From a virus: 64,000 nt of DNA. Made by a program: the position numbers and the translations under genes. The stretch is taken from positions 1-64,000 of the IMG/VR virus record IMGVR_UViG_3300009130_001695; one strand, given 5' to 3'. Positions 1-64,000 of the stretch are shown here, piece by piece. A model generated the notes under the pieces. It was given only the letters and a program-made list of their open reading frames with translations, was not told the origin of the DNA and ran no database searches. The number at the start of each line of letters is the position of its first letter. Within the stretch, counting starts at the first letter, position 1.

Positions 1-2
1 AA

Positions 3-209
3 GATTATCTTATCACAAACTTGAAACTATATTTTGACAAGTGGGAGAAAGAACTTGGGGCAGTAACCGAACCAACGACAGACGAATATGAAGCAGAAAA
101 AGACCAAAACGCAGCAGGCCCTGAAGCTGGTGCAGAATTTGACGCAGAACTTGGTGACGAACTTGGTGGAGGAATACCCGCCGCAGGAACTGGCGAAGAA
201 CTTGTATAA
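3..209 (+). CDS. Hypothetical protein, C-terminal end only (5' truncated by window edge)
   Basis: The reading frame is open from the window start, so only the last 68 residues are visible. After a short basic/aromatic stretch (NLKLYFDKWEKEL) the tail becomes strongly acidic and rich in Ala, Gly and Glu (GAEFDAELGDELGGG) and ends EELV. Nothing in it identifies a family. It stops 10 bases before the next start codon and reads in the same direction, so it is probably co-transcribed with the following genes. A TTG at 21 could be mistaken for a start, but the frame continues upstream without a stop. Function unknown. Confidence 0.6.
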   Translation, partial: DYLITNLKLYFDKWEKELGAVTEPTTDEYEAEKDQNAAGPEAGAEFDAELGDELGGGIPAAGTGEELV

Positions 210-219
210 TGAGGCATTA

Positions 220-495
220 ATGAGATTTGAAAGAATTGGCACCGACATTGGCAAACTAGTAGACGAAAAGAACACCGCATATGGTAGTTCATTTGAAAAA
301 TCAGAACAAATATTACAGGTTTTATATCCAGAAGGTATAAAGCCCGATCAATACAAGGATATGTTAGCAATCACCAGAATTGTTGACAAATTATTCAGAA
401 TAGCAACCAAAAAGGACGCTTTTGGTGAAAGCCCTTTTAAAGATATTGCCGGTTATGGTATATTGGGAGTTGCTAACGATGAAGAACAAGAATGA
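220..495 (+). CDS. Nmad1/DUF1599-type phage protein
   Basis: A 91-residue protein. From residue 1 it shows the pattern of the DUF1599 family (nucleotide modification associated domain 1): RIGxxIGKLVDEKNxAYGxSF, then YPEGIKPDQY and DKLFRIATKKDAFGESPFKDIAGYGILG. These proteins are common in tailed phages and have been linked by context to base modification; the reaction is not established. The ATG at 220 is preceded by GAGG five bases upstream. The frame is open further upstream, but that stretch overlaps the preceding acidic tail and lacks the family signature. The 3' end overlaps the next gene by 17 bases, suggesting translational coupling. Confidence 0.82.
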   Translation: MRFERIGTDIGKLVDEKNTAYGSSFEKSEQILQVLYPEGIKPDQYKDMLAITRIVDKLFRIATKKDAFGESPFKDIAGYGILGVANDEEQE

Positions 496-847
496 CGGAA
501 GAAATCGTTATTATTCTCTTTCCAACAAATTAAGAAAAGAAGGCAAATCAAGCGAAGAATTTGAAATCCTTTTTAACAATCTATCACTCGAAGAAGTCAT
601 CGGCTTAAAACTTGAGTTAGCTTCTAAATTTGGGCTCAAGGGTAAAATGTATGGTTTACCTATTTGGTATTCACTTAGAACGATTGTAAAAGATGCGGTT
701 TTAAAATATGCCATGTCTGCCACACGTTCAAAGCGAGAAGCAGCACGGTTTTTGGGACTTCAAGCAAATAATTTTAATCTTTTATTAAGAAAGCATAAAA
801 TTGACAGTTATTTTGAGGAGGGGGTTGACACTGCACAAAGAAAATGA
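479..847 (+). CDS. Small Fis-like helix-turn-helix protein
   Basis: A 122-residue protein starting MKNKNDGRNRYYSL. The chosen ATG has GGGAG about 10 bases upstream and lies inside the end of the preceding gene; the longer frame upstream would be a shadow of that gene. The C-terminal third (SKREAARFLGLQANNFNLLLRKHKI) fits the Fis-type DNA-binding helix-turn-helix seen in NtrC-family activators and many small phage regulators. The N-terminal part carries a helical LSLEEVIGLKLELASKF segment and has no assigned domain. A DNA-binding regulatory or structural role is likely; the target is unknown. Confidence 0.72.
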   Translation: MKNKNDGRNRYYSLSNKLRKEGKSSEEFEILFNNLSLEEVIGLKLELASKFGLKGKMYGLPIWYSLRTIVKDAVLKYAMSATRSKREAARFLGLQANNFNLLLRKHKIDSYFEEGVDTAQRK

Positions 848-905
848 TAACATACTTTTAAAGTAGGGCAAGATAAATAACTTTTACTATATTATTTGTT
901 TTAAG

Positions 906-925
906 CTTCAATGGCTCTATTGAAG
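906..925 (+). terminator. Hairpin after the HTH gene, possible weak terminator
   Basis: CTTCAAT (906-912) and ATTGAAG (919-925) form a perfect 7-bp stem with a 6-base loop, downstream of the HTH gene and upstream of the tRNA. Only a short U-poor stretch (TTATC) follows, so intrinsic termination is uncertain. A second inverted repeat (TTGTTGTT ... AACAACAA) lies at about 946-972. Either could be a processing signal for the tRNA transcript. No gene is seen in 848-990. Confidence 0.35.
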
Positions 926-990
926 TTATCGAAATGAGCCTAGCGTTGTTGTTGTGATCCTGAAAACAACAATCTTGCCATATATAATCT

Positions 991-1063
991 GCGAATGTAA
1001 CTCAATTGGCAGAGCGCCAGCCTTCCAAGCTGGAAGTTGTGGGTTCGAATCCCATCATTCGCT
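991..1063 (+). tRNA. tRNA-Gly (anticodon UCC)
   Basis: Full cloverleaf: acceptor stem GCGAATG/CATTCGC, D arm CTC-AATTGGC-AGAG, anticodon stem CCAGC/GCTGG around loop CTTCCAA (anticodon TCC), and T arm with loop TTCGAAT and stem GTGGG/CCCAT. The discriminator is T and CCA is not encoded (CTTTC follows), so CCA is added after transcription. It reads GGA glycine codons, useful for an AT-rich phage. An ATG inside the tRNA is in frame with the next gene but is not a plausible start. Confidence 0.95.
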
Positions 1064-1113
1064 TTCTTTTAACCTATCAAGTAACTATTTATAATAACTT
1101 ACGGGAGATCTAT

Positions 1114-1449
1114 ATGAAACTTACAAAATCTAAACTTCAGCAAATTATTAAAGAAGAACTGGGAAAGTTAATCGAAGGTCCATTTGACACTTCGGGCGAG
1201 TCGCGTGAAAGCGATGAAACGAAATTTCTCATCCAAGACATGCGCCGAGCAGCGGAGAACAGAGATACTGAAAAATTTGAAGGTTATATAAAGAAAGCCA
1301 TGGATATTGCCAGAGGATACCCTCGAATGAAACCAGCTTTGGGTGCAGGAATACACACCATGCTGTCTAATTATGATGATAATGACCTTCGTGAGTTGGG
1401 TATTAAAGATTTATATAGTGCGTCTGTGCAAGCAGGACTTTCCCCTTAA
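1114..1449 (+). CDS. Small protein with LTKSKLQQIIKEEL leader, possible internal virion protein
   Basis: A 111-residue protein. The ATG at 1114 has GGGAG upstream at 1103-1107. The N-terminus (MKLTKSKLQQIIKEEL, then GKLIEG) is a basic amphipathic helix of a kind I recall on many unrelated proteins of large marine phages. The LIE-G junction at residues 20-23 resembles the (L/I)xE-(A/G) sites cut by T4-type prohead proteases, so the first ~22 residues could be a capsid-targeting leader. The rest is helical and polar (FLIQDMRRAAENRDTEKFEGYIKKAMDIARG) without a known catalytic motif. It lies between the tRNA and the tmRNA. Function not established. Confidence 0.72.
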   Translation: MKLTKSKLQQIIKEELGKLIEGPFDTSGESRESDETKFLIQDMRRAAENRDTEKFEGYIKKAMDIARGYPRMKPALGAGIHTMLSNYDDNDLRELGIKDLYSASVQAGLSP

Positions 1450-1458
1450 ATTAATTTC

Positions 1459-1486
1459 TTCATATTCCAAAAAAATCTGTTATAAT
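1459..1486 (+). promoter_or_regulatory. Possible sigma-70 type promoter for the tmRNA
   Basis: TTCATA (1459-1464) and a perfect TATAAT (1481-1486) are 16 bases apart, close to the host housekeeping consensus. The -10 box lies 13 bases before the first base of the mature tmRNA at 1500, so a short 5' leader would be trimmed. The match to -35 is only four of six. Confidence 0.45.
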
Positions 1487-1585
1487 ACTTATACACTATG
1501 GGGGTGAACTGGATTCGACTGGGTGTCGAGATAGAATTGTGCAAGGGTGTATAAGCAAACACTAAAAGGCTTAAAACAAATAACT

Positions 1586-1621
1586 GCTAACGATAATGTT
1601 GCATTAACTTTGGCTGCGTAA
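1586..1621 (+). other. tmRNA proteolysis-tag reading frame
   Basis: The resume codon GCT at 1586 follows AACAAATAACT, the equivalent of the upstream element that sets the frame in E. coli tmRNA. It encodes ANDNVALTLAA and then UAA. With the alanine from the charged tmRNA the added tag would be A-ANDNVALTLAA. The AND start and LAA end match bacterial tags; terminal LAA is the ClpXP/ClpA degron, so ribosome rescue products would be sent to host proteases. The UAA lies in the loop of the hairpin formed by CUUUG and CAAAG. Confidence 0.9.
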
Positions 1622-1705
1622 GCAATCAAAGCGGGGTTTACGGTTTCCTTGTTATCCAAAACCGTGCTTTAAATTAACACACACACACAAAGGAGGACAT
1701 TTATT

Positions 1706-1903
1706 ATGTCAGAAAATAATAATACAAATACAAGTGGATACGAAATTAGGCAAGGATTGCTACAGCAAGCTCAACGAATTGTAGAGCAAAACGCTCACAT
1801 GCAATTTGAAACAAGCGGCAAGCAAAACTGGACGCCTGTTACTACCGAACAAGTTATTGAAGTTGCAGAGCAACTTAATGCTTTTGTTCAAAAGAAAGAT
1901 TAA
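1706..1903 (+). CDS. Small phage protein encoded inside the tmRNA gene
   Basis: A 65-residue protein (MSENNNTNTSGYEIRQGLL...) lying wholly between the tag/PK1 half and the tRNA-like half of the tmRNA. The site AGGAGG at 1691-1696 is an almost ideal Shine-Dalgarno, 9 bases before the ATG, so this is a translated gene and not a chance frame. Sequence: polar Asn/Thr-rich start, then GYEIRQGLLQQAQRIVEQNAHMQFET and TTEQVIEVAEQLNAFVQ, two helical segments. The GYEIRxxLL pattern resembles small proteins of T4-like marine phages as I remember them; no function is known. Its 3' end is seven bases before the 3' strand of helix H2. It may be expressed from the tmRNA precursor, or its mRNA may be part of the mature RNA. 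Confidence 0.85.
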   Translation: MSENNNTNTSGYEIRQGLLQQAQRIVEQNAHMQFETSGKQNWTPVTTEQVIEVAEQLNAFVQKKD

Positions 1904-1979
1904 AGTTTAACCTTGTATATCACAACCTATTAAAACATTTAGGACGCGGGTTCGATTCCCGCCACCTCCAATTAACATT

Positions 1980-2897
1980 GTGAAATATTTATTTCTCATT
2001 TTCGTCTCTTTTTTTATCATTACATGTTACCCACCCAAATCGAACCCTATTAGGGTAATGAATTTTAATATCAGGTATGATACTGAGATCGATGGTATAA
2101 ATAAATGGGATAATCGTAAGAGTTTTGTCTTGAAGGTAATACAAGATTTTAATCCTGATTTATTGGGAACCCAAGAGGCGATGAAATCTCAAGTTGATTA
2201 TCTTTCAAGCAATTTAACAGAATATCGCAGTATTGGAACTGATAACTGTGATTGTCGTGAGCAGTATGATAGTCTTTTATTCGTTAAGAAAGTTCGATAT
2301 GAGATTTTAGAAGAAAGGCATTTTTGGTTAAGCACAACACCCCATATACCTTTTACCAATGATTTTGCAAGAACTTCTCCCAGACCATCAAATGGTCCAC
2401 GCACAATGTCATGTGTAGAGCTATTAGATAAAATTGATAATTACACTTTGTTTTTTTGTAATACTCATTGGGATGGGGATGTATTATCGAATGAACAATC
2501 CGCCGAATTGACAAAACAAATTTTTGCACAATATGGCAAAAAAGTAAATATTTTAACCGGCGATTTTAATGAATTCCCATTTAATTATAATTCATGGCCG
2601 CAAACTCCCGATTGGATCGCGACACGCCAAAGTCATGCGTATGATACTTTAATGTCTTTTATGATAGATGGTTTTAAACAACTTCACCCCAACAATACAC
2701 AATCATCGGGCTGTGGATGGGACTTAACGTGTCCTGTATGGGATAATGATTATAGGATAGATTGGATCTTACATAACAAAAATGTTCATACACAAGAGTC
2801 AAAAATTTCAATAGAAAGAAGACCCAACGGATTACCTGTTTCCGATCACTTTCCTGTAATTTCTATATTAGAAGTTGTAAATGAGAAGCAGAATTGA
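1980..2897 (+). CDS. Lipoprotein of the endonuclease/exonuclease/phosphatase (EEP) family
   Basis: A 305-residue protein with a short lipoprotein signal (MKYLFLIFVSFFIITC, lipobox IITC, Cys16), so it would be anchored outside the cytoplasmic membrane. The EEP (DNase I-like) catalytic set is complete: MNFNIRYD near residue 27, TQEA near 64, THWD near 160, GDFNEF near 195, DYRIDWIL near 258 and SDHFPV near 289. These bind Mg2+ and cleave phosphodiester or phosphomonoester bonds; the substrate (nucleic acid, inositol phosphate or lipid head group) cannot be told. The GTG start at 1980 lies only 9 bases after the tmRNA 3' end and has no Shine-Dalgarno, but later starts would cut the signal or the first motif. 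A secreted nuclease/phosphatase in a phage suggests a role at the host envelope, possibly against competing phages. Confidence 0.83.
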   Translation: MKYLFLIFVSFFIITCYPPKSNPIRVMNFNIRYDTEIDGINKWDNRKSFVLKVIQDFNPDLLGTQEAMKSQVDYLSSNLTEYRSIGTDNCDCREQYDSLLFVKKVRYEILEERHFWLSTTPHIPFTNDFARTSPRPSNGPRTMSCVELLDKIDNYTLFFCNTHWDGDVLSNEQSAELTKQIFAQYGKKVNILTGDFNEFPFNYNSWPQTPDWIATRQSHAYDTLMSFMIDGFKQLHPNNTQSSGCGWDLTCPVWDNDYRIDWILHNKNVHTQESKISIERRPNGLPVSDHFPVISILEVVNEKQN

Positions 2898-2907
2898 TGG
2901 TATTGTT

Positions 2908-3468
2908 TTAGCTTTTTTTCCATTTCCATTTTTTAAACTCTTCTTCATTAAGTCCAATCATCTGATAGACTTTTTGTTTCAATACCTTTTTATCTTCTTT
3001 CGACCTACACCACATCCATGCAAGTGTTGTTTGGTTTGATTTAATTCTTTTTTCGGTTTCTTTAAGAGCAGTTTCAATTATAATATATTCTTCGTCAGTC
3101 AATTCGGGTAAATTAAGCTTATGCTCATTTGAAAGAGTTATCAACCCCACAAGATCATGATTATCACAACAATCTGTTACTTTTTTGAATTCTTCCTCTG
3201 CATTCTCTAGCTGAGATACATCTGGGTGTAATATTTTAGCCAAATTTCTATAAATTTTCTGTATAAGTGGGGAAGGAGGTGGACTAGAGCTGTCCTTCGG
3301 TTTTGGATTAGTTTTTTGTGGTTTTTGAGCAGATTTTACAAAAGCTATCTCGTCATAAAACTCTTTATTAAATTCTTTTAAATATTGTACTGCTAATTCT
3401 TCTACTTCTTCAAGTTCAAGATTAAGATATTCTATTTTTAGATTTAATTTTTTAAATCGTTTGCTCAA
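2908..3468 (-). CDS. J-domain (DnaJ-like) protein
   Basis: A 186-residue protein on the minus strand. Residues 1-48 are a charged coiled-coil-like helix, 49-67 a Lys/Pro/Ser linker (SSSPPPSP), and from 68 a J-domain-like segment: LIQKIYRNLAKILHPD with the HPD triad at 81-83, followed by a helix with EEEFKKVTDC and DLVGLITLSNEHKL. The rest (EYIIIETALKETEKRIKSNQTTLAW) is helical. HPD stimulates Hsp70 ATPase, so it may recruit host DnaK to a phage target. The Gly/Phe and zinc regions of true DnaJ are absent. It follows the lipoprotein protease gene by six bases on the same strand, so the two form a small operon convergent with the EEP gene. Confidence 0.78.
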   Translation of the reverse strand: MSKRFKKLNLKIEYLNLELEEVEELAVQYLKEFNKEFYDEIAFVKSAQKPQKTNPKPKDSSSPPPSPLIQKIYRNLAKILHPDVSQLENAEEEFKKVTDCCDNHDLVGLITLSNEHKLNLPELTDEEYIIIETALKETEKRIKSNQTTLAWMWCRSKEDKKVLKQKVYQMIGLNEEEFKKWKWKKS

Positions 3469-3474
3469 GACATA

Positions 3475-4326
3475 TTAAATATTGATGAGGTCTATTATAA
3501 GTTTGTATTTTTTATAATCTTTCCCAAGTTTTAATTTTGCGCGTCGATGCAGCAAATGGATTTGATGGTTGGTTGTGGCCATACATATATTTTCAAAACC
3601 TCTATATGCTGAGTGGATAGCTGCCACCACCTCACCACGACTGTTCAATATCGGTGAACCAGAAGATCCTCCTATTGTTGGGATTGAAAATGCATATGAC
3701 ATGTTTTCGCTCGCTCGCCCTCTCCTTTTACCCAAATAAAAACCTTCAAATAGTGGGATCATACGCGATGACCAGATCCCCATCGGAGCCGCGATATTAT
3801 AGTATTTTTCTCCTATAAGTGGCGGCTGCTTGGCGATATCCAAAGATGGTGGTTTCATTTTGGGAGATGCTAAAACACATATATCTGCCCTTAAATTATA
3901 TACAATTGGAATCGCTGCAACTGCTCTCCCTTTATAGTCATTTAGAATGAAGGAACTTCTCTCATTCAGGTTCCAATCTGGGTTATTGGGGTTAAAGTCT
4001 GGAATAAAATAATTTATTTGCCTCCCAGACATAACTGTGCAAACATGAGCAGAAGTAACAACTAGTGAAACTTCTCTGTGGTGTTCTACAATGAATCCGG
4101 ATGCTGATGACCTTAAATCTAATTCATATTCTTCTTGTTCAACAATAGTGGAGGTGCGTGTTACAACAATATTTTTATAAATATCAATTTTAATGAAAGA
4201 CCGTCTCTTATCCCTAAATAAATCACCTGGTCCGAAAAGAAATGAACCAGTGGCACAAGAAGAACATCCCACAAATGTGATGAACATTGTTAAAACCAGT
4301 AATATCTTTGCAACCGCATCTTTCAT
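3475..4326 (-). CDS. Lipoprotein trypsin-like serine protease
   Basis: A 283-residue protein on the minus strand. The N-terminus MKDAVAKILLVLTMFITFVGC is a lipoprotein signal (Cys21). The mature part has the chymotrypsin-fold triad: His in TSAHVC near residue 95, Asp in RADICVL near 150, and Ser in GGSSGSPI near 220, followed by GEVVAAIHSAY. No PDZ or C-terminal domain is present, unlike DegP/HtrA. It would be anchored in the host envelope and act in the periplasm. Phage-encoded envelope proteases are unusual; possible roles are remodelling of surface proteins after infection or exclusion of other phages. It is divergent from the PIN-PhoH gene. Confidence 0.84.
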   Translation of the reverse strand: MKDAVAKILLVLTMFITFVGCSSCATGSFLFGPGDLFRDKRRSFIKIDIYKNIVVTRTSTIVEQEEYELDLRSSASGFIVEHHREVSLVVTSAHVCTVMSGRQINYFIPDFNPNNPDWNLNERSSFILNDYKGRAVAAIPIVYNLRADICVLASPKMKPPSLDIAKQPPLIGEKYYNIAAPMGIWSSRMIPLFEGFYLGKRRGRASENMSYAFSIPTIGGSSGSPILNSRGEVVAAIHSAYRGFENICMATTNHQIHLLHRRAKLKLGKDYKKYKLIIDLINI

Positions 4327-4383
4327 GAGAATTTATTGCCCGCGTCTAAAGTAACTATAAAGTAAAAACCGAAACGACCGCCC

Positions 4384-4391
4384 TATTTATA
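4384..4391 (-). promoter_or_regulatory. T4-type late promoter octamer (minus strand)
   Basis: The minus strand reads TATAAATA here, the T4 late -10 octamer, 57 bases before the ATG of the protease gene in the divergent intergenic region 4327-4432. A gp55-like sigma is encoded at 29286. In DNA this AT-rich, several chance matches are expected in the window, so position is the main support. Confidence 0.35.
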
Positions 4392-4432
4392 AGAGAGCCC
4401 TAGAATACAAGGCTCGAAAGCGATAGGCTTAT

Positions 4433-5755
4433 ATGGCAAAAAAATTTTATGTCTTAGACACAAGTGTATATCTTACCGATTCTTCTTCGATTTATTCATA
4501 TGGAAACAATGATATCATCGTCCCACTAGTAGTTCTAGAAGAATTAGATAATAATAAAAAAAGACCCAATGGGATAGGAATTAATGCAAGAAGTATTATT
4601 AGAATTTTAGATAAGCTCCGCGAGAAAGGTCAATTTCAAAGAGGCATCCGGATAAGAAAAGGAGCTGGTTTAATCTTTACGGTGGCACCAGATTTATCTG
4701 AATTGCCTATCGGATATGATGCAGAAATTGCTGATCATCAAATAATTGCTACAGCTTTGACCGTTCAGAGGGAGCATCCAAATAAAAAGGTTGTCGTTGT
4801 CTCAAATGACATCAATTTACGCATTAAATGCGATGCGATTGGTGTGGAAGCAGAGGTTTATGCTACAGAAAATGTAATTGAAAAGGGAATCGATCTTTAT
4901 AATGGATTTACTAAAGTTTTAGTGGATGACCAGATAATTGATAGGTTTTATTCTGGGGAAGATATTATCATCTCTGAGGTCTGTGAAGACGAAGTTGATC
5001 TTTATCCTAATCAATTTATTATGCTTGTTTCATCATCCAATGAAAAGAAGACCGCGATTACTCGTTACATGGACCACATAAGGCCATTAAAGAAAATTCC
5101 AGAACATAAAGATGGGGGCTGGGGTATTACTCCTAAAAATAAAGAGCAAAACTTTGCGATGGAGTTATTATTAGATCCTGATTTACCAGTGGTTTCTCTC
5201 ATTGGCAAAGCTGGGAGTGGTAAAACATTGTGTGCAATTGCTGCTGGATTAGAACAAGTAATGGGCGAGACTCCACGCTATAATAGATTAATTGTTTCGC
5301 GACCAATTCAGCCAATGGGTAAAGATATTGGATATTTACCTGGAACTATGGAAGAAAAAATGGCACCTTGGTTAGCACCAATTCAAGATAATTTACGATT
5401 CCTTTTTGGGAATGATAATTTAATGCTGGAATCCTATATGGACAAAGGAATTATTGAAGTCGAGGCGATCACGTACATCAGAGGAAGATCAATCCAGAAA
5501 TCTTTTATTATTATTGATGAATGTCAAAATTTAACGCAGCATGAGATCAAAACCATCTTAACTCGCGTTGGCCATCATAGCAAGATTATCTTAACTGGCG
5601 ATGTTGAACAAATTGACAATGTGAATATTGATGAAGTATCAAACGGTTTAACATATGTAATCGAAAAATTAAAACCTTATGATATTACGGGCCACATTAC
5701 ATTTTTGAAAGGAGAGCGTTCTAAGGTTGCAACATTGTGTGCCAAAGTTCTTTAA
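4433..5755 (+). CDS. phoH: PIN-PhoH fusion ATPase/ribonuclease
   Basis: A 440-residue protein. Residues 1-150 are a PIN-like nuclease domain (LDTSVY with Asp near 9, VVLEELDNN, AEIADHQIIATAL, VSNDINLRIKC). Residues ~230-440 are a PhoH ATPase: Walker A GKAGSGKT near 258, SRPIQPMGKDIGYLPGTMEEKM, Walker B FIIIDECQN near 360, and LTGDVEQIDN. This is the full PhoH2 architecture, which in bacteria couples RNA unwinding and cleavage; shorter PhoH proteins are common in marine phages. A 105-base spacer with possible promoters precedes it and a 13-bp hairpin follows, so it may be transcribed alone. Its role in phage infection is unproven; RNA turnover is the simplest inference. Confidence 0.92.
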   Translation: MAKKFYVLDTSVYLTDSSSIYSYGNNDIIVPLVVLEELDNNKKRPNGIGINARSIIRILDKLREKGQFQRGIRIRKGAGLIFTVAPDLSELPIGYDAEIADHQIIATALTVQREHPNKKVVVVSNDINLRIKCDAIGVEAEVYATENVIEKGIDLYNGFTKVLVDDQIIDRFYSGEDIIISEVCEDEVDLYPNQFIMLVSSSNEKKTAITRYMDHIRPLKKIPEHKDGGWGITPKNKEQNFAMELLLDPDLPVVSLIGKAGSGKTLCAIAAGLEQVMGETPRYNRLIVSRPIQPMGKDIGYLPGTMEEKMAPWLAPIQDNLRFLFGNDNLMLESYMDKGIIEVEAITYIRGRSIQKSFIIIDECQNLTQHEIKTILTRVGHHSKIILTGDVEQIDNVNIDEVSNGLTYVIEKLKPYDITGHITFLKGERSKVATLCAKVL

Positions 5756-5760
5756 TTTTA

Positions 5761-5799
5761 AAAATATTGAAAAGTGTGATATGATATTTTCAATATTTT
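5761..5799 (+). terminator. Perfect 13-bp hairpin after phoH
   Basis: AAAATATTGAAAA (5761-5773) and TTTTCAATATTTT (5787-5799) are exact inverted repeats with a 13-base loop, six bases after the phoH stop. The 3' arm ends in a U-run, as in intrinsic terminators, though the stem is unusually AT-rich. Because it is symmetric it could act in both directions or as an mRNA 3' stabiliser. The next gene starts 15 bases later, so some read-through is likely. Confidence 0.6.
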
Positions 5800-5814
5800 A
5801 TATTAATATATGAT

Positions 5815-6501
5815 ATGAAAGAATATGTAAAAAACTCTTTCAAGAAATCAATGAAAGAAAGAAAAGAATATTATCTTTATGATATTCCTGTTTATATATT
5901 AAATCCATTACCGGATCATCTCAATATGGATCATATTTTAGATGACTTAAGAGAATTGGTTCCTTATGAATTCTTTTCTGGTTTGGATGGAATTTACGTG
6001 GGTGAATTCCCCGAATTAAAGCAAAGAGATATCCATGCCATGTTTAAAGAAGGGGCAATTTATTTATCATCTTTCCAAGATCATCCAAACATTGATGAAG
6101 ATTTAATTGTTGGAAATATAGTACACGAATTAGCTCACTTATTGGAAGACAAATATCATTATGAAATTTATGGCGATGAAGTTATAGAAAAAGAATATGT
6201 TGGAAAGAAAAAAAGATTGCTGGATATTCTAAGAGCAAACGGTGTTTCGTTTCATGGAATGGGAAATCTATTCTTTTCTGATGATATGGTTGACGAATTT
6301 GATGAGTTCTTGTTTAATCATTTAGGATATGACAGTTTATCCTCTTTAACTCCTGGCTTATTCTTATCTCCTTATTCTGTAACTTCTTTAAGGGAATATT
6401 TTGCAAACGGTTTTGAGGAATATATCAACGGAGATTCTAATTACTTAAAAGAAATAAGCCCAGTTTTATTTAATAAATTGGAATTATTTTTGGAGAAATA
6501 A
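5815..6501 (+). CDS. Zincin-type metalloprotease
   Basis: A 228-residue protein with the zinc motif HELAH at residues 104-108 within a hydrophobic IVGNIVHELAHLLED helix. A downstream REYFANGFEEYI (residues 193-204) probably supplies the third, glutamate ligand (Glu194). The HExxH ... REYFA arrangement resembles anthrax-lethal-factor-like/ADP-ribosyl-toxin-associated zincins found in several large phages. No signal peptide is seen, so it should act in the cytoplasm or in the virion. The region between (residues 115-175) carries no recognised domain. The stop is immediately followed by the next start (6502), suggesting coupling. Substrate unknown. Confidence 0.8.
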   Translation: MKEYVKNSFKKSMKERKEYYLYDIPVYILNPLPDHLNMDHILDDLRELVPYEFFSGLDGIYVGEFPELKQRDIHAMFKEGAIYLSSFQDHPNIDEDLIVGNIVHELAHLLEDKYHYEIYGDEVIEKEYVGKKKRLLDILRANGVSFHGMGNLFFSDDMVDEFDEFLFNHLGYDSLSSLTPGLFLSPYSVTSLREYFANGFEEYINGDSNYLKEISPVLFNKLELFLEK

Positions 6502-6825
6502 ATGAAATTTAATGTATCACACGAAAATAACAATGTGGTTGTAACTGTTAATTTGCCTAAACTTGTAAGAGACAGGAAAACGGGACTCGAAAGCAATACA
6601 TGCGTAGTAAGAGAGAAACATATTAGATCTTATTTAGCAGAAAATAATATTTCAGCTGGAAAATGTGTGCAAACAGGTAATGGGGATAATATGGGAAATA
6701 CCCTTACTTATATATGGAAGTTTGCACCAGTTTCTCAGAAAAAGCTTGACACAACCCCTAAACCTGTGGTATCATCTAATAAAGCTAAAAGGACTAAAAA
6801 AGTCACAAAAGCCAAAGATGAGTAA
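6502..6825 (+). CDS. Hypothetical basic protein
   Basis: A 107-residue protein starting MKFNVSHENNNVVVTVNLPKLVR directly after the metalloprotease stop, with GGAG 9 bases upstream. Residues 1-75 look like a small beta-rich domain (VVVTVNLPKL, LTYIWKFAP). Residues 85-107 are a Pro/Lys-rich tail (KAKRTKKVTKAKDE) that could bind nucleic acid. I recognise no family. It lies between a protease and a PD-(D/E)XK nuclease, in phage-type spacing. Confidence 0.7.
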   Translation: MKFNVSHENNNVVVTVNLPKLVRDRKTGLESNTCVVREKHIRSYLAENNISAGKCVQTGNGDNMGNTLTYIWKFAPVSQKKLDTTPKPVVSSNKAKRTKKVTKAKDE

Positions 6826-6827
6826 CG

Positions 6828-7595
6828 ATGCCACACATATCATTCAGCGCATTAAAAAATTGGGATTTTTGCCCCTTTTATCATAAACTTACTTACGTTG
6901 ATCGAATCCGTCTATTTGAGGGAAACATATACACAGCATTCGGAACTGCTTTACATGAAACGTGTGAAAAGTTAACCCTTGATAAAACTACAGACTATGA
7001 AAAGACATTTAAAGAGTCATTCAAGTCTGAAGTAATAAAATTAAAAGATATTCCAGAAGCTCATGCACCATTGATTCTTGAAATGAAACATCAAGGTCTT
7101 GAGCTAGCCTCGATGGTTCTTGGTGCCTTATCTATAAAATTCCCAGGATATAAAGTTTTTTCGGCAGAAGAAGCAGTCTCAACACCCATAAAAGATTCAG
7201 TTGGAAATTATGATTATAAAGGCTTCTTAGATCTGGTAATTCAAACTCCAGATGGGAAATATCATATTATTGATTGGAAGTCCTGTTCATGGGGCTGGGA
7301 CATCGAGAGAAAAACTGACAAAATTACAACCTATCAATTAACTTATTATAAAAAATTCTTTTGTCAAAAGCACAATATTGATCCAGAATTGGTTGAAACT
7401 TACTTCGGTCTTTTAAAAAGAACAGCAAAAAAAAATAAGATAGAAATCTTTCGTGTATCAAGTGGTCCAAGAAAAATTAAAAATGCATTAAACATTTTAA
7501 ATCAAGCGGTGTATAATATCCATAATAATAACCACCCAAAAAACCGCTTGAAATGTAACAAGTGTGAGTTTAATAAAACTGAGTGGTGTCCGTAA
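6828..7595 (+). CDS. PD-(D/E)XK nuclease, Cas4/RecB-like, with Cys cluster
   Basis: A 255-residue protein. It has the PDDEXK_1 layout: N-terminal ISFSALKNWDFCPFYHKLTYVD with Cys15, GTALHETCE near 44, GFLDLVIQ with Asp135, and IDWKS with Asp149 and Lys151, then a conserved TYQLTYYKKFF helix. C-terminal CNKCEFNKTEWC supplies three cysteines (C-x2-C-x8-C) that with Cys15 would bind a 4Fe-4S cluster as in Cas4 and AddB. Such proteins cut or resect DNA ends 5'-3' in recombination. No CRISPR or helicase partner is visible here, so it is best seen as a phage recombination/repair exonuclease. The start is two bases after the previous stop. Confidence 0.85.
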   Translation: MPHISFSALKNWDFCPFYHKLTYVDRIRLFEGNIYTAFGTALHETCEKLTLDKTTDYEKTFKESFKSEVIKLKDIPEAHAPLILEMKHQGLELASMVLGALSIKFPGYKVFSAEEAVSTPIKDSVGNYDYKGFLDLVIQTPDGKYHIIDWKSCSWGWDIERKTDKITTYQLTYYKKFFCQKHNIDPELVETYFGLLKRTAKKNKIEIFRVSSGPRKIKNALNILNQAVYNIHNNNHPKNRLKCNKCEFNKTEWCP

Positions 7596-7609
7596 GGAGA
7601 ACCCGTATA

Positions 7610-8983
7610 GTGACTGACAAAGTTGTGGACTTAGAATTCAAACCACAAAATGACCAAAAAAAAATTAAGATTTTAACTATATCTGACCACCCTCTTTCAC
7701 CATCTGGTGTTGGAACTCAAACAAAATATTTTATTGCTGAAATGTTGCGAACAGGAAAGTTTGAATTTTTTAGTTTGGGAGGTGCAATTAAGCACGACAA
7801 CTATCAACCTGTCCGAACGCAAGAGTTTGGAGACGATTGGATTATCGCACCAGTTGATGGCTATGGAAATCCCGATATCGTCCGGTCAGTATTACGAACA
7901 CAAAAGCCAGATATCTTATGGTTTATGACTGATCCTCGGTTTTTCAGTTGGTTGTGGGATATGGAAAATGAAATTCGCTCTTTAGTACCTATGGTATATT
8001 ATCATGTGTGGGACAATTATCCATATCCAACTTATAACAAGGTTTGGTATGATTCAACCGATCATGTTGTTACTATTTCAAAATTAACATCTGACATTGT
8101 AAAGACGGTATCCCCGAAGACGGCTGAAACTTATTTACCACATGCAGTGCCCACTGATATGTTTAAGAAGGTTTCAAAGATCGAGAGAAACAATTATCGT
8201 AAAGAGCATCTAGGAATTGAAGAAGATGACGATCATTTACTTGTTTTTTGGAATAATAGAAATGCAAGAAGAAAGCAAAGCGGTTCATTAATATTCTGGT
8301 TTAAAGAGTTTCTTACTAAACTTCAAAAGAAGAATAAAAACGCAAAGGCCACGCTGCTGATGCATACTGAGCCCCGTGATCCAAACGGTCAAGATCTATA
8401 TGCAATTATTAACAACCTAGAACTTACTAATGGTGAAGTGCTTATTTCTACACAAAAAATCGATTTAGCCAATCTCAATCAAATTTATAATGCAGCTGAT
8501 GTTACCATTGGAATATCTGACGCCGAAGGTTTCGGGCTAGCTACTTTTGAATCACTTGCCGCAGAGACTCCCATTATTGTTACCATGACGGGTGGCCTTC
8601 AAGAGCAGGTAACTTCTATTAAAAAAGTAACCCACAAATCTATGCTCGCACGAAATAAAAAGTCTAAAAATGTGACAGAATATGAGCATGGAATCGGCAT
8701 TGAGCCTGTATCCAAATCCATCATTGGAAGTCAAGAAGTTCCATTCATTTATGAAGACCGTGTAAATGGAGAAGCAGTCGCAGACGCACTTTTAACGATG
8801 TATGAATATGGACCAGAAAAAAGAGCCGAACTAGGCGCAGCCGGTCGTGTCCATGTAGAGAAGAATTATAATTTTGCAAAATTTGCAAAAAAATGGGAGA
8901 ATATTTTGTTGGACACATATAAAAAGCATGGTTCCTGGGAAAACCGCAAAAATTATAAATCTTGGGAGTTGAGGACGCTATGA
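7610..8983 (+). CDS. Glycosyltransferase, GT-B fold, GT4-like
   Basis: A 457-residue protein. The GTG at 7610 has AAGGAG at 7594-7599; the frame opens slightly upstream but with no ribosome site. After an N-terminal extension the Rossmann half begins KIKILTISDHPLSPSGVGTQTKYF. The C-terminal half has the nucleotide-sugar motif DAEGFGLATFESLAAETPIIVT of GT4-type retaining transferases. It opens a run of about 26 co-directional sugar genes and overlaps the next gene by four bases (ATGA). Donor and acceptor are unknown; it would act in the cytoplasm. Confidence 0.85.
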   Translation: MTDKVVDLEFKPQNDQKKIKILTISDHPLSPSGVGTQTKYFIAEMLRTGKFEFFSLGGAIKHDNYQPVRTQEFGDDWIIAPVDGYGNPDIVRSVLRTQKPDILWFMTDPRFFSWLWDMENEIRSLVPMVYYHVWDNYPYPTYNKVWYDSTDHVVTISKLTSDIVKTVSPKTAETYLPHAVPTDMFKKVSKIERNNYRKEHLGIEEDDDHLLVFWNNRNARRKQSGSLIFWFKEFLTKLQKKNKNAKATLLMHTEPRDPNGQDLYAIINNLELTNGEVLISTQKIDLANLNQIYNAADVTIGISDAEGFGLATFESLAAETPIIVTMTGGLQEQVTSIKKVTHKSMLARNKKSKNVTEYEHGIGIEPVSKSIIGSQEVPFIYEDRVNGEAVADALLTMYEYGPEKRAELGAAGRVHVEKNYNFAKFAKKWENILLDTYKKHGSWENRKNYKSWELRTL

Positions 8984-10230
8984 AGAAAGTAATAGTTAAA
9001 GGACCAGCACTTAGCCAGAGTGGATATGGAGAACAAACGAGGTTCATTTTAAGGTCTTTAAGGAGTCAACCAGAGCATTTTGATATTTATTTAATCAATC
9101 TAAACTGGGGCAACACAGGGTGGCTATCGGACGATTCAGAAGAACGTCAATGGATAGATTTCCTTTTGGCCAAAACTATTCAATATAGTTCACAGAATGG
9201 ACAAATGGATATTTCTATCCAGGTTACTATCCCACAAGAATGGGAAAGCCTCGCCCCTTATAATATTGGAGCAACAGCAGGAACTGAAACAACTAAAATT
9301 TCTCCACTGTGGCTTGAAAAGAGCATGATGATGGACAAAATTATCGTCATTTCAGAACATACTAAATATGCATTTGCCAACACCACATATCCAGCTGAGA
9401 TGAACGGGCAACAAATAATTGCCAAAATAGAGTGTCCAATTGAAGTCGTGGGGTATCCCGTTAAAAAAACAACACCGCAAAAAATTGATCTAGATTTAAA
9501 ATATGATTTCAATTTCCTTGCTGTTGGAACGTGGATTGTGAGAAAGAATCTTCCTAACACCATTAAGTGGTTTGTAGAAGAATTTTATGATCAGAAAGTT
9601 GGTTTAATTATTAAAACGAGTACCGCTAAAAATTCATTACGTGACCGCAACCACACTGAAATGACTCTAAAGAATATTTTAGGACAATATGAGGGTAGGG
9701 AATGTGAAGTTTATCTTTTACATGGAGATTTGACGGAGGAGGAAATGTGCGGATTGTATACTCATGATAAGGTTAAAGCTCTTGTGAGCTTGTCTCATGG
9801 CGAAGGATATGGATTACCGATCTTTGAAGCAGTATATAATGGACTACCAGTAGTTTCTCCTGGTTGGGGCGGCCCGCTTGACTTTTTATGTATGCCAGTG
9901 AAGCAAAAAAATGGATCTTTTAAAAAGGTTCGCGCATTCACCGATATTGCCTATGATATTAAACCAATCCAGGATGAAGCTGTGTGGGAGAATGTTCTAA
10001 TAAAAGAATCTATGTGGTGTTATCCTAAAGAGTGGAATTATAAAAAAAGTTTACGCCTCCTCAAGAAAAGTCCCGGTGCATCTAAAGCCCAAGCCAAGAA
10101 GCTTCAAAAATGGGTTTTAGAAGAATTTGAAGAATCAAAACTTTATCAAAAGGTATGTGATTCCGTCTATAAACCGAGCCAAGAGGAAGAAGAATGGAAT
10201 TCAATGTTAAACGAAGTTCAGATGATCTAG
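8980..10230 (+). CDS. Glycosyltransferase, GT-B fold, GT4-like
   Basis: A 416-residue protein. Starts MKKVIVKGPALSQSGYGEQTRF, a GT-B N-terminal glycine loop, and overlaps the preceding gene by ATGA. The C-terminal domain has FNFLAVGTWIVRKN, then SLSHGEGYGLPIFEAVYNGLPVVSPGWGG, the donor-binding region of GT4 enzymes. About 25 extra residues precede the C-terminus. It is similar in design to the preceding protein, so the two may be paralogues adding successive residues to one glycan. Confidence 0.84.
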   Translation: MKKVIVKGPALSQSGYGEQTRFILRSLRSQPEHFDIYLINLNWGNTGWLSDDSEERQWIDFLLAKTIQYSSQNGQMDISIQVTIPQEWESLAPYNIGATAGTETTKISPLWLEKSMMMDKIIVISEHTKYAFANTTYPAEMNGQQIIAKIECPIEVVGYPVKKTTPQKIDLDLKYDFNFLAVGTWIVRKNLPNTIKWFVEEFYDQKVGLIIKTSTAKNSLRDRNHTEMTLKNILGQYEGRECEVYLLHGDLTEEEMCGLYTHDKVKALVSLSHGEGYGLPIFEAVYNGLPVVSPGWGGPLDFLCMPVKQKNGSFKKVRAFTDIAYDIKPIQDEAVWENVLIKESMWCYPKEWNYKKSLRLLKKSPGASKAQAKKLQKWVLEEFEESKLYQKVCDSVYKPSQEEEEWNSMLNEVQMI

Positions 10231-11072
10231 AGTCTATATTTATATGTGATTTTTATAAATCAGATTTAGATAATAAAGGTGGAGCAGAAAACAATGACTC
10301 AGTTCTTATTTCTCTTTTAGAAGATTACGGCTTTAAGGTAGAAAAAAAATATTGCCGGGAGATAACCCCCTCTTTTATTGAATCCAATAAAAATAAAAAA
10401 TTTATTATTGGCAATTTTGTAGAACTCTCTGAATTGGCCAAGGGTGCTCTTAAAGATAAGCATTATATTATCTACGAACATGATCACAAGTATTTAAAAA
10501 CACGGGATCCTTCAAGATTTCCTCATTTCAAAGCACCTGCCGATCAAGTGATTAATAGAGATTTTTATAAAAATTCAAAATGTGTTATTTGTCTAAGTAA
10601 TTCCCAGTCAGATAGTGCGAGAGACAATTTAGATATTTCTAATGTGGAAAGTATAGGTTGTAGTCTATGGTCGGAAAATAAGTTGGATTTCATTGAATCC
10701 ATAGCAGAAACACCTAAAGTTAAAGACTACTGTGTGGTGAACTCTCGCAACATAGTAAAAGGAACACAACAAGCATCGGCCTTTTGCAATCGAAGCAAAT
10801 ATGACTTTGACTTGATTCAGTCTTCCAACGAAGAAGACTTCTTAAAAACGTTATCTTCTTATAGAACGCTTGTTTATATTCCCACTGTTTTGGAATCTCT
10901 ATGTCGATTAGTGGTAGAAGCCAAAATGCTTAATTGCGGTGTTATTACGAAAACCCAGTTATTGGGAGCCGCCTCACAAGATTGGTGGGGACTCAATGGG
11001 AAAGATTTAATAAATGCAATCCGCAAACAACAAAAAATAGCTTTTGATATTTTTTTAAAGCACTTAACATAG
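10194..11072 (+). CDS. Putative GT-B glycosyltransferase, divergent
   Basis: A 292-residue protein whose start overlaps the preceding gene by 37 bases. The N-terminus (IFICDFYKSDLDNKGGAENNDSVLISLLEDYG) suggests a glycosyltransferase nucleotide-binding entry, KHYIIYEHDHKYLKTRDP a middle segment, and VYIPTVLESLCRLVVEAKMLNCGVIT resembles the donor-site E...EA pattern of GT4. It is shorter than usual for GT-B enzymes (~350-400). Function as a transferase is inferred from motif and position, and is less certain than for its two neighbours. Confidence 0.65.
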   Translation: MEFNVKRSSDDLESIFICDFYKSDLDNKGGAENNDSVLISLLEDYGFKVEKKYCREITPSFIESNKNKKFIIGNFVELSELAKGALKDKHYIIYEHDHKYLKTRDPSRFPHFKAPADQVINRDFYKNSKCVICLSNSQSDSARDNLDISNVESIGCSLWSENKLDFIESIAETPKVKDYCVVNSRNIVKGTQQASAFCNRSKYDFDLIQSSNEEDFLKTLSSYRTLVYIPTVLESLCRLVVEAKMLNCGVITKTQLLGAASQDWWGLNGKDLINAIRKQQKIAFDIFLKHLT

Positions 11073-11082
11073 AGAAGAATAC

Positions 11083-11994
11083 ATGATTTATGTCACGGGC
11101 GGTGCTGGTTTTATTGGAAGTAATTTAGTCAAGAAAATAAGTAAGTTACAATTAGATAATGTGGTGGTAGTAGACCAACAGGGCAAACTGATCCAACAAA
11201 AGCCAAATCTTGATTCACATGTTTCGGGTTTTATTGAATACCATGATTTTATTCAAAACTTGAATATTTTAGAGAAAGACGATGTAATTTTTCATCAAGG
11301 TGCCTGCACTGATACTATGAATTATAATAGTATCGAGATGATGTATAAGAACTTTGAATATAGTAAAATTTTGTTTGATTATTGTTCTCGCAACAATGTT
11401 CGCCTAATCTATGCATCTTCTGCGGCAGTGTATGGTCTGGGACGGAATGGTTTCAGTGAGTCTGTTGCATGTGAAAATCCTATTAATATTTATGCCAAAT
11501 CAAAGCTTTTGTTCGACAACTATGTAAGGTGTTTTGATATTAGCCCACAAATTGTAGGATTGAGATATTTTAACGTATATGGCCCAGGGGAACAAAACAA
11601 AGACAAAATGGCATCAACCATCTATCAATTCTTTAATCAAATTAAAGATGAAAAAATTGTTAAACCCTTTGAAGGGAGTGATAAATTTTTGCGTGATTTT
11701 ATATACATCGACGATATTATAAATGTTAATTTGTTTTTTTACCATCGACCCTCCTTAAGTGGTATTTTTAATTGTGGCACAGGAAATCCTCAATCATTTA
11801 TGGAGATTGTTGAGGAATTAAAAAAATACTATGAATTTGATATAATAGAAAAAGAGATGCCTGAAGGTTTGACAGAAAAATATCAAAAATATACTAAAGC
11901 CGATTTGACTAAATTAAAAGAAGCTGGATATAAATTTCCTTTTATGACTCTAAAACAGGGTATAGAAAAATATATTCACGCTTTAGAACAATGA
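11083..11994 (+). CDS. hldD: ADP-glyceromanno-heptose 6-epimerase
   Basis: A 303-residue SDR enzyme: NAD(P) loop TGGAGFIGSN at residues 5-14, HQGACTDT near 71 (HldD-type for the usual HLGAC), catalytic YAKSK near 143, and LRYFNVYGPGE. The HQGACTDTMNYN stretch and NFEYSKILFDYC match HldD/RfaD and separate it from other epimerases. It converts ADP-D-glycero-D-manno-heptose to the L-glycero form, the last step of ADP-heptose synthesis. It is followed with a 4-base overlap by the adenylyltransferase, then the kinase, which strongly supports the assignment. Cytoplasmic. Confidence 0.9.
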   Translation: MIYVTGGAGFIGSNLVKKISKLQLDNVVVVDQQGKLIQQKPNLDSHVSGFIEYHDFIQNLNILEKDDVIFHQGACTDTMNYNSIEMMYKNFEYSKILFDYCSRNNVRLIYASSAAVYGLGRNGFSESVACENPINIYAKSKLLFDNYVRCFDISPQIVGLRYFNVYGPGEQNKDKMASTIYQFFNQIKDEKIVKPFEGSDKFLRDFIYIDDIINVNLFFYHRPSLSGIFNCGTGNPQSFMEIVEELKKYYEFDIIEKEMPEGLTEKYQKYTKADLTKLKEAGYKFPFMTLKQGIEKYIHALEQ

Positions 11995-12395
11995 CTTCTA
12001 CAATTGTGTTTACTAACGGTTGTTTTGATATTTTACACCGTGGACACATCGAACTTTTTAAGTATGCTAAAAGCTTGGGTTCTACTTTGATAGTGGGCAT
12101 TGATACCGATGAAAAAGTCAAACAAGATAAGGGTTCAGATCGCCCTTTTAATTCCTTAAAAGACCGCATTTTTATATTAGAATCTATCAAGTATATAGAT
12201 GAGGTCGTGGTGTTCGGAAGCAAGCAGGAACTACAAAATCTTGTAGCTTCAATAACTCCTGATATTCTAGTCAAAGGAACGGACTGGAAAGGGAAGGAGA
12301 TCGTTGGCGAGGAATCAGCAAAGGAGGTAAGATTTTTTGAACGCATCCAAGGGTATTCAACAACTGAAATACTTGAAAATTCTCCTAATTGGTGA
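11991..12395 (+). CDS. hldC: D-glycero-beta-D-manno-heptose 1-phosphate adenylyltransferase
   Basis: A 134-residue nucleotidyltransferase. TNGCFDILHRGHIELF (residues 8-23) is the cytidylyltransferase-like HxGH signature of RfaE domain II, followed by VGIDTDEKVKQDKG and RPFNSLKDR, then STTEIL near the end. It adds AMP to heptose 1-phosphate. In E. coli this domain is fused to the kinase (HldE); here it is a separate gene, as in bacteria with HldA plus HldC. The 3' end overlaps the kinase gene by 59 bases. Confidence 0.9.
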   Translation: MTSTIVFTNGCFDILHRGHIELFKYAKSLGSTLIVGIDTDEKVKQDKGSDRPFNSLKDRIFILESIKYIDEVVVFGSKQELQNLVASITPDILVKGTDWKGKEIVGEESAKEVRFFERIQGYSTTEILENSPNW

Positions 12396-13134
12396 TTCGT
12401 GTATTGATCGTTATCATTATGGTACATGTGAACGCATGAGCCCCGAGGCCCCTGTACCAGTTTTCAAAGTGTCCCATACCGAAAACCAAGGGGGTATGGC
12501 CTTGAATGTTAAGTCTAATCTAGAAGGTTTAGGAGTAAAGGTTGATATTTTGACCAATGCGGAGGAAATAATAAAGGTTAGGCACATTGATATAAAATCG
12601 CGCCAACACCTCCTTCGAGTAGATTGGGGTGAAGAGCACTCAACAGAGCCTTTGGCGGTTGATCGTCTCGATGCCGTTGACTTCGATCTATACGATGGGG
12701 TTGTAATTTCAGATTACGACAAAGGTTTGATAACACCGGAAGTGGTTGAAAATATATTATTTCGGTGTCCCAATAAACCAATATTTGTGGATAGTAAGAA
12801 AAAAGATCTTTCTCCGTATGAGGGGTGTATTTTAAAGATCAATGAAAAGGAATCCCATGAAGCTCACAAACTACCTTTAAAATGCGAATTAATTGTGACC
12901 CTGGGTGAACGGGGAGCAACCTATAACGGAGAAGATTTTGGTACACAAAAAGTAGAAATTTTTGATGTTTGTGGTGCTGGTGATACGTTCTTAGCAGGTT
13001 TGTCATCGGCTTTCATATTGACCAACAGTATGAAACGCTCAATTGCTTTTGCTAATTTATGTGGTGGTATTGCTGTTCAGAAATTTGGAACCTATACGAT
13101 GAAAAAGGAGGAGCTATATGATATATATATTTGA
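12337..13134 (+). CDS. hldA: PfkB-family heptose 7-phosphate kinase
   Basis: A 265-residue kinase. Start: TTG at 12337 with the ideal site AAGGAGG at 12321-12327; no ATG is available before the conserved LLIGDSCIDRYHYG. Motifs: ERMSPEAPVPVF, GGMALNV, SDYDKGLITPEVV, VTLGERGA and GAGDTFLAGL with the catalytic Asp. The SPEAPVPV stretch is typical of RfaE domain I. It would phosphorylate D-glycero-D-manno-heptose 7-phosphate at C1. It is about 50 residues shorter than the E. coli HldE kinase domain, so it is compact. The 59-base overlap with hldC suggests coupling; the 3' end overlaps the next gene by 17 bases. Confidence 0.88.
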   Translation: MNASKGIQQLKYLKILLIGDSCIDRYHYGTCERMSPEAPVPVFKVSHTENQGGMALNVKSNLEGLGVKVDILTNAEEIIKVRHIDIKSRQHLLRVDWGEEHSTEPLAVDRLDAVDFDLYDGVVISDYDKGLITPEVVENILFRCPNKPIFVDSKKKDLSPYEGCILKINEKESHEAHKLPLKCELIVTLGERGATYNGEDFGTQKVEIFDVCGAGDTFLAGLSSAFILTNSMKRSIAFANLCGGIAVQKFGTYTMKKEELYDIYI

Positions 13135-13438
13135 TATTGATGGAACTATTTGTACTCACACCACCGGCAATTATGACGAGGCTGAACCATTAGTTGAGAG
13201 AATAAAAAAAAATAATTCTTTGTATGATGAGGGGCACACCATTATTTACCAAACAGCTCGCGGGATGGGCCGTACAAACAACAATGTTTTGAAATCCTAT
13301 AAGTTATTTTATTCTTACACAGTAAACCAGCTGGATGGTTGGGGGGTTAAATATCATGATTTATTTTTAGGAAAACCAAACGGTGATATATACGTTGATG
13401 ATAAAGGGAAAAAAGATGAAGACTTCTATTCCAATTAA
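13118..13438 (+). CDS. Small HAD-like hydrolase, capsule-biosynthesis type
   Basis: A 106-residue protein with AAGGAGG just upstream. HAD motif I is IFDIDGTICT (residues 3-12), then TIIYQTARGMGRT as motif II region and GKPNGDIYVDDKG as motif III/IV region. It resembles the short BcbF-type HAD proteins found in capsule and LPS clusters rather than GmhB, which is about 180 residues. It could be the phosphatase for heptose 1,7-bisphosphate, but the length argues for caution. Confidence 0.75.
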   Translation: MIYIFDIDGTICTHTTGNYDEAEPLVERIKKNNSLYDEGHTIIYQTARGMGRTNNNVLKSYKLFYSYTVNQLDGWGVKYHDLFLGKPNGDIYVDDKGKKDEDFYSN

Positions 13439-13775
13439 ATTTGTACCCAAAGGTTGGGGTTTTGAAAAATGGATTGTTAATTGCGAACAGTATTGTGGAA
13501 AACTTTTATATTTTGTAAAAGACAAGCGATGTTCGTGGCACTATCATAAACTGAAAGATGAGGTATTCTATATTCAGTCGGGCAAAATCTGTTTAAAATA
13601 TTCGGATGATAATGATATAATGAATGCTAGTGAAATTATCTTAAACAAAGGGGATAATTTTCATGTTTATACAGGATTGAGACATCAAATGATAGCACTA
13701 GAAGATACTGAGTTGTTTGAATTTTCGACTCAACATTTTGATGAAGACAGCTACCGAGTGATTAAGGGAGATTAA
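13416..13775 (+). CDS. Cupin-domain protein
   Basis: A 119-residue protein. The ATG at 13416 has AAAGGG seven bases upstream and overlaps the HAD gene by 23 bases. A single cupin: GKLLYFVKDKRCSWHYHKLKDEVFYIQSGKI (metal-binding HxH...E) and GDNFHVYTGLRHQMIALED (second-motif His). It is similar to mannose-6-phosphate isomerase-type cupins and to ketoisomerases of dTDP-sugar pathways; which reaction it does is not clear. Neighbours suggest sugar modification. Confidence 0.78.
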   Translation: MKTSIPIKFVPKGWGFEKWIVNCEQYCGKLLYFVKDKRCSWHYHKLKDEVFYIQSGKICLKYSDDNDIMNASEIILNKGDNFHVYTGLRHQMIALEDTELFEFSTQHFDEDSYRVIKGD

Positions 13776-14411
13776 ATGATTAATAATGCTTACCAAGTAA
13801 TTGATACTTTTGAGCAAACAGTAGCCGAATATACTGGCGCTAAATATGCAGTCTCTGTGGATAATGCTACAAATGGGCTATTCTTATGCTTGAAATACTT
13901 AAACGTGACCGATAAAGACATCTCAATACCATCTAGAACATTCATGTCCGTTCCTTGCACCATTATCCAAACTGGAAATCGAGTAAAATTTAACCCTAAC
14001 CACCCAGCTATAGAAGGAAAAAAACTGAAAGGACAGTATCAACTGAGCCCCTTTCCAATCTGGGATAGTGCCCTCACTTTTACAAAAGACATGTATATCC
14101 CTGGTCAGTTCCAATGTATCTCTTTTAGTGGACCCCATAAATTTTTGAAATTGGGAAAAGGCGGTATGATCTTAACCGATAACAAGGATGCATGTGAGTG
14201 GTTGAAACGCGCCCGTTATTTTGGACGAAAACCTGTAAATCATCTGGTTGAAAATTTTGATATGTTGGGATGGAATTATTATATGTTACCTGAAATTGCG
14301 GCGAAAGGTTGTGTCTTGATGATGGGTATAAAAGATAATAATGAAGATTTGGCAATAGAATATCAAGACTTATCACAATACAAAGTATACACTGAGGCAA
14401 ATAAAAAATAA
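13776..14411 (+). CDS. Compact DegT/DnrJ-type PLP aminotransferase
   Basis: A 211-residue protein, starting directly after the cupin gene, that covers only the PLP-binding large domain: FEQTVAEYTGAKYAVSVDNATNGLFLCLKYL, IPSRTFMSVPCTIIQTGNRVKF, PIWDSALTF (Asp that holds the pyridine nitrogen) and FSGPHKFLKLGKGGMILT, where the Lys of HKFLK is the likely Schiff-base residue. About 40 residues between the TF and DSA motifs and the whole C-terminal domain are missing compared with a normal ~370-residue enzyme such as the one at 18183. Only 48 bases follow before the next gene and no remnant is seen, so it is compact rather than frameshifted. It may act as a reduced aminotransferase or be a partner of the full-length enzyme. 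Confidence 0.78.
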   Translation: MINNAYQVIDTFEQTVAEYTGAKYAVSVDNATNGLFLCLKYLNVTDKDISIPSRTFMSVPCTIIQTGNRVKFNPNHPAIEGKKLKGQYQLSPFPIWDSALTFTKDMYIPGQFQCISFSGPHKFLKLGKGGMILTDNKDACEWLKRARYFGRKPVNHLVENFDMLGWNYYMLPEIAAKGCVLMMGIKDNNEDLAIEYQDLSQYKVYTEANKK

Positions 14412-14459
14412 TAAGGCATCGGCAGTTCTAATTAGGAAAACAGCTAAGGAAGCAATAAA

Positions 14460-15836
14460 GTGAAAAAAGTAATTTTAGTACAACCTTATTATGAAAATAT
14501 TTGGGAACCCATCGGCCTCGGCTTTATTGCGGCATATCTTAAAAAACATTATGTAGGAGATCTCGATATACAGTGTTTCCAGGGAAATTTTGATACCGAT
14601 GAAACTATTATTGAAGCCTGCATGGACGCAGACGTGGTGGGTTTTTCCTGCACATCACCAGCTTGGCCTCATGCATTAAGACTGGCTGAGAAAATTAAAG
14701 AAAATAATCCCACCACACGAACGGTTTTTGGTGGATTTCATGTTTCGGCCCTCCCAGATGTTTGTATTAAATACGAAGCAGTGGATCAGATTGTAGTAGG
14801 TGAAGGAGAAGAAGCATTTTTGCAAATTGTTAATGGTTGTACTGACTCTATTGTTGATGGAACTAAGACAGATATGAAAGAGATCCCATGGCCTGATAGA
14901 GAAGTTATAAAAAATCATAGAACTGTTGATCTATGTGAATCTATGAATGGCAAACGAATTGCCTCGTTCCAAGTTAACCGTGTATGTCCTGTGGTTTGTG
15001 CCTTTTGCGCGGAAAGGGTCATAACAGGCAAGTTTAGAAAAAGTAACCCCGTAAGAACACGATCAATTCCTGATGCTTTGGACGAAATCGACCAAGTAAT
15101 AAAAGATTTAAATTTAAACTATTTTAAGTTCGTTGACGCCACCTTCGATATTAGCCCCCAATTTGTAATTGACTTTTGTAAAGAAAAAATCAGGAGAGGA
15201 AACACAACTGAGTGGGAATGCCTGATTCATTGTAGTTTTACCTCCGATGAAATGTTTTATTGGTTAAAAAAAGCTCAATGTCACCAAGTTAATATGGGTG
15301 TTGAAAGTGGGAGCGATAAAATACTTAAAGATATCGGTAAGGGTTTGCGCGTCAAACGAGTGCGTAAAGCGTTTGAGTGGGCAAAGAAGCACAGAATTGA
15401 AAGAAGGGGGTTTTTCCTTCTAGGAATGCCCAATGAAACCCGCGAGGATTTAAGAATGACTGAAGATTTAATCGACGAGATACAACCAGACGTGGTAGGT
15501 TTTACAATCCTTTGTCCATATCCAGGAACCGATCTCTATGAGCACGACAAACACCATAACACGGACTGGGAGACGATGGATGAATATAAGAATGATTTTT
15601 GGTCAACCGAACACTTTACGAATATTGAACTCAAGGCACAGCAGGCATATTTTAAGACCAAATACGACCTGCTGTTGTGTGAAAGACAGGAAGATTCATC
15701 TCAAGTGGGAGGATTCGGGGATATGAGAGGCACCACTCTCAGTGAACTTGAACAAAGTGCCCCAGACTTTGAAGATCCAAGCGCACAACTAGACGATCCT
15801 TCCACAACCAACAACCCCTTAAACGTTATACAATAA
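14460..15836 (+). CDS. B12-binding/radical SAM enzyme
   Basis: A 458-residue protein. N-terminal cobalamin-binding-like domain: VILVQPYYENIWEPIGLGFIAAYLKK, VGFSCTSPAWPHALRLAEKI, GGFHVSALPD and IVVGEGEEAF. Radical SAM core: cluster motif CPVVCAFC at residues 176-183 (C-x3-C-x2-C), then NYFKFVDATFDIS, NMGVESGSDKIL and RRGFFLLGMPNETRED. This is the class-B layout of BchE-like methylases or rearrangement enzymes. Within a sugar cluster it may make a methylated or rearranged sugar. The GTG start has a weak AAGGAAG upstream. A 48-base gap before it holds nothing else I can identify. The C-terminal 60 residues are low-complexity and acidic. Confidence 0.83.
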   Translation: MKKVILVQPYYENIWEPIGLGFIAAYLKKHYVGDLDIQCFQGNFDTDETIIEACMDADVVGFSCTSPAWPHALRLAEKIKENNPTTRTVFGGFHVSALPDVCIKYEAVDQIVVGEGEEAFLQIVNGCTDSIVDGTKTDMKEIPWPDREVIKNHRTVDLCESMNGKRIASFQVNRVCPVVCAFCAERVITGKFRKSNPVRTRSIPDALDEIDQVIKDLNLNYFKFVDATFDISPQFVIDFCKEKIRRGNTTEWECLIHCSFTSDEMFYWLKKAQCHQVNMGVESGSDKILKDIGKGLRVKRVRKAFEWAKKHRIERRGFFLLGMPNETREDLRMTEDLIDEIQPDVVGFTILCPYPGTDLYEHDKHHNTDWETMDEYKNDFWSTEHFTNIELKAQQAYFKTKYDLLLCERQEDSSQVGGFGDMRGTTLSELEQSAPDFEDPSAQLDDPSTTNNPLNVIQ

Positions 15837-15837
15837 A

Positions 15838-16533
15838 ATGATAAATAATATGGACTGGTTTGAACAAAACCTGAAAAACAGTATCCCATTTGCATTTGCC
15901 CGATTTAATGATGGCGAAATGATGGGGATTGCCAATGTTGGCTCCATTGTAGCTCGCGGAGATCAATACGTTGATACGTCGCTTAGTGATGCCTTAAAAG
16001 ATGCCATACAACATAAGCAAAAAAATTATTATGTAGGTATTCCTTGTTCTCAATGTTATCCACAATACAATAAATTGGCCAAAGAGTTAGTCGGCGATTA
16101 TGAATATACGACATCAGCTGTTGTTACAACTAATAGAAATTGGAAAAAATTTATTGATATTTTTCCATCTTTGGTGACGCATAAAAGGGTTTTATGGATC
16201 TCAGGCAACGATCAAGATACTGATAAGTTGAAAGAAATTGGAATTGAGGTTGCCAAAAAGGGACAACTTCCAGGCAAAAACAGTTGGCGTTTTTACGACC
16301 ATGTACTAAAAACGTTTCCTGCAACTTTTCAACCTGGGGATGTCGTCTGCATCTCGTTAGGTCCGACCGCCCGCGTGTTAGTGAAAGAGTGGTATAAGCA
16401 AATGCCAGATATCACCTTCATCGATGTGGGAAGTAATTTTGACCCCTTTACACGGGGAGTTTATCACAACTGTCATAAAGGTTGGAAAGAAACAGGTTTC
16501 AACATGGGCAAAAAATGCCCGGAATGCAATTAA
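15838..16533 (+). CDS. GT-D fold glycosyltransferase-like protein
   Basis: A 231-residue protein one base after the radical SAM gene. FAFARFNDGEMMGIANV (residues 18-34) matches the entry motif of the GT-D fold (DUF1792-type), and GDVVCISLGPTARVLVKEWYK with TFIDVGSNFDPF fits the later Rossmann part. GT-D enzymes such as the streptococcal DUF1792 glucosyltransferase extend O-glycans on serine-rich proteins. Ends CPECN, with a Cys pair of unknown use. Confidence 0.76.
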   Translation: MINNMDWFEQNLKNSIPFAFARFNDGEMMGIANVGSIVARGDQYVDTSLSDALKDAIQHKQKNYYVGIPCSQCYPQYNKLAKELVGDYEYTTSAVVTTNRNWKKFIDIFPSLVTHKRVLWISGNDQDTDKLKEIGIEVAKKGQLPGKNSWRFYDHVLKTFPATFQPGDVVCISLGPTARVLVKEWYKQMPDITFIDVGSNFDPFTRGVYHNCHKGWKETGFNMGKKCPECN

Positions 16534-16534
16534 T

Positions 16535-17269
16535 ATGAAAATTTATCTTCTCACATCAAACAAATATACTCATATTTGCCCCGTAAATATACATTTTTTA
16601 AACAAATATTGGCCCGATCAAGATATTACGATAGTGGGGTATGACAAGCTAGTAGATTTAAAAAATCTTCCATCTAATGTTACTATAGATTCACTTGGAG
16701 AGCAAGCCAATTTTCCAAAGTGGTCAGATGGCCTTGCTCCTTATTTTGAGAATATACCAGAAGATTATTTTGTGTTAATATTTGATGATCATGTGCTCTT
16801 AAATAAGGTGGATAAGGCAAAAATGGCAATAATTGAGGAGCAATTTAGATTAAACAAAGTCGATAAGGCGATGCTCGGCGGGGGAGTGCCATTAAAATTT
16901 TCTTCTAAATATGGGGAAAATTTACTTATGCTACCCCAAGGAGTTCACCATAGGGCATCATTACACCCAGCCATTTGGACAAAAAAGTATCTTTTAAATT
17001 ATTTAAAGCCAGATTTAACTTCTTGGGATTTTGAGTTAAAGAATGATCCTGTGGCGATGTTTGATGGAGCAAAAATCATCAATTATAATTATAGCTATCC
17101 TGAATCTCCTCATCTTTTTTCTTATTTGGAGTTGTTTAATAAGGGAATTATTTCTATTAATGAAGATGGCGATATCTTATCAGATCAACCATCTCAAAAA
17201 TTTTTTGATAAGAAAGACATTCAACATATTTGGTCAGAGAGTCAACGATGTCAAAGGGAGTTACAATGA
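16535..17269 (+). CDS. Putative GT-A type glycosyltransferase
   Basis: A 244-residue protein. The ATG at 16535 gives MKIYLLTSNKYTHICPVNIHFLNKYWPDQDITIVGYD, a GT-A-like N-terminus; upstream codons in this frame shadow the preceding gene. VLIFDDHVLL near residue 80 is a DxD-like metal site, and LTSWDFEL is a likely acceptor-side motif. It ends with an ATGA overlap into the next gene. I know similar short proteins from phage and capsule clusters but not their reactions. Confidence 0.68.
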   Translation: MKIYLLTSNKYTHICPVNIHFLNKYWPDQDITIVGYDKLVDLKNLPSNVTIDSLGEQANFPKWSDGLAPYFENIPEDYFVLIFDDHVLLNKVDKAKMAIIEEQFRLNKVDKAMLGGGVPLKFSSKYGENLLMLPQGVHHRASLHPAIWTKKYLLNYLKPDLTSWDFELKNDPVAMFDGAKIINYNYSYPESPHLFSYLELFNKGIISINEDGDILSDQPSQKFFDKKDIQHIWSESQRCQRELQ

Positions 17270-18186
17270 ATATTTTAATATTAGGTCATACAGGTTTTGT
17301 GGGAAAAAATTTAAAAAGATTTTTAGAAGATAAAGGATACCCGGTTAATGGTATTTCCAGAAAGGAATGCGATTTAAGAGATTATGATGAATTTTCAAAT
17401 AGAATAAGAGAATTGGGCAATATTGATGTTATCTTTAACTGTGCTGCTAATGTGGGGAGTGTGCATTATGTGACTGCAAACGCTGCTGATGTTATTGCCG
17501 ACAATAGTTTAATGGCATTGAACTTGTATAAAGCTGTCCACCAACTATCCCCGAACACAACAATTGTTAATCTTCTGTCTAATTGTTGTTACGCAAATGG
17601 AACCGAAATTCAAGATGAAACTAAGTGGTTGGACGGTGATGTCCATCCATCTGTCTTTTCATTCGGAAATTTTAAGAGAGTTTTATATTATGTTTCTCGT
17701 TGTTATGACCAACAACATGATATTAAAAGTATTAATTTAATGTTTTCTGGTATCTATGGCCCCGGCGATAGCGCAGATCCCAACAAAGTCCATGCACTCA
17801 ACGGTATGATTATTCGGATGTTAGAATCTGTTAAAAGCAACGATGATAAATTTGAAATTTGGGGAACAGGTTCACCAATTCGAGAATGGATTTATATTGA
17901 AGACGTATGTAGAATTCTGTTACAATCTACTGAATTGGATAAACTTATTGAGCCTGTTAATGTGGCTCAAGGAACCGGCTTTACGATTGCAGAAACTGCA
18001 CAATGTATTCAAAAAGCGGTTGGGTATGAAGGTGAATTAACGTTTAATACTGATTATCAAGACGGTGCCCCCATTAAAATATTGGGAATGGGACAATTTG
18101 AAAATCTATTCCAGGGATATGTCTTTTCTGATCATCAAAAGGGCGTAGATGCTACCGTGGAATATTACAAGGAGATCCTAGGGTGA
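17266..18186 (+). CDS. NAD-dependent epimerase/dehydratase, GDP-fucose-synthase-like, atypical active site
   Basis: A 306-residue SDR protein; ATG at 17266 with GGGAG upstream, ATGA overlap before and GTGA overlap after. The nucleotide loop is GHTGFVGKNL, then VIFNCAANVGSVHYV, as in GDP-L-fucose synthase (Fcl). At the YxxxK active site the sequence is FGNFK at residues 133-137, so Tyr is replaced by Phe while Lys is kept. YGPGDSADPNKVHALNGMIIRM and GTGSPIREWIYIEDV follow the Fcl pattern. Either another residue supplies the proton or the protein has a changed reaction. Confidence 0.8.
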   Translation: MNILILGHTGFVGKNLKRFLEDKGYPVNGISRKECDLRDYDEFSNRIRELGNIDVIFNCAANVGSVHYVTANAADVIADNSLMALNLYKAVHQLSPNTTIVNLLSNCCYANGTEIQDETKWLDGDVHPSVFSFGNFKRVLYYVSRCYDQQHDIKSINLMFSGIYGPGDSADPNKVHALNGMIIRMLESVKSNDDKFEIWGTGSPIREWIYIEDVCRILLQSTELDKLIEPVNVAQGTGFTIAETAQCIQKAVGYEGELTFNTDYQDGAPIKILGMGQFENLFQGYVFSDHQKGVDATVEYYKEILG

Positions 18187-19316
18187 ATAAAAAAGATTTT
18201 GATATTGGCAATGAAATACGCTGTTGGGGTGTGTGTATTCCTGATAATGCTGGCAAAGAAGTCGCCAAAACTCTTAAATCAACATGGATTAACACTGGAA
18301 AGAAAGAAAAAGAGTTCCGTCAAAAAATATGCAAGAGATTCAAGGCTCCCTATGCGATTGCATGTATGAGTGGTACATCAGCATTAAAGATTGCCCTACG
18401 TGCTTTAGATATCGGCCCCGACGACGAGGTGGTGAGTACACCCTTCACCTTTATAGCTACTAATACAGCTATTCTAGAAGTGGGCGCAAAACCAGTGTTT
18501 GCTGATATTCAATATGATACACTAAACATTGATCCAAAAAGTGTTGAAGAAAAAATTACCGATAAAACCAAAGCCATTATGTGTGTTCACTATGCTGGAA
18601 ACCCAGTAGATTTGGATGAGTTGCGTGCAATTGCGGATAAATATAATCTACCCATTATCGAAGATAGTGCTCATGCTATGACTAGTGAGTATAAGGGGCA
18701 ACCAATTGGATCAACAGGTGATATTGCTACTTTCTCTTTTCAGTGTGTAAAAATTGTAACTTGTGGTGATGGCGGCGTTGTTACCACTACTAACGAAGAA
18801 ATTTATAAGAAATTAAAAAAACAAACTTGGTATGGAATCGATAGAGACACCAAGAAAGTAAGCCTTCTAGATCCATTACCAGCACATCCTGATGGCCTTG
18901 GGTTTAAGTCCAATATGAATGATATTACCGCTACGCTCGCCTGCACTGCTATGGACCACTTGGATGTACCTCTTAAAAAAAGGAAAGAAATTGGAGAAAG
19001 GTATCGTAAAGAGTTTTCCTCTCTAACTAAGATTAAACTATTAGATTATAAAGATCATTGGACACCTAACTATCAAATATTCCCAGTACATGTTGAAAAC
19101 CGACAAGAATTTGCAGAATTTATGTGGAATCGAGGCATTCAAGTGAACGTCAATAATCGTCGCAATGATATTTATGATATCTTTGGTGGAATGTGTGATC
19201 TTCCCAATCTTAAAAGGTGTGATGAGGATGTTATTCTAATCCCTATTCATAATGATTTAGAACTCTATGATGTAGAGAGAGTTATAAGTGTTGTTAAAGA
19301 ATACGATGCTAAATGA
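18183..19316 (+). CDS. DegT/DnrJ/EryC1/StrS-family sugar aminotransferase
   Basis: A 377-residue full-length enzyme with GTG start (GTGA overlap). Motifs: CMSGTSALKIALRAL (phosphate site), STPFTFIATNTAILEVGAKPVF, VHYAGNPVDLDEL, IIEDSAHAMTSEYKG, and TFSFQCVKIVTCGDGGVV, where the Lys of FQCVK is the Schiff-base residue. It transfers an amino group from glutamate to a 4-keto or 3-keto nucleotide sugar; with RmlA/RmlB in the same run a dTDP-amino-deoxy-hexose is a natural product. It differs strongly in length from the compact paralogue at 13776. ATGA overlap with the next gene. Confidence 0.88.
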   Translation: MNKKDFDIGNEIRCWGVCIPDNAGKEVAKTLKSTWINTGKKEKEFRQKICKRFKAPYAIACMSGTSALKIALRALDIGPDDEVVSTPFTFIATNTAILEVGAKPVFADIQYDTLNIDPKSVEEKITDKTKAIMCVHYAGNPVDLDELRAIADKYNLPIIEDSAHAMTSEYKGQPIGSTGDIATFSFQCVKIVTCGDGGVVTTTNEEIYKKLKKQTWYGIDRDTKKVSLLDPLPAHPDGLGFKSNMNDITATLACTAMDHLDVPLKKRKEIGERYRKEFSSLTKIKLLDYKDHWTPNYQIFPVHVENRQEFAEFMWNRGIQVNVNNRRNDIYDIFGGMCDLPNLKRCDEDVILIPIHNDLELYDVERVISVVKEYDAK

Positions 19317-20047
19317 AGGCACTCATTGGGCATACAGGTTTTGTGGGATCAAATATATTATCCCAAACTACATTTGATCACTGCTACAACTCTCAAAACA
19401 TTAAGGATATTCGCGGAAAAGAATATGATTTGGTTGTGTGTGCTGGGGTAAATAGTGTTAAATGGAAGGCTAACAAGTTCCCTCAAGAAGATTTTTTGCA
19501 AATTGAAAATCTTATAAACAATCTTAATCAAACTCACTTTAAAAAAATAATTTTAATTTCCACCATCGCAGTATACGACAACCCAGCCGATAATGCATAT
19601 GGCAGAAATAGATTATTTTTGGAAAATTATTTAACCAATAAATATCCAACGACTATCATTCGTCTACCAGCCCTTTTCGGAAAAGGTCTTAAGAAAAACG
19701 CCATTTATGATCTCTTACACCAAAATCATCAATATTTACCCAATTTTAAGAGCCAGTTCCAGTATTATTCTTTAGATAACTTATGGAGTGATATCTGTGT
19801 TGCCATTGAGAAGCATATAAAAGTTTTAAATATTGCTACAGAACCAGTACCTTTTTATGATATAATAAAGTTGTTCAATCAGACTGAGGTACAGAATAGC
19901 AATAAACCCATAATAACAGAAAATATGAAATCTTCACACTGCCACCATTGGGGTAAAAAAGGAGATTATTTATATAATTCTTCAGAAATTATGGCGGAAT
20001 TAAAACAATTCATAAAAAATTATGCTAACACGAAACGAGATAGATGA
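19313..20047 (+). CDS. SDR-type sugar epimerase-like protein with altered YxxxK
   Basis: A 244-residue protein beginning MKALIGHTGFVGSNILS, a Rossmann loop nearly identical in pattern to that at 17266. The active-site segment is AYGRNR (Tyr96, Arg100), so Lys of YxxxK is Arg. The C-terminal half is short (244 against ~310 residues) and contains SSHCHHWGKKGDYLY. It may be a compact epimerase with Arg replacing Lys or a non-catalytic nucleotide-sugar-binding protein. The 3' end overlaps the DUF962 gene by 26 bases. Confidence 0.72.
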   Translation: MKALIGHTGFVGSNILSQTTFDHCYNSQNIKDIRGKEYDLVVCAGVNSVKWKANKFPQEDFLQIENLINNLNQTHFKKIILISTIAVYDNPADNAYGRNRLFLENYLTNKYPTTIIRLPALFGKGLKKNAIYDLLHQNHQYLPNFKSQFQYYSLDNLWSDICVAIEKHIKVLNIATEPVPFYDIIKLFNQTEVQNSNKPIITENMKSSHCHHWGKKGDYLYNSSEIMAELKQFIKNYANTKRDR

Positions 20048-20327
20048 GTATTATACCTATTATTTAGACTTGCACACTCATCCAAAGTGTAGACTGCTGC
20101 ATTTTATAGGACAGCTTTTCACCTTAATTGTTTTAGGTGCTTTCGCATATACAGGTTCTTGGATTTATCTATTCATTTCTCCTTTTGTGGTATATCCTTT
20201 TGCCTGGTCAGCCCACTTTATTTTTGAAAAGAATAAACCAGCGGCATTCAGTGATCCTATCAAGGCAAAAATATGTGATTTTAGAATGTTTATAGAAATT
20301 TTAAGAGGTAAATTAAGTATATGGTAA
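20022..20327 (+). CDS. DUF962/Mpo1-like membrane protein
   Basis: A 101-residue protein with the family pattern YYLDLHTHPKCRLLHFIG, two hydrophobic segments (FTLIVLGAFAYTGSW and YLFISPFVVYPFAWSAHF) and HFIFEKNKPAAFSDP. Yeast Mpo1 is an Fe(II)-dependent dioxygenase that shortens 2-hydroxy fatty acids; bacterial members are uncharacterised. The His residues of HTHP, LLHF and SAHF are the probable metal ligands. A membrane lipid-modifying enzyme amid sugar genes suggests work on a lipid-linked precursor or on lipid A-type hydroxy fatty acids, which is inference. Confidence 0.8.
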   Translation: MLTRNEIDEYYTYYLDLHTHPKCRLLHFIGQLFTLIVLGAFAYTGSWIYLFISPFVVYPFAWSAHFIFEKNKPAAFSDPIKAKICDFRMFIEILRGKLSIW

Positions 20328-21271
20328 GAAAAAAGATTTTAGTCACTGGTGGAGCTGGGTATGTGGGGACTTCTCTTATACCCAAACTCTTAGAGGAGGG
20401 TCACGAAGTCACGGTGTTTGACAACTTGATGCAGGGCGGAAATCAGCTTTTATCCTTTTTTAAGAATAAGAATTTTCACTTTGTAAAAGGTGACATTACC
20501 ATCCAGAATGACTTGAGAGAAGTGGTAAGGGGTAAAGACATCATTATTCATTTAGCCGCTATTGTAGGATTTCCAGCCTGTCAAAACAACCCAGAACTGG
20601 CCACCAATGTAAATGTGGGCGGAACACGCAATCTTATTGAGGTTTCAGATCCTTCGCAAGTCATCTTATATGGCTCCACCGGTAGTAATTATGGAAAAGT
20701 AAACAATATTTGCACCGAAGAAACTCCCTTAAACCCTTTAAGTTTGTATGGTGAAACAAAAACATTGGGGGAACAAATGCTCCGAGCTAGGGGGAATGTA
20801 ATTGCTTACCGATTTGCCACCGCTTTTGGTGTCTCTCCTCGTCTGCGCCTGGATTTATTGATAAATGATTTTACAAATAAATGTTTAAGGGATGGTTATC
20901 TTGTTGTATATGAAAAGCATTTTATGAGAACCTTTATTCACGTAGGAGATATGGGTGACTCTTTTGTGTTTGCAATTAATAATTTAGATAAAATGATTGA
21001 TAACGTGTATAATGTGGGTAGTTCCAAGATGAATTATAGTAAAGAAGAGATCTGTAACATAATTTCAGACAAGACCAGATCATTTATACATTTTGAAGAA
21101 ATTGGTGAAGATGCCGATAAGAGAAATTATGTAGTGAGTTATGATAAAATTAATAAACTGGGTTTCGAAACAAAAATTGGTATTCATGAAGGTATTGATG
21201 AAATCATTAAAGTTTTAAAAGTGGTGGACTTTAGAAACCCTTACGTCAACACCCAGCCAGGTATTAAATAG
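20321..21271 (+). CDS. NAD-dependent sugar epimerase/dehydratase
   Basis: A 316-residue extended SDR: KILVTGGAGYVGTSLIPKL, VKGDIT, IIHLAAIVGFPACQNNP, catalytic YGETK near residue 145 (Tyr and Lys both present), RFATAFGVSPRLRLDLL and MRTFIHVGDM. The family includes UDP- and GDP-sugar epimerases, so the substrate is not settled. It overlaps the DUF962 gene by seven bases. Cytoplasmic sugar-nucleotide conversion is secure; the exact sugar is not. Confidence 0.84.
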   Translation: MVRKKILVTGGAGYVGTSLIPKLLEEGHEVTVFDNLMQGGNQLLSFFKNKNFHFVKGDITIQNDLREVVRGKDIIIHLAAIVGFPACQNNPELATNVNVGGTRNLIEVSDPSQVILYGSTGSNYGKVNNICTEETPLNPLSLYGETKTLGEQMLRARGNVIAYRFATAFGVSPRLRLDLLINDFTNKCLRDGYLVVYEKHFMRTFIHVGDMGDSFVFAINNLDKMIDNVYNVGSSKMNYSKEEICNIISDKTRSFIHFEEIGEDADKRNYVVSYDKINKLGFETKIGIHEGIDEIIKVLKVVDFRNPYVNTQPGIK

Positions 21272-21279
21272 GGGACGTT

Positions 21280-22023
21280 GTGATAAAATTAGAAATACCA
21301 CTGGTCCAAAATCCCTTCGCACCCTATCAAAATCTACATTCGGGTGAGACTGCAATTTTGTTTGGCTCTGGCCCGTCACTTTTAAACTTCGACAGTGGTA
21401 AAATCTCCTCAGAGGTTTTACAGTTTGGGATAAATGATCAGATATTTTTAGATTTAGACCTGGATTATTGGTTTATGGGAGACAGCCATCGCCAAGATCC
21501 GGCTTATTTTTTTGATAAATTTGAACTTTATGATGAGTACAAACCTTTAAAGCAAAAATTTGTGAGATATTGTAATTGGGCACATCAGGAATTTATTCAG
21601 AGTGGACCTCACAAGGTTCCTAGAAGTGGCCAGTTGCCCCTAAACATGCAGCATACCAAATATTATCCTGCTGACTCCGCAGGAAATCCCGAGCGATGCC
21701 TTTTTAATAAGGATTTAGCGACTGGTCATTTGCAGGCAGTGAGTTCAATAACTTTTGAAATTTTACAGTTTGTGTTGTATACTGGTGTGGAAAAGCTCTT
21801 TTTGGTGGGTCACGATTGTGACTATACTACAGGGGATTATAATGGCTCTAATATTGGTAAGAATTTAAATGCGGGTTATTGGATCTCCAAATATTGGGGA
21901 GTCTGTGCCCCGTGGATTGCTCAAAATTATCCTAAATTAGAGATTTATTGGGTAGAACCCAAGGGGTTGGATATGTTTACCCCGATTACTCTAGAAGCGG
22001 CTTATGAGATGATGAACCAATGA
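21280..22023 (+). CDS. Rossmann-type glycosyltransferase-like protein (DUF115/Maf- or GT42-like)
   Basis: A 247-residue protein starting with GTG at 21280 behind AGGGGAC. TAILFGSGPSLLNF (residues ~28-41) followed by LQFGINDQIFLDLDLDYWFMGD and, near 170, EILQFVLYTGVEKLFLVGHDCDYTTGDYNG, has the GxGPSL...N and GhD pattern of DUF115 (Maf) and sialyltransferase-like GT42 proteins. Those transfer nonulosonic acids from CMP-sugars, which would fit the CMP-sugar synthetase gene 1.7 kb downstream. Assignment is by motif pattern only. Confidence 0.66.
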   Translation: MIKLEIPLVQNPFAPYQNLHSGETAILFGSGPSLLNFDSGKISSEVLQFGINDQIFLDLDLDYWFMGDSHRQDPAYFFDKFELYDEYKPLKQKFVRYCNWAHQEFIQSGPHKVPRSGQLPLNMQHTKYYPADSAGNPERCLFNKDLATGHLQAVSSITFEILQFVLYTGVEKLFLVGHDCDYTTGDYNGSNIGKNLNAGYWISKYWGVCAPWIAQNYPKLEIYWVEPKGLDMFTPITLEAAYEMMNQ

Positions 22024-22748
22024 AAGTACAAACAAAAAATATAATAGAAACTTTTGACTCCCTTGACCATGAAAATCATGAGTCTTTAACGCACGGTGCT
22101 ACCGTTAACGCTATAAAAGAGTTGGTTTTGGAATTAGACCAAAAACATTTTTTAGAAAGGAAAGTGAAGTTTTTGTTAGATATTCGTGGGTATTTAAAAT
22201 TAAATAACATTAATGGCAATTATGTGGAATTTGGAAGTTACAAGTCTGAGATGCAATATGCCGCTTATGAAATTTTAAACTCCACCCACACTATAGACAA
22301 ATATATTGGTCTTGATACTTTTAAAGGCGAACCAACTTTACGCATGAAGGATAAAGTCCACTCCGTTCATCTCCAAAAAGAACAATTCTCAGCATCCCAC
22401 GAGGAAACAGAGGAGTTTGTAAAAAAATATTTAGGCGACTCTGGTTTTTTAATAAAAGGGGATTTTCGTCACAAAAGGGTAATGAGTAAACTAGACTCTT
22501 TTGAGGATTTTAATGTGGTGGTTATTGATTGTAATCTACTATCCTCAATTGAGGCCGCACTAGATTATATTATTCCACGTACTACTCCAGGCGGCTTAAT
22601 CTTTATAGATGACTTTTATGTGAACTGCTCCCAAGGGAAGTTGGTTACGGAAAAAGTTTTTTCCAAAATATTAAAAAAACATAAAAAGAAAGCTTCTAAG
22701 CATTCTTTCTATGCGCCGTTCGCTCATTCATTTATTATCACTGATTAA
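22020..22748 (+). CDS. TylF/macrocin-type O-methyltransferase-like protein
   Basis: A 242-residue protein with ATGA overlap. GNYVEFGSYKSEMQYAAYE (SAM loop near residue 63-80), YIGLDTFKGEP near 95, IKGDF near 145, and NVVVIDCNLLSSIEAALDYIIPRTTPGGLIFIDDFY follow the TylF pattern, which methylates sugar hydroxyls of macrolides and glycans. The usual Mg-binding D-D pair is represented by VIDCN and IDDF. The C-terminus is Lys-rich. Probable sugar O-methylation. Confidence 0.75.
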   Translation: MKVQTKNIIETFDSLDHENHESLTHGATVNAIKELVLELDQKHFLERKVKFLLDIRGYLKLNNINGNYVEFGSYKSEMQYAAYEILNSTHTIDKYIGLDTFKGEPTLRMKDKVHSVHLQKEQFSASHEETEEFVKKYLGDSGFLIKGDFRHKRVMSKLDSFEDFNVVVIDCNLLSSIEAALDYIIPRTTPGGLIFIDDFYVNCSQGKLVTEKVFSKILKKHKKKASKHSFYAPFAHSFIITD

Positions 22749-22757
22749 AGGAAGGTT

Positions 22758-23765
22758 ATGTTAGATTTAGAAAACTTTAGTGAGAAATTTCAACAAATTG
22801 TAAAGTCTGAAAGTTGGCAACAAGTAGAAGACCTATTTAAAAAATCTAAAAATATTCTCATTTTTGGAAATGGGGGTAATCTTGCTATAGCAGATCACGC
22901 AGCGATAGATATTACTAGGTTGACTGATAAAAATGCAATCGCACCAGGCTCTGGTATTACTGCAACTTCAATAATTGGAGATAAAGATGCCCATAGCTGG
23001 TTTAAAAGTTGGCTGGAATATAGACTACGAGGTATCAGTTTAAATAATTGTATGGTGATTTGTATCTCTTGCTCTACAACTGGAACAAGTTCTGAGGCTT
23101 CTGTGTTAGCTTTAAATTATGCTGCTGATTTGGGGATTCCCGCCGTTTTAATCTCAGCACAGCCAAAGGAAGATTTAGATGAAAGGATTATTTCAGTTTC
23201 TCAGAATGTTTCCCTTTATCATACTTCAGAAGTCCTATCTTTAGCACTAACTTATCAACTCACTCATTCTGCTGGGTTTGAATGCCCTTCAATCTTCAAG
23301 AAGGCCAGAAGTCGAGAGTTTGAAAAATTAGGTATTGAGTCAGAGAGAGAAGATTCTTCTATTGTGAAGAATACTGCACTATCTTCGAAGCATTGTCCCC
23401 CAGGGATGGAGGAACAATTAAATAATTTGGCGATTGATTTTGATGGGGTAGTTCACACTTTTGATAAAGGGTGGCACGATGGGACTTGCTATGGAGATCC
23501 AATTGAAGGATCTCTGGATGCCATTAAGTCTCTATCACAGAAGTATAATATTATTATTTTTAGTGCCAAGGTACGCCCAGACCGCCCATTGGTTAATGGA
23601 AAAACAGGAAAAGAGTTAGTGGACGAATGGTTAACAAAATATGGTGTAAGAGATTGTGTTGTAGATATTACTCACGAAAAACCACGCGCTGAATATTATA
23701 TTGATGACAAAGCCATTCCTTTTACGAATAATTGGGACGAGATTCTTAATCAATTAAAGGATTAA
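22758..23765 (+). CDS. SIS-domain (GmhA-like) isomerase fused to a HAD-type domain
   Basis: A 335-residue two-domain protein with AAAGGAAGG before the ATG. Residues 1-195 are a SIS domain: ILIFGNGGNLAIADHAAIDITR near 34-55 matches GmhA (sedoheptulose 7-phosphate isomerase) better than other SIS proteins, and ISCSTTGTSSEASVLALNYA is the second phosphosugar loop. Residues ~225-335 are HAD-like: LAIDFDGVVHTFD (Asp nucleophile), IIIFSAKVRPDR and AEYYIDDKAIPF. The fusion could join the first and third ADP-heptose steps (GmhA and GmhB), or the HAD half may act on another phosphosugar. It is placed 9 kb from hldDCA. Confidence 0.82.
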   Translation: MLDLENFSEKFQQIVKSESWQQVEDLFKKSKNILIFGNGGNLAIADHAAIDITRLTDKNAIAPGSGITATSIIGDKDAHSWFKSWLEYRLRGISLNNCMVICISCSTTGTSSEASVLALNYAADLGIPAVLISAQPKEDLDERIISVSQNVSLYHTSEVLSLALTYQLTHSAGFECPSIFKKARSREFEKLGIESEREDSSIVKNTALSSKHCPPGMEEQLNNLAIDFDGVVHTFDKGWHDGTCYGDPIEGSLDAIKSLSQKYNIIIFSAKVRPDRPLVNGKTGKELVDEWLTKYGVRDCVVDITHEKPRAEYYIDDKAIPFTNNWDEILNQLKD

Positions 23766-23766
23766 T

Positions 23767-24426
23767 ATGAAAAACATTACAGCTATTATTCCAGTTCGCA
23801 AAGGTTCTGTTCGTGTAAAAAATAAAAACCTTAAACCATTTGCTGATTCTAGTTTGCTAGAAATCAAAATCAAACAACTTAAGAACATTAACATCCTTGA
23901 CCGTATAGTGGTAAGTTCTGATTGTGAAAAAATGCTTAATCTTGCCAATAATTTGGGGGTTGAGACTCATCAAAGGGATGAATATTATGCAAGTTCTGAG
24001 GCAAATAATTCGGAATTTTTTAAGAATTTGGGACAAAGTGTTGATGGCGATTATCTTATGTATAGTCCTGTAACGTGTCCTTTAATCTCCAAAGAAACTT
24101 ATTTAGATTGTATTAATACATTTCAAAAGGATAGTATTGAAAATCTGGTAAGTGTAGCTCCAGTTAAACATCACATGTGGTTAGATGGGAAACCATTGAA
24201 TTATGACATTGCGAATTCTCCCAATAGTCAAGATTTGCCCGATATTTATCAGATTACATATGGAATATCTATTATTGCTAAAAATGACATGATAGAATGT
24301 GGAAATGTTGTTACACGAAATCCTACATTTAAAGTGTTGGATGAGATTGAATCTATCGACATTGATACAGAATTTGATTTCATGGTAGCAGACTTTGTGT
24401 ATAAAAAGATTCATGGATTACATTAA
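23767..24426 (+). CDS. CMP-sugar synthetase (acylneuraminate cytidylyltransferase-like)
   Basis: A 219-residue enzyme. ITAIIPVRKGSVRVKNKNLKPF (residues 4-25) is the CMP-NeuAc/CMP-Kdo synthetase nucleotide loop, then VVSSDCEKML, YASSEANNSEF and SIDIDTEFDFMVAD, whose Asp pair binds Mg. It attaches CMP to a 2-keto acid sugar. No sialic-acid synthase (NeuB) or Kdo synthase lies in the window, so the substrate would come from the host or from genes outside. One base separates it from the SIS-HAD gene. Confidence 0.84.
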   Translation: MKNITAIIPVRKGSVRVKNKNLKPFADSSLLEIKIKQLKNINILDRIVVSSDCEKMLNLANNLGVETHQRDEYYASSEANNSEFFKNLGQSVDGDYLMYSPVTCPLISKETYLDCINTFQKDSIENLVSVAPVKHHMWLDGKPLNYDIANSPNSQDLPDIYQITYGISIIAKNDMIECGNVVTRNPTFKVLDEIESIDIDTEFDFMVADFVYKKIHGLH

Positions 24427-24459
24427 AGTTTTGGGACAATCTGTTGTAAAATATAGATA

Positions 24460-25413
24460 ATGAATGTTTTAGTTACAGGCGGTGCAGGCTTTATTGGTTC
24501 CAATTTTGTAGAGTTTGTTCTAGAATCAAAACGACACTTAATTTCCAAAATTGTTAATCTAGATGCGTTGACTTATGCAGGTGATTTATCCAATACGGAA
24601 GAATTTAAAGATGATTCCAAATATATTTTTGAAAATGTCAATCTGTGCAATATGGATGCCCTGGCGAATGTGTTTAGGAGACATAATATTACTCATGTCA
24701 TTCATCTGGCAGCAGAAAGTCATGTTGACAACTCCATAGAAGATCCTTCTGAGTTCATTCAAAGTAATGTCGTTGGCACATTTAACCTTTTAAAACTATC
24801 TAAAGAACTTGGCGTAAAAAGATTTCATCACGTTTCTACCGATGAAGTCTATGGCGAACTGGGCCATGATGGAAAGTTTGACGAGTCAACACCTTATAAT
24901 CCACACAACCCCTATTCTGCTTCCAAAGCATCTTCTGATTTTTTGGTGAGATCTTATTTTCACACTTATGGATTACCAGTAACAATATCAAACTGTTCTA
25001 ACAATTATGGACCCCGACAACATTCTGAAAAGTTCATTCCCACTGTTATTAATTCGATCTTATTAAAGCGTCCAATCCCTCTTTATGGCGCAGGGCTAAA
25101 CGTAAGAGATTGGATATATGTAAAGGATCACTGTGAAGGCATTTGGGATGTTTTTGAAAAAGGAAAACTGGGCGAAACTTATTGTATAGGCTCTAATTGT
25201 GAAAAGAAAAATATTGATGTCATTAGATTAATATGTGATTTATTGCAAGTAAAGCCAGCAGATTGTATAGAATATGTCGAAGATCGATTAGGGCACGATT
25301 TTAGATATGCAATTGACAGTACCAAAATTGAACATGAATTAAATTGGAAGCCCCAAACTTCTTTTCAATCGGGCCTTGAAAAAACAATAGGGTGGTATTA
25401 TGAACGACGTTAA
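24460..25413 (+). CDS. rfbB: dTDP-glucose 4,6-dehydratase
   Basis: A 317-residue SDR: MNVLVTGGAGFIGSNFVEFVL, LDALTYAGDLSN, VIHLAAESHVDNSIEDP, HVSTDEVYGEL, YSASKASSDFLVR (catalytic Tyr and Lys) and NCSNNYGPRQHSEKFIP. These are diagnostic for RmlB, which makes dTDP-4-keto-6-deoxyglucose. Slightly shorter than the usual ~350. It overlaps the RmlA-type gene by 14 bases, so synthesis of dTDP-sugars is coupled. A 33-base gap before it has a TATAGATA stretch but no clear ribosome site. Confidence 0.93.
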   Translation: MNVLVTGGAGFIGSNFVEFVLESKRHLISKIVNLDALTYAGDLSNTEEFKDDSKYIFENVNLCNMDALANVFRRHNITHVIHLAAESHVDNSIEDPSEFIQSNVVGTFNLLKLSKELGVKRFHHVSTDEVYGELGHDGKFDESTPYNPHNPYSASKASSDFLVRSYFHTYGLPVTISNCSNNYGPRQHSEKFIPTVINSILLKRPIPLYGAGLNVRDWIYVKDHCEGIWDVFEKGKLGETYCIGSNCEKKNIDVIRLICDLLQVKPADCIEYVEDRLGHDFRYAIDSTKIEHELNWKPQTSFQSGLEKTIGWYYERR

Positions 25414-26122
25414 AGGAATAATTTTAGCTGGTGGGATGGGAACCCGTTTGTATCCCCTTACCAAAGTTACAAACAAGCATCTTTTGCCGATTGGTGGTGA
25501 ACCAATGATTTTTTATCCTTTAAGAAAGCTGATTGAATGCGGAATAAAGGATATTATGATTGTCACAGGTGTAGAACACAGTAGCGGGATGACTTCTCTC
25601 CTTGGGAGTGGCAAGTCGCATGGCTGTTCGTTTACTTATCGAGTACAAGATGAACCTGATGGTATTGGTGGCGCTTTAAAGTTATGTAAGAATTTTGTGG
25701 GAGATTCTTCATGCGTGGTATTGCTGGGTGATAATATATTTAAAGAAGATTTGGAGCCCCATATAAATTCTTTTGTTGAAAGCGGAGATGATTGCAAATT
25801 ATTTTTTAAAAGAGTTCCCGATCCTCGCAGATATGGTGTCGGCGTTTTTAAAAATAAGAGAATTATAAGAATCGATGAAAAGCCTGATGAACCCCAAAGT
25901 AATTTGGCTTGCGTTGGCATTTATTTTTATACAAACAAAGTTTTTGAAGTGCTCGAAACAACTGCGCCTTCTGATCGTGGCGAATATGAGATAACAACAG
26001 TTAATAATGTTTTCATTTCGAAGAATACTTGCGACCATGCAACCCTTAAAGATCGGTGGGTCGATGCAGGAACCATGGACTCTTATCACAAAACGAACTG
26101 GCTCGTTTACCGAGAGGGTTGA
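25400..26122 (+). CDS. rfbA: Glucose-1-phosphate thymidylyltransferase, short form
   Basis: A 240-residue nucleotidyltransferase: IILAGGMGTRLYPLTKVTNKHLLPI (GGxGTRL and PxxK), EPMIFYPLRKLIECGIKDIMIV, VQDEPDGIGGALKLC and VLLGDNIF, as in RmlA. It is about 50 residues shorter than typical RmlA, lacking the C-terminal allosteric/dimer segment, so feedback control may be lost. It supplies dTDP-glucose to the dehydratase just upstream. Two-base gap to the next gene. Confidence 0.9.
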   Translation: MNDVKGIILAGGMGTRLYPLTKVTNKHLLPIGGEPMIFYPLRKLIECGIKDIMIVTGVEHSSGMTSLLGSGKSHGCSFTYRVQDEPDGIGGALKLCKNFVGDSSCVVLLGDNIFKEDLEPHINSFVESGDDCKLFFKRVPDPRRYGVGVFKNKRIIRIDEKPDEPQSNLACVGIYFYTNKVFEVLETTAPSDRGEYEITTVNNVFISKNTCDHATLKDRWVDAGTMDSYHKTNWLVYREG

Positions 26123-26123
26123 G

Positions 26124-26831
26124 ATGAAATTATTAATTACAACACGAGCAGACGCCGCTTGCACTGAGTGGGCAGAATTAATGCATCCTATTTTCACCCA
26201 ATATGCTCATCGAATTGGCGCAGATTTTGTAATTCTTGATGAAACTTTGAATTGCCCCGAAGCAGGAACAGGCATCGGAAATGGTGTCTATCAGTATCGA
26301 ATTATGAAACATTATGACTTACACGAGGAGTATGATCGCATTTTACACCTTGACAGTGACATGTTACTTTCACCTGAGTGCCCTAATTTATTTGATGTTG
26401 TTCCATACGATAAAATCGGAACTATATTTGAGGATAAAGGAACCCGCAAATCTCAAAGAATTCAGTGTATTATGAACTCACAACATCAATTTGGGGATAT
26501 CGGCTGGAGAGAAGGCTACATAAATACTGGTGTTTTCGTTACTTCCAAATGCCATCGAGATATTTATAAAAAAATTAATGGAGAGTATTTCACCGAATGG
26601 GGAACAGATGATATTCATATTGGTTATTTGATTAATAAACTTAAGTATGAAATAGAAGAATTGCCATATCAATTTAATCATATGACAATGTTTTCAGAAT
26701 CATGGAATGAAAATCCCGACCGTTTTGAGTCTCACATCATTCACTATGCTGGTCGTGGAGTTTTTGAGCCGGGTAGCGCACCAAATAAAATAGAGCAAGC
26801 CAAACTAGATTATGAAAGGTGGTATAAATGA
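26124..26831 (+). CDS. GT8-like glycosyltransferase
   Basis: A 235-residue protein. ATG at 26124 behind GAGAGGG; upstream codons in the same frame shadow rfbA. MKLLITTRADAACTEWAELMHPIFTQYAHRIGADFVIL, then YDRILHLDSDMLLSPEC (DxD near residue 75), GYINTGVFVTSKCHRDIYK and WGTDDIHIGYLI are the pattern of retaining GT-A enzymes of the glycogenin/GT8 type. ATGA overlap with the next gene. Donor unknown. Confidence 0.8.
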   Translation: MKLLITTRADAACTEWAELMHPIFTQYAHRIGADFVILDETLNCPEAGTGIGNGVYQYRIMKHYDLHEEYDRILHLDSDMLLSPECPNLFDVVPYDKIGTIFEDKGTRKSQRIQCIMNSQHQFGDIGWREGYINTGVFVTSKCHRDIYKKINGEYFTEWGTDDIHIGYLINKLKYEIEELPYQFNHMTMFSESWNENPDRFESHIIHYAGRGVFEPGSAPNKIEQAKLDYERWYK

Positions 26832-27637
26832 AGCAATTAATAGCTGGTCCATGGGTTGGAGAATTTGGTTGGGAATTGTTTGCGTGGCAAGGATATATGC
26901 GGTCGCTTTCAAAGCATTACGATAAGACTATAATTATTTCAAGAGAAAATTCAAAGTCATTTTATGATGACTTTGCTGATGGGTTTTATCCCTTTTCACC
27001 CACTGGTGGTCTTTCCGATGCATTTTTTATGCACAATTTAGATATTAAAAAAGCCTTTATGTCAGTGGCAAAAGAATATAAGATCTCTTTGGACTCTAAC
27101 ACAACGGTGCTTTTACCACGCAGACTGGGAATCCCACCACACACCCACTATACCCAGCATTTGATCTTCGGAGATTTAATGATTCAACCTGACTATATTA
27201 AATTTGGAGAAGAAGGCATTTCAAAATATGATTATATTTTTCACATTCGAGATAGAGATTTAAGAAAAGAAGATAATTGGAGTTTAGAGAAGTGGTCCGC
27301 CCTCCGCGATTTATTGGATACCAAGAAGATTGCTTGTATTGGAACCCAAAATGAGTCCGGTCACATAGATGGCACAGATGATTTACGAGACATTCCAATT
27401 CAAGAATTGTTAAACGTGATGAGAAACTCACAGTGCGCTTTCGGACCTTCATCTGGTCCCATGCATTTGGCAAGTTTATGTGGCCTTCCGCATGTTGTAT
27501 GGTCTATCCCACAAAATAAGCTGCGATATGAGGAAAATTGGAACCCTTTAAAGACTAGGGTACTTTTTGATTCTACGAATAATTGGCACCCAACCGCAGA
27601 ATATATTTATGATAGATTTAAGGAATGGAGTCAGTGA
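26828..27637 (+). CDS. GT9-like (heptosyltransferase-type) glycosyltransferase
   Basis: A 269-residue protein. KQLIAGPWVGEFGWELFAWQGYMR at the N-terminus and SQCAFGPSSGPMHLASLCGLPHVVW near residue 205 follow the two signatures of GT9 enzymes, whose members use ADP-heptose. It is shorter than WaaC/WaaF (~320-350). Because this phage encodes the ADP-heptose pathway, this is the best candidate for the transferase that uses it; the acceptor could be a lipid, protein or glycan. Confidence 0.75.
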   Translation: MKQLIAGPWVGEFGWELFAWQGYMRSLSKHYDKTIIISRENSKSFYDDFADGFYPFSPTGGLSDAFFMHNLDIKKAFMSVAKEYKISLDSNTTVLLPRRLGIPPHTHYTQHLIFGDLMIQPDYIKFGEEGISKYDYIFHIRDRDLRKEDNWSLEKWSALRDLLDTKKIACIGTQNESGHIDGTDDLRDIPIQELLNVMRNSQCAFGPSSGPMHLASLCGLPHVVWSIPQNKLRYEENWNPLKTRVLFDSTNNWHPTAEYIYDRFKEWSQ

Positions 27638-28491
27638 ATATACTAGTAACGGGTGGCGCGGGGTTTGTTGGATCTAATTTAATAGCAGAATTGGTGAAAC
27701 ATAAGTCTTTAAATATTATTTCATTAGATAATTATTTTACCGGAACAAAGTCTAATCATCACCCAAATGTTACATACGTTGAAGGTAATTGCAGTGATAT
27801 TGAAGAATTGATTACTATAATTCCGGAAGTTGTGTTTCATTTTGGAGAATATTCGAGGGTATCCACAAGTTTTGAAGATAGAGACATCGTGTGGGATTAC
27901 AATATTAAAGGAACATATGAGGTTTTAAATTTTTGTTTGAAGCGTGGAAGTAAGTTCATATACTCCGCATCAAGCACCAAATTTGGAGATAATGGGGAAA
28001 ACCAGAATGCTTCACCGTATGCCTTCTTTAAATCTCAAAACACTGACTTAATTAATAATTTTCATAAATGGTTTGGACTTGATTATGCAATATGTTATTT
28101 TTATAATGTATACGGCGTAGGACAAATAAGGACCGGCAAATATGCCACTGTAATTGGCATTTTTGAGGAACAATATGTAAACGGAGAACCATTAACGATT
28201 GTCAAGCCCGGTACACAGAAAAGAGACTTTACCCATATTGATGATATTGTAAATGGGTTACTTCTGCTAATGAAGAATGGACAAGGCGACGGATATTGTT
28301 TTGGCACTTCGCAGAGTTATGAGATAAATGAAATTGCAAAAATGTTCAAGAATGATGTAAAATACATTAACAATAGAAAAGGCGAACGCCTTGATTCATC
28401 GATTGATTTAACAAAGTCATCAGGATTGGGCTGGAAACCTCAAAATAATCTCAAAGATTATATAAAAAAATTTAAGGAGAAAATAAAATGA
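27634..28491 (+). CDS. NAD-dependent epimerase, UDP-hexose type
   Basis: A 285-residue SDR. The GTG at 27634 overlaps the preceding stop (GTGA) and has GGAG five bases upstream; an in-frame ATG at 27625 is also possible. ILVTGGAGFVGSNLIAEL, VVFHFGEYSRVSTSFED, SASSTKFGDNG, YAFFK (Tyr/Lys present), YFYNVYGVGQI and KRDFTHIDDI fit the WbpP/GalE branch. It closes the sugar block; the next gene overlaps by four bases, so sugar and late genes may share a transcript. Confidence 0.82.
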   Translation: MNILVTGGAGFVGSNLIAELVKHKSLNIISLDNYFTGTKSNHHPNVTYVEGNCSDIEELITIIPEVVFHFGEYSRVSTSFEDRDIVWDYNIKGTYEVLNFCLKRGSKFIYSASSTKFGDNGENQNASPYAFFKSQNTDLINNFHKWFGLDYAICYFYNVYGVGQIRTGKYATVIGIFEEQYVNGEPLTIVKPGTQKRDFTHIDDIVNGLLLLMKNGQGDGYCFGTSQSYEINEIAKMFKNDVKYINNRKGERLDSSIDLTKSSGLGWKPQNNLKDYIKKFKEKIK

Positions 28492-28682
28492 AATTATCAA
28501 ATCAAGCAATTGGGGCCATCATGATGGCACTACAAAAGGGAATTATGGAACAAATGGATATTACGAACCTTCTTCAAGAATTCGAAGTAGTGGATTCAGC
28601 TGATGGGTTGATTGTAGAAAATCCCCCTATTTTTGAACTACCCGAAACGGAAACAACCCAAACCCCTGAAGCCAAGGCATAA
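28488..28682 (+). CDS. Small conserved T4-like marine phage protein
   Basis: A 64-residue protein with AAGGAG upstream. The start MKLSNQAIGAIMMALQKGIMEQMDIT and the LLQEFEV segment match a small protein I recall from T4-like cyanophages and pelagiphages near the late-gene block; function unknown. The C-terminus is Pro/Glu/Thr-rich (ELPETETTQTPEAKA). It marks the change from sugar genes to morphogenesis genes. Confidence 0.8.
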   Translation: MKLSNQAIGAIMMALQKGIMEQMDITNLLQEFEVVDSADGLIVENPPIFELPETETTQTPEAKA

Positions 28683-28686
28683 TTTT

Positions 28687-28959
28687 ATGCCAAAATATGT
28701 TTATTATTGTAAAGCTTGTGAAGAAGAATTCTTAGTTACTCATTCGTTGGGGAAACATGTAGAAATATGCCAACTTTGTGAGAGTTCTAGCGAGATAGTG
28801 CGGAAGCCTTCTACCATCTTTTTAAATAAAAAACATGGCAATTTAGGGGGAAAAACCAAGGTTGGGCACCTTGTGAGGCAAACAATCGAAGAAGCGGCCC
28901 AAGATTTGAAAAGGGAACAAGAAATGTTGACTAAAAGGGAATATAATGATGGGGATTGA
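28687..28959 (+). CDS. Zinc-ribbon (FmdB-like) small protein
   Basis: A 90-residue protein, four bases after the previous stop. YVYYCKACEEEF and EICQLCESSS give a CxxC...CxxC zinc ribbon of the FmdB/RPB9 kind, followed by a Lys/Glu-rich helix (IEEAAQDLKREQEM). Such proteins occur beside gp55-type genes in T4-like phages; role unknown. Overlaps the next gene by 14 bases. Confidence 0.78.
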   Translation: MPKYVYYCKACEEEFLVTHSLGKHVEICQLCESSSEIVRKPSTIFLNKKHGNLGGKTKVGHLVRQTIEEAAQDLKREQEMLTKREYNDGD

Positions 28960-29311
28960 AATTATTGTTTTGGCAGGAATTGCATTGTTTATTTCTATTG
29001 CCATAAATCTTATTTTAATTGCATATATACGTAAAAACATCGTAAAAGTTTTTGTGATTGCAGAAGAAGCGGCAGAGATTTTCACCAGACTCGATTCTTT
29101 TCAAGAACATTTGAAGACCGTCTATGAAATGCCTACTTTTTTTGGGGATGAAACACTGACTGGGCTTTTAGAGCATTCCAAAGCATTGAATGAATTTTTA
29201 AATAGATATGATGAACTTTATTCTTTTACACAACCAGACTTGTTAGAACAACTCGAAGCGGCAACTATAGAATTACAGGAACAATATGATCAAAAAGAAG
29301 CGCAAGCGTAA
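28946..29311 (+). CDS. Small membrane protein with cytoplasmic helices
   Basis: A 121-residue protein. MMGIEIIVLAGIALFISIAINLILIAYI is one transmembrane helix, followed by a basic stop (RKNIVKVF) and a long helical part (EEAAEIFTRLDSFQEHLKTVYEM, LLEQLEAATIELQEQYDQKEAQ). Two tandem ATG codons at 28946 and 28949 are possible starts. Similar one-helix proteins precede gp55 in marine T4-like phages as I recall. The 3' end overlaps the sigma gene by 26 bases. Confidence 0.72.
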   Translation: MMGIEIIVLAGIALFISIAINLILIAYIRKNIVKVFVIAEEAAEIFTRLDSFQEHLKTVYEMPTFFGDETLTGLLEHSKALNEFLNRYDELYSFTQPDLLEQLEAATIELQEQYDQKEAQA

Positions 29312-29972
29312 GAAAAAAAATCAATATTTTACGCAATTTCATGAAGACGCAATTGTTGAATACACCAACTCTGAAGATAACCATCATCGGAACGAGCTTT
29401 ACAAGAATATAATTCAGCCCGTCTTTAAGGAGATGATTAACAAAATCGTCTTTACTTACAAATTCACCAACCTTCCCAACGTTGACAGCTTAAAAGATGA
29501 GTGTGAAATGCATCTTGTTACCATTTTGAGCAATTTTGATCCATCTAAAGGTTCCAAAGCTTTTTCTTATTTTAGTGTTATAACAAAAAACTGGTTTATC
29601 GCGAAAGTCAAAAAAACTGCAATTCAATTACGCCGCGAAGCTGGGTATGACGAGATTTCTAAAAGAATTGAAATGGACAAGCTTGCGATCTATAATACTT
29701 ATGACAAAGACAGAGAAAAGAAGGAATATATGGAGCATTTGTGGGTTGAGATTAGGAAGTGGGAAAAGCAAAATCTTAAAGAAAACGAGAGAAAAATACT
29801 AGAAGCCATCAAAATCCTCTTTACCGACGCTGACACCATCGAAATTTTTAATAAAAAAGCTATTTACTTGTATATAAGGGAGATTACAAATTTAAACACC
29901 AAGCAAGTTTTAAACAGTTTAAACAAGTTTAGGTTTGAGTATGCGATTTTTAAGAAAAAATGGAACGAGTAA
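29286..29972 (+). CDS. 55: Late-transcription sigma factor, T4 gp55-like
   Basis: A 228-residue protein with a very basic start (MIKKKRKRKKKN). The region YKFTNLPNVDSLKDECEMHLVTILSNFDPSKGSKAFSYFSVITKNWFI (residues ~60-110) follows the sigma region-2-like pattern of T4 gp55: an acidic DECxxH helix, F-D-P-S-K-G-x-x-A-F-x-Y-F. No region 4 is present, as in gp55, which relies on the sliding clamp and gp33. It would direct RNA polymerase to TATAAATA-type promoters such as the one at 31823. Confidence 0.83.
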   Translation: MIKKKRKRKKKNQYFTQFHEDAIVEYTNSEDNHHRNELYKNIIQPVFKEMINKIVFTYKFTNLPNVDSLKDECEMHLVTILSNFDPSKGSKAFSYFSVITKNWFIAKVKKTAIQLRREAGYDEISKRIEMDKLAIYNTYDKDREKKEYMEHLWVEIRKWEKQNLKENERKILEAIKILFTDADTIEIFNKKAIYLYIREITNLNTKQVLNSLNKFRFEYAIFKKKWNE

Positions 29973-30286
29973 AGAAAGATTTTGAAACTTTAGCCGAAGA
30001 AGCAATCGATAATATCCGAGCAGATCGCGATCAAACCAAAGAATTGCTTAAAGATTTGGTGAAATATCTCTCGTCTGATGAGCACCGTCACAAAGAGGTT
30101 GGTTTAATTGCAGCAAAATATGTAGAAACCCTTCAACGTTCTAACGAGCAATTAGTTAAGATCGCAACCCTTCAAAAGAAAGGTGAAAAAGCAAGTATGG
30201 ATTTATCTCAATCTGAGAGAGATGATATATTTGATGTGTTAAATACGGAGGTAGCCCATGTCCGACAAAATACAGAAGATACTTAA
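29960..30286 (+). CDS. Hypothetical helical protein
   Basis: A 108-residue protein overlapping the sigma gene by 13 bases. It is almost wholly helical and charged (FETLAEEAIDNIRADRDQTKELLKDLVKYLSSDEHRHKEVGLIAAKYVETLQRSNEQLVKI) with an acidic end. The length and position recall small terminase or scaffold-like proteins, but I see no motif that decides. It overlaps the next gene by 29 bases. Confidence 0.68.
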   Translation: MERVKKDFETLAEEAIDNIRADRDQTKELLKDLVKYLSSDEHRHKEVGLIAAKYVETLQRSNEQLVKIATLQKKGEKASMDLSQSERDDIFDVLNTEVAHVRQNTEDT

Positions 30287-30839
30287 TGGCAATTACAACA
30301 TATTCCCTGCTAACCAAGAGCGATTCCCACAGTCTTTTTTGGAAGACGAGGATGAGTTTGTTGAACGTTGGGCTCACAATGTTAAACAAAGTTATGAGCC
30401 AACTGGTGAAGAAATCACTCGCCCAGTGGTTGGTATTGTATTGAAAGTTGAAGAAGGCGTTCCGCTGACTCCGGGAGGCCCAAAACACAACGCCACTTTT
30501 ATCTCTCCCAATGTTTCAGCAGATTCCTTAAGAATGTGGGTACATACGAAGTTTGATGCAGGTCTTGCGGTTCCGAAAAATTTTATTACTCCAGGTGACG
30601 AGGAGGATTTAATTTATCAACATTTTATTTTTGAACCCCAAAGTGCCGATATAACGAAAGTGCCAAAGCCTGGAGATCTTGTGCAGGTAATCCACCCCTG
30701 GGCGTGGGGGTTCACAAATAAGGTTGGTTTATATTTGGGTTTATTTGCCGAAGGCACTCCCCCAACATTTGAGGCACCGTCTAAGAAGTTTTCTAACAAG
30801 AATAAGCGTCAAAATGTGCCAATAGGCCCAAAAGAATAA
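30258..30839 (+). CDS. Putative baseplate/tail structural protein
   Basis: A 193-residue protein with GGAGG nine to ten bases upstream. SDKIQKILNGNYNIFPANQERFPQ starts it; the middle (RPVVGIVLKVEEGVPLTPGGPKHNATF) and later part (VPKPGDLVQVIHPWAWGFTNKVGLYLGLF) are beta-rich with an OB-like feel (PGDLVQV). The C-terminus is basic. It heads the structural run, just before a spike-type protein. Family not identified. Confidence 0.62.
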   Translation: MSDKIQKILNGNYNIFPANQERFPQSFLEDEDEFVERWAHNVKQSYEPTGEEITRPVVGIVLKVEEGVPLTPGGPKHNATFISPNVSADSLRMWVHTKFDAGLAVPKNFITPGDEEDLIYQHFIFEPQSADITKVPKPGDLVQVIHPWAWGFTNKVGLYLGLFAEGTPPTFEAPSKKFSNKNKRQNVPIGPKE

Positions 30840-30851
30840 GAGGGGAAGATA

Positions 30852-31853
30852 GTGGTTTTTAAAAAAGCAGCTACAAATTCTGGCTTAAGTGATGAAGCCA
30901 AAAAAGCTTTAGATAAGCAGAGTAAAAAAGACACCAAATATCTCAGAGGTATAGATGGCGATCCCCTCAACGAGCCAGTTCCTGAATATATTCAAACCTC
31001 AAGTGAAAAAATTGTCAAAAATGATAACAATGCTTGGATCGTCTTGGGGAGAGATCGTCCGCAAGGCCGCACGAGTGGATATGGCGGACGAGGCGATACA
31101 CAAGCCGCTTCCATCGATATTGTTGTGGGAAGAATGGGCTCCTCAGTTATAGCTTATACCGCTGATAATCAGAAAGTCTGGGCTGATCCAGATTTTAAAA
31201 AAGATGCAGCCCGCATTTATATAAGTCAAAAAACTGATATTGATGCGAATTTTAATTTGGCAGCAGGAACCATAGGCACTGCTATCGGAGTCAATGCAGA
31301 TGAGTTTGGTATAGTAGACGATCCTAATATTCCTGCACCATCTTCTTTTAATCCTGAACCGCGTTCTGGAATTGCTTTGAAAGCTGATGGGATTAGGTTA
31401 GTCGCCCGTGAAGGAATCAAGCTGGTAACAGGCGGCGAGACTTATAATTCACAAGGTGGAACTGTCCGCAGCGTAGTGGGAGTAGATGTAATCGCCGGGA
31501 ATGATGATTCTGATCTCCAACCAATGGTTAAAGGATCTAACTTGAGAGATGCTATGGTGCGCTTAATTGATCATGTAGATGGCCTGACGGGTATTGTAGA
31601 TTCACTTTTAATGATTCAATCCTCGTTCAACGAAGCAGTTACTAACCATTATCATCACTCTCCTTTTTTTGGAAAAATGACTACACTTTCTCCAACAGTG
31701 CAATCTGCCGGTTGTAAAACTATGATAGACTACCTCAGTCAAACCAAAAGATCCTGCGCTATGCTCAAGACAAACCTTAGATCTTTCCAGTTAACCTATT
31801 TAGATGAAGTAGGTGATAGGTATATAAATAGCCGACTCAACAATGTAAATTAA
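30852..31853 (+). CDS. Virion protein, baseplate spike-associated type
   Basis: A 333-residue protein with GTG start behind GAGGGGA. RGDTQAASIDIVVGRMGSS, ARIYISQKTDIDANFNL and SGIALKADGIRLVAREGIKLVTGGE give the alternating beta pattern of baseplate hub/spike proteins (gp5-like C-terminal blades) that I recall in marine myoviruses. Residues 230-333 are helical with NHYHHSPFFG. Role inferred from pattern and place. A late-type promoter lies near its 3' end. Confidence 0.62.
   Translation: MVFKKAATNSGLSDEAKKALDKQSKKDTKYLRGIDGDPLNEPVPEYIQTSSEKIVKNDNNAWIVLGRDRPQGRTSGYGGRGDTQAASIDIVVGRMGSSVIAYTADNQKVWADPDFKKDAARIYISQKTDIDANFNLAAGTIGTAIGVNADEFGIVDDPNIPAPSSFNPEPRSGIALKADGIRLVAREGIKLVTGGETYNSQGGTVRSVVGVDVIAGNDDSDLQPMVKGSNLRDAMVRLIDHVDGLTGIVDSLLMIQSSFNEAVTNHYHHSPFFGKMTTLSPTVQSAGCKTMIDYLSQTKRSCAMLKTNLRSFQLTYLDEVGDRYINSRLNNVN
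31823..31830 (+). promoter_or_regulatory. T4-type late promoter octamer
   Basis: TATAAATA, the exact T4 late -10 octamer, ends 25 bases before the ATG at 31856. It lies in the last codons of the preceding gene. The position suits transcription starting just before the long structural operon, and a gp55-like sigma lies 2 kb upstream. Chance matches occur in DNA this AT-rich, so the placing is the stronger argument. Confidence 0.5.
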
Positions 31854-31855
31854 TC

Positions 31856-34800
31856 ATGCCCATTGATACAACAAAAGATATTAAACCACTCGTAAAGATT
31901 AATTGGACAACACAGAAAGATTCCGTCTGCTTCTTTCAATCGGCGGAAGGCATTTTACCTGATCGATATTCTGTCACGATCACCACAACAGAGACTAGCA
32001 CCGATGGTAGTGATGATCGGCTTGAAACAATACAAAACGATGCAATCCCAGCAGGGTACGAAAAATTACTATCTTTCTATGAAAAGCAAGACGATCCTGT
32101 CAATACAAGAATAGGTGCTGCCTTTGCCGAGGATTGGTTTTTGTCGGAACGCCCAACCATTCCTATAAAAGTTTTAGTTTCCATCCCGGCTATTATTATT
32201 GATAAAGAATTAGAAGAGATTCCGCCGCCTGAACTATTACCGTCTCCGTCTTTTGAGATTTATCTTAACACTTTTGGACTTCAAAAGAAGTTTGATGGTG
32301 TCACAACCCTCTTTAATCATTATAACTCCTCTATCAAGAGGTTTATTGGTAAAGTCCAGGGGCTGAATATGCCCCATGAAACCACAACCTTTTCCACATT
32401 TATCGGAACCATGTCGTCTTTGATGAAGGCTAACGGTTATACTTATTCAGCATCTCGTTCGGATTTGATAGTCTTTGGTGTAGATTCTTCATATAAGTTA
32501 CTTTACGCCCAAATAAATGATGGAACCGGATTTAAAACCTTGTATAAGGGTTTTAATAAGTTCGCCAACACACCAGTTGCTAGTAACCAACGAACTGTTA
32601 ATTTTCTACGAAATCTGGAGCAGATGTATCAAATTTATTTTCAAAATGAAAATATACCAATGCAACAATTTTTTGATACATATGTCTTAAACCCACCTTC
32701 ATATGATTTGAGCGAAACTCCACCACATTCAGAACCTAAATCAGCGAAAGTCGCTAAGCCAATTAAGCAAAACAACCTAAATCCTTTCAAGACTGAACAT
32801 GAGTGGCGGAACTTCGTCGCATTATCTAACACTCCCGAACAAAGAGAGGCTCTTCAAAAAAACCTTGATAGTGCTGCCAATTTTGTAGGTGATCCAGTTC
32901 TCAATCGTTTAGATACGACTAGTAAGTGGTTAGAAACTGCGTCCTCTGTCCTTGGCACCAATCCAACAGATTACATTTCAGAAGGAATGTTTAAACAACT
33001 TCTTAACAAAATCCCACTTCAGAGTTTAATTGCAGGCGCAATGGAATGTATGGGCTTTCGAGGTTTTGAATTTTTGGATGCCGCCAAATCATTTTTAAAT
33101 CAAACAGATTCTTTTTTGGACAACGTTTCTGTTCTTTTACAAAAACAATTACCCACCATTTCTATTCCTGATAACTTTCCAGTTGTAGATTACATGAGAG
33201 ACATAGGTGCTAAAATTTTAAGCAGTGTCCTAGATGCCGTAATAGGCGTTCTAATGCAATTACTTACGGAAATTTTACGGCAATTGCTGGATATGTGTAA
33301 AGAGTGTGCCGTGGCCAATGCTGACCGCGCCGCCCGAAATGAGGCAATGAATTTTGGAGAGTTTAATATTGCAGGTACTTTATTAAGCGACTTGGCCGTA
33401 GGAACTGTAGATAATATTACTTCTACGATTTATAACAGTTCCGGTGCGGCTGAGATGGCCTCAGAAGTCATGGCCGAAACAAAACAATGGGCTAAGAACC
33501 CCTTTTTGCTTGCAAATCATATTGACGAAGATTTGGGAGAGGCTCTAGGATACGAGAAGACAAAAGAGGCAACCAAACAAAAAATACAAGAAAGGATGGA
33601 GGGCGCAAAAGATGAGTTTACAGGTTATGTAAATGCCGCTTCTTCAGTTTTAACTCCGGGAGAAGTTGGAAATCTTTTATTGGGTTGCAATGTTGGCCAA
33701 GAAGCAACAGAAGCTCTTGTCCTTCTTTTAGATGCTTATCCCAATCTTAAACAAGTGTTGTCTGCCCACGCAAGCCCTGCCGACTTAGCAGTGAAAATTA
33801 AAGAAGTCTGGGAAGATATGGGTAAATTAATAGGTACAAATAAGGTGCTACAAGGTGTTCAAACTGTTTTAGATGCCTTACCAGAATCTGCCCAATGTTT
33901 GTGTGATGAAGATGATCGAGCAATGAGAGCTAAATTGTTGAAAAACAAAGGTCTTTCTCCTCAACAAATTGATGAGCAGATTACTAAATCTAATGACAGG
34001 CGTCAGACACGATTAGAAGAATTTTCAAAATTACTTGAAAAAGGCAATCCTCTCCAAAATATAATGCCTGAGATTTATTGTACGGTGGTTTATAAGGATC
34101 CCTCGGGCAAGGTTGTTCCAAAAGAGAAAACCATGCGTAACCCCATTAACCCAGATCAAGTTCTGTCCCGAGAAACAGCAGAAATATTGATACCAGAGAT
34201 TAAACAGGGGTTGATTGAAAAGGATCACCCATCTTTTACTTTCCTTATGAATCAAGTTTTGAGTACGATTTATGATGGGTTAACAATGACATTTAGTCAA
34301 GATATAGATGGATATCTACCTAATTTGACTAAACAAACTTATACTGAGCGAGAAATCCCGCGAACTATTGTTGTGGAGGACCAGGGCGAACCCAAGCACA
34401 TCTTAAACCCTGAATGGATAAAAATTGCCAATGATCCAGGCCGCCCGGAAACATTTGGTGCCTTACCCTCAGATGCCGCAGTTCCAGGTAGAATACTCCA
34501 CACTTATCGTGAAGATGGTGATCCCACAGAAAAAATGATCATTGAAAATGCTATTGGGGGTGTTGATAACGATGATACTGAGTACATAAATAGAGATACA
34601 CGTTTAGCGTGGGGAGAACCCATTTATATCCGTGATCGTTTAATTGCTGGACAAAAAAAGGTCGCTGGGCAATCACCACCCACAGCAGAACAAGAAGCCG
34701 CTTGGGAAGCTGCCCAGAGATTACCGGGCACAGGATTAAGTCTTACTTATCACGGTCGCAAAAAGCCGGATGAGTATGTGGCAGATTCAGAAGAAGTGGG

Positions 34801-37800
34801 CTTAGACGAGCAAGGAAAAAACTCTCGATTGCGATTAGCAGAATATTCTCGTATGTTTGGCTATTCACCTATTCCAGTGATGTTACGCGAAAAAGGCCCA
34901 TCAAAATATGCACCAGGTCTTCAAGAAGCATATGCTTCAATATGTTCAAGTGAGAGGTTGTTTGATATTGCCCCCCGACATGACCGATATCAGGTTTACG
35001 GTTTTCAAGTAGATAATAATATCCTTGAACAATCTGGCATGGGAAACGATGTCCAAAAAGTCCTTGCCAATATCCCCTCATCACCAGCCACCCCAACACC
35101 GAGTGGCATATCTGGTTCCGATTATGCAAAAGGGATGGAGCTGATTGGCCAAGCTTTTTCTGCGATGGCCAATTCTACATATAATATCGACTATGTGGTG
35201 CCTTATTCTTCCTCTTTGGATATTAACTGCGGGCAACGTTGGCCTATGGAGGAATATGCCGCTACAATTCAATTAACACCTCCCACTAGCGTAGGTGGTT
35301 CGGTCTTACAACCACCATTTATTATTTATCAACAAGCAGAGTTTAAAAATCAAAAGGATTTTGTGTGCCAAACACGTCAAAATAATGGATGGTCTTATGA
35401 TAACTCGCTCAAACATATTCCCCAAGAACAAGCATTTGTAACTTGGAATCAAAAAGCATGGCAGTGGGGAGCACCCATTTATCAAAATTCCGTATCGGCT
35501 AATGGTGATTTAAGTTTCACCACGGCAGAAACTGATATTTCCGTAGGGGTGAGTGGAATCGCAGCCGCAAATTTAAATTCTTTATCAAACTTCCTTTATG
35601 ATAAGAGATACGGCAATCCTAATGGTACTTTGCACGGTGCATACGATGCTCTTTGGCGTGATTACTATTGTAGTTTTACTAGAATGATTTCAAAATCTCC
35701 TTTCTTAGAGCTGAAAAAGTTAGCTACATGTGATCTTATTCCGATGCCAAAAACAGGAGAAGATCCAATTTGTAGCAATAATACGAGCTTACTTGGCACA
35801 GAGGAGGTTAAACAGCGAGTTAGGGATGAATATGGAGTGGTACAGTGTATTGAATCTTCATTCCCCAATATTGATGGCCTCGGAACTAACAAGGATAATC
35901 CATTTGAAAAAGCCAATCTCGGCGGTGCAGTTCTTTTAACTGTGAGAACATATGTGCTAGAAGTGATGCTGCGTTCCATATTCGTTTATTATTACTTCCG
36001 TGCAGGCAGTTCGGAATCGGTTGATAGTCTTCTTGTTTCTTACATTTCCCAAATGATTAAAAAAGACGTAGAAGCTAAGAACTTTATGAGCGAGTTCCGC
36101 ACGGAAGCATTTGGGTTGTATAATCGCAACGCCGCATCTTTAACGCCACCCCGACAACAAACAAATAATTTTGATGAAGTTTTAGATTATCTTATTCGAC
36201 AACAAGTTATTGCCGTAGGTAATCGCTTATCTAGAGTGGTCGGAACAATCGGTGATACTTCATTAGATTCATATCTGCTTATAGATCAATCTAATGATGA
36301 TCCGGCATGGATTCCGGGATGGAATGTTCCGGCAACCCCCAATGATCCTAATAGAATTTTAAAAAATGATGCTCTCAATGATGGAGTAATCGGCGGTGAG
36401 GCGGTTCCTCCCGAACAAATTAAAGAATTGATTGGCGACGGTTCTCTGTCTTCCCGCACCCTGGAACTTTTCAATTGGGATGCACCAGTTTCTTACCTTA
36501 AAAATTTGCCCATTGGTATGTTATTTAGAGCGTATTTCGGTAAAAACTCAACTCAAAAAACAAATATCTGGTCCCGCGAAGCTGCCATTAGTTCTGTAGC
36601 AGATCCCGAAAGATGGCGATGGATAACCGGAGTAGAACCACGCTCCCCCAACAAGACATCGATGACGCCACCTTCAACACCAAATCGCGAAGAAAATATA
36701 TTTGAAGTGAGTGGCATTACGTTAAACAATCAATTTACTCCAGCCGGAAGAAATACACTCTTAGGATTAGACGCTCCCCCGGAAGCACCGACTCTTTATA
36801 GCTATGGAGTGTCTGACCCCGAAAAGAAAATCATGTCAATCCTTCTCAAAATGTTGGCAGCCGGGACCAGTATTCAAAATCATAATACATTAACGAGTCC
36901 CTATTCTGTTGGTGCAAATACCTGGGCTGGAAGTTTATTGAAAAGTGAAACCGAAGGGTTAAGTGGTTGGAAAACTTGGCGTTTTCATTATAATGACGTA
37001 TGGGATAGCGATGCATGGAATCGCACAGGCAGAGAACCTGCGCCTTGGGTCGTTGGTGGTCATTCCCACCCGCAGCTGTATCAGGGAATAAAAGCTCCGA
37101 CCGATTCGATGGAATTGGCGGACGGTGGAAGTAGTAAAAACAGAACATATTGGTCAACAAGTTGGTATCCAGAATATCTTGAATGGGGTTTGAGCACCAG
37201 ATCTTTCAGGGAGTCAGTCAGAGGTTATAGCCAACTGGGATGGGACTTTCACCACAATCTTGATTTTCAACGGAAGTTTCTTCGTTGGATTGACATTGGA
37301 GGAAAGTCAGTTGGTCCCTGGAAAGGTTTTGAGTTTTCTAACGGTTTAGTGGGGTGGAAATTGATAGACCCCACTTATTTGTGGTATGACAACGGACAAC
37401 CCATACTATCCGCCCGGAGCTGGTCCGATACCGTAAATCGCCCAATACCTGGCGCTGGCCCTGGTTTTCAAAGGAATCCTTTTGAAAACCACGCAGCTCT
37501 ATCAAGCCCTAATGGGCTGGTAGTGGGCGCAGGCTCACGAGATGCTGCATATTTTGGACTCCCAGGTACTGCATTCGATAGTAATGGTCAGCCAGTTAAT
37601 CCGGCACCAGACGTTAATCCTTATTCCTATCGTTTATTTCAAAGAGCAAGTAATTTATTGGCTACCGGAATGGAATACATCAGCTTGTTAGATTTGGATG
37701 TTCTCACCATTGTTCAAATGTTGAAGTGGGAACAATCGCAGTCCCCCGCAGCCACACAGTCCACTTATCAACAGTGGATCGATGAATTAGAAGAAGCCAT

Positions 37801-39781
37801 TCAAGATCTCCAAACGGTCTATGAAAAACGAAAATCAGTCTCCACTCTATTGTTAAGTAACTTAGAAAGATTCGGCCCCGCCCGACAACCGACCCCCGAG
37901 GGTGCAAATCCTGGTAAGAGTTTTGAAAATGGAAACTTTATTAAAGAATATTATTTACGCATTGAAGAACAGGATTACCAAGGAATGCCACAAACATCCA
38001 CTTCTATCCTTGCCGCAGGCAGAACTTTAGAGGGCATAGAAGAACGTCTTGCAAGACTCTATGGAGGGACAGACGACGACTATAAGATACCTATCGAGGA
38101 GGCAAAATGGGCAAATTCAAATTATGTAGATAAAGGAAGTCGCACTGAATTTATGAAAGGGGTTGTAAACTTTAAAACATTTCAGGATTATATTGATGAG
38201 AGGTTTACGAGCGATGGAACCATTCCTCCACATATTCAACAACACCTCCCTGCTGCATGTGTACCACAACCTCTCACCAAAGCCTTGATTGGGGATGTAG
38301 ACCGTTTTGCCGAGTGTGGTGAAGCGATGGCTAAAGATTTAGGGGTTAATTTAGACGCAGATAGAACAGAATTTGTATTGGGAGATTTTTTCAAAAGCCT
38401 CCACCTGGGAGTCAGAATTTCCTATGTTTCAGCCATGGAACAGTTACCCGAAGAACCTCCCGCATCACCTTCGAGTGGGGGACCAACTCAAGCTCCCACG
38501 CCTGCACTTAGTACAGGAGGAGCCAACCAAACCAGCACCGCAACGAGTGCGACCGCCACAGATTGGGCATCACTGGTGTCAAGCTTAACTCAAACAACGC
38601 CTGAAACTTCTTGCTGGCGCGACCACACTCAAGATTCAACCCTTCAACTATATGAAACCACCGCAGCGACAGGTTTTACTAATGAAGCTCCTTTTAAAAA
38701 TATTGCCCAAGGTTCATCGAATTCCGCCAAAGCTGCTTTATATCAAAAAGCCTTTTTTGTCCCCAATGGTAACAACACTTGGGCTCATGTAGTTCCGATG
38801 GTATGCTCAGAAGTAGAGATCGACCCCCTAACTCCAATGAGTCAAATTGCACAAACGGGTGATCTGTATAAAACACCAAATAATCAAGGCATTCTTGAGC
38901 CCATTAAATATTTTGATTATCAATTCCTTCAAAATTACCGAAGCGTCTTGATTCCTCAATTAATGAATTCACCCGAATATAAGTCGTTATTTAGATACCT
39001 CTTTCCAGTGGATCGTATGCTATCTCTTAATCAGATTTATGGATCGGAATATTTGCGCTCTTATAAAGGTGTTAATGAAACTTTCGACCCCACCAAGATA
39101 AGATTAAAAGATCTTTTTATCACCCTTAGCACAGCTGGCAATTACGAAGCCGCCGCCTGTGGAGCATCTAACCTTGACCTACAACTAGGGTCGTTGAATG
39201 GTATTCCATGGGAAGGTATGGCTCAACAAATAGCTATAATGATTGTAAAAACTGTAGTTCTTATATTTAAAGGGTTCGTGGAGGCGTTTGATATAAACAT
39301 CGCAGTCTCTAAAATGATTAAAGATTCCATACATTTGGTGAATCAACTGATTGCCCAAGGGCTCACCATGGCGAATACAGCCCAATCAGTGGGTGCAGCT
39401 GTTGGCGATATAGTGGACCAGGGCCTTTTTAATCCTGGAGCATGTAAAGATGATATAACACCCACGTCTCCTCCTGATGCGTGGTTTGATCCAGTGGATG
39501 AAAATTTTATTCCTGAACCACAAATAATGTGGATTTCTTTGGCACTTTTGCCAATTACATTATTGCCCATGCTCTGGCCTGGTTTACCGATTACTCCATT
39601 TGGTGTGGCATATTGGGGCATGGATTGGAAACCGGAACCAAACTGGCTGAACTCATTCCCACCGTCAGATTACTTGGACAAACTATTTAACAAGGACAGC
39701 AGTGTTGCTGCAAGTATAGCGAACTCACCGGAAGCGTGTAATATCGATAACGGGCTCCCACCACCAAGTTCCGATACTTAA
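31856..39781 (+). CDS. Giant virion structural protein (2641 residues)
   Basis: A single 7.9-kb gene starting MPIDTTKDIKPLVKINW. Residues ~380-490 are hydrophobic/amphipathic helices (IPLQSLIAGAMECMGFRGFEFLD, AVIGVLMQLLTEILRQLLDMCKECAVAN). A second hydrophobic stretch lies near 2555-2595 (SLALLPITLLPMLWPGLPITPFGVAYWG). Many Cys and aromatic residues are scattered through the middle. There is a low-complexity Pro/Ser/Thr segment near 2200 (PASPSSGGPTQAPTPALSTGG). No enzyme motif or known family is recognised. Its place immediately before gp25 and gp6 suggests a baseplate-associated role; a tape measure is less likely because long coiled-coil repeats are missing. Confidence 0.8.
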   Translation: MPIDTTKDIKPLVKINWTTQKDSVCFFQSAEGILPDRYSVTITTTETSTDGSDDRLETIQNDAIPAGYEKLLSFYEKQDDPVNTRIGAAFAEDWFLSERPTIPIKVLVSIPAIIIDKELEEIPPPELLPSPSFEIYLNTFGLQKKFDGVTTLFNHYNSSIKRFIGKVQGLNMPHETTTFSTFIGTMSSLMKANGYTYSASRSDLIVFGVDSSYKLLYAQINDGTGFKTLYKGFNKFANTPVASNQRTVNFLRNLEQMYQIYFQNENIPMQQFFDTYVLNPPSYDLSETPPHSEPKSAKVAKPIKQNNLNPFKTEHEWRNFVALSNTPEQREALQKNLDSAANFVGDPVLNRLDTTSKWLETASSVLGTNPTDYISEGMFKQLLNKIPLQSLIAGAMECMGFRGFEFLDAAKSFLNQTDSFLDNVSVLLQKQLPTISIPDNFPVVDYMRDIGAKILSSVLDAVIGVLMQLLTEILRQLLDMCKECAVANADRAARNEAMNFGEFNIAGTLLSDLAVGTVDNITSTIYNSSGAAEMASEVMAETKQWAKNPFLLANHIDEDLGEALGYEKTKEATKQKIQERMEGAKDEFTGYVNAASSVLTPGEVGNLLLGCNVGQEATEALVLLLDAYPNLKQVLSAHASPADLAVKIKEVWEDMGKLIGTNKVLQGVQTVLDALPESAQCLCDEDDRAMRAKLLKNKGLSPQQIDEQITKSNDRRQTRLEEFSKLLEKGNPLQNIMPEIYCTVVYKDPSGKVVPKEKTMRNPINPDQVLSRETAEILIPEIKQGLIEKDHPSFTFLMNQVLSTIYDGLTMTFSQDIDGYLPNLTKQTYTEREIPRTIVVEDQGEPKHILNPEWIKIANDPGRPETFGALPSDAAVPGRILHTYREDGDPTEKMIIENAIGGVDNDDTEYINRDTRLAWGEPIYIRDRLIAGQKKVAGQSPPTAEQEAAWEAAQRLPGTGLSLTYHGRKKPDEYVADSEEVGLDEQGKNSRLRLAEYSRMFGYSPIPVMLREKGPSKYAPGLQEAYASICSSERLFDIAPRHDRYQVYGFQVDNNILEQSGMGNDVQKVLANIPSSPATPTPSGISGSDYAKGMELIGQAFSAMANSTYNIDYVVPYSSSLDINCGQRWPMEEYAATIQLTPPTSVGGSVLQPPFIIYQQAEFKNQKDFVCQTRQNNGWSYDNSLKHIPQEQAFVTWNQKAWQWGAPIYQNSVSANGDLSFTTAETDISVGVSGIAAANLNSLSNFLYDKRYGNPNGTLHGAYDALWRDYYCSFTRMISKSPFLELKKLATCDLIPMPKTGEDPICSNNTSLLGTEEVKQRVRDEYGVVQCIESSFPNIDGLGTNKDNPFEKANLGGAVLLTVRTYVLEVMLRSIFVYYYFRAGSSESVDSLLVSYISQMIKKDVEAKNFMSEFRTEAFGLYNRNAASLTPPRQQTNNFDEVLDYLIRQQVIAVGNRLSRVVGTIGDTSLDSYLLIDQSNDDPAWIPGWNVPATPNDPNRILKNDALNDGVIGGEAVPPEQIKELIGDGSLSSRTLELFNWDAPVSYLKNLPIGMLFRAYFGKNSTQKTNIWSREAAISSVADPERWRWITGVEPRSPNKTSMTPPSTPNREENIFEVSGITLNNQFTPAGRNTLLGLDAPPEAPTLYSYGVSDPEKKIMSILLKMLAAGTSIQNHNTLTSPYSVGANTWAGSLLKSETEGLSGWKTWRFHYNDVWDSDAWNRTGREPAPWVVGGHSHPQLYQGIKAPTDSMELADGGSSKNRTYWSTSWYPEYLEWGLSTRSFRESVRGYSQLGWDFHHNLDFQRKFLRWIDIGGKSVGPWKGFEFSNGLVGWKLIDPTYLWYDNGQPILSARSWSDTVNRPIPGAGPGFQRNPFENHAALSSPNGLVVGAGSRDAAYFGLPGTAFDSNGQPVNPAPDVNPYSYRLFQRASNLLATGMEYISLLDLDVLTIVQMLKWEQSQSPAATQSTYQQWIDELEEAIQDLQTVYEKRKSVSTLLLSNLERFGPARQPTPEGANPGKSFENGNFIKEYYLRIEEQDYQGMPQTSTSILAAGRTLEGIEERLARLYGGTDDDYKIPIEEAKWANSNYVDKGSRTEFMKGVVNFKTFQDYIDERFTSDGTIPPHIQQHLPAACVPQPLTKALIGDVDRFAECGEAMAKDLGVNLDADRTEFVLGDFFKSLHLGVRISYVSAMEQLPEEPPASPSSGGPTQAPTPALSTGGANQTSTATSATATDWASLVSSLTQTTPETSCWRDHTQDSTLQLYETTAATGFTNEAPFKNIAQGSSNSAKAALYQKAFFVPNGNNTWAHVVPMVCSEVEIDPLTPMSQIAQTGDLYKTPNNQGILEPIKYFDYQFLQNYRSVLIPQLMNSPEYKSLFRYLFPVDRMLSLNQIYGSEYLRSYKGVNETFDPTKIRLKDLFITLSTAGNYEAAACGASNLDLQLGSLNGIPWEGMAQQIAIMIVKTVVLIFKGFVEAFDINIAVSKMIKDSIHLVNQLIAQGLTMANTAQSVGAAVGDIVDQGLFNPGACKDDITPTSPPDAWFDPVDENFIPEPQIMWISLALLPITLLPMLWPGLPITPFGVAYWGMDWKPEPNWLNSFPPSDYLDKLFNKDSSVAASIANSPEACNIDNGLPPPSSDT

Positions 39782-39797
39782 AAGAGGAGGAATTATA

Positions 39798-40187
39798 ATG
39801 TCAGGACTCACACCAAAACTTCCCCTAATTAAAGGAAATATAAATAATTATTTAATGATAACAGAGTATAAAGAACTTGTTAAACAAAATTTTAAAAACT
39901 TAATGTATACAATTCCCGGAGAACGCATAATGGATTCCGAGTTTGGCATTGGTTTAAAAAGATTTTTGTTTGAGATGGACAACCCTGGTTTGTATGGGAG
40001 AATTACGGGTAGAATAAAACAGCAAGTTAATAAATATCTTTCTTATATTACAATAGACGATGTAATTTTTAATAGTGCAGCAACTACCGAAGGTATACAT
40101 TCCAACTTTTTAAGTATCAGAGTGGAATATACAATTATACCTTTGTCTGAGATAGACAATTTAGAACTAACTTTACCCATAGACTAA
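39798..40187 (+). CDS. 25: Baseplate wedge protein, GPW/gp25 family
   Basis: A 129-residue protein with AGAGGAGG upstream. KQNFKNLMYTIPGERIMDSEFGIGLKRFLFE (residues ~29-59) is the family signature. It is a lysozyme-like fold core of the T4 baseplate wedge that contacts gp6 and gp53 and helps initiate the sheath. The following gene is gp6-like, which agrees with contractile-tail gene order. TATAAATA at 39839 lies inside this gene and is treated as chance. Confidence 0.9.
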   Translation: MSGLTPKLPLIKGNINNYLMITEYKELVKQNFKNLMYTIPGERIMDSEFGIGLKRFLFEMDNPGLYGRITGRIKQQVNKYLSYITIDDVIFNSAATTEGIHSNFLSIRVEYTIIPLSEIDNLELTLPID

Positions 40188-40213
40188 TTATTTGTTAGAG
40201 AGAGGAACTTTGA

Positions 40214-42016
40214 TTGGGCTCAAAAAAACAATATCCACTTATTGACTATACATCAAGAGATTTTAACAGCATTAAAGAGGATCTGGTAGATTACGCAAAA
40301 CGTTATTACCCTAATTCTTTTAAAGATTTCAGTGAAGCCGGTTTCGGCTCCTTAATGCTTGATACTACAGCCTATATTGGAGATATCCTTTCCTTTTATT
40401 TAGATTATAGTGTAAATGAATCGTTCCTAGACACAGCTATTGAATATGATAATGTATTAAAACTTGGCCGTCAAATGGGTTATCGTTTTAACCCTGCTGT
40501 GGCTTCCGTTGGTGAAGCAGTTTTTTATATTATTGTTCCTGCTGCGTCTGTAGGATCGGGACCGGACACAAACTATATGCCCATTTTAAAAAGGGGAACT
40601 TCACTTTCGTCTATTGATAATATAGCTTTTGTTCTCAATGAAGACGTAAATTTTGCTAATCCAAATAACGAGCTAGTCATCGCAGAAGTCAACTCTGACA
40701 CAGGCGCGATTATTAGCTATGCAGTGAAAGCATCTGGCCAAGTTGTGTCGGGTCGTACCAAACAAGAATCACTCGTAGTTGGAAAATTTCAAAAATTCTT
40801 AAAATTGAGCCTTAGTGGGGATAATATTACAGAAATTGTTTCAGTTACCGATAGTGAAGGTAACGAATATTATGAGGTAGATTACTTGTCTCAAGACACC
40901 ATCTATAAACCTACGTTAAATCGTGGAGATAATAATACCATAACTCAAAATCTCCTGCGACCTTTTGTAGTTCCGCGCCGATTTACAATCGAGAGAACTC
41001 AACGAGACACGTTTTTGCAATTTGGCTTCGGAACAGAGAACACAACTCTTGCAACCGACTCTGTGGTGGATCCAAGTAAGGTAGTTTTAAAGGTCCATGG
41101 CAAGGATTACGTTTCAGATGCATCTATTGATCCTGGAAACTTTTTAAAAACTGACAAGTTCGGAGTAGCACCATCTAACACAACGTTAACCGTCTTATAC
41201 CGCGTTAACGATTCAGATGATGTAAATGTTTCAGCCAATGCTTTAACAAATGTGGACACACCGATTTGGGATTTTGAAAAGTTAAGCACCCTCAACTCTA
41301 ACACACTTAGTGGTGTAACTAATTCGTTAGAAGTTAATAATGGCGAACCTATTACTGGGGATGTCACATTACCCACTACTGAAGAATTAAAACAGAGAAT
41401 TTATAATGTTTTCTCATCTCAAAACCGCGCAGTAACTTCAGAAGATTATCGGAGTCTATGTTATGCCATGCCAGCACAATATGGGGGAATCAAACGTATA
41501 AATATTGTAAGAGACTCATCTTCTTTGCGACGAAATCTTAACTTGTATGTTTTATCTGAAGCCGCAGATGGTTCCCTTATAGTTACCAATTCTACAATCA
41601 AACAAAACTTAAAACAGTGGCTAAGTCAGGGAAAGATGATTAGTGACACGATTGATATTTTGGATGCAAAAATTATAAATATTGGTATTGAGTTCACAGC
41701 AATAGCTGCTTTGGATTCAAACAAATTTGATGTTCTCAATGATGCTATCAACAAACTTGCAGGATATTATGCTAGCAAATTTCAAATTGGACAACCCTTC
41801 TATGTTGCGGATATTTATACCCAACTGAACAAGATGGATGGTATTATTGATGTTACTAGGGTAAATATCGTGCAAAAGTCAGGGTTGAACTATGCAGACA
41901 CTCCTGTTGATATCAACAGCCTCTATTCAGCTGATGGAAGTTATATTGATTGCCCCAAGAACGTTGTTTTTGAAATAAAATACACGGGCGCAGATATTAA
42001 AGGAACTATCAAATAA
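40214..42016 (+). CDS. 6: Baseplate wedge protein, gp6/baseplate-J-like
   Basis: A 600-residue protein. TTG at 40214 is chosen because AGAGAGAGG lies upstream and MGSKKQYPLIDYTSRDFNSIKEDL matches the usual gp6 start. SEAGFGSLMLDTTAYIGDILSFYLDYSVNESFLDTA follows, then VTSEDYRSLCYAMPAQYGGIKRINIVRD and YVADIYTQLNKMDGIIDV, the C-terminal interaction region of gpJ-like proteins. T4 gp6 forms the iris of the baseplate. It ends in TAATG overlap with the next gene. Confidence 0.9.
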   Translation: MGSKKQYPLIDYTSRDFNSIKEDLVDYAKRYYPNSFKDFSEAGFGSLMLDTTAYIGDILSFYLDYSVNESFLDTAIEYDNVLKLGRQMGYRFNPAVASVGEAVFYIIVPAASVGSGPDTNYMPILKRGTSLSSIDNIAFVLNEDVNFANPNNELVIAEVNSDTGAIISYAVKASGQVVSGRTKQESLVVGKFQKFLKLSLSGDNITEIVSVTDSEGNEYYEVDYLSQDTIYKPTLNRGDNNTITQNLLRPFVVPRRFTIERTQRDTFLQFGFGTENTTLATDSVVDPSKVVLKVHGKDYVSDASIDPGNFLKTDKFGVAPSNTTLTVLYRVNDSDDVNVSANALTNVDTPIWDFEKLSTLNSNTLSGVTNSLEVNNGEPITGDVTLPTTEELKQRIYNVFSSQNRAVTSEDYRSLCYAMPAQYGGIKRINIVRDSSSLRRNLNLYVLSEAADGSLIVTNSTIKQNLKQWLSQGKMISDTIDILDAKIINIGIEFTAIAALDSNKFDVLNDAINKLAGYYASKFQIGQPFYVADIYTQLNKMDGIIDVTRVNIVQKSGLNYADTPVDINSLYSADGSYIDCPKNVVFEIKYTGADIKGTIK

Positions 42017-43536
42017 TGGGAATCAAAAGATACACCGCTATTCATGATAATACTTTAACCAATGCTTTCCAGTCGGATTTGGAAATTCGTGGTACTGGCA
42101 GTAATATGGGCCTCGCCGATTCATTAGAAGTATTTTCAGTTTATGGCCAAGCATTTAGTTCTTCTTCTGAAATAAGTCGGGTCATTACTAAATTTCCTGT
42201 TCTTACGGCAGATGCTACCACTACAATACAAGCAGATAGATCTTCAGGAGTTCTCCCTGCTAGTGGGAGTGTAGACTTTTATTTACGATGCTTTAACGTT
42301 AAACATACGGCTACTTTACCACGTAATTTTACTTTGGTTATTTCCCCTGTCTCTCAATCGTGGCAAGAGGGTCAAGGGGTGGATATGGAAGAATATTCTG
42401 ACCTGACTTATGACGGCACAGGATCAAACTGGATAAATGCTTCTGCACACACTACATGGAAAAATAATTATGACACAGTATTAGAAGGTGGGAGTTATCT
42501 TAGTGCGTCTTGGAATGGATCCCCCGCCACTACTTATGATGAATTTAATTATAAACAAACCTTTGGAGAAACAGGAACAGGCAACGTCGATGTTAAAATA
42601 ACAGGTCTGGTTGAGAAATGGCTTGCGGGAGATTATTCCAACTATGGAGTGGGAATCATGCTTACTCAAAGCCAAGAAACTGGCTCTCAATCTTATTATA
42701 CTAAAAAGTTTTCTGCTCGCAGTAGTGAATATTTTTTCTCACGGCCACTAATCGAGGCCCGATGGAACTCCACCCGTAAAGACCAAAGGGGAAGTTTCTA
42801 TGTCTCTAGTTCGAATTTGAGCGCAGACGATAATAAGAACACTCTTTTTCTTTACAATTATGTACGAGGGCAGGCTAAAAACTTGGCCAATGTAGAGACT
42901 GGTCCCATTTATGTTAATGTCTATACATCTTCCAGCCAGGGAGAGTTAATATCTGCTGCTCCTAATAATCCTGTAACTGGGGGCTATGTTGATGTTGGTA
43001 TCTATAGTGCATCTTTTGCATTAGATACTAGTGCAAGTTTGGTTTTTGATCGCTGGTTCTCCGGGTCTTCAGGTTCTGCAATAACAACTGCTGGTGCGAA
43101 GATATATCACACTGGTTCCTTTAGGCCCAAGAATTTTAATTCTTCTAATATATACTCAACTCCGCGCTATGTTACAACAATTACAAATCTTCAGTCCGAA
43201 TATTATAACCAGGACAGCGTTCGGTTTAGACTCTTTACTCGATTAAAAGATTGGAGCCCAACTATTTACACAGTAGCATCTAAGCAAATTGAAAATGATA
43301 TTGTAGATGATGCTTATTTTAAAATTTCTAGGATGATTGATAAAAAGGATGTTATCACATATGGAACAGGTAGTTTAAATCATACACGTCTTTCATACGA
43401 TGTTACCGGAAGTTATTTTGACTTGAACATGGAAATGCTTGAGATTGGCTATGCTTATGAGATAAAATTTGTTTATTATATAAATGGTGCTTACCAAGAA
43501 CAACCAGAAGTTTTTAAATTTCGTGTAATAGAGTAA
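42016..43536 (+). CDS. Virion protein with DNRLRE-like domain
   Basis: A 506-residue protein, Ser/Thr/Tyr-rich. KRYTAIHDNTLTNAFQSDLEIRGTGSNMGLADSLEVFSVYG and FYLRCFNVKHTATLPRNFTLVISPVSQSWQEGQGVDME follow the DNRLRE-type beta domain (polar strand-rich surface domain with conserved W). The rest is beta-rich (VYTSSSQGELISAAPNNPVTGGYVDVG). It sits between gp6 and a giant LamG protein, so a baseplate-periphery or tail-fibre attachment role is likely but not shown. Confidence 0.62.
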   Translation: MGIKRYTAIHDNTLTNAFQSDLEIRGTGSNMGLADSLEVFSVYGQAFSSSSEISRVITKFPVLTADATTTIQADRSSGVLPASGSVDFYLRCFNVKHTATLPRNFTLVISPVSQSWQEGQGVDMEEYSDLTYDGTGSNWINASAHTTWKNNYDTVLEGGSYLSASWNGSPATTYDEFNYKQTFGETGTGNVDVKITGLVEKWLAGDYSNYGVGIMLTQSQETGSQSYYTKKFSARSSEYFFSRPLIEARWNSTRKDQRGSFYVSSSNLSADDNKNTLFLYNYVRGQAKNLANVETGPIYVNVYTSSSQGELISAAPNNPVTGGYVDVGIYSASFALDTSASLVFDRWFSGSSGSAITTAGAKIYHTGSFRPKNFNSSNIYSTPRYVTTITNLQSEYYNQDSVRFRLFTRLKDWSPTIYTVASKQIENDIVDDAYFKISRMIDKKDVITYGTGSLNHTRLSYDVTGSYFDLNMEMLEIGYAYEIKFVYYINGAYQEQPEVFKFRVIE

Positions 43537-43540
43537 AACG

Positions 43541-46500
43541 ATGTCTAATATTAAAGACCTTTTTAATGGGAAAAAATCTGAAAGAGTTCTAGAAAATGCG
43601 ACCCAACGTTCCGTGGGCACCTCAGTAGAATCCGCCGATTATTTAAAAGAAAACGTTAAACAGAAACAACGGTTTATTCCTCATGTAGATTTTTCTTCGG
43701 CATCAAATTTTGCTATTTATGGGTCTGCCGAAAAATATTATGAAGATTCATACAATTATATCTTAAATGAATACCCTTATGACGGTTCATTCAAAGAAAA
43801 GGTAAACTGGAGTCTTTCCGGAACGTACCTAGATCGTTATATTTTTGAATCGGAATATCCCCGAACAACGGGTTATGTTAATATGGGTCAGTCCTACGGG
43901 TTTGATTCGCAAAAAACACTTGGATATGATGCATCTACTAAAGATGAATGGATCTATTTCAAGGGCAATAATACTAATTCTGCTCAAAATACTAATATCA
44001 ACCCCAATCTTTCGGTCCAGTTCGACAACTTAAACGTTTATAATACTGCAAGTTCTGGGCTTTATAACGTTGAACTAGAGGGATCTGGTGGCACTTCTGT
44101 AGAATTTTGGTTAAGAAAACCATCGTTCAATTCCTCAAACGAGTCCCGCCGACAAGTTGTTGTAGATATCTGGAATAGTGGAACATTCGGCACGGCAGGC
44201 TATGGACGATTTCGAGTGGAAATCTCGGGAACAGATAGTAACGTAGTTAATCCTAATTTCCATATAGAACTCTTATCTGGTTCTGCTGGTTTCTCGTCGG
44301 GAGTTGCCTCTGGCCTTTCCCCTACAATAGTTCTAAGTGGCTCTACATTAACTGGCTCCTGGAATCACTTTGCCCTTACTTTCGCAAACACCGGCAGCCA
44401 AATGGTTGGCCGCCTCTATACCAATGGACTTTTGTCTTATACGCATGTGGCTGGCACAAGTATGGGAACTGTCACTGGTTCAATGTTGGGCCAGATTGGT
44501 TCTCTTGTTTCTACAGTCTCGGGATCCGGCGCTTTAAAACGAGGCTATGCCAAATTATCTGCATCGTTAGACGAATTTAGGTTTTGGAAAAGTCGTAAAA
44601 CCGATAAAGAAATTAGTCAATACTGGTTTTCACAAGTCGGTGGTGGCACAAATACGGATATCACCCTAGCCACATCTGCTTCCACGAAATATTCTTATGA
44701 AAACCCAGTAGATTTAGGCGTTTATTATAAGTTTAACGAAGGGATTATTAATACTTCTAGTATCAATAGTCAAGACGCTCTAGTTCTTGATTATGCAGGC
44801 AGAGTAACAAATGGACGGTGGGAAGGATATTCATTAACTTCCAGAAACACCGGCTCCGCAATTATGTCTGCTTCTGCCGCTAGTTACGAATTTGAAGATC
44901 CCATCCTTTATTCTTCACACCCATTAGTATCAGCTTCTCTTGACGACAAGCGGAATCTTGGAAAGTTGTATGATGTAGAGAATAATTCGTCTATGTTTGG
45001 CAGTCTGCCTAGGTGGATTACCGATGATGACGAAAATAATTCAAACAGCGCATTAAAGAATTTGACACAAATTATGTCAAGTTATTTTGATACCTTATAT
45101 CTGCAAACACAAGCTGTTTCTTCACTGAAAGATAAAACTTATATTAGCGGAACCAACAAGCCTTTCCCATTCTCCAACCGATTTATTGATAGTTCTGGTT
45201 TTCTGACTACTGAAATCTTTACCAAGGCGAGCGATTTAGAATATTTAGATGCTCGTAATGACAAGAAACTTTTTACAGAAAAAGTAGATGAATTAAAAAA
45301 TCTTATTTATCAAAATGTTTATAATAACTTAATTCACGTTTACAAAACTAAAGGGACTATGAAGTCTTTCCGTAATTTGATTAGGTGTTTTGGGGTAGAT
45401 AGCGAGTTAATCAATGTTCGTCTCTATGGAGATCAGGTCACTCACAAGCTTTTAGATAATTATGATAATGCAGTAGTAAGAAAGAAATATGCGAATTTCC
45501 ATACGGAATACAATATGGATGCTGTGGTATATCAACAGACTGCAAGCTCAAATTCATATAGTCGCGGATACATCAGTTCGAGCGCCGAAGTTCAACATCG
45601 CGGTAACACTTACGAACTAGAAACCTTTTTCCCTCCGGACTACAAACAAGGAACTGGATATTATTTTAATTCGCAGTTTACCACTGCATCTCTTTTTGGT
45701 TGCCATACTTCTGGTGCCGCAGGCTCGACTGCATGGGGAGCCCCAGATTATGGCCAATTTCAGGTTCAGACAGTCCGTCCTGATATACGTCGATCAGCGG
45801 CATACTTTCAACTAACTTGCAGTAATGACGGTCTTGGACCATTCCCACAATTAACCAGCTCAGTTTTTCAGGATGTTTATGAGGGCAGTCGATGGAATCT
45901 AGCAGTCCGAGTTAAACCCAAGAAGTATCCATTTGCAGCTGGAGTTACTGGTAGTTCAGTCGGCCAATATGATTTAGAATTTTCAGGGTACAATTATATA
46001 TTAGATATTTTAAACAACAGCTTTTTGGTCACAGCTTCCGTTAGTGCTACCAACGCTCAAAGATTTCTTAAGTCAAATAAAAGGTTTTTTGTCGGTGCCC
46101 ACCGCACCAATACAACAGGGACTATACTACAGAAAAGCAATGTAAAGTCCACATCGCTCAGAGTTTGGATGGATTATTTGCCAAGCGGCACTCTTGTTGC
46201 TCATGCAAAGGATACCACTAACTTTGGTACTCAAAACCCCTATCGTGATGCTTACTTGAACGAAGAAAGCGCAGTATTAGGAAGTAAAAATGTCAAAGCA
46301 ATTCCCCAATTAGAAACACTCGTCATGAATTGGGACTTCGCCACAGTTACAGGTTCCGATGCGGCAGGCAATTTCACAGTTCAAGATGTCTCAATTGCGT
46401 CATCAGGCTCTAATGACTATTCCTCACGTTGGGGTTGGTTAGGTCCAATTGGTCAATACCAGCACACAGGTAAGGGCTATGGGTTTTTAACTAACTCTAC

Positions 46501-49500
46501 TTCATCCATTGATCGGAGGTATGTAAATACTCTAATACAACAACCACCAGAAGTCGTTAATAGTTCAGATATGATTTCTCTCATTGATGCTGACAGAAAC
46601 AGGGTGTTTAGTAAAGATTCACGTCCCGAACAATACTTTTTTGCTTTTGAGAAAAGCATGTATAACATTATCTCAAAAGAAATAATAGATATATTTGGAA
46701 CTATTGTAGATTTTAATAACTTAATTGGACAACCAGTCAATCGTTATCGTGCAGAATACAAAGACATGCAGAAATTGCGTCAACTTTATTTTGAGAGAGT
46801 CCAAAATAATGTAGATTTAGATAAATTTGTTGAGTATTTTAAATGGCTTGATTCTTCCTTGTCAGTAATGCTGCAACAATTAGTTCCTGGTTCAGCCCGA
46901 TTCTCCGAAAACCTCCGCACAATGGTTGAAAGTCATGTGCTTGAGCGAAATAAATATCAATCTAAATTTCCAACTTTGGAAATGAAACAAAGCGATCCTG
47001 AAGCTGGAGTATTCGGGATTAATGAAATGCTTTATTCCGGCAAATATGGAACGGCACCAATCCCAACTACGGCTACAGGCTCCAACTGTGAGTGGTGGCT
47101 GGAACGCGCAAATCGAAATAATACCAATATTACTTCGGGTGACGCATCAGTTAATGCCCAAAGAAACATAGTTCGCCTAGCCAATGATTTTCGAAGCGGC
47201 TCGGGACCAACTTTAGCAGTTTCACGTAATTCAACTGCTACTACTACCACCTATGAAGGTCAAGCATATGCGATTCGAAATTTTACAAAAATTTATCGAC
47301 TAGACGTTGATGAACAGCCTGTAATCCATGGAGGCTCTAATTTTGCTAAAAATAAAACGGTAGAATATACTCATGAAGCTCTTAAATTTGGCTCATCGGA
47401 ATATTTGGTAATTAGTGCGTCTAGTATTCCTTCTGATAAAGGGTGTGATGATGTTATTATTCCTAATTCTAAGCTTAAATTAGAGGCTAAAGTTATTAAC
47501 ACTGGAGATCCTTTTGGCTATACAAGCGGCAAGAGCGATATATTTGCTCCCTTTAGTTTGTATAGTTCCTCAGTTACAACTGGCTATGTTGCTGATGTTG
47601 CAACAAATTTTAGATCTAAAACAGAAATTAACAACTATCACGATGACATTTATGGAGATGATAAAGGAATCCCGGCACAGGGTCCATTTACCGAAAGGCA
47701 TGTTGGTGGTCGTCAACATCGTCATTTAAATATTAATACTTCATCTGCAACCACAACCCTTACTAGACCAGAAGCTTGGAATTTAGAATTTAATTCATTT
47801 ATAGATGCCAAGAGTATTGTTTTTGAAACTGGCTCATCACCCAATACGGCTGATAGATTAAGAATAACCTCGGATGATGGATTAAATAGTTTACCATTTG
47901 GGTCAGGTTCATTTAGTATGGGGGTTTGGTTTAAAAGTCCTTCTTTAGATCCTGTGGGGTATCAAAAAGTATTACTTGCACGGCGTTCAAATTTTGTGGC
48001 AGGTTATGATTTTGGGCTTGAGATGACCAACCCAGGCGGAACACTACAATTTGTTATGCGGCAAAATAGTGGAGTGTATGCGTATGCAACTTCGCTTGTT
48101 GATTATAATGATGATGCATGGCATTTTGCTGTGATAGGTTGGAATGGTACTGATGAAATATTTTTGGACATGGATGGTGGAGATGAACGCCGAACGACTA
48201 CAGCAACTACTCGGTCGGGCTCGGCATATGGCGAAGTATTAACTATCGGCGCATACTCAAGCACAACGGCCAACCGAGGATGGAGTGGGAATCTTGACGA
48301 AGTTTCTTTTTGGGATAAAGGTTTAAGTGCAGCAGAATGTGTTGCACTATATAATAGCGGGTGCCCTACTGATTTACAGTGCTCTACGACTTCCACGCCT
48401 GGTCTAGTGTCTTGGTGGAGAATGGGGGATGATCCAAATGATAGTACAGATAGTTCTGATGCGGCGGCCAGAGTTTATGATGTAGTCGGAGGATATAATG
48501 CCACCCCAGTTGAATGTGAAGCTTCTGATATTGTAGAAAGTACACCAGTCGGATGCACAAGATCGATTTCGTGTTCAAATTTAGTTCTCTCGCCTCGTAC
48601 TGCCCACCAACCACGAGCAACAATGATTCGTGACGCTTACGCAAAACGTCCATTAAACATCGCTAATCTCAAATGGGGAACATCATCAGCAGTTGCGGGC
48701 AATTATCGTTTTGGTTATCAAATTCTGCAAACTTCTGGACGTAGTTTAAACAATCGTTTCTTTATTGCGAATGGAGGATTCTCACCAACGTCTTCGGATA
48801 CAGGAATCTTTAGTGGTGCAATTGATTATGCACTTCCCCGTTTTGACTTGACAGGCACCAATAAATCGATTTTTGTTGAAAGATTTAATGCTCCTGGTGG
48901 CCCTGAAGTTAGTTCACGCGGTTGTTTGGATGTTAATGCTGAAGAATTTTCAGTTTACAATGAATTAAATTATCGCAACTTAATGGTAAGAGAAGCCCTG
49001 GACAGTTGGTTGACAGAACATTGTGGCCAGTTTGGAATTAGCCCAACAGGTTCAGTCGGCGATGGAACAAACCCAAGCCAACATATGACCAATCCTATGT
49101 CGTATGAGGGTGTGGTGGCTGCATATCATAAGGTCAATCGAAATCCTCGCGAGACTTGTCTGGTTAAATCTGGATATGATCGGCAGGTTAACTGGTTAAA
49201 ATTAAATGGCGAAATAACGTTTGATCGAACTACCGCTATCATTTCAAAGCCCGGTGGTGCTTCTACTGGCTGGAATGCGGGAGCTGTCGGCGGTGAAAAG
49301 ATTCCAAGAAATGGTTATTTATCGTTTCAGGTAACTACAATTTCTGATGATCAGCTGATTGGTTTAAATTCTAACCCACCAGCCGGGGCATCATATGGTG
49401 ATATGGATTATGCTCTTCACATTTCAGCTACTGGTCCGGGTAACGTATATGTTTACCAAAATGGCAATAATCCACACATTTCTGCCGGTTTCGCCGCAGT

Positions 49501-52500
49501 CGGAAATGTCTTTAGAATTTTGAGAGAAAACGAAACAGTTTACTACCAAAAAAGCACCGACAGCGGTAAGAATTTTATTACGTTTTATACCTCCCTAGTT
49601 AAATCTACAGCGGACTTATATCCAGATATTACTCTTTACGATGCAGGCGCAGGCGTAGCAAATGTTAAAATTTCCAATCCACAATATGACAATTGGTTTG
49701 TTCAACATAATATTCCACAAAGCTCACTTCAATATGCATGGATTAACAATTCTTATAATTCCAACCTGAAACAACCTCTGGGATACACTTATGGTTGTCA
49801 TGATGCGGGAGGGGTTGTACCGTTTTCTGTTCCAAGTGGTACAACTTCGATGACTCAATCGACAGTTCAGTTTTTAACTCAAAGTTTATGGAAACCTTAT
49901 ACGACACCATTTTATGTTAATTTTGCACAGTATTCTTTTTTTAGTCCCGACCGGACGTTTGCAAACTATTACCGAACCCAATTAACGGAGTCAAACAACA
50001 CTATATCCCCCGGAAGCCAGTTTTATACCGATGGAGTGATTGCCCCTACCATTAACGCATATTTTAATAATGTTAATGGTCCCTATGGTTATCCTTCTTG
50101 GAAGCAATTAAGAGCCGGTGAAACCCCAGTTCCAAGATTTCATAAGAGAAGCAATATTCTTTCTGTTGGATCAAACCCAGGAGTTATCACACTCCCTAAT
50201 GGTTCGGGAACAAACAAACCTGCAACCTATTTTGATCCTCAACCAGACCCCAATAACATCACAAATTATACGGAACCACCAGTGACCTTTAAATTTCGTC
50301 CGCTTATTAGTGAACTAACGAATGTTCAATTACAGCATTCTTTTGGGAACAATTTGTGTCTATGGACTCAAAGAGGTCTGCCATTTAATAATCCCACTCA
50401 ATCAATTGGCGAATATTTGGGCGGTTTAAATAATAAAACAGATGCACAGATATACAATAAGTTAATCGAATCAGACGATTATAATACTGATTTTCAAAGT
50501 TTAACATATGCGGAAGTTTCATATCCTCGCTCTGCTAATACTGGCCTCGGCTCCACTCGCTCGCGCACTCGATATGCTGAAACTGCCTCTGTTATTAATG
50601 TTTACAGTCCTTCTTTCCCACCCACCGCTTCATTGTCTATTGGACATAACGGAATTGATCGCGGCCCCAATGTTAGAAGAACCTTTTGGAAAAAATCTTA
50701 TTATGAAAGAAATCGATATTTACCACAATTTGCCCCGGCTGCCGCTAGCCCTGGATATCCCAGCTTCCAAACCACAATAAGCAATTCTTGCGGAAATTAC
50801 GATGGTATGGCTCGCAGTGTTTGGCCATTTGGTGCAGAACCTATCGTCTATAATCCTCCTTCGGTTAATGAAGCACATGAGGCAGTCACAGTTTCAAGTT
50901 TATCGGGCGCATCCTCGTTTGCTCTTAATAATGGTCTAGATACCGGAGAATTAAACTCTATCAACACTGCTCGTATCGGAGGAATGCTTGGTGGGCTATC
51001 GGGTTCTATCTACCCATCTTCGTGGCTGCACGAGTTATATATAAACCCATCTGCTTCTGCTTTTTATTATTGGTTGCCAAGTATTGGTGATGCTATTCTT
51101 TATAGTCAGGCACCAAACAACACTCTTTGGACTAAATGGGGTCCATGGAATGCTACGTCAGCTTTTTACATTCAGCAAATATTAAGTTCCGTTAACAAAG
51201 GAATGAAGTGGCGCACAAACATAGACGCTGGTAAAGATCCTTGGTATGATTCTTATGAAGCCTATGCTGAAAATATTAGAGGATTGTCTCAGACGCGCAC
51301 AATATTGCCGGAATTTAAAATTTCAGATAATATGGAATATTATGTAAACACTGCGGGAAACGATTTCAGAGCACAAAATGATAAATTTTTATCACTTGAC
51401 GGAGGTAATGTGACTTCCAGTGCCTTGACTCATACGAGCCCTGGCAACCTGCGCGGGTTTGATGAGAACTTTTTTAAAGAATACTCGTTTAGTGATTTTC
51501 AGAAATATTTTGGAACCTTCGCAGCAGATTATAAGCTCAACAAAATTGCCATTAATTGTACCGCCGTTAAAAAATTGTTGCCTTATAAGGGATTTTATCC
51601 AGCTGATAGAAGCACTCAATTAGTAAGTTTGTTTTCCGGCGCATTAGGGCCACATCTCGGAGGAGGGGCACTATCTGCATCGAATTCAGACCCAGAGCCA
51701 ACCGCAAGGGTTCAGTCGGGCTCTGATCAATTGGCGATGCAATCATTGTTGCAACCCTTCTTTGCTCCCGGTATTCTGTATAATACTATTAAATCCGGAA
51801 TAGCAGTTGATTGGGGAGTGTTTACTGGGAGCACCATCGCTGTGGAAGTAGATCTGTATCCGGGATTTGAATACAATGTTCGCAATCCCGACACAAGATT
51901 TCCATTTAAATCGCTGCTAGATCCGTTGCAATATGTGCCACACTATCAATCGGATGGCACTCATCGATTATTACACAATGCTCCAAGCTATTATGTTTCT
52001 CAACCGAATAGAGAACCAATGAGGTTCCCTTACGCTGAATTCTCACCATCACACCCAGAGGAATCGGTGACTGATTTATACTCTAGTGCGATGCACAATT
52101 ATTTAGCTGAGATTCCAAACTTCTTTTTGAGAAATTCAGAACTCCAAGCTATTGAATCACGCCCAGCTGGTGATATACAAGTGGAAGCTGGAAAGATTTA
52201 TGTAATGGATGCATACATAGAGAAGACCAACAATGCTCCCAATGATGAACTTATAATGGTGCAGGATTATTTTAATGGATACGTGTCTTCGAGCTTTCCG
52301 TTTTTTGCGAGTTCTTCCTATCCAACCCATACAAAGAACCCTCTCAACCCTAACACATTTGGTTCAGAATTTTTAGAAATTGGAACTGTGTGGGGGCCAC
52401 GCGGTGCAGGAGTAACTGGATCCTATAACGGTAAATATTTTGGTCCTGGGTGGAATGCCAATCGAGGAACTTATGCCGCATCTTCTTCGGCATGGCAAGC

Positions 52501-54262
52501 CGGATATATTCCTTTGCGCGATGGAGATCCCTCATATGCACCAGTAACTCCTCCATATTTTTATGGAAAAGCAAAAGTTCGACTTATGTTTACTGCTTCT
52601 GCCGAAGACGCCCAAACTGCTGGTGGTGGTCTTGGATTTCGATGGGCTGAAGTAATGAATCGTATGACGATGAGTTTTAAGAGCGTTGATGATCCGCGTC
52701 GGGGTGCATGGACCAAATTTGATGAACCCAATCAGACAGATGAATATCGTTTCGGGTATAGTAACTTTTCTTACCACTCCATGATGGATGTAACAGCCTC
52801 TCTAAATATAAAAGGTATTTTATCACCAGATCCCTCCAACATGTCCTTGGATCGTTGGGTGATTTCACCTTACATGGAAACCCCAGTTTTAGACTTCTCC
52901 AGCTCTCAAGCCCCAGAATATGGCTATGGTCGCGGGATGTGGAGTGGTTATGGGGAAGTTCCACAAAATCATAAAGGTATTTTCTTTGGAGTAGAACGTA
53001 CCCCAAATTTATTTATTGGCACGTATTCCAGTTCACTCCCTGCTGGTAATGGCCTCGTCATACCTAATCAAGAAAGATTTGGGGATATGACCGAGTGGTT
53101 CCGTGGCGCATCTCGGAGCAGGCAAATTGTGGGAGCGACTAATGCGGAAGAAGCTCTTTCCTACTCACTCCAGCGCAAAGTTGGTCAATTGGCCGACAGC
53201 AAGATGATTTCGGAAGCTATCGTGGCAATTCCATTCAGCACCCGCCGCGTATATGCAAATTCAGGAATGTCTAAAACAGTTCATAGGCCAATTATGGGCA
53301 AATATTTCTTTTCGCTTGGAGGAAGCGGTAAATCGGCATCCCGCGATCTTTTCAATAATATGAAAACCAACAAATTAAATACTGGTTTTTCGATTCCTGG
53401 TCCTGGCCCACAACAAGTATCTGAATTAGAAACTTGGGGTGTCGATGCCCCAGTAAGGGATACTTCTGTCTCCATGTTGGCCTTAAATATGGAAAAATAT
53501 ATTTTACCCCCTGAGTTAGATTTTAACAAGTATAGTGACATCGAGCCATTTGTGATGTATATGATAGAATTCGAACACGAATTAGATCGCGATGATCTCA
53601 AGGACATTTGGCAAGGAGTAATGCCAAAAATTGCTATGACTCCCGAACTAGACTCTCAGGGTATTTCACATGAAATGAAGAATTATGAATTTTTTGGTGG
53701 CAGACCACTTCCTGCACAAAATGAAATTCGGTGGATGGTATTTAAAATTAAAAAACGAGCCGCCATTAATTATTGGGCCGCCACCAAAGACGGAACAGAC
53801 GACTCTCAGTTTATTAGAACACCAGCGGGTTTGGCTTCTGTATTAAACCCACGATCCAATAGTTTTGTAAATCCACTTGGATATGATTACAGCTACAATT
53901 GGCCATATGATAACTTTTCACTTGTGGAATTAGCTCAAGTAGAAGTAGGAAATAATTTTGGAAGAAAACCACCACCCCCACCAGGACCAACCACGACAGT
54001 TACCCCTGCTCACCCACTTGCAACAGAGGCGGCAGCTGGTAATGTATCCGCAGCACCACCACTACCACCAGTGACAACAGCTGTCCCCGGCGCACCAGGA
54101 GGTTCTTTCACTGCCGCGAATGCTGCTCAAAGAGCTGCTAACAGAGCCGCTGCTTCTAGTCAATTACAAGGAGCATCACCTGCTGGACGAACGACCAGCA
54201 CCTCACGAACCACAGCTCCTGCAAATCGGAGCCCGACCGGAGGAGGATTTAGCACAGAATGA
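43541..54262 (+). CDS. Giant tail/baseplate protein with two LamG-like domains
   Basis: A 3573-residue, 10.7-kb gene. Residues ~180-366 form a LamG/concanavalin-like domain (TSVEFWLRKPSF, SWNHFALTFANTGSQMVGRLY, LDEFRFWKSRKTDKEIS). A second lies at ~1443-1633 (GSFSMGVWFKSPSL, AWHFAVIGWNGTDEIFLDM, LDEVSFWDKGLSAAE, VSWWRMGDD). Residues ~580-630 have NNLIHVYKTKGTMKSFRNLIRCFGVD, reminiscent of P2 gpI-type tail proteins. The C-terminal ~95 residues are a Pro/Thr/Ala-rich tail that carries a 22-residue motif shared with the protein at 55320. LamG domains often bind sugars, so receptor or capsule contact is plausible. ATGA overlap with the next gene. Confidence 0.8.
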   Translation: MSNIKDLFNGKKSERVLENATQRSVGTSVESADYLKENVKQKQRFIPHVDFSSASNFAIYGSAEKYYEDSYNYILNEYPYDGSFKEKVNWSLSGTYLDRYIFESEYPRTTGYVNMGQSYGFDSQKTLGYDASTKDEWIYFKGNNTNSAQNTNINPNLSVQFDNLNVYNTASSGLYNVELEGSGGTSVEFWLRKPSFNSSNESRRQVVVDIWNSGTFGTAGYGRFRVEISGTDSNVVNPNFHIELLSGSAGFSSGVASGLSPTIVLSGSTLTGSWNHFALTFANTGSQMVGRLYTNGLLSYTHVAGTSMGTVTGSMLGQIGSLVSTVSGSGALKRGYAKLSASLDEFRFWKSRKTDKEISQYWFSQVGGGTNTDITLATSASTKYSYENPVDLGVYYKFNEGIINTSSINSQDALVLDYAGRVTNGRWEGYSLTSRNTGSAIMSASAASYEFEDPILYSSHPLVSASLDDKRNLGKLYDVENNSSMFGSLPRWITDDDENNSNSALKNLTQIMSSYFDTLYLQTQAVSSLKDKTYISGTNKPFPFSNRFIDSSGFLTTEIFTKASDLEYLDARNDKKLFTEKVDELKNLIYQNVYNNLIHVYKTKGTMKSFRNLIRCFGVDSELINVRLYGDQVTHKLLDNYDNAVVRKKYANFHTEYNMDAVVYQQTASSNSYSRGYISSSAEVQHRGNTYELETFFPPDYKQGTGYYFNSQFTTASLFGCHTSGAAGSTAWGAPDYGQFQVQTVRPDIRRSAAYFQLTCSNDGLGPFPQLTSSVFQDVYEGSRWNLAVRVKPKKYPFAAGVTGSSVGQYDLEFSGYNYILDILNNSFLVTASVSATNAQRFLKSNKRFFVGAHRTNTTGTILQKSNVKSTSLRVWMDYLPSGTLVAHAKDTTNFGTQNPYRDAYLNEESAVLGSKNVKAIPQLETLVMNWDFATVTGSDAAGNFTVQDVSIASSGSNDYSSRWGWLGPIGQYQHTGKGYGFLTNSTSSIDRRYVNTLIQQPPEVVNSSDMISLIDADRNRVFSKDSRPEQYFFAFEKSMYNIISKEIIDIFGTIVDFNNLIGQPVNRYRAEYKDMQKLRQLYFERVQNNVDLDKFVEYFKWLDSSLSVMLQQLVPGSARFSENLRTMVESHVLERNKYQSKFPTLEMKQSDPEAGVFGINEMLYSGKYGTAPIPTTATGSNCEWWLERANRNNTNITSGDASVNAQRNIVRLANDFRSGSGPTLAVSRNSTATTTTYEGQAYAIRNFTKIYRLDVDEQPVIHGGSNFAKNKTVEYTHEALKFGSSEYLVISASSIPSDKGCDDVIIPNSKLKLEAKVINTGDPFGYTSGKSDIFAPFSLYSSSVTTGYVADVATNFRSKTEINNYHDDIYGDDKGIPAQGPFTERHVGGRQHRHLNINTSSATTTLTRPEAWNLEFNSFIDAKSIVFETGSSPNTADRLRITSDDGLNSLPFGSGSFSMGVWFKSPSLDPVGYQKVLLARRSNFVAGYDFGLEMTNPGGTLQFVMRQNSGVYAYATSLVDYNDDAWHFAVIGWNGTDEIFLDMDGGDERRTTTATTRSGSAYGEVLTIGAYSSTTANRGWSGNLDEVSFWDKGLSAAECVALYNSGCPTDLQCSTTSTPGLVSWWRMGDDPNDSTDSSDAAARVYDVVGGYNATPVECEASDIVESTPVGCTRSISCSNLVLSPRTAHQPRATMIRDAYAKRPLNIANLKWGTSSAVAGNYRFGYQILQTSGRSLNNRFFIANGGFSPTSSDTGIFSGAIDYALPRFDLTGTNKSIFVERFNAPGGPEVSSRGCLDVNAEEFSVYNELNYRNLMVREALDSWLTEHCGQFGISPTGSVGDGTNPSQHMTNPMSYEGVVAAYHKVNRNPRETCLVKSGYDRQVNWLKLNGEITFDRTTAIISKPGGASTGWNAGAVGGEKIPRNGYLSFQVTTISDDQLIGLNSNPPAGASYGDMDYALHISATGPGNVYVYQNGNNPHISAGFAAVGNVFRILRENETVYYQKSTDSGKNFITFYTSLVKSTADLYPDITLYDAGAGVANVKISNPQYDNWFVQHNIPQSSLQYAWINNSYNSNLKQPLGYTYGCHDAGGVVPFSVPSGTTSMTQSTVQFLTQSLWKPYTTPFYVNFAQYSFFSPDRTFANYYRTQLTESNNTISPGSQFYTDGVIAPTINAYFNNVNGPYGYPSWKQLRAGETPVPRFHKRSNILSVGSNPGVITLPNGSGTNKPATYFDPQPDPNNITNYTEPPVTFKFRPLISELTNVQLQHSFGNNLCLWTQRGLPFNNPTQSIGEYLGGLNNKTDAQIYNKLIESDDYNTDFQSLTYAEVSYPRSANTGLGSTRSRTRYAETASVINVYSPSFPPTASLSIGHNGIDRGPNVRRTFWKKSYYERNRYLPQFAPAAASPGYPSFQTTISNSCGNYDGMARSVWPFGAEPIVYNPPSVNEAHEAVTVSSLSGASSFALNNGLDTGELNSINTARIGGMLGGLSGSIYPSSWLHELYINPSASAFYYWLPSIGDAILYSQAPNNTLWTKWGPWNATSAFYIQQILSSVNKGMKWRTNIDAGKDPWYDSYEAYAENIRGLSQTRTILPEFKISDNMEYYVNTAGNDFRAQNDKFLSLDGGNVTSSALTHTSPGNLRGFDENFFKEYSFSDFQKYFGTFAADYKLNKIAINCTAVKKLLPYKGFYPADRSTQLVSLFSGALGPHLGGGALSASNSDPEPTARVQSGSDQLAMQSLLQPFFAPGILYNTIKSGIAVDWGVFTGSTIAVEVDLYPGFEYNVRNPDTRFPFKSLLDPLQYVPHYQSDGTHRLLHNAPSYYVSQPNREPMRFPYAEFSPSHPEESVTDLYSSAMHNYLAEIPNFFLRNSELQAIESRPAGDIQVEAGKIYVMDAYIEKTNNAPNDELIMVQDYFNGYVSSSFPFFASSSYPTHTKNPLNPNTFGSEFLEIGTVWGPRGAGVTGSYNGKYFGPGWNANRGTYAASSSAWQAGYIPLRDGDPSYAPVTPPYFYGKAKVRLMFTASAEDAQTAGGGLGFRWAEVMNRMTMSFKSVDDPRRGAWTKFDEPNQTDEYRFGYSNFSYHSMMDVTASLNIKGILSPDPSNMSLDRWVISPYMETPVLDFSSSQAPEYGYGRGMWSGYGEVPQNHKGIFFGVERTPNLFIGTYSSSLPAGNGLVIPNQERFGDMTEWFRGASRSRQIVGATNAEEALSYSLQRKVGQLADSKMISEAIVAIPFSTRRVYANSGMSKTVHRPIMGKYFFSLGGSGKSASRDLFNNMKTNKLNTGFSIPGPGPQQVSELETWGVDAPVRDTSVSMLALNMEKYILPPELDFNKYSDIEPFVMYMIEFEHELDRDDLKDIWQGVMPKIAMTPELDSQGISHEMKNYEFFGGRPLPAQNEIRWMVFKIKKRAAINYWAATKDGTDDSQFIRTPAGLASVLNPRSNSFVNPLGYDYSYNWPYDNFSLVELAQVEVGNNFGRKPPPPPGPTTTVTPAHPLATEAAAGNVSAAPPLPPVTTAVPGAPGGSFTAANAAQRAANRAAASSQLQGASPAGRTTSTSRTTAPANRSPTGGGFSTE
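54065..54130 (+). repeat. Tail-motif copy 1 (22 codons)
   Basis: Residues 3509-3530 of the 3573-residue protein: PPVTTAVPGA-PGGS-FTAANAAQ. It matches 20 of 22 residues of the motif at 58875-58940, though 10 codons differ silently. Lies in a Pro/Ala/Thr-rich flexible tail. Confidence 0.85.
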
Positions 54263-55320
54263 AATTTTTTAACAAACAAGAACAGGTCATCGATATACAG
54301 CTAACACAGTATGGCAAATACTTGCTTTCCAATGGCAAATTTAAGCCAGTTTATTACGCTTTTTTCGACGATGGTATCTTATATGACCCCAAGTATGGTT
54401 TCGGTCCCCAAGATCAAAAAGATATACAAAATCGCATAAAATCTGACACCCCTCAATTAGAGGGACAATATAACTTCCGAGGCGTTGAGTCACAGGTTCG
54501 AAAAGCCAATACTTTAATTCAATCCGATGCCGAGTGGCAAAAGAAGTATTTTGAAGATCTTTCAATCCGCCCACCCGACACAACTTCAGATACTCAATAT
54601 GCCCTTCAAAATATGATCGGATCATCTGACTTAAATTCTGAATATGTCCCAGCGTGGAACATTCAATTTTTAATTGGGCAAGTGAGTAGTTCAAAGAACA
54701 CTACTTCTTGGACAAAAGAGCAGTCGGGAAGTGCGATTAACACTCCGCAAATAACAACAATGGATGTAGTATATAAGACAGCCATTAAACAATTAACAGA
54801 TGCCAGTGAAATTGCTGAAAGTGCTGATTCCGACATTTATGGTAATGAATATATTGATGTTTTTACGGACGACGATGGTGGAATACTTTTGGACATTAGT
54901 GAGGCGAACATAAATTTTGAAAAAGAAGGTTATGAAATTGAAGTTTATGAAGTTAGTGAAGAAAGTGTTTGCCAGGGTCGAGGAGGGATAAGGGAAATTT
55001 TAAACCCTCTTTATTTTATAAAATACCCGGATCAAATTAAAGACGGCATTTTGTTAGATAATTTATCGCCCATAGATGAATTAAATATTCCTGGTCTTTC
55101 TGATTATGAATTGGACTCACGCTATGTGGAATATTTTTTAGAAATTGATGTGGATAACGAAATTGATAAAGAAATTCTTTGTGATAAAGCGCCCGTAAAA
55201 TCCTTGGGGATTTATTCCACCAGATTTTTGGATTGCCAAGATACAGACAAACAGAAAGAAATTGAAGCTCGTAATATTTATAGTACAGACATTACGGAAG
55301 AAGATCTTAAGGACTGTTAA
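54259..55320 (+). CDS. Virion structural protein with QLTQYGKYLL module
   Basis: A 353-residue protein. Starts MKFFNKQEQVIDIQLTQYGK-YLLSNGKFKPVYYAFFDDGI, a phage structural N-terminal module (LTxxGxxxL-x-G-F...DD-I) also seen in the gene at 61975. The middle is acidic (IAESADSDIYGNEYIDVFTDDDGGILLD). The C-terminus has SLGIYSTRFLDC and an EEDLKDC end. Function unknown; a baseplate or neck component is likely from place. The 5' end overlaps the giant LamG gene and the 3' end overlaps the next by a single base. Confidence 0.72.
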   Translation: MKFFNKQEQVIDIQLTQYGKYLLSNGKFKPVYYAFFDDGILYDPKYGFGPQDQKDIQNRIKSDTPQLEGQYNFRGVESQVRKANTLIQSDAEWQKKYFEDLSIRPPDTTSDTQYALQNMIGSSDLNSEYVPAWNIQFLIGQVSSSKNTTSWTKEQSGSAINTPQITTMDVVYKTAIKQLTDASEIAESADSDIYGNEYIDVFTDDDGGILLDISEANINFEKEGYEIEVYEVSEESVCQGRGGIREILNPLYFIKYPDQIKDGILLDNLSPIDELNIPGLSDYELDSRYVEYFLEIDVDNEIDKEILCDKAPVKSLGIYSTRFLDCQDTDKQKEIEARNIYSTDITEEDLKDC

Positions 55321-58300
55321 TGACAAGCTATGCTATAAACCCATCTCAAACCGTTGGCGAATTCCTGCCAACTGTTTATATTAGTAAAATTACTTTACGC
55401 AGTGATGCCGGATATACAAAGAACGAGATAAATCCCCATATCGATTATCCCGGTGAAGGCAATATAACGAGGGGAGATGGCAGTCTTCAGGTTGAAGTTG
55501 CTTTAACTCTTAAAGACGTTTTAGGTGCTGGTGGAACATCACAATGGTTTGCGGCAGGCGCACTCCCAAATGGGAGAAGTTTAAAAGATTATATAAAAGT
55601 TAATGTGGTGCAGGCTTATACAGGTGACTCAGTTCGTTTGTGGTCACACAAAATGGGTTCAAACGATCTAACTTATGATCCCTCTGGTGAATTATCACCC
55701 GGCGCAGGCACCTCTTTTATCTCTCTGTCGCTTGAGGAGTTCGGTGATGAAAAAGATTTAGAGCGTTATATTACTGAGTTTGACAAAAACGGCAATTCTA
55801 TTAAAAATATAAGCCACAGCATTTTATCTTCGGACCCCCGCTGGAAGCCAGGTTCCGCAGGACAATCGACGGATTTACCGAGTGACCCTGTAGATCTTGC
55901 ATATTTTGTATGGACCAGTCTTAATTTGGATCTTCTAGCCGAGGACTTTCAATTTAATAATGATAATGTTCTTCGCCCCACTTCGGGAACATGGGGTTCA
56001 CCACTTGCAAGTAAAATTAATTCTGATGTGGTTTATCGTAACCAGAAAATGGTGACAGAGGGGTATGTATTTTTTGAAGCCACCCGTACCCCTGGAGGAT
56101 TGGTTAAAACTGATACATTATGGACTGGAGCAGTTCATTATCATAACGGAACCTCTGGTGATTATGAAGGATTTATGGGAGGAAAAACTCACGATCCAAA
56201 TACCAATCAACCTTATTTGTTGAGAGTCACAGTACCTAATCAAAAAATAGAAGATTTCCGTGTCGTTGCTCGTCTTGATAAACTAGAATTAAATTTCTCG
56301 GTTTTGCAAAACGAGATTTACCAAGCTCTTACCAAAAGCCGCCGAACAATTATGGATGATAAGATGAGATTTTCTTATTTTACAGACATCAACCTCTCTC
56401 GGGATCAAAACAACAATTGTCGTTTTATGTTTGGGCTAGATTTAAGAAAAATAGTTCGTGAAAACACTCCCTACTCTAATTTATTTGCGGTGCCTGCACA
56501 AGACAATCCAGCATGGTTTCAAGAGGTGATGCGAAAAGTTCGGATTCTTTCCCTGAAAGTTTACCGTAAAAGAATACAGGGTAGTTCCGAAACCGGCACC
56601 ACTCCCTATTATTTTTCCAACAATCACCTGTTTGAACCTACTCGCCAATTAAGGAAATTTGATAATGCTCTCGCCCGCAATATGCGAGACATCGGAACTC
56701 CTGATGAGCCTAAATATCTCTCTTATGATTCTGCTGATGAATTGATTATCGATGCAGGAGAGGATCAAAATCTTCAATTTATTGGAGACGGAGCTGCATC
56801 AGCAGACGGTTTGTCCACTATGACACGGTTACAAAATATCTACAATAATAACGCAGTCGGCATCCATTATTACACCGCCACCGATGGAGGTATGTCGTCA
56901 AAGTCAGATGGTTATTATCAATACCGGGTTGAACTAAAAATAGAAGATGGTGTGGTTGAATTTTTAATTGAAAAGAGAGCCGAACTTTTATTGCAGCTAG
57001 AAAAGTTAAAAGAATATTATAATGCTGGCACAAAATCCAGCGCACGATTCGGATCAGGAGCAATACAAGAAGCGACATTTGATCCCACAACTAACCGCTT
57101 TACTCAAGTTTTCCAAAATTCTGCGGCAGGTAACTCATGGCCATCAGAAGCAGCTTTTAAATATGTAGAAATACTAAAGATTTTTACTCACCTAACAAGA
57201 TCGGAAAGGGCAACAATTATGATTGCTTTAAAGAACTATATGCGACCTTCTTCCGGTAATCCTCAAGGTTGCTTGGCTGTAATTAATTTATACGATAATC
57301 TTATCACATTTATTAATAGTGCTATAGGGGTCCAAAAAGAGCGTTCGGTATCAATCCCCAAAGATGCCGAGGCCAAGAATGCAACAGGCAATTCTCCCAA
57401 TACATTTGAAACAGACGTTGGAACATCTGGTAAGCCCTCATCAAATAATTTTGTGATTGAACATACTTTTTCGGATTATTATGATGCGAATTTGTCCCTA
57501 AATACGGGATATGATTTTCTTGGAGCAGCGTATAATAATATCCCTAGAATACAAGCATCACCAGGCTTACGAATCATATCTGATGAACAATGGCAAGCAT
57601 CTATTGTTCCAAAAGAGTTGACAAAACTTTTTAATAGTCCAACAAGTCGTATTGATATACCCTCCTTCCTTGCCACTGGACCCGCGTTTGATAATACATT
57701 ACAACTAACAGATTTTTCTTATTTAACACCAGCAGTGGTTTATAGTGGGCAGGGAGTCAGTCTTCCTTTGATTGGGCAAAATACAGAGGCTTCTCCAAAT
57801 ATTAATAATCAAAATTTTATAAATACAGCTACCACCAATCTTACATTTCTGTCTAATCATATAATGAACACTAACACGCTTCAGGAAAAGGTGGCGGATT
57901 TTCTTTCATATAATTATAATTTAACTGCCACCCCTGTTCCCAACCCAACAACGACAATCCACCCACCAGGATCTGTGGACAGTAATGGCCCTTCAGCCAC
58001 ACCCCTACAAGAATACGTTTTAAGCATTAATGGTCAAACATCACAAAATCAAGCAGCTTTTGGCGTATTCTGGAACTTGATTTCAAATGGTGTTGTAAGC
58101 GAAGGCTCTCGCGGCGGCGCAGGGCTGCCCGAAGGTTCAAATCAAAAAGCAATGGAATATTACAATCCCCAATCCCCAGAAGGTTTTTATGGCGCTTTAG
58201 ACGCTTCAGTCTCACCACAAGTAACTGATAGGACTGCTCTGATGAAGGAAAAACTTGATAGATTACCTAACCCAGTCAAAGCTCTGATTCGTTTTAGTTA

Positions 58301-59153
58301 TGAAAACTATTCATTAACACAGGGGACAACTTTTGGCGAGGGCGCTCTTAAGACAGAAATCGACACTTTTTTACAAAGCGAACCTTTTATAAGCCCCACT
58401 TTAAGTTCAAAGGCTAGGATTTTGTTTGAAACGATTGGTCAAATTCAATATTTAGATGGTTATGGAGAAACCGAATATTCTCTAAGCGGCGAGGATATTA
58501 CAGAAACTTCTCTTGCGATGCCTATTTGGAAAACTCTTGACCGATTGGCGTATAATAGAATTGGTAGCGGCGGATCTCGTAAAGCCCTTTTATGCCGTAT
58601 AATTCCCTGGACCAATGGCATTTTTAAAATTAATCGACCCCCATCTAATGATTTGCCAACTTATGAAAAGTTCTTTGTATTAAATGCGGGAAGCGCACCA
58701 CTGGCCGAATCACATACCGGTTTGGAACCTTCCGAGCAAATCACCCCTCCTTCCCCCCCTGATAACAGTGAGGAAACTTCTACATATTTTCCCACTTATT
58801 CAGTGAACACCAATTGGATGGCCGAAGATATAACTGGTGGTGGTTTGACTACAGCACCACCAGAATCCCAACCACCACCAGTGACCACTGCGGTTCCCGG
58901 CGCTACGGGTGGAGCCTTTACTGCGGCCAATGCTGCTCAAATGCAACAAAATATACAGAATACAGTGGCTGCTGCAAATGCCGCTGGTGATAATTCAAGC
59001 GGCGCACCAACCGCGCCAACGCTTCCGGGAGCAGCTGGCAGCACATTTGCTCCAGCTAGCGGACAACAATCATCTGGTCAACAATCAAACGCACCTGCAC
59101 CCAATCCATTATCAGGATTAGGAACAGGAGGAGGAGGAAGTTATGGCACTTGA
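55320..59153 (+). CDS. Large virion protein (1277 residues) with Pro/Ala-rich tail
   Basis: Starts MTSYAINPSQTVGEFLPTVYISKITL; the N-terminal half is beta-rich (GSLQVEVALTLKDVLGAGG), the middle has LRVTVPNQKIEDFRVVARLDKLELNFSVLQNEIY and a helical NIYNNNAVGIHYY/EFLIEKRAELLLQLEKLKEYYNAG segment. The last ~100 residues are flexible (Pro/Ala/Gly/Gln), with the shared PPVTTAVPGA...FTAANAAQ motif at 1186-1207 and a weaker LPGAAGSTFAP copy. The start overlaps the previous stop and the 3' end overlaps the next gene by 11 bases. No family recognised. Confidence 0.7.
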   Translation: MTSYAINPSQTVGEFLPTVYISKITLRSDAGYTKNEINPHIDYPGEGNITRGDGSLQVEVALTLKDVLGAGGTSQWFAAGALPNGRSLKDYIKVNVVQAYTGDSVRLWSHKMGSNDLTYDPSGELSPGAGTSFISLSLEEFGDEKDLERYITEFDKNGNSIKNISHSILSSDPRWKPGSAGQSTDLPSDPVDLAYFVWTSLNLDLLAEDFQFNNDNVLRPTSGTWGSPLASKINSDVVYRNQKMVTEGYVFFEATRTPGGLVKTDTLWTGAVHYHNGTSGDYEGFMGGKTHDPNTNQPYLLRVTVPNQKIEDFRVVARLDKLELNFSVLQNEIYQALTKSRRTIMDDKMRFSYFTDINLSRDQNNNCRFMFGLDLRKIVRENTPYSNLFAVPAQDNPAWFQEVMRKVRILSLKVYRKRIQGSSETGTTPYYFSNNHLFEPTRQLRKFDNALARNMRDIGTPDEPKYLSYDSADELIIDAGEDQNLQFIGDGAASADGLSTMTRLQNIYNNNAVGIHYYTATDGGMSSKSDGYYQYRVELKIEDGVVEFLIEKRAELLLQLEKLKEYYNAGTKSSARFGSGAIQEATFDPTTNRFTQVFQNSAAGNSWPSEAAFKYVEILKIFTHLTRSERATIMIALKNYMRPSSGNPQGCLAVINLYDNLITFINSAIGVQKERSVSIPKDAEAKNATGNSPNTFETDVGTSGKPSSNNFVIEHTFSDYYDANLSLNTGYDFLGAAYNNIPRIQASPGLRIISDEQWQASIVPKELTKLFNSPTSRIDIPSFLATGPAFDNTLQLTDFSYLTPAVVYSGQGVSLPLIGQNTEASPNINNQNFINTATTNLTFLSNHIMNTNTLQEKVADFLSYNYNLTATPVPNPTTTIHPPGSVDSNGPSATPLQEYVLSINGQTSQNQAAFGVFWNLISNGVVSEGSRGGAGLPEGSNQKAMEYYNPQSPEGFYGALDASVSPQVTDRTALMKEKLDRLPNPVKALIRFSYENYSLTQGTTFGEGALKTEIDTFLQSEPFISPTLSSKARILFETIGQIQYLDGYGETEYSLSGEDITETSLAMPIWKTLDRLAYNRIGSGGSRKALLCRIIPWTNGIFKINRPPSNDLPTYEKFFVLNAGSAPLAESHTGLEPSEQITPPSPPDNSEETSTYFPTYSVNTNWMAEDITGGGLTTAPPESQPPPVTTAVPGATGGAFTAANAAQMQQNIQNTVAAANAAGDNSSGAPTAPTLPGAAGSTFAPASGQQSSGQQSNAPAPNPLSGLGTGGGGSYGT
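58875..58940 (+). repeat. Tail-motif copy 2 (22 codons)
   Basis: Residues 1186-1207 of the 1277-residue protein: PPVTTAVPGA-TGGA-FTAANAAQ, the partner of 54065-54130. Two substitutions (Pro to Thr, Ser to Ala) against ten silent changes suggests selection on the protein sequence. Confidence 0.85.
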
Positions 59154-61932
59154 AGATCCAAAAAATCCACCACCAAAAATAGTATCTCTCTATAATGCGA
59201 CTTCATTCGGAAGTAACGCTCCCACGAATACTCCAATTTTTGAATATGACGCTTTAGGGCCGATTGATTTTTTGCGTTATCGCATGAATCGAATTTGGAA
59301 CAAATCAAGCAGGTATAGTGCTCGCTATAACGAAGGTGACAAGCCTTTGAGGATAGTTCGCTTTGGTCGCGGGTCAAATCCAGCTTATTTAAATAATGGA
59401 ATCATCGAGCGTTATCCTTCTGGCTTCGGTTTTAAGAATCAAGAAAAGGTTACTATCACCTACAATCTTCCAGACATTGATGCTTGTGGTACAGATCCGG
59501 AACCAGGAATTACAGATGATAAAAATAAGTGGTTAAAAATTTTAGAAAACGGTCAAGGTCTTACCACTTATGGTGATGTACCTCTTAACTATGGAATTGT
59601 TTCAACCTTTGCAGATGGAAAACTTCGCAACGGACCCACACCGATTTCATTTTATGATGAAGTATTTAAATATGATGCACCCCTAGAAGCCAGTGAGGTC
59701 GCAGAAGGACTTTACGGGTCGCTGTCAGTAACCCAAGCATCAGTAATTCCAAATTATAACTTTTATATACAGACTTATGAATCAATCTTGACACAAGAAG
59801 ACCCAACCAAGGAGCCACAAGAGAGTATGCTCCCGAGTCTTTATTCATTCTTGAGCGTAATGGAGAATGAAAACAATAAAAGAGAAAGAGCGCCCGATGG
59901 TAGTTCCGATTATGCCGCAGGAACAATCGATACAGTTTTTGAAAAACATATCACTTTAAAAGAGCAAATTAAAGAAACCCGCGTAGCTACCCAAGTGTTG
60001 TATACTAACGGCCCACGCGCCTTAACCACAGAGGCTGATGTAAGTAAGGGGGATTATTTTGATAAATATGCTTATGCTTTTTCCGAGGCAGTAAGAGATA
60101 ATGCGGTCGCCCCATGGGATGCGGGGTCAAATCCTCTTTCGGATAGATTTAAGCATCAGATTGTTCCTTCTTCGAACAGTCAAATGTTTGCAGAATTTAG
60201 TGATGTACGCAAACGCTTTCCAATGGTTAATGACATGCAATTTTCTACTTCCCCAAATTCAGCAAAAGAGGTTGTACGATTGTTTGAAGAAACAGAGATG
60301 ACAGCGATGTTTATCAGGGGACTTGTGGACGGAACCTGGGGTGAGCAAACCACCATGGGATACAACCTTATATCTTCGGGAGGACTTCCTTTCATACCTG
60401 ATCCAACCACTTATACCGAGACTGCTTTCAAACCTTACATAGCAGAAGCCGCCCAATTAGTCCCTTCCAGCTCTTTACAATGTTGGGACTTGTTGGGTCC
60501 AAATGGATGGCTTACTCAGCTGGGGAATATTGATCAATATTATGGGCAAACAGAAAAGGGTGTGTTCTTGGGCAAGTATGATCAAGAAATCGAAGAAGCG
60601 CAACATAATTTATCGTCACGTATGATTCGCAATCTAATGTTAACTGCATTTAAAGCACGATTAAAAAACTTGATACAAACTAAAACTCGCACATGGATAG
60701 AGATAGTTGGAGATCAAAGAATAGGTCATGAATTAGATCCTCAGACATCCCACCATGAAACGATATTTTATGTAGTTGAAAAATGGTCAGCTGATGAAAC
60801 GGGAAACCTTGTAGGAACGGAGCCTTTGCAAAATTTTTATTTTCCCAATTCAACCTCTTTTAGAGACTATAAGTTTAGCGATACTCAAATAAAATATGAT
60901 AAAAGGTATATTTATAGGATTTATTCTATGGAGATGGTCTTTGGCACAAAATATTCTTACACACTCAATAGGGCACCAACGGCGAACTCTAGAGATTATT
61001 GGGACAAAATAATCTATGATAATGAGGCTCAGATTTGTGTCTTTACAGAACCAAGCCTAAAGATGGTTAAGATTCCTTATTATCAGAAGGAAGTTTTGAT
61101 GATGGACGATCCACCAGTATTTCCGGATATTGAAGTTGTTACGTATCAGAATGTTCGTGACCAAATAGTTTTTTGGATGACTGGAAACTCTGGTGATTAT
61201 AAATTAAACCCAATCGCAATCCAACCTGATGATGCCCGCGCAATCAGGCAATTACGCACTTCCCAAGAAGTCGGTCCACTAGAGCCCATTAGGTTCAAAA
61301 GTGATGATCATGCTAGATTTTTTGAAGTGTTCAGGACCGATCAAAAACCTTCAAACTATTCTGACTTTATTGGAAAAAAGATTGCTCATGTAGACACCAA
61401 AATGAATTTGAACAACGAGTGTCAATTTTCTACGAGTGGCGAATGGGCGGATAAAACAATTTCTCCAAATATAAAATATTACTATATTTTTAGAACTATT
61501 GATAATCATGGACATTTTTCCAACCCTTCTCCAGTTTATGAACTAGAGATGGTTTATGATGGATACGCTCCTTATTTATTAAGGAATGTCTACCCCTTGG
61601 ATGGTTCCCAGAGCCCACCACAAACACCATCAAAGAAATTTACCAAATATCTTCATATCAAACCTGCTCTAACTCAACGAGTAGTTGATGAAGTTGCATC
61701 TGGCTTGGTTAATTCGGATGGAACAAAGACAGTGGACACTGCTGGTTGTTTAACTAATATGGGACCAGATGGTAACTGGATTCAATTGGGCACCGCTGAT
61801 CAAACCTTGTGGGACAAGCTAATTAAAATTCGAGTAAGATCTACGAAAACGGGTAAAAAGATAGATTTTAATATAAAATTTAAGAAAAAGCATACGAAAA
61901 TAGAAAATTCAGGTAATAATAATTTATGTTAG
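59143..61932 (+). CDS. Large virion protein (929 residues) with FN3-like segment
   Basis: Starts MALEDPKNPPPKIVSLYNATSFG, in an 11-base overlap with the preceding gene. Near residues 38-50 is LGPIDFLRYRMNRIWNK. A helical region (LSSRMIRNLMLTAFKARLKNLIQTK) lies near 490. Residues ~760-810 (ISPNIKYYYIFRTIDNHGHFSNPSPVYELEMVYDG) have the alternating strand pattern of a fibronectin-III-like domain. The C-terminus is strongly basic (KTGKKIDFNIKFKKKHTKIEN). Part of the tail gene run; family unknown. Confidence 0.7.
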   Translation: MALEDPKNPPPKIVSLYNATSFGSNAPTNTPIFEYDALGPIDFLRYRMNRIWNKSSRYSARYNEGDKPLRIVRFGRGSNPAYLNNGIIERYPSGFGFKNQEKVTITYNLPDIDACGTDPEPGITDDKNKWLKILENGQGLTTYGDVPLNYGIVSTFADGKLRNGPTPISFYDEVFKYDAPLEASEVAEGLYGSLSVTQASVIPNYNFYIQTYESILTQEDPTKEPQESMLPSLYSFLSVMENENNKRERAPDGSSDYAAGTIDTVFEKHITLKEQIKETRVATQVLYTNGPRALTTEADVSKGDYFDKYAYAFSEAVRDNAVAPWDAGSNPLSDRFKHQIVPSSNSQMFAEFSDVRKRFPMVNDMQFSTSPNSAKEVVRLFEETEMTAMFIRGLVDGTWGEQTTMGYNLISSGGLPFIPDPTTYTETAFKPYIAEAAQLVPSSSLQCWDLLGPNGWLTQLGNIDQYYGQTEKGVFLGKYDQEIEEAQHNLSSRMIRNLMLTAFKARLKNLIQTKTRTWIEIVGDQRIGHELDPQTSHHETIFYVVEKWSADETGNLVGTEPLQNFYFPNSTSFRDYKFSDTQIKYDKRYIYRIYSMEMVFGTKYSYTLNRAPTANSRDYWDKIIYDNEAQICVFTEPSLKMVKIPYYQKEVLMMDDPPVFPDIEVVTYQNVRDQIVFWMTGNSGDYKLNPIAIQPDDARAIRQLRTSQEVGPLEPIRFKSDDHARFFEVFRTDQKPSNYSDFIGKKIAHVDTKMNLNNECQFSTSGEWADKTISPNIKYYYIFRTIDNHGHFSNPSPVYELEMVYDGYAPYLLRNVYPLDGSQSPPQTPSKKFTKYLHIKPALTQRVVDEVASGLVNSDGTKTVDTAGCLTNMGPDGNWIQLGTADQTLWDKLIKIRVRSTKTGKKIDFNIKFKKKHTKIENSGNNNLC

Positions 61933-61974
61933 AACTAAAAAAACAAACTATTTATATGAGGATAGGAGACAAAT

Positions 61975-62931
61975 ATGGCATTTTTAGACAATAGTGGCGA
62001 CATTATTTTAGACGCGGTACTCACAGATACAGGCCGCTATCGGTTAGCACAAGGAAATGGGTCTTTTAAGATCACAAAATTTGCATTAGGGGATGACGAA
62101 ATTAATTACGGTTCCTATAACAAAAACAATGCGAGTGGCAGTGCTTATTATGATTTAGAGATTTTACAAACACCAATCCTTGAGGCGTTTACCAATAATA
62201 CTTCCACGATGAAATCTAAACTGTTGTCGATTCCACGAACAAATTTGCTGTATTTGCCAGTTTTAATACAAAATACGGTGTGGCCGAATTTTCGTTCATA
62301 CGGAACCACTGACCTACATCTTGTATGTGTTGATGAAGGTACAGTGGGATTCAAAGATAACGCAGGGCTTATAAACGGCACCAATGGAACGATGACCAGT
62401 AATTCACCAGACGGTTTCATGAATGGTTATCAACCAGCTCAAACGGATCGTTCAATAAACATAAACCAAGGTTTAAATACTAGTGAGATTCCGGCTGCCT
62501 CATCTTTAGATGCAGACCTAGTAGAAACTCAATATATTGTTGAAATAGACAATAGGTTGGGAACGATTGTCGGCGGTGCAAGCACGAATGGCACACCAGC
62601 ACAGATTTCTTTTGTTGATGATGATAATATTGCAAGCTATTATTTTTCACTTGGGTCCGACCAAGGTACATTCTTGGCACCAATCAATGACCCAGCCCAT
62701 ACCAATTTGTTAGGTCCAGCCGGGACAAGCCTTTTTTTCAAAATAGGAGCATCTACTGAGCTTCAAACAAGCACCTATTTATTTGAACAACTGGGCTCAA
62801 CTACCACAATAACCGGGGTGCCCGCGACATCAATGAATGTAAGGTACATCGATAGTAATATTAAAGTTACAGGAGCAACCACAGGTTACAGTATAACTGT
62901 TCCGCTTAGGTTCGTGAAAAAAATACCATAA
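61975..62931 (+). CDS. Virion structural protein, related N-terminal module
   Basis: A 318-residue protein with GATAGGAG upstream of the ATG. The N-terminus MAFLDNSGDIILDAVLTDTGR-YRLAQGNGSFKITKFALGDDEINYGSYN shares with the gene at 54259 the LTxxGRxxLxxG-F...DDxI module. The rest is Ser/Thr/Gly-rich beta structure (SLDADLVETQYIVEIDNRLG, PATSMNVRYIDSNIKVTG). A 42-base gap before it contains TATTTATA at 61949. Likely tail or baseplate surface protein. Confidence 0.72.
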   Translation: MAFLDNSGDIILDAVLTDTGRYRLAQGNGSFKITKFALGDDEINYGSYNKNNASGSAYYDLEILQTPILEAFTNNTSTMKSKLLSIPRTNLLYLPVLIQNTVWPNFRSYGTTDLHLVCVDEGTVGFKDNAGLINGTNGTMTSNSPDGFMNGYQPAQTDRSININQGLNTSEIPAASSLDADLVETQYIVEIDNRLGTIVGGASTNGTPAQISFVDDDNIASYYFSLGSDQGTFLAPINDPAHTNLLGPAGTSLFFKIGASTELQTSTYLFEQLGSTTTITGVPATSMNVRYIDSNIKVTGATTGYSITVPLRFVKKIP

Positions 62932-62941
62932 GGATTAAACA

Positions 62942-64000
62942 ATGGCAACAACTTTTAAAACTTTTCTAAACAACGACATAACATCGACAAAGACGTTATT
63001 GCACGAGGCAATTCCACTTACTGGTACGATTGCTTCCGGTACTTATGGATTATATGGAACTTTAGGTTCCGAACCAAATATTAAGAATTATGCTCATGGC
63101 ATGTTTCAAAGTGTTTATGATTATCCTTATCTTAGTTCTTCGGCAAACCACATTTACGATTTAACTGTGGGGTATTCTACGGGGTCAGTTCTTTCTGGAA
63201 CTTCCAATAGGACGATGCAGCCTAAAAAGATTAACATTTATAATCAAATGGCTCAAATGCTTGTCGGCTACGATAGCAATGGTTCAATTAGAAATTTCGA
63301 TGAAGATGGAAATCTCGCAGATGGAGGGGCAAAAGTAAAAGACTGTATTTTTATCAGCTTCGCTCGCTTGCTCGCCAAAGATGAAATCAAAAAAGGTTCT
63401 TTCACACTCAAGTTGGGCACCGGCTCGTATGCCTCCCCCTTTTCTAGTTCACCCGCCAGTGGAGATAGCATCTTAACTATTTCAGATTCTGGTAAAGAAA
63501 ATGATTATCGCGTGAATTCTCCTGCTGGTGAGTATGCCATTCTATCTGCGACGGCGGGATATAATACGGCAAACATCGCCGCAGCACCTGCGTGTGGTTT
63601 GATATTTTATCAAGCAGGCATTGTTGTTTTAAGTTCTTCAATATTTCAAAGTGGTAGCGATAATAAACCGGGTGGTATTTTAAATACCAAATACGAGGGT
63701 ATACCTTTTGTGTCAAATGGCATGAACATTTCTTCCTCTTTATCTGGTGCGGCCATTAGTTCTTCCTGCAATGATTTACGCCATAGAATTTATGACATAT
63801 CATTTAACAATACAACAGAATTAAATTCAACAATTCATTTCTGTCGAATTAATCACAATGATTTTAATTATAGCTCAAACCCTACTTATCTCAGTTCAAG
63901 CAAAATTGTGGTAAAGAATAATACACTTGACGCGCCAATTTCATACATTACAACAGTTGGACTTTATTCGTCGGATAATGAACTTTTAGCTGTAGCGAAA
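62942..64000 (+). CDS. Virion structural protein (3' truncated by window edge)
   Basis: Open from the ATG at 62942 to the window end (353 codons, no stop). Starts MATTFKTFLNNDITSTKTLLHEAIPLTG; this N-terminus (FKTFxxNDIxxTxTLLHEAIP) I recall from marine myovirus structural genes. Ser/Gly-rich beta repeats follow (GSYASPFSSSPASGDSILTISDSG, GLIFYQAGIVVLSSSIFQSG). AAGGATT lies upstream, 10 bases after the previous stop. Function in the tail is likely; details are not visible. Confidence 0.75.
   Translation, partial: MATTFKTFLNNDITSTKTLLHEAIPLTGTIASGTYGLYGTLGSEPNIKNYAHGMFQSVYDYPYLSSSANHIYDLTVGYSTGSVLSGTSNRTMQPKKINIYNQMAQMLVGYDSNGSIRNFDEDGNLADGGAKVKDCIFISFARLLAKDEIKKGSFTLKLGTGSYASPFSSSPASGDSILTISDSGKENDYRVNSPAGEYAILSATAGYNTANIAAAPACGLIFYQAGIVVLSSSIFQSGSDNKPGGILNTKYEGIPFVSNGMNISSSLSGAAISSSCNDLRHRIYDISFNNTTELNSTIHFCRINHNDFNYSSNPTYLSSSKIVVKNNTLDAPISYITTVGLYSSDNELLAVAK

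Follow-up and report, generated by a model that had tools for sequence, protein, structure and literature searches.

A candidate dual-function phage tmRNA: a conserved protein gene nested in a natural-order tmRNA gene

Can a single phage RNA act both as a tmRNA in ribosome rescue and as the messenger of an ordinary protein? The question is raised by a 64,000-nucleotide stretch of viral DNA (positions 1 to 64,000 of IMG/VR record IMGVR_UViG_3300009130_001695, 71.6 kb; hereafter the window), in which a complete protein gene lies between the two halves of a tmRNA gene. At the level of sequence, the locus is an intact tmRNA gene in natural order that encloses a conserved gene under selection, and natural empty alleles of it exist. 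From this layout we infer one uncut RNA molecule that performs both jobs. The explanation that we consider probable is a compact one-piece phage tmRNA whose linker between PK2 and H2 holds the complete gene, so that one RNA would both rescue ribosomes and encode a protein, and an RNA that stays whole is favoured over one that is cut.

On the plus strand of the window, ARAGORN calls a tmRNA at 1500-1970, and the Rfam model RF00023 matches positions 1500-1973 with model positions 1-374 (103.6 bits, E 2e-39). Because this match is full length despite the insert, the two halves are joined by the covariance model, a check that had been proposed in an earlier note on this DNA. The features of the locus are collected in Table 1. 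The long helix H2 joins the halves, and the pairing of the 5' and 3' domains described in that note is borne out for the 7-bp acceptor and for 1519-1526/1935-1942. A further helix, placed at 1539-1546/1911-1918, is best read as 1542-1546/1911-1915 plus 1537-1541/1921-1925. The G-U third pair of the acceptor is, as read from the gene, an alanine identity element of an Ala-type acceptor. CCA is absent from the DNA at the 3' end of the gene, and the T-loop is normal and contiguous. Both a resume codon and a hydrophobic ...LAA tag are present, and ANDNVALTLAA is also called by ARAGORN in two related tmRNAs without the ORF (L016 and L019). In the alignment of relatives, PK2 is variable in length and retains its stem. 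Four pseudoknots are typical of the tmRNA family but are not essential. The gene had been thought to stand in place of PK2-PK4, a view that has to be given up: PK2 is kept, PK3 and PK4 are found by direct reading and alignment neither in the filled nor in the ORF-less related tmRNAs, and the ORF fills a linker that measures 12-20 nt in the empty form.

Table 1. Positions of the tmRNA and of the nested gene in the window
Feature	Position	Strand	Remarks
Promoter-like site TTCATA-16-TATAAT, TG before the -10 (extended -10)	1459..1486	+	consensus match only
Whole tmRNA gene, natural order, with embedded cistron	1500..1970	+	471 nt; ARAGORN, Rfam
Acceptor stem, 5' strand, pairs with 1963-1969	1500..1506	+	7 pairs, the third G-U
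H2a, 5' strand, pairs with 1935-1942	1519..1526	+	alignment
H2b/H2c, 5' strand	1537..1546	+	pairs with 1921-1925 and 1911-1915
PK1 (1547-1550/1559-1562, 1552-1556/1569-1573)	1547..1573	+	direct reading; conserved in alignment
Tag frame GCT..TAA, ANDNVALTLAA-stop	1586..1621	+	direct reading
H5 hairpin, closes the tag frame	1608..1631	+	direct reading; Rfam alignment
PK2 (1632-1636/1647-1651, 1640-1646/1659-1665)	1632..1665	+	direct reading
Leader: AC repeat, then Shine-Dalgarno AGGAGG (1691-1696)	1678..1696	+	family-specific
Embedded cistron, 65 codons plus stop	1706..1903	+	between PK2 and the H2 3' strand
tmRNA 3' half	1909..1970	+	H2 3' strands, T-arm 1946-1950/1958-1962, acceptor 3' strand, discriminator A1970

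The same arrangement is present in 19 IMG/VR relatives, found among the related contigs that the earlier note had suggested searching, and the filled layout, with the gene inside the tmRNA in uncultured marine phages, thus comprises 20 contigs including the window. The empty layout, the same tmRNA without the gene, is found at 238-253 nt in eight related contigs (L016, L019, L028, L029, L031, L033, L036 and L149); some of the filled and empty contigs are near-copies of one another. A protein search of IMG/VR gave 13 loci, of which L001-L010 are embedded and L011-L013 are free genes; the 5' side of the tmRNA locus is cut off in L002 and L009, and the L009 contig ends inside the tmRNA. DNA-pattern searches with the tmRNA 5' and 3' halves gave further filled tmRNAs (type B) and empty ones, with L025 and L039 being stretches of one contig and L031 and L032 likewise. 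The second, longer ORF type, of 68-69 codons, occurs in L017, L025, L026, L027, L034, L035, L038, L040 and L056, the last from a profile search, and the embedded copies as a whole span 63-69 codons. RF00023 spans both halves with 100-119 bits in empty and 79-114 bits in complete filled tmRNAs, and the tags of those empty tmRNAs that ARAGORN calls are ANDNVALTLAA, ANDNVALSLAA or ANDNVAISLAA.

A filled and an empty allele can be compared directly in L017 (filled) and L016 (empty), whose identity is 95.2% in the 891 nt compared on the upstream side and 96.0% in 2925 nt on the downstream side. Within the tmRNA, nt 174-414 of L017 take the place of nt 174-190 of L016, and the two tmRNAs differ mainly by a 16-nt linker versus a gene cassette of about 240 nt. 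Next to the tmRNA there is a second variable site: the interval from tRNA-Gly to the tmRNA is about 1.3 kb longer in L016 than in L017. Exactly one copy of the gene, embedded, is present in each of the 18 filled records tested, and no copy is present in seven empty records, many records of both kinds being fragments. Since some empty linkers (GCTTTATTATACC...) resemble the end of the ORF leader (...TTTATTATG) and look like its remnants, we would guess that some of the empty tmRNAs are secondary gene losses.

The ORF itself stands as first described, with 65 codons at 1706-1903 and AGGAGG nine bases before its ATG, and it shows coding selection. Pairwise dN/dS of the embedded type A ORF is mostly 0.03-0.23; between L005 and L007 (type A) there are 12 synonymous changes and between L026 and L027 (type B) five, with no non-synonymous change in either pair. 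Length differences among embedded ORFs preserve the frame. Judged by these substitutions, purifying selection acts on the embedded protein gene, and recurrence in 20 contigs together with coding selection argues that the layout is not due to chance. The earlier note had regarded absence of the ORF from otherwise normal relatives as evidence against a real nested gene. Such relatives do exist, eight in number, but the artefact reading does not follow from them: because, wherever it occurs, the ORF is unbroken and constrained by purifying selection, and the surrounding tmRNA is intact, it is better described as an accessory, selected insertion.

The AlphaFold2 model of the protein is a two-helix hairpin (pLDDT 81), and the embedded protein is accordingly described as a predicted helical hairpin. 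The model matches no fold in the PDB or among viral structures, no solved homologue was found, no PHROG or Pfam family could be assigned, and no endonuclease similarity was found; a match to DnaI_N (E 0.0012) appears in one member only of the protein family. The window's own tmRNA and ORF show no similarity to GenBank phages, and the only distant matches of a divergent free family member are hypothetical proteins of Pseudomonas jumbo phages. A profile search brought the family to 80 loci, mostly free genes, on viral contigs of up to 252 kb. Nearly all of these free-standing relatives, which are found in other marine phages, have an AC-repeat leader. In five of the free copies (L075, L079, L102, L111 and L117), an ordinary tmRNA of 337-372 nt lies 0.2-2.3 kb upstream on the same strand, with tags such as ANNNTHYEYALAA and ANNNYHFESARLAA. 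Both sides of the free gene in L050-L117 carry structured repeats, CCG-ct-GGCAGAC-CGG-ttaaa-GTCTGCC and CCG-ca-GGGAGGCA-CGG-gttacagg-TGTCTC, which resemble small H-type pseudoknots, have no match in Rfam and, in the two records for which their positions were determined, are few per genome and lie near the gene.

A scan of 787 kb gives 158 distinct sites for the leader, ACACACA-(0-12)-GGAG; 157 precede a family gene recognised by pattern, and the last precedes the family gene of phage PA5oct. The 787 kb consist of loci selected for the gene, and a check of whole records therefore matters: there, the tight form of the leader is found at the family gene, with few other matches, one of them a chance match within a coding frame (at 9211 of G005, a phage without the ORF). 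The window contains a single such leader, that of the tmRNA, against 0.1 expected. The AC-repeat leader is a candidate regulatory or translation-enhancing element that extends from marine phages to the Pseudomonas jumbo phage PA5oct. As it is nearly exclusive to the gene family, the guess that the protein binds the RNA leader and autoregulates is worth testing. In a tree of 55 proteins, built on few columns and to be read with caution, embedded types A and B branch apart within the family, and their descent from one clade is rejected by an AU test (p=0.0027). Since the embedded copies come from two subfamilies, the tmRNA site appears to have been filled twice, or its gene swapped or refilled, which would make at least two events.

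Pairing across the ORF was compared in 18 distinct joined sequences, which are closely related. All seven acceptor pairs are intact in every one of them. The H2a pair 21-200, the second pair of the 1519-1526 strand, is T-A in 11 and A-T in seven, and three T-stem pairs are altered on both sides in a compensatory manner; the H2a pair 22-199 is mismatched in 7/18. Because the relatives are close, this covariation across the ORF amounts to few independent events. Without constraints, the 471-nt RNA already folds with the acceptor and H2c formed. Among 13 filled RNAs, imposing the long-range tmRNA pairs carries a penalty of no more than 4.4 kcal/mol without altering the accessibility of the Shine-Dalgarno region (mean unpaired 0.44-0.74), and with so small a cost and no loss of access the rescue and messenger jobs are compatible as far as folding goes. 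With the H2 3' strand lying 7 nt beyond the ORF, a ribosome finishing translation there would run into it and might upset the folding. In the tmRNA 3' half of L002, L007 and L010, the T-loop is AGTCGGTG instead of TTCGATT, with the T-stem maintained through compensatory changes. Either these tmRNAs have an uncommon type of T-loop or their 3' end has been exchanged; the deviation could signal impaired tmRNAs, and to that extent counts against the dual-function explanation.

Under the one-RNA explanation, an upstream promoter would give rise to a single transcript, whose ends would be trimmed and to which CCA would be added as for any tmRNA. The promoter-like site of Table 1 sits directly upstream of the tmRNA, and a TATAAT-like box is found near the equivalent place in most relatives. 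The RNA would fold through the acceptor and H2 irrespective of loop length and would work in trans-translation with the SmpB of the host, which is assumed because no SmpB gene was found in 15 related phage records, all possibly fragments. Ribosomes would initiate directly at the AC leader and Shine-Dalgarno sequence in the loop, and a protein of 63-69 aa would be made from the same molecule. The gene would have entered with its own leader from the free-standing phage gene family, at least twice. A long loop would be tolerable because PK2-PK4, according to the statement in PMC4236655 that cites Nameki 2000, serve overall folding, are interchangeable and can be replaced by single-stranded RNA.

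Other explanations differ in what becomes of the RNA. The transcript may be a precursor that is translated while nascent and then cut by a nuclease in the AU/AC-rich linkers, leaving a natural-order two-piece tmRNA joined through H2 and the acceptor; the ORF segment would then be lost or set free as mRNA. Two-piece tmRNAs do function elsewhere, where the permuted form is cleaved by tRNA-processing enzymes and its pieces stay together through base pairing (PMC11915505), and the linker is free to vary in length, with about 50 nt extra in L040. We nevertheless regard this precursor as a minority possibility, since no conserved cleavage signal was seen and the circularly permuted form is absent, the RF04321 match being weak at 56.8 bits.

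It is distinctly unlikely that the ORF is expressed from its own internal mRNA and that the tmRNA is a permissive landing site, tolerated when filled or partly disabled. The gene family is free-standing elsewhere, the odd T-loops of three filled members fit a disabled tmRNA, and a perfect TTGACA-18-TATAAT, a sigma-70 promoter with a 12/12 match, lies after PK2 and ahead of the ORF in L040. This promoter lies, with a short inverted repeat, in the extra stretch that precedes the ORF leader inside the tmRNAs of L034 and L040 (L040:4167-4196), and such an additional promoter suggests that expressing the ORF is worthwhile even apart from the tmRNA; the one-RNA explanation, too, draws support from it, since it is to be expected if ORF expression matters. 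The window, however, has no internal promoter comparable to that of L040, and the filled members keep both tmRNA halves and the tag frame. A decayed or misassembled tmRNA, with the ORF arising by chance or through an assembly chimera, is very improbable: the contigs are metagenomic and at least one ends within the tmRNA, but the layout recurs in 20 contigs from many samples with two ORF subfamilies and coding selection, the family has homologues outside tmRNA, and the empty relatives score well with RF00023.

Dual-function bacterial RNAs, regulatory RNAs that also encode a protein, unite in one molecule a structural or regulatory task and an ORF that is translated, as the RNA of this locus would; the locus differs from them in that its RNA part is a tmRNA, which already carries a tag frame and is itself taken into the ribosome. 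With the standard one-piece tmRNA (RF00023) it has in common the gene order, G-U acceptor, T-arm, H2, PK1, resume codon, ...LAA tag, H5 and PK2, but it is without PK3/PK4 and holds in its linker a Shine-Dalgarno-led cistron of 63-69 codons, which encodes a protein with no relation to the tag. Permuted two-piece tmRNA (RF04321) is known in some marine phages such as Melnitz (PMC9004378), and also in alphaproteobacteria and cyanobacteria. The marine phage setting and a segment between two halves are common to both, but in the window the 5' half precedes the 3' half and the intervening segment is a conserved gene. A permuted form was rejected, as the window has no true 3' domain upstream of the 5' domain; the natural order first proposed is supported. 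The weak RF04321 match, at 1409-1621, uses unrelated upstream sequence and extends into a tRNA-Gly gene in several relatives. Group I intron tmRNAs, some with homing endonuclease genes (PMC11915505), likewise hold a protein gene within a tmRNA gene, but their intron lies in the T-loop and is spliced out, whereas the gene in the window lies in the PK2-H2 linker. A group I intron was also rejected: Rfam finds no intron family at E<=1 in 1400-2100, and the T-loop is uninterrupted.

A 2025 survey of 97,179 tmRNA sequences recognises standard, intron and permuted as the three major gene forms (PMC11915505). A natural-order tmRNA with a selected, Shine-Dalgarno-led gene in its loop matches none of them and would be a fourth form. 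The earlier note knew of no tmRNA with a translated cistron inside it, and in the open-access literature we likewise found none described inside a natural-order tmRNA; the only genes that we found reported there within tmRNA are the homing endonucleases of introns and, in the spacer of one permuted form, a tRNA gene. If the explanation is true, a tRNA/mRNA hybrid doubles as an ordinary mRNA. The nested gene makes the tolerance of a tmRNA to translation of its own body directly testable, with natural empty/filled pairs usable as controls. We also consider, as a rather doubtful extension, that the two jobs are linked to each other: as a stable molecule, the mature tmRNA would be the protein's long-lived mRNA, and ribosome traffic in the loop (initiation at the AC leader and Shine-Dalgarno sequence, termination beside H2) or passage through the stalled ribosome would alter expression of the protein, by which the phage would sense or control ribosome rescue. 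For annotators, the locus holds traps. The tag that ARAGORN gives for the window, VDTKLGKDCYSKLNEL, is an artefact drawn from within the ORF, the weak RF04321 match is equally misleading, and ARAGORN overlooks several tmRNAs of the embedded-gene type.

The remaining genes of the window include PhoH, a baseplate wedge protein, an exonuclease and many sugar-nucleotide genes, a content consistent with a T4-like myophage. A 228-aa protein encoded at 5815-6501 has a HELAH zinc-protease-like motif, with Pfam metallopeptidase matches below threshold only. A long series of glycosyltransferase, aminotransferase, epimerase and phosphoheptose isomerase genes at 7583-28491 apparently constitutes a phage surface-sugar pathway.

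Follow-up and report, generated by a model that had tools for sequence, protein, structure and literature searches.

A large block of sugar genes in virus record IMGVR_UViG_3300009130_001695, a 71.6-kb fragment whose first 64,000 nucleotides form the window analyzed here, occupies a site that is fixed among related phages and holds an insert that varies among them. On balance, we lean slightly toward the view that this swappable island, which belongs to a T4-like lineage of marine phages, serves cytoplasmic, lipid-independent, stepwise protein glycosylation, with a virion protein of the tail or baseplate as the likeliest acceptor. We infer that the acceptor is a protein, that it belongs to the virion, and which sugars it would carry. 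New here are the fixed site, the exporter-free islands, and the likeness to a locus beside flagellar genes.

The initial annotation had described 26 consecutive genes, and the ORF lists confirm this, placing all of them, tightly packed, on the plus strand between 7583 and 28491 (Table 1) with gaps of no more than 48 nt at every junction. Five internal junctions, as well as the one by which the block passes to the following ORF, are 4-nt ATGA or GTGA overlaps, and two further junctions become 4-nt overlaps given an alternative ATG. Longer overlaps of 110 nt at 16424 and 116 nt at 26007 were rejected as artifacts of first-start-codon choice, the better starts being 16535 and 26124. A tmRNA tag called by ARAGORN was also rejected, and the late-promoter-like motif TATAAATA was not enriched (7 seen versus about 5.8 expected from base composition). 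The functions assigned by HMMs are nucleotide-sugar synthesis and glycosyl transfer, the combination expected of an O-antigen cluster. Eight known or likely glycosyltransferases were counted, in agreement with the earlier figure of at least seven, although two of them (16535 and 21280; proteins are named by gene start) are weakly supported. The block leads in the same direction into the baseplate genes.

Table 1. Features of the sugar gene block, its borders, and a candidate acceptor
Feature	Position	Strand	Evidence or remark
PD-(D/E)XK exonuclease, fixed left border	6828..7595	+	PF12705 E 2.6e-16
GT4a, conserved core glycosyltransferase (GT-B)	7583..8983	+	PF00534 5e-9; phrog_2170
GT4b, conserved core glycosyltransferase	8962..10230	+	PF00534 0.0004 (below cut-off); phrog_2170 6.7e-15
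GT-B fold glycosyltransferase without family	10194..11072	+	Predicted structure, mean pLDDT 93
HldD, ADP-heptose 6-epimerase	11083..11994	+	TIGR02197 323 bits, above cut-off 274.6
HldE C-part, heptose-1-P adenylyltransferase-like	11991..12395	+	TIGR02199 2e-39, below curated cut-off; phrog_7878
HldE N-part, heptose-7-P kinase-like (PfkB)	12337..13134	+	TIGR02198 2.4e-49, below cut-off; phrog_8133
Small HAD-like protein	13118..13438	+	phrog_1238 7.7e-26 (PHROG "phosphoheptose isomerase" family)
Cupin	13383..13775	+	phrog_7851 5.4e-60; PF07883
Short DegT-type aminotransferase (211 aa)	13776..14411	+	PF01041 5.7e-18
B12-binding radical SAM enzyme	14460..15836	+	PF04055, PF02310
GT-D glycosyltransferase	15838..16533	+	PF08759 9.6e-9
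Family-less protein, possible glycosyltransferase	16535..17269 (ORF list start 16424)	+	Revised start
SDR, GDP-fucose-synthase-like (Fcl-like)	17230..18186	+	PF01370; NF047922 below cut-off
DegT aminotransferase, PseC/ArnB-like	18183..19316	+	PF01041 3.4e-96; PseC below cut-off
Short SDR	19313..20047	+	Weak PF13460/PF01370
Mpo1-like membrane protein	20022..20327	+	PF06127 6.2e-28
SDR epimerase/dehydratase	20321..21271	+	PF01370 2.7e-37
Maf/MptE-like putative transferase	21280..22023	+	PF01973 0.0021, below cut-off
TylF-like O-methyltransferase	22020..22748	+	PF05711 8e-9
SIS (GmhA-like) + HAD fusion	22758..23765	+	PDB 1tk9; phrog_1238 in C part
CMP-sugar synthetase-like (NeuA/PseF)	23767..24426	+	PF02348 2.6e-15; PseF below cut-off
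RmlB, dTDP-glucose 4,6-dehydratase	24460..25413	+	TIGR01181 430 bits, cut-off 365
RmlA-like sugar-1-P nucleotidyltransferase	25400..26122	+	PF00483 2.2e-53; RmlA below cut-off
GT8-like glycosyltransferase	26124..26831	+	PF01501 0.0002, below cut-off
GT9-like glycosyltransferase	26828..27637	+	hhalign with E. coli WaaF/C/Q/U
SDR epimerase	27625..28491	+	PF01370 7.5e-38
Right border: small genes, 29286 protein, two pre-baseplate genes	28488..31853	+	
2641-aa baseplate-region protein, candidate acceptor	31856..39781	+	Ser/Thr-rich stretch

The borders of the island are constant among relatives. Of 80 loci, 79 have GT4a next after the exonuclease, and the remaining one ends at that point. In the 50 of 61 chosen records that were counted, GT4b was found throughout and a homologue of the 29286 protein in 48, G001 and G005 giving no match. 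Between these borders the insert ranges from 0.4 to 24 kb across 48 related records. At 19 kb the window's own insert is surpassed by ten of these, and thus the cluster can be called larger than usual in comparison with T4-type phages, though not within its own lineage. Records with almost no island still keep both GT4 genes, and modules and gene order are conserved across relatives. The island makes up 15.3% of the bases of 49 records and holds 114 of their 120 epimerase rows and 48 of their 50 DegT rows. By the baseplate wedge protein, the closest isolates are Flavobacterium phage immuto and Microcystis phage Mel-JY01 (33%), both of which, like RM378, have GT4a homologues; a 506-aa baseplate-region protein had no match among 50,697 phage records.

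The 26828 protein has no Pfam match, and its GT9 likeness comes from profile-profile comparison only, in which hhalign paired it with E. coli WaaF/C/Q/U over 107 columns (probability 90, E 1.4e-6). No family was matched by the 16424/16535 protein, which is conserved in six relatives and whose context makes it a possible glycosyltransferase. No match came from searching PDB profiles with 21280 and 10194, and searches with 26828 and 16532 gave only implausible ones (E 0.25 or worse), which were discarded.

The first sugar module is of the heptose type. HldD, the epimerase of the ADP-L,D-heptose pathway, scores over the TIGR02197 cut-off, and its Y137 and K141, which we take to be the catalytic residues, are aligned and conserved with E. 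coli RfaD. TIGR02198 and TIGR02199 are the best matches of the two HldE parts, both falling under the curated cut-offs. The 13118 protein, for which "HAD" is our own label, and the cupin occupy the positions of P-SSM2 T4-GC 306 and 307, and by PHROG matches and gene kinds the module as a whole corresponds to T4-GC 304-308. HldE-C is 52% identical to its P-SSM2 counterpart and up to 64% identical to those of other cyanophages; HldD is 34% identical to that of P-SSM2 and at best about 42% identical in phage records, including some that resemble bacterial chromosome. Farther downstream, the SIS part of the 22758 fusion is nearest to phosphoheptose isomerases (PDB 1tk9, E 0.0019, profile search).

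The non-heptose genes suggest a different kinship, as they resemble a locus of two MAGs that immediately follows the flagellar genes FlgA to FlgL and FliW together with a CsrA-like ORF. The two MAGs look closely related and so amount to about one observation. Identity to the MAG homologues is 57-62% for the radical SAM enzyme, whose cysteines C176, C180 and C183 are invariant, 43-48% for the GT8-like enzyme, 46% for TylF (found in one MAG) and 28-30% for the NeuA-like protein. The short DegT form adjoins the radical SAM gene in relatives as well. The Maf-like 21280 protein is 31-35% identical to MAG proteins beside the flagellar genes, and it had no match among the 50,697 phage records or in a cellular search using its alignment. 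Its structural model is poor (pLDDT 46) and gave no Foldseek match at E <= 0.001; with VIA-align the best Z was 6.2, and Campylobacter sialyltransferases (Z 4.8-5.3) were tied with unrelated Rossmann folds. Maf-type flagellin islands likewise consist of soluble enzymes, and the radical SAM, GT8-like, TylF, Maf-like, DegT and NeuA-like set stands beside flagellar genes in the two MAGs. The window differs in its extra heptose module and in having no nonulosonate synthase (NeuB/PseI) in Pfam scans of the 26 genes despite its NeuA-like protein, so that these genes do not make up a full classical pathway of the sialic-acid type.

The initial annotation had noted that no flippase, polymerase or ligase is seen in the cluster, and this was upheld both there, where no initiating transferase was seen either, and beyond the window. 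The search covered 31 of 51 records (the 71.6-kb fragment that holds the window and 50 relatives), the fragment being among the 31, and none contained Wzx (PF01943), Wzy_C (PF04932; polymerase/O-antigen ligase) or the Bac_transf family of initiating phosphoglycosyltransferases (PF02397). Nor did any of 871 ORFs in the island stretches of 46 of the 50 records have three or more predicted membrane helices, which argues that the islands carry no exporter. The count was a plain hydropathy count rather than a trained predictor and under-counts (P-SSM2 D1 scored 3), with E. coli Wzy and Wzx scoring 5 and 9 as controls; G027 and G030, equal to G029 in insert length, were left out, and about 0.4-1.4 kb is lacking at the right end of the G003, G004, G046 and G047 islands. 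The 26-gene cluster has no polytopic membrane protein, and all of its enzymes look soluble except one small Mpo1-like protein.

Since nearly all of the enzymes look soluble, stepwise assembly of a glycan on protein in the cytoplasm seems most likely. The two always-present GT4 enzymes stand at the left edge of the docking site, and the insert would supply activated sugars of the ADP-heptose type and the dTDP-6-deoxy/amino type, together with a CMP-activated sugar, as well as further transferases. Building the glycan would then require neither a lipid carrier nor a flippase, as with flagellin, whose Maf-dependent glycosylation occurs in the cytoplasm according to the accessible part of PMC4065374. 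The likeliest target would be a virion protein of the tail or baseplate; one candidate is the 2641-aa protein, in which serine and threonine reach 42% over 60 aa from residue 2203. The proposal that the sugar is placed on protein or DNA in the cytoplasm and not exported is thus strengthened as to location, by the lack of exporter families and polytopic ORFs and by the flagellar-side kinship, and as to acceptor it leans toward protein, the ThyA-type hydroxymethylase family being found in 0 of 31 incomplete records.

The rival that deserves most weight is modification of the host surface, in which the host's O-antigen or LPS machinery would receive the sugars, so as to prevent superinfection or grazing. 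The authors who described the cyanophage and pelagimyophage clusters propose this reading in the accessible portions of their papers, and the heptose genes, with an HldD above its curated cut-off, and the GT9-like enzyme would also fit LPS core; four of the seven LPS genes that the available text of PMC3037559 gives as common to three cyanophages match the window's heptose module. However, no flippase, no polymerase, no initiating transferase and no further polytopic membrane protein was seen in the islands, and the cellular homologues of the second module adjoin flagellar genes, not an O-antigen locus. We therefore disfavor host-surface modification relative to protein glycosylation and consider it unlikely. 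The kinship with the flagellar-side locus could also mean that the phage puts new sugars on a protein of its host, for instance flagellin or a different surface protein, but the two GT4 genes are kept where the island is nearly absent, which fits a constant phage target and makes this quite improbable.

Glycosylation of DNA, in which the island would provide donor sugars for the two core GT4 enzymes and for 10194, has little support and appears improbable, if a shade less so. The 10194 protein matches nothing in Pfam or PHROG, and the structural neighbors of its model in the PDB, the best being BshA and PimA, include T4 DNA alpha-glucosyltransferase and a phage HY126 glycosyltransferase; the core transferases also adjoin a nuclease throughout. 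Set against this are the lack of PF00303 (thymidylate synthase/hydroxymethylase) in those incomplete records and the 7-deazaguanine route that isolate immuto has by annotation; a Tet_JBP (TET/JBP) search carries no weight, its control having been silent. Least probable of all is that the cluster yields a small glycosylated metabolite or serves only as stuffer DNA in headful packaging, each suggested before for cyanophage clusters in the text available to us, given open frames, conserved active sites, and modules and order conserved across relatives.

The novelty implied at first did not survive comparison, as large phage sugar clusters have already been published, among them the "LPS" clusters described in the accessible literature on cyanophages and pelagimyophages. 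P-SSM2, S-SM2 and S-SSM7 share HldE-C, HldE-N, a phrog_1238 protein, a cupin and HldD together, with numerous glycosyltransferases and SDRs and, in P-SSM2, a position near phoH. HldD lies on the opposite strand in P-SSM2 and S-SSM7, whereas here it is the first gene of the module and shares its strand, and the window has another site, other glycosyltransferases, and baseplate genes of another lineage. The pelagimyophage host recognition cluster, as the available part of PMC7029224 describes it, is likewise a hypervariable, glycosyltransferase-rich island whose place in T4-like marine phages is constant, in that case between VrlC and gp14 with tail fibers; the window's island instead lies between the nuclease-GT4-GT4 block and the small pre-baseplate genes. 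Immuto and Mel-JY01 also have a PD-(D/E)XK nuclease, GT4a and GT4b followed by sugar genes, with one small gene (immuto) or one guaB-like gene (Mel-JY01) as a spacer in the array, but their sugar genes differ and many small genes precede the baseplate. The E. coli K-12 O16 (rfb) cluster shares RmlA/RmlB and transferases, but Wzx and Wzy are annotated there and none is found in the islands examined here.

In the accessible sources, the host-LPS reading of marine phage sugar clusters rests on gene content, and the site comparison, exporter absence and flagellar-side link together offer a concrete alternative. More broadly, and only tentatively, a widespread, largely uncultured T4-like lineage may O-glycosylate its own tail proteins in a flippase-free, flagellin-like manner, swapping the insert at one site to yield virion glycan "serotypes," and the cyanophage "LPS clusters" may be virion glycosylation misread for twenty years. 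Such serotypes can be likened to bacterial O-antigen variation. If virions do carry swappable glycans, this would matter for adsorption, for grazing and for how phages diversify in the ocean.

A run of 26 sugar genes (7610-28491) had been proposed in the initial annotation and was recovered here as 26 plus-strand ORFs extending from 7583 to 28491, with no interruption longer than 48 nt. The source record has 71,618 bases in IMG/VR, of which bases 1-64000 form the window, and the remainder past 64000 was also inspected. Family scans assigned nucleotide-sugar and transferase functions to most of the 26 genes. Two enzymes, HldD (TIGR02197) and RmlB (TIGR01181), scored above the NCBI curated equivalog cut-offs; the best-named matches for the HldE kinase, HldE adenylyltransferase, RmlA, PseC, and PseF fell below them, so the substrates of these five are uncertain. 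ORF 10194 (ORFs are named by start position) matched no family and gave a confident predicted GT-B model (mean pLDDT 93) with BshA, PimA, T4 DNA AGT, and the phage HY126 GT as structural neighbours. ORF 26828 aligned with E. coli WaaF/WaaC/WaaQ/WaaU (probability 90, 107 columns), and 22758 carries a SIS domain closest to phosphoheptose isomerases (E 0.0019). The Pfam scans found no nonulosonate synthase among the 26 genes, and the predicted structure model of the Maf-like protein was poor. An Mpo1-like protein also sits in the midst of the sugar genes; the collected loci contain 12 distinct relatives of it, whereas only 2 of 50,697 phage records have one.

Relatives were collected with three proteins (baseplate wedge, nuclease, and radical SAM) and laid out using the window proteins as queries. 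The order PhoH, zincin-like protein, nuclease, GT4a, GT4b recurs to the left of the sugar island; "zincin-like" is the label we presumptively give to the protein between PhoH and the nuclease, whose match to a metallopeptidase family is very weak and below the cut-off. GT4a follows the nuclease in 79 of 80 nuclease-anchored loci, the remaining locus stopping at the nuclease, and GT4b was seen in 70 of them, the other ten stopping before its position. Small genes and the 29286 protein form the right side. All 50 chosen records encode a GT4b homologue and 48 a 29286 homologue, separated in these 48 by 405 to 24,084 bp (median 13,838); the window's 19,056 bp is exceeded in 10. One of the 48, the related record G048, is arranged otherwise, with its sugar genes on the nuclease's other side. 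Across 49 records, the GT4b-29286 intervals make up 15.3% of the bases and hold 114 of 120 epimerase matches and 48 of 50 DegT matches.

The site is fixed and its insert variable, with content that differs from record to record and two modules that recur. The first is a common heptose module; the second reads GT-D/16424/Fcl/DegT/SDR/Mpo1/SDR/Maf-like/SIS-HAD/NeuA-like/short DegT/rSAM/RmlB/RmlA/GT8/GT9, where rSAM is the radical SAM enzyme. The short DegT-rSAM pair stands ahead of GT-D in the window rather than after NeuA, a sign of shuffling.

Features of the window in and around the sugar gene cluster
Feature	Position	Observation
Permuted-tmRNA model match	1409-1621	56.8 bits, gathering 47; over the standard tmRNA's 5' half
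tmRNA	1500-1973	Genuine tmRNA of the phage; matches Rfam RF00023 at 103.6 bits, gathering 47
Nested ORF	1706-1903	65 aa, strong Shine-Dalgarno; inside the tmRNA gene
Zincin-like protein	5815-6501	Conserved; in nearly all relatives
Nuclease	6828-7595	
GT4a	7583-8983	
GT4b	8962-10230	
Short DegT aminotransferase	13776-14411	Shortened, 211 aa; stays beside the radical SAM gene in relatives
Radical SAM enzyme	14460-15836	
Mpo1-like protein	20022-20327	Membrane protein; 2-hydroxy fatty acid dioxygenase family
Maf-like protein	21280-22023	
Giant protein	31856-39781	2641 aa; beside baseplate genes
Baseplate wedge matches	39798 and 40214	
Giant protein	43541-54262	3573 aa; beside baseplate genes

Upstream of the site, ARAGORN appears to have misassigned the tag of the window tmRNA: the sequence ahead of position 1621 encodes ANDNVALTLAA followed by a stop, and ARAGORN reports this tag in relatives such as locus L098. 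The tmRNAs of loci L084 and L104 likewise contain an ORF of the 65-aa type, and similar ORFs in other relatives are 48-89% identical. The lineage commonly carries tmRNA genes: ARAGORN reports them in 17 of 60 scanned loci (L084, L087, L088, L095, L096, L098, L100, L103, L104, L106, L108, L109, L120, L122, L129, L154, and L159). Eight relatives have compact tmRNAs of 237-253 nt; some tags in the lineage end in ALAA, and others are short, ending in LAA or MAA.

We found no description of this docking site in the open-licence literature searched. Two isolates, Flavobacterium phage immuto and Microcystis phage Mel-JY01, share the nuclease-GT4-GT4 start with the window, but the sugar genes that follow differ. 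According to a review, the LPS genes of P-SSM2 number 24 and fall into two clusters (PMC2984593). In S-SSM7, S-SM2, and P-SSM2, such clusters are located close to hli03 and/or phoH and tRNAs, with T4-GC 304, 305, 307, and 308 among seven shared LPS genes (PMC3037559). The P-SSM2 annotation gives these four as an HldE part, a kinase, a cupin ("cysteine dioxygenase"), and an epimerase, with 306 in between, and five gene kinds are common to T4-GC 304-308 and the window.

The initial annotation had noted no Wzx, Wzy, or ligase. Pfam Wzx, Wzy_C, and Bac_transf each matched 0 of 31 records, with bacterial controls positive. A hydropathy-based, family-independent count on 871 island ORFs of at least 80 aa (51 stretches, 46 records) predicted no membrane helices in 783, one in 84, two in 4, and three or more in none; the controls E. 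coli WbbH (Wzy) and RfbX (Wzx) gave 5 and 9, and the P-SSM2 D1 protein gave 3. Because family searches and helix count were both negative, the islands appear to lack their own flippase, polymerase, ligase, or membrane oligosaccharyltransferase. The host's export machinery could be used instead, and since the phage could feed that machinery, host-surface modification, the published view of phage sugar clusters, is possible; it is favoured where similar clusters or islands are described (PMC7824862, PMC7029224). In another large aquatic lineage, four glycosyltransferase groups are listed among widely shared genes by a paper that cites virion glycosylation in mycobacteriophages (PMC12619734, citing Freeman et al. 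2023). As for DNA as the acceptor, ThyA-family proteins were found in 0 of 31 records, all fragments or possibly fragments; Tet_JBP likewise matched 0 of 31, with controls equally silent, and hence carries no weight either way. The immuto annotation includes a 7-deazaguanine route and thymidylate synthase.

A search of 84,980 species genomes with the radical SAM alignment as query found three loci, one of them a 3.7-kb contig with only the rSAM and a GT8-like gene. In the two long loci, from a Calditrichaeota MAG and another bacterial MAG, the window's DegT, Fcl-like, Maf-like, GT8-like, and NeuA-like proteins also have relatives, and one locus adds a TylF relative. In back-comparison, the same window protein ranked first for rSAM, GT8-like, NeuA-like, TylF, and Maf-like. 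A longer DegT stands in the MAG loci where phage relatives have the short one. Both testable MAG loci (2/2) lie directly downstream of flagellar genes. In the first these are, by Pfam, FlgA, FlgH, FlgI, a FlgJ-like protein, FlgK, a flagellin-domain protein in the FlgL position, and FliW; the second has FlgK, the flagellin-domain protein, and FliW. A small CsrA-like ORF separates flagellar genes from sugar locus; the names CsrA and FlgL are our readings of sequence and gene order. The two MAGs appear to be close relatives, amounting to about one observation. Maf-dependent flagellin glycosylation is placed in the cytoplasm (PMC4065374).

The cluster runs co-directionally into the baseplate genes. 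The only domain recognised in the two giant proteins is a concanavalin-like LamG, in the 3573-aa protein. In the 2641-aa protein, a Ser/Thr-rich stretch near residue 2203 (42% over 60 residues) is a candidate acceptor, nothing more. In the protein glycosylation that we propose, GT4a and GT4b would initiate or assemble a common glycan, variable sugars would come from the insert, and the acceptor would be a protein, putatively a virion component.
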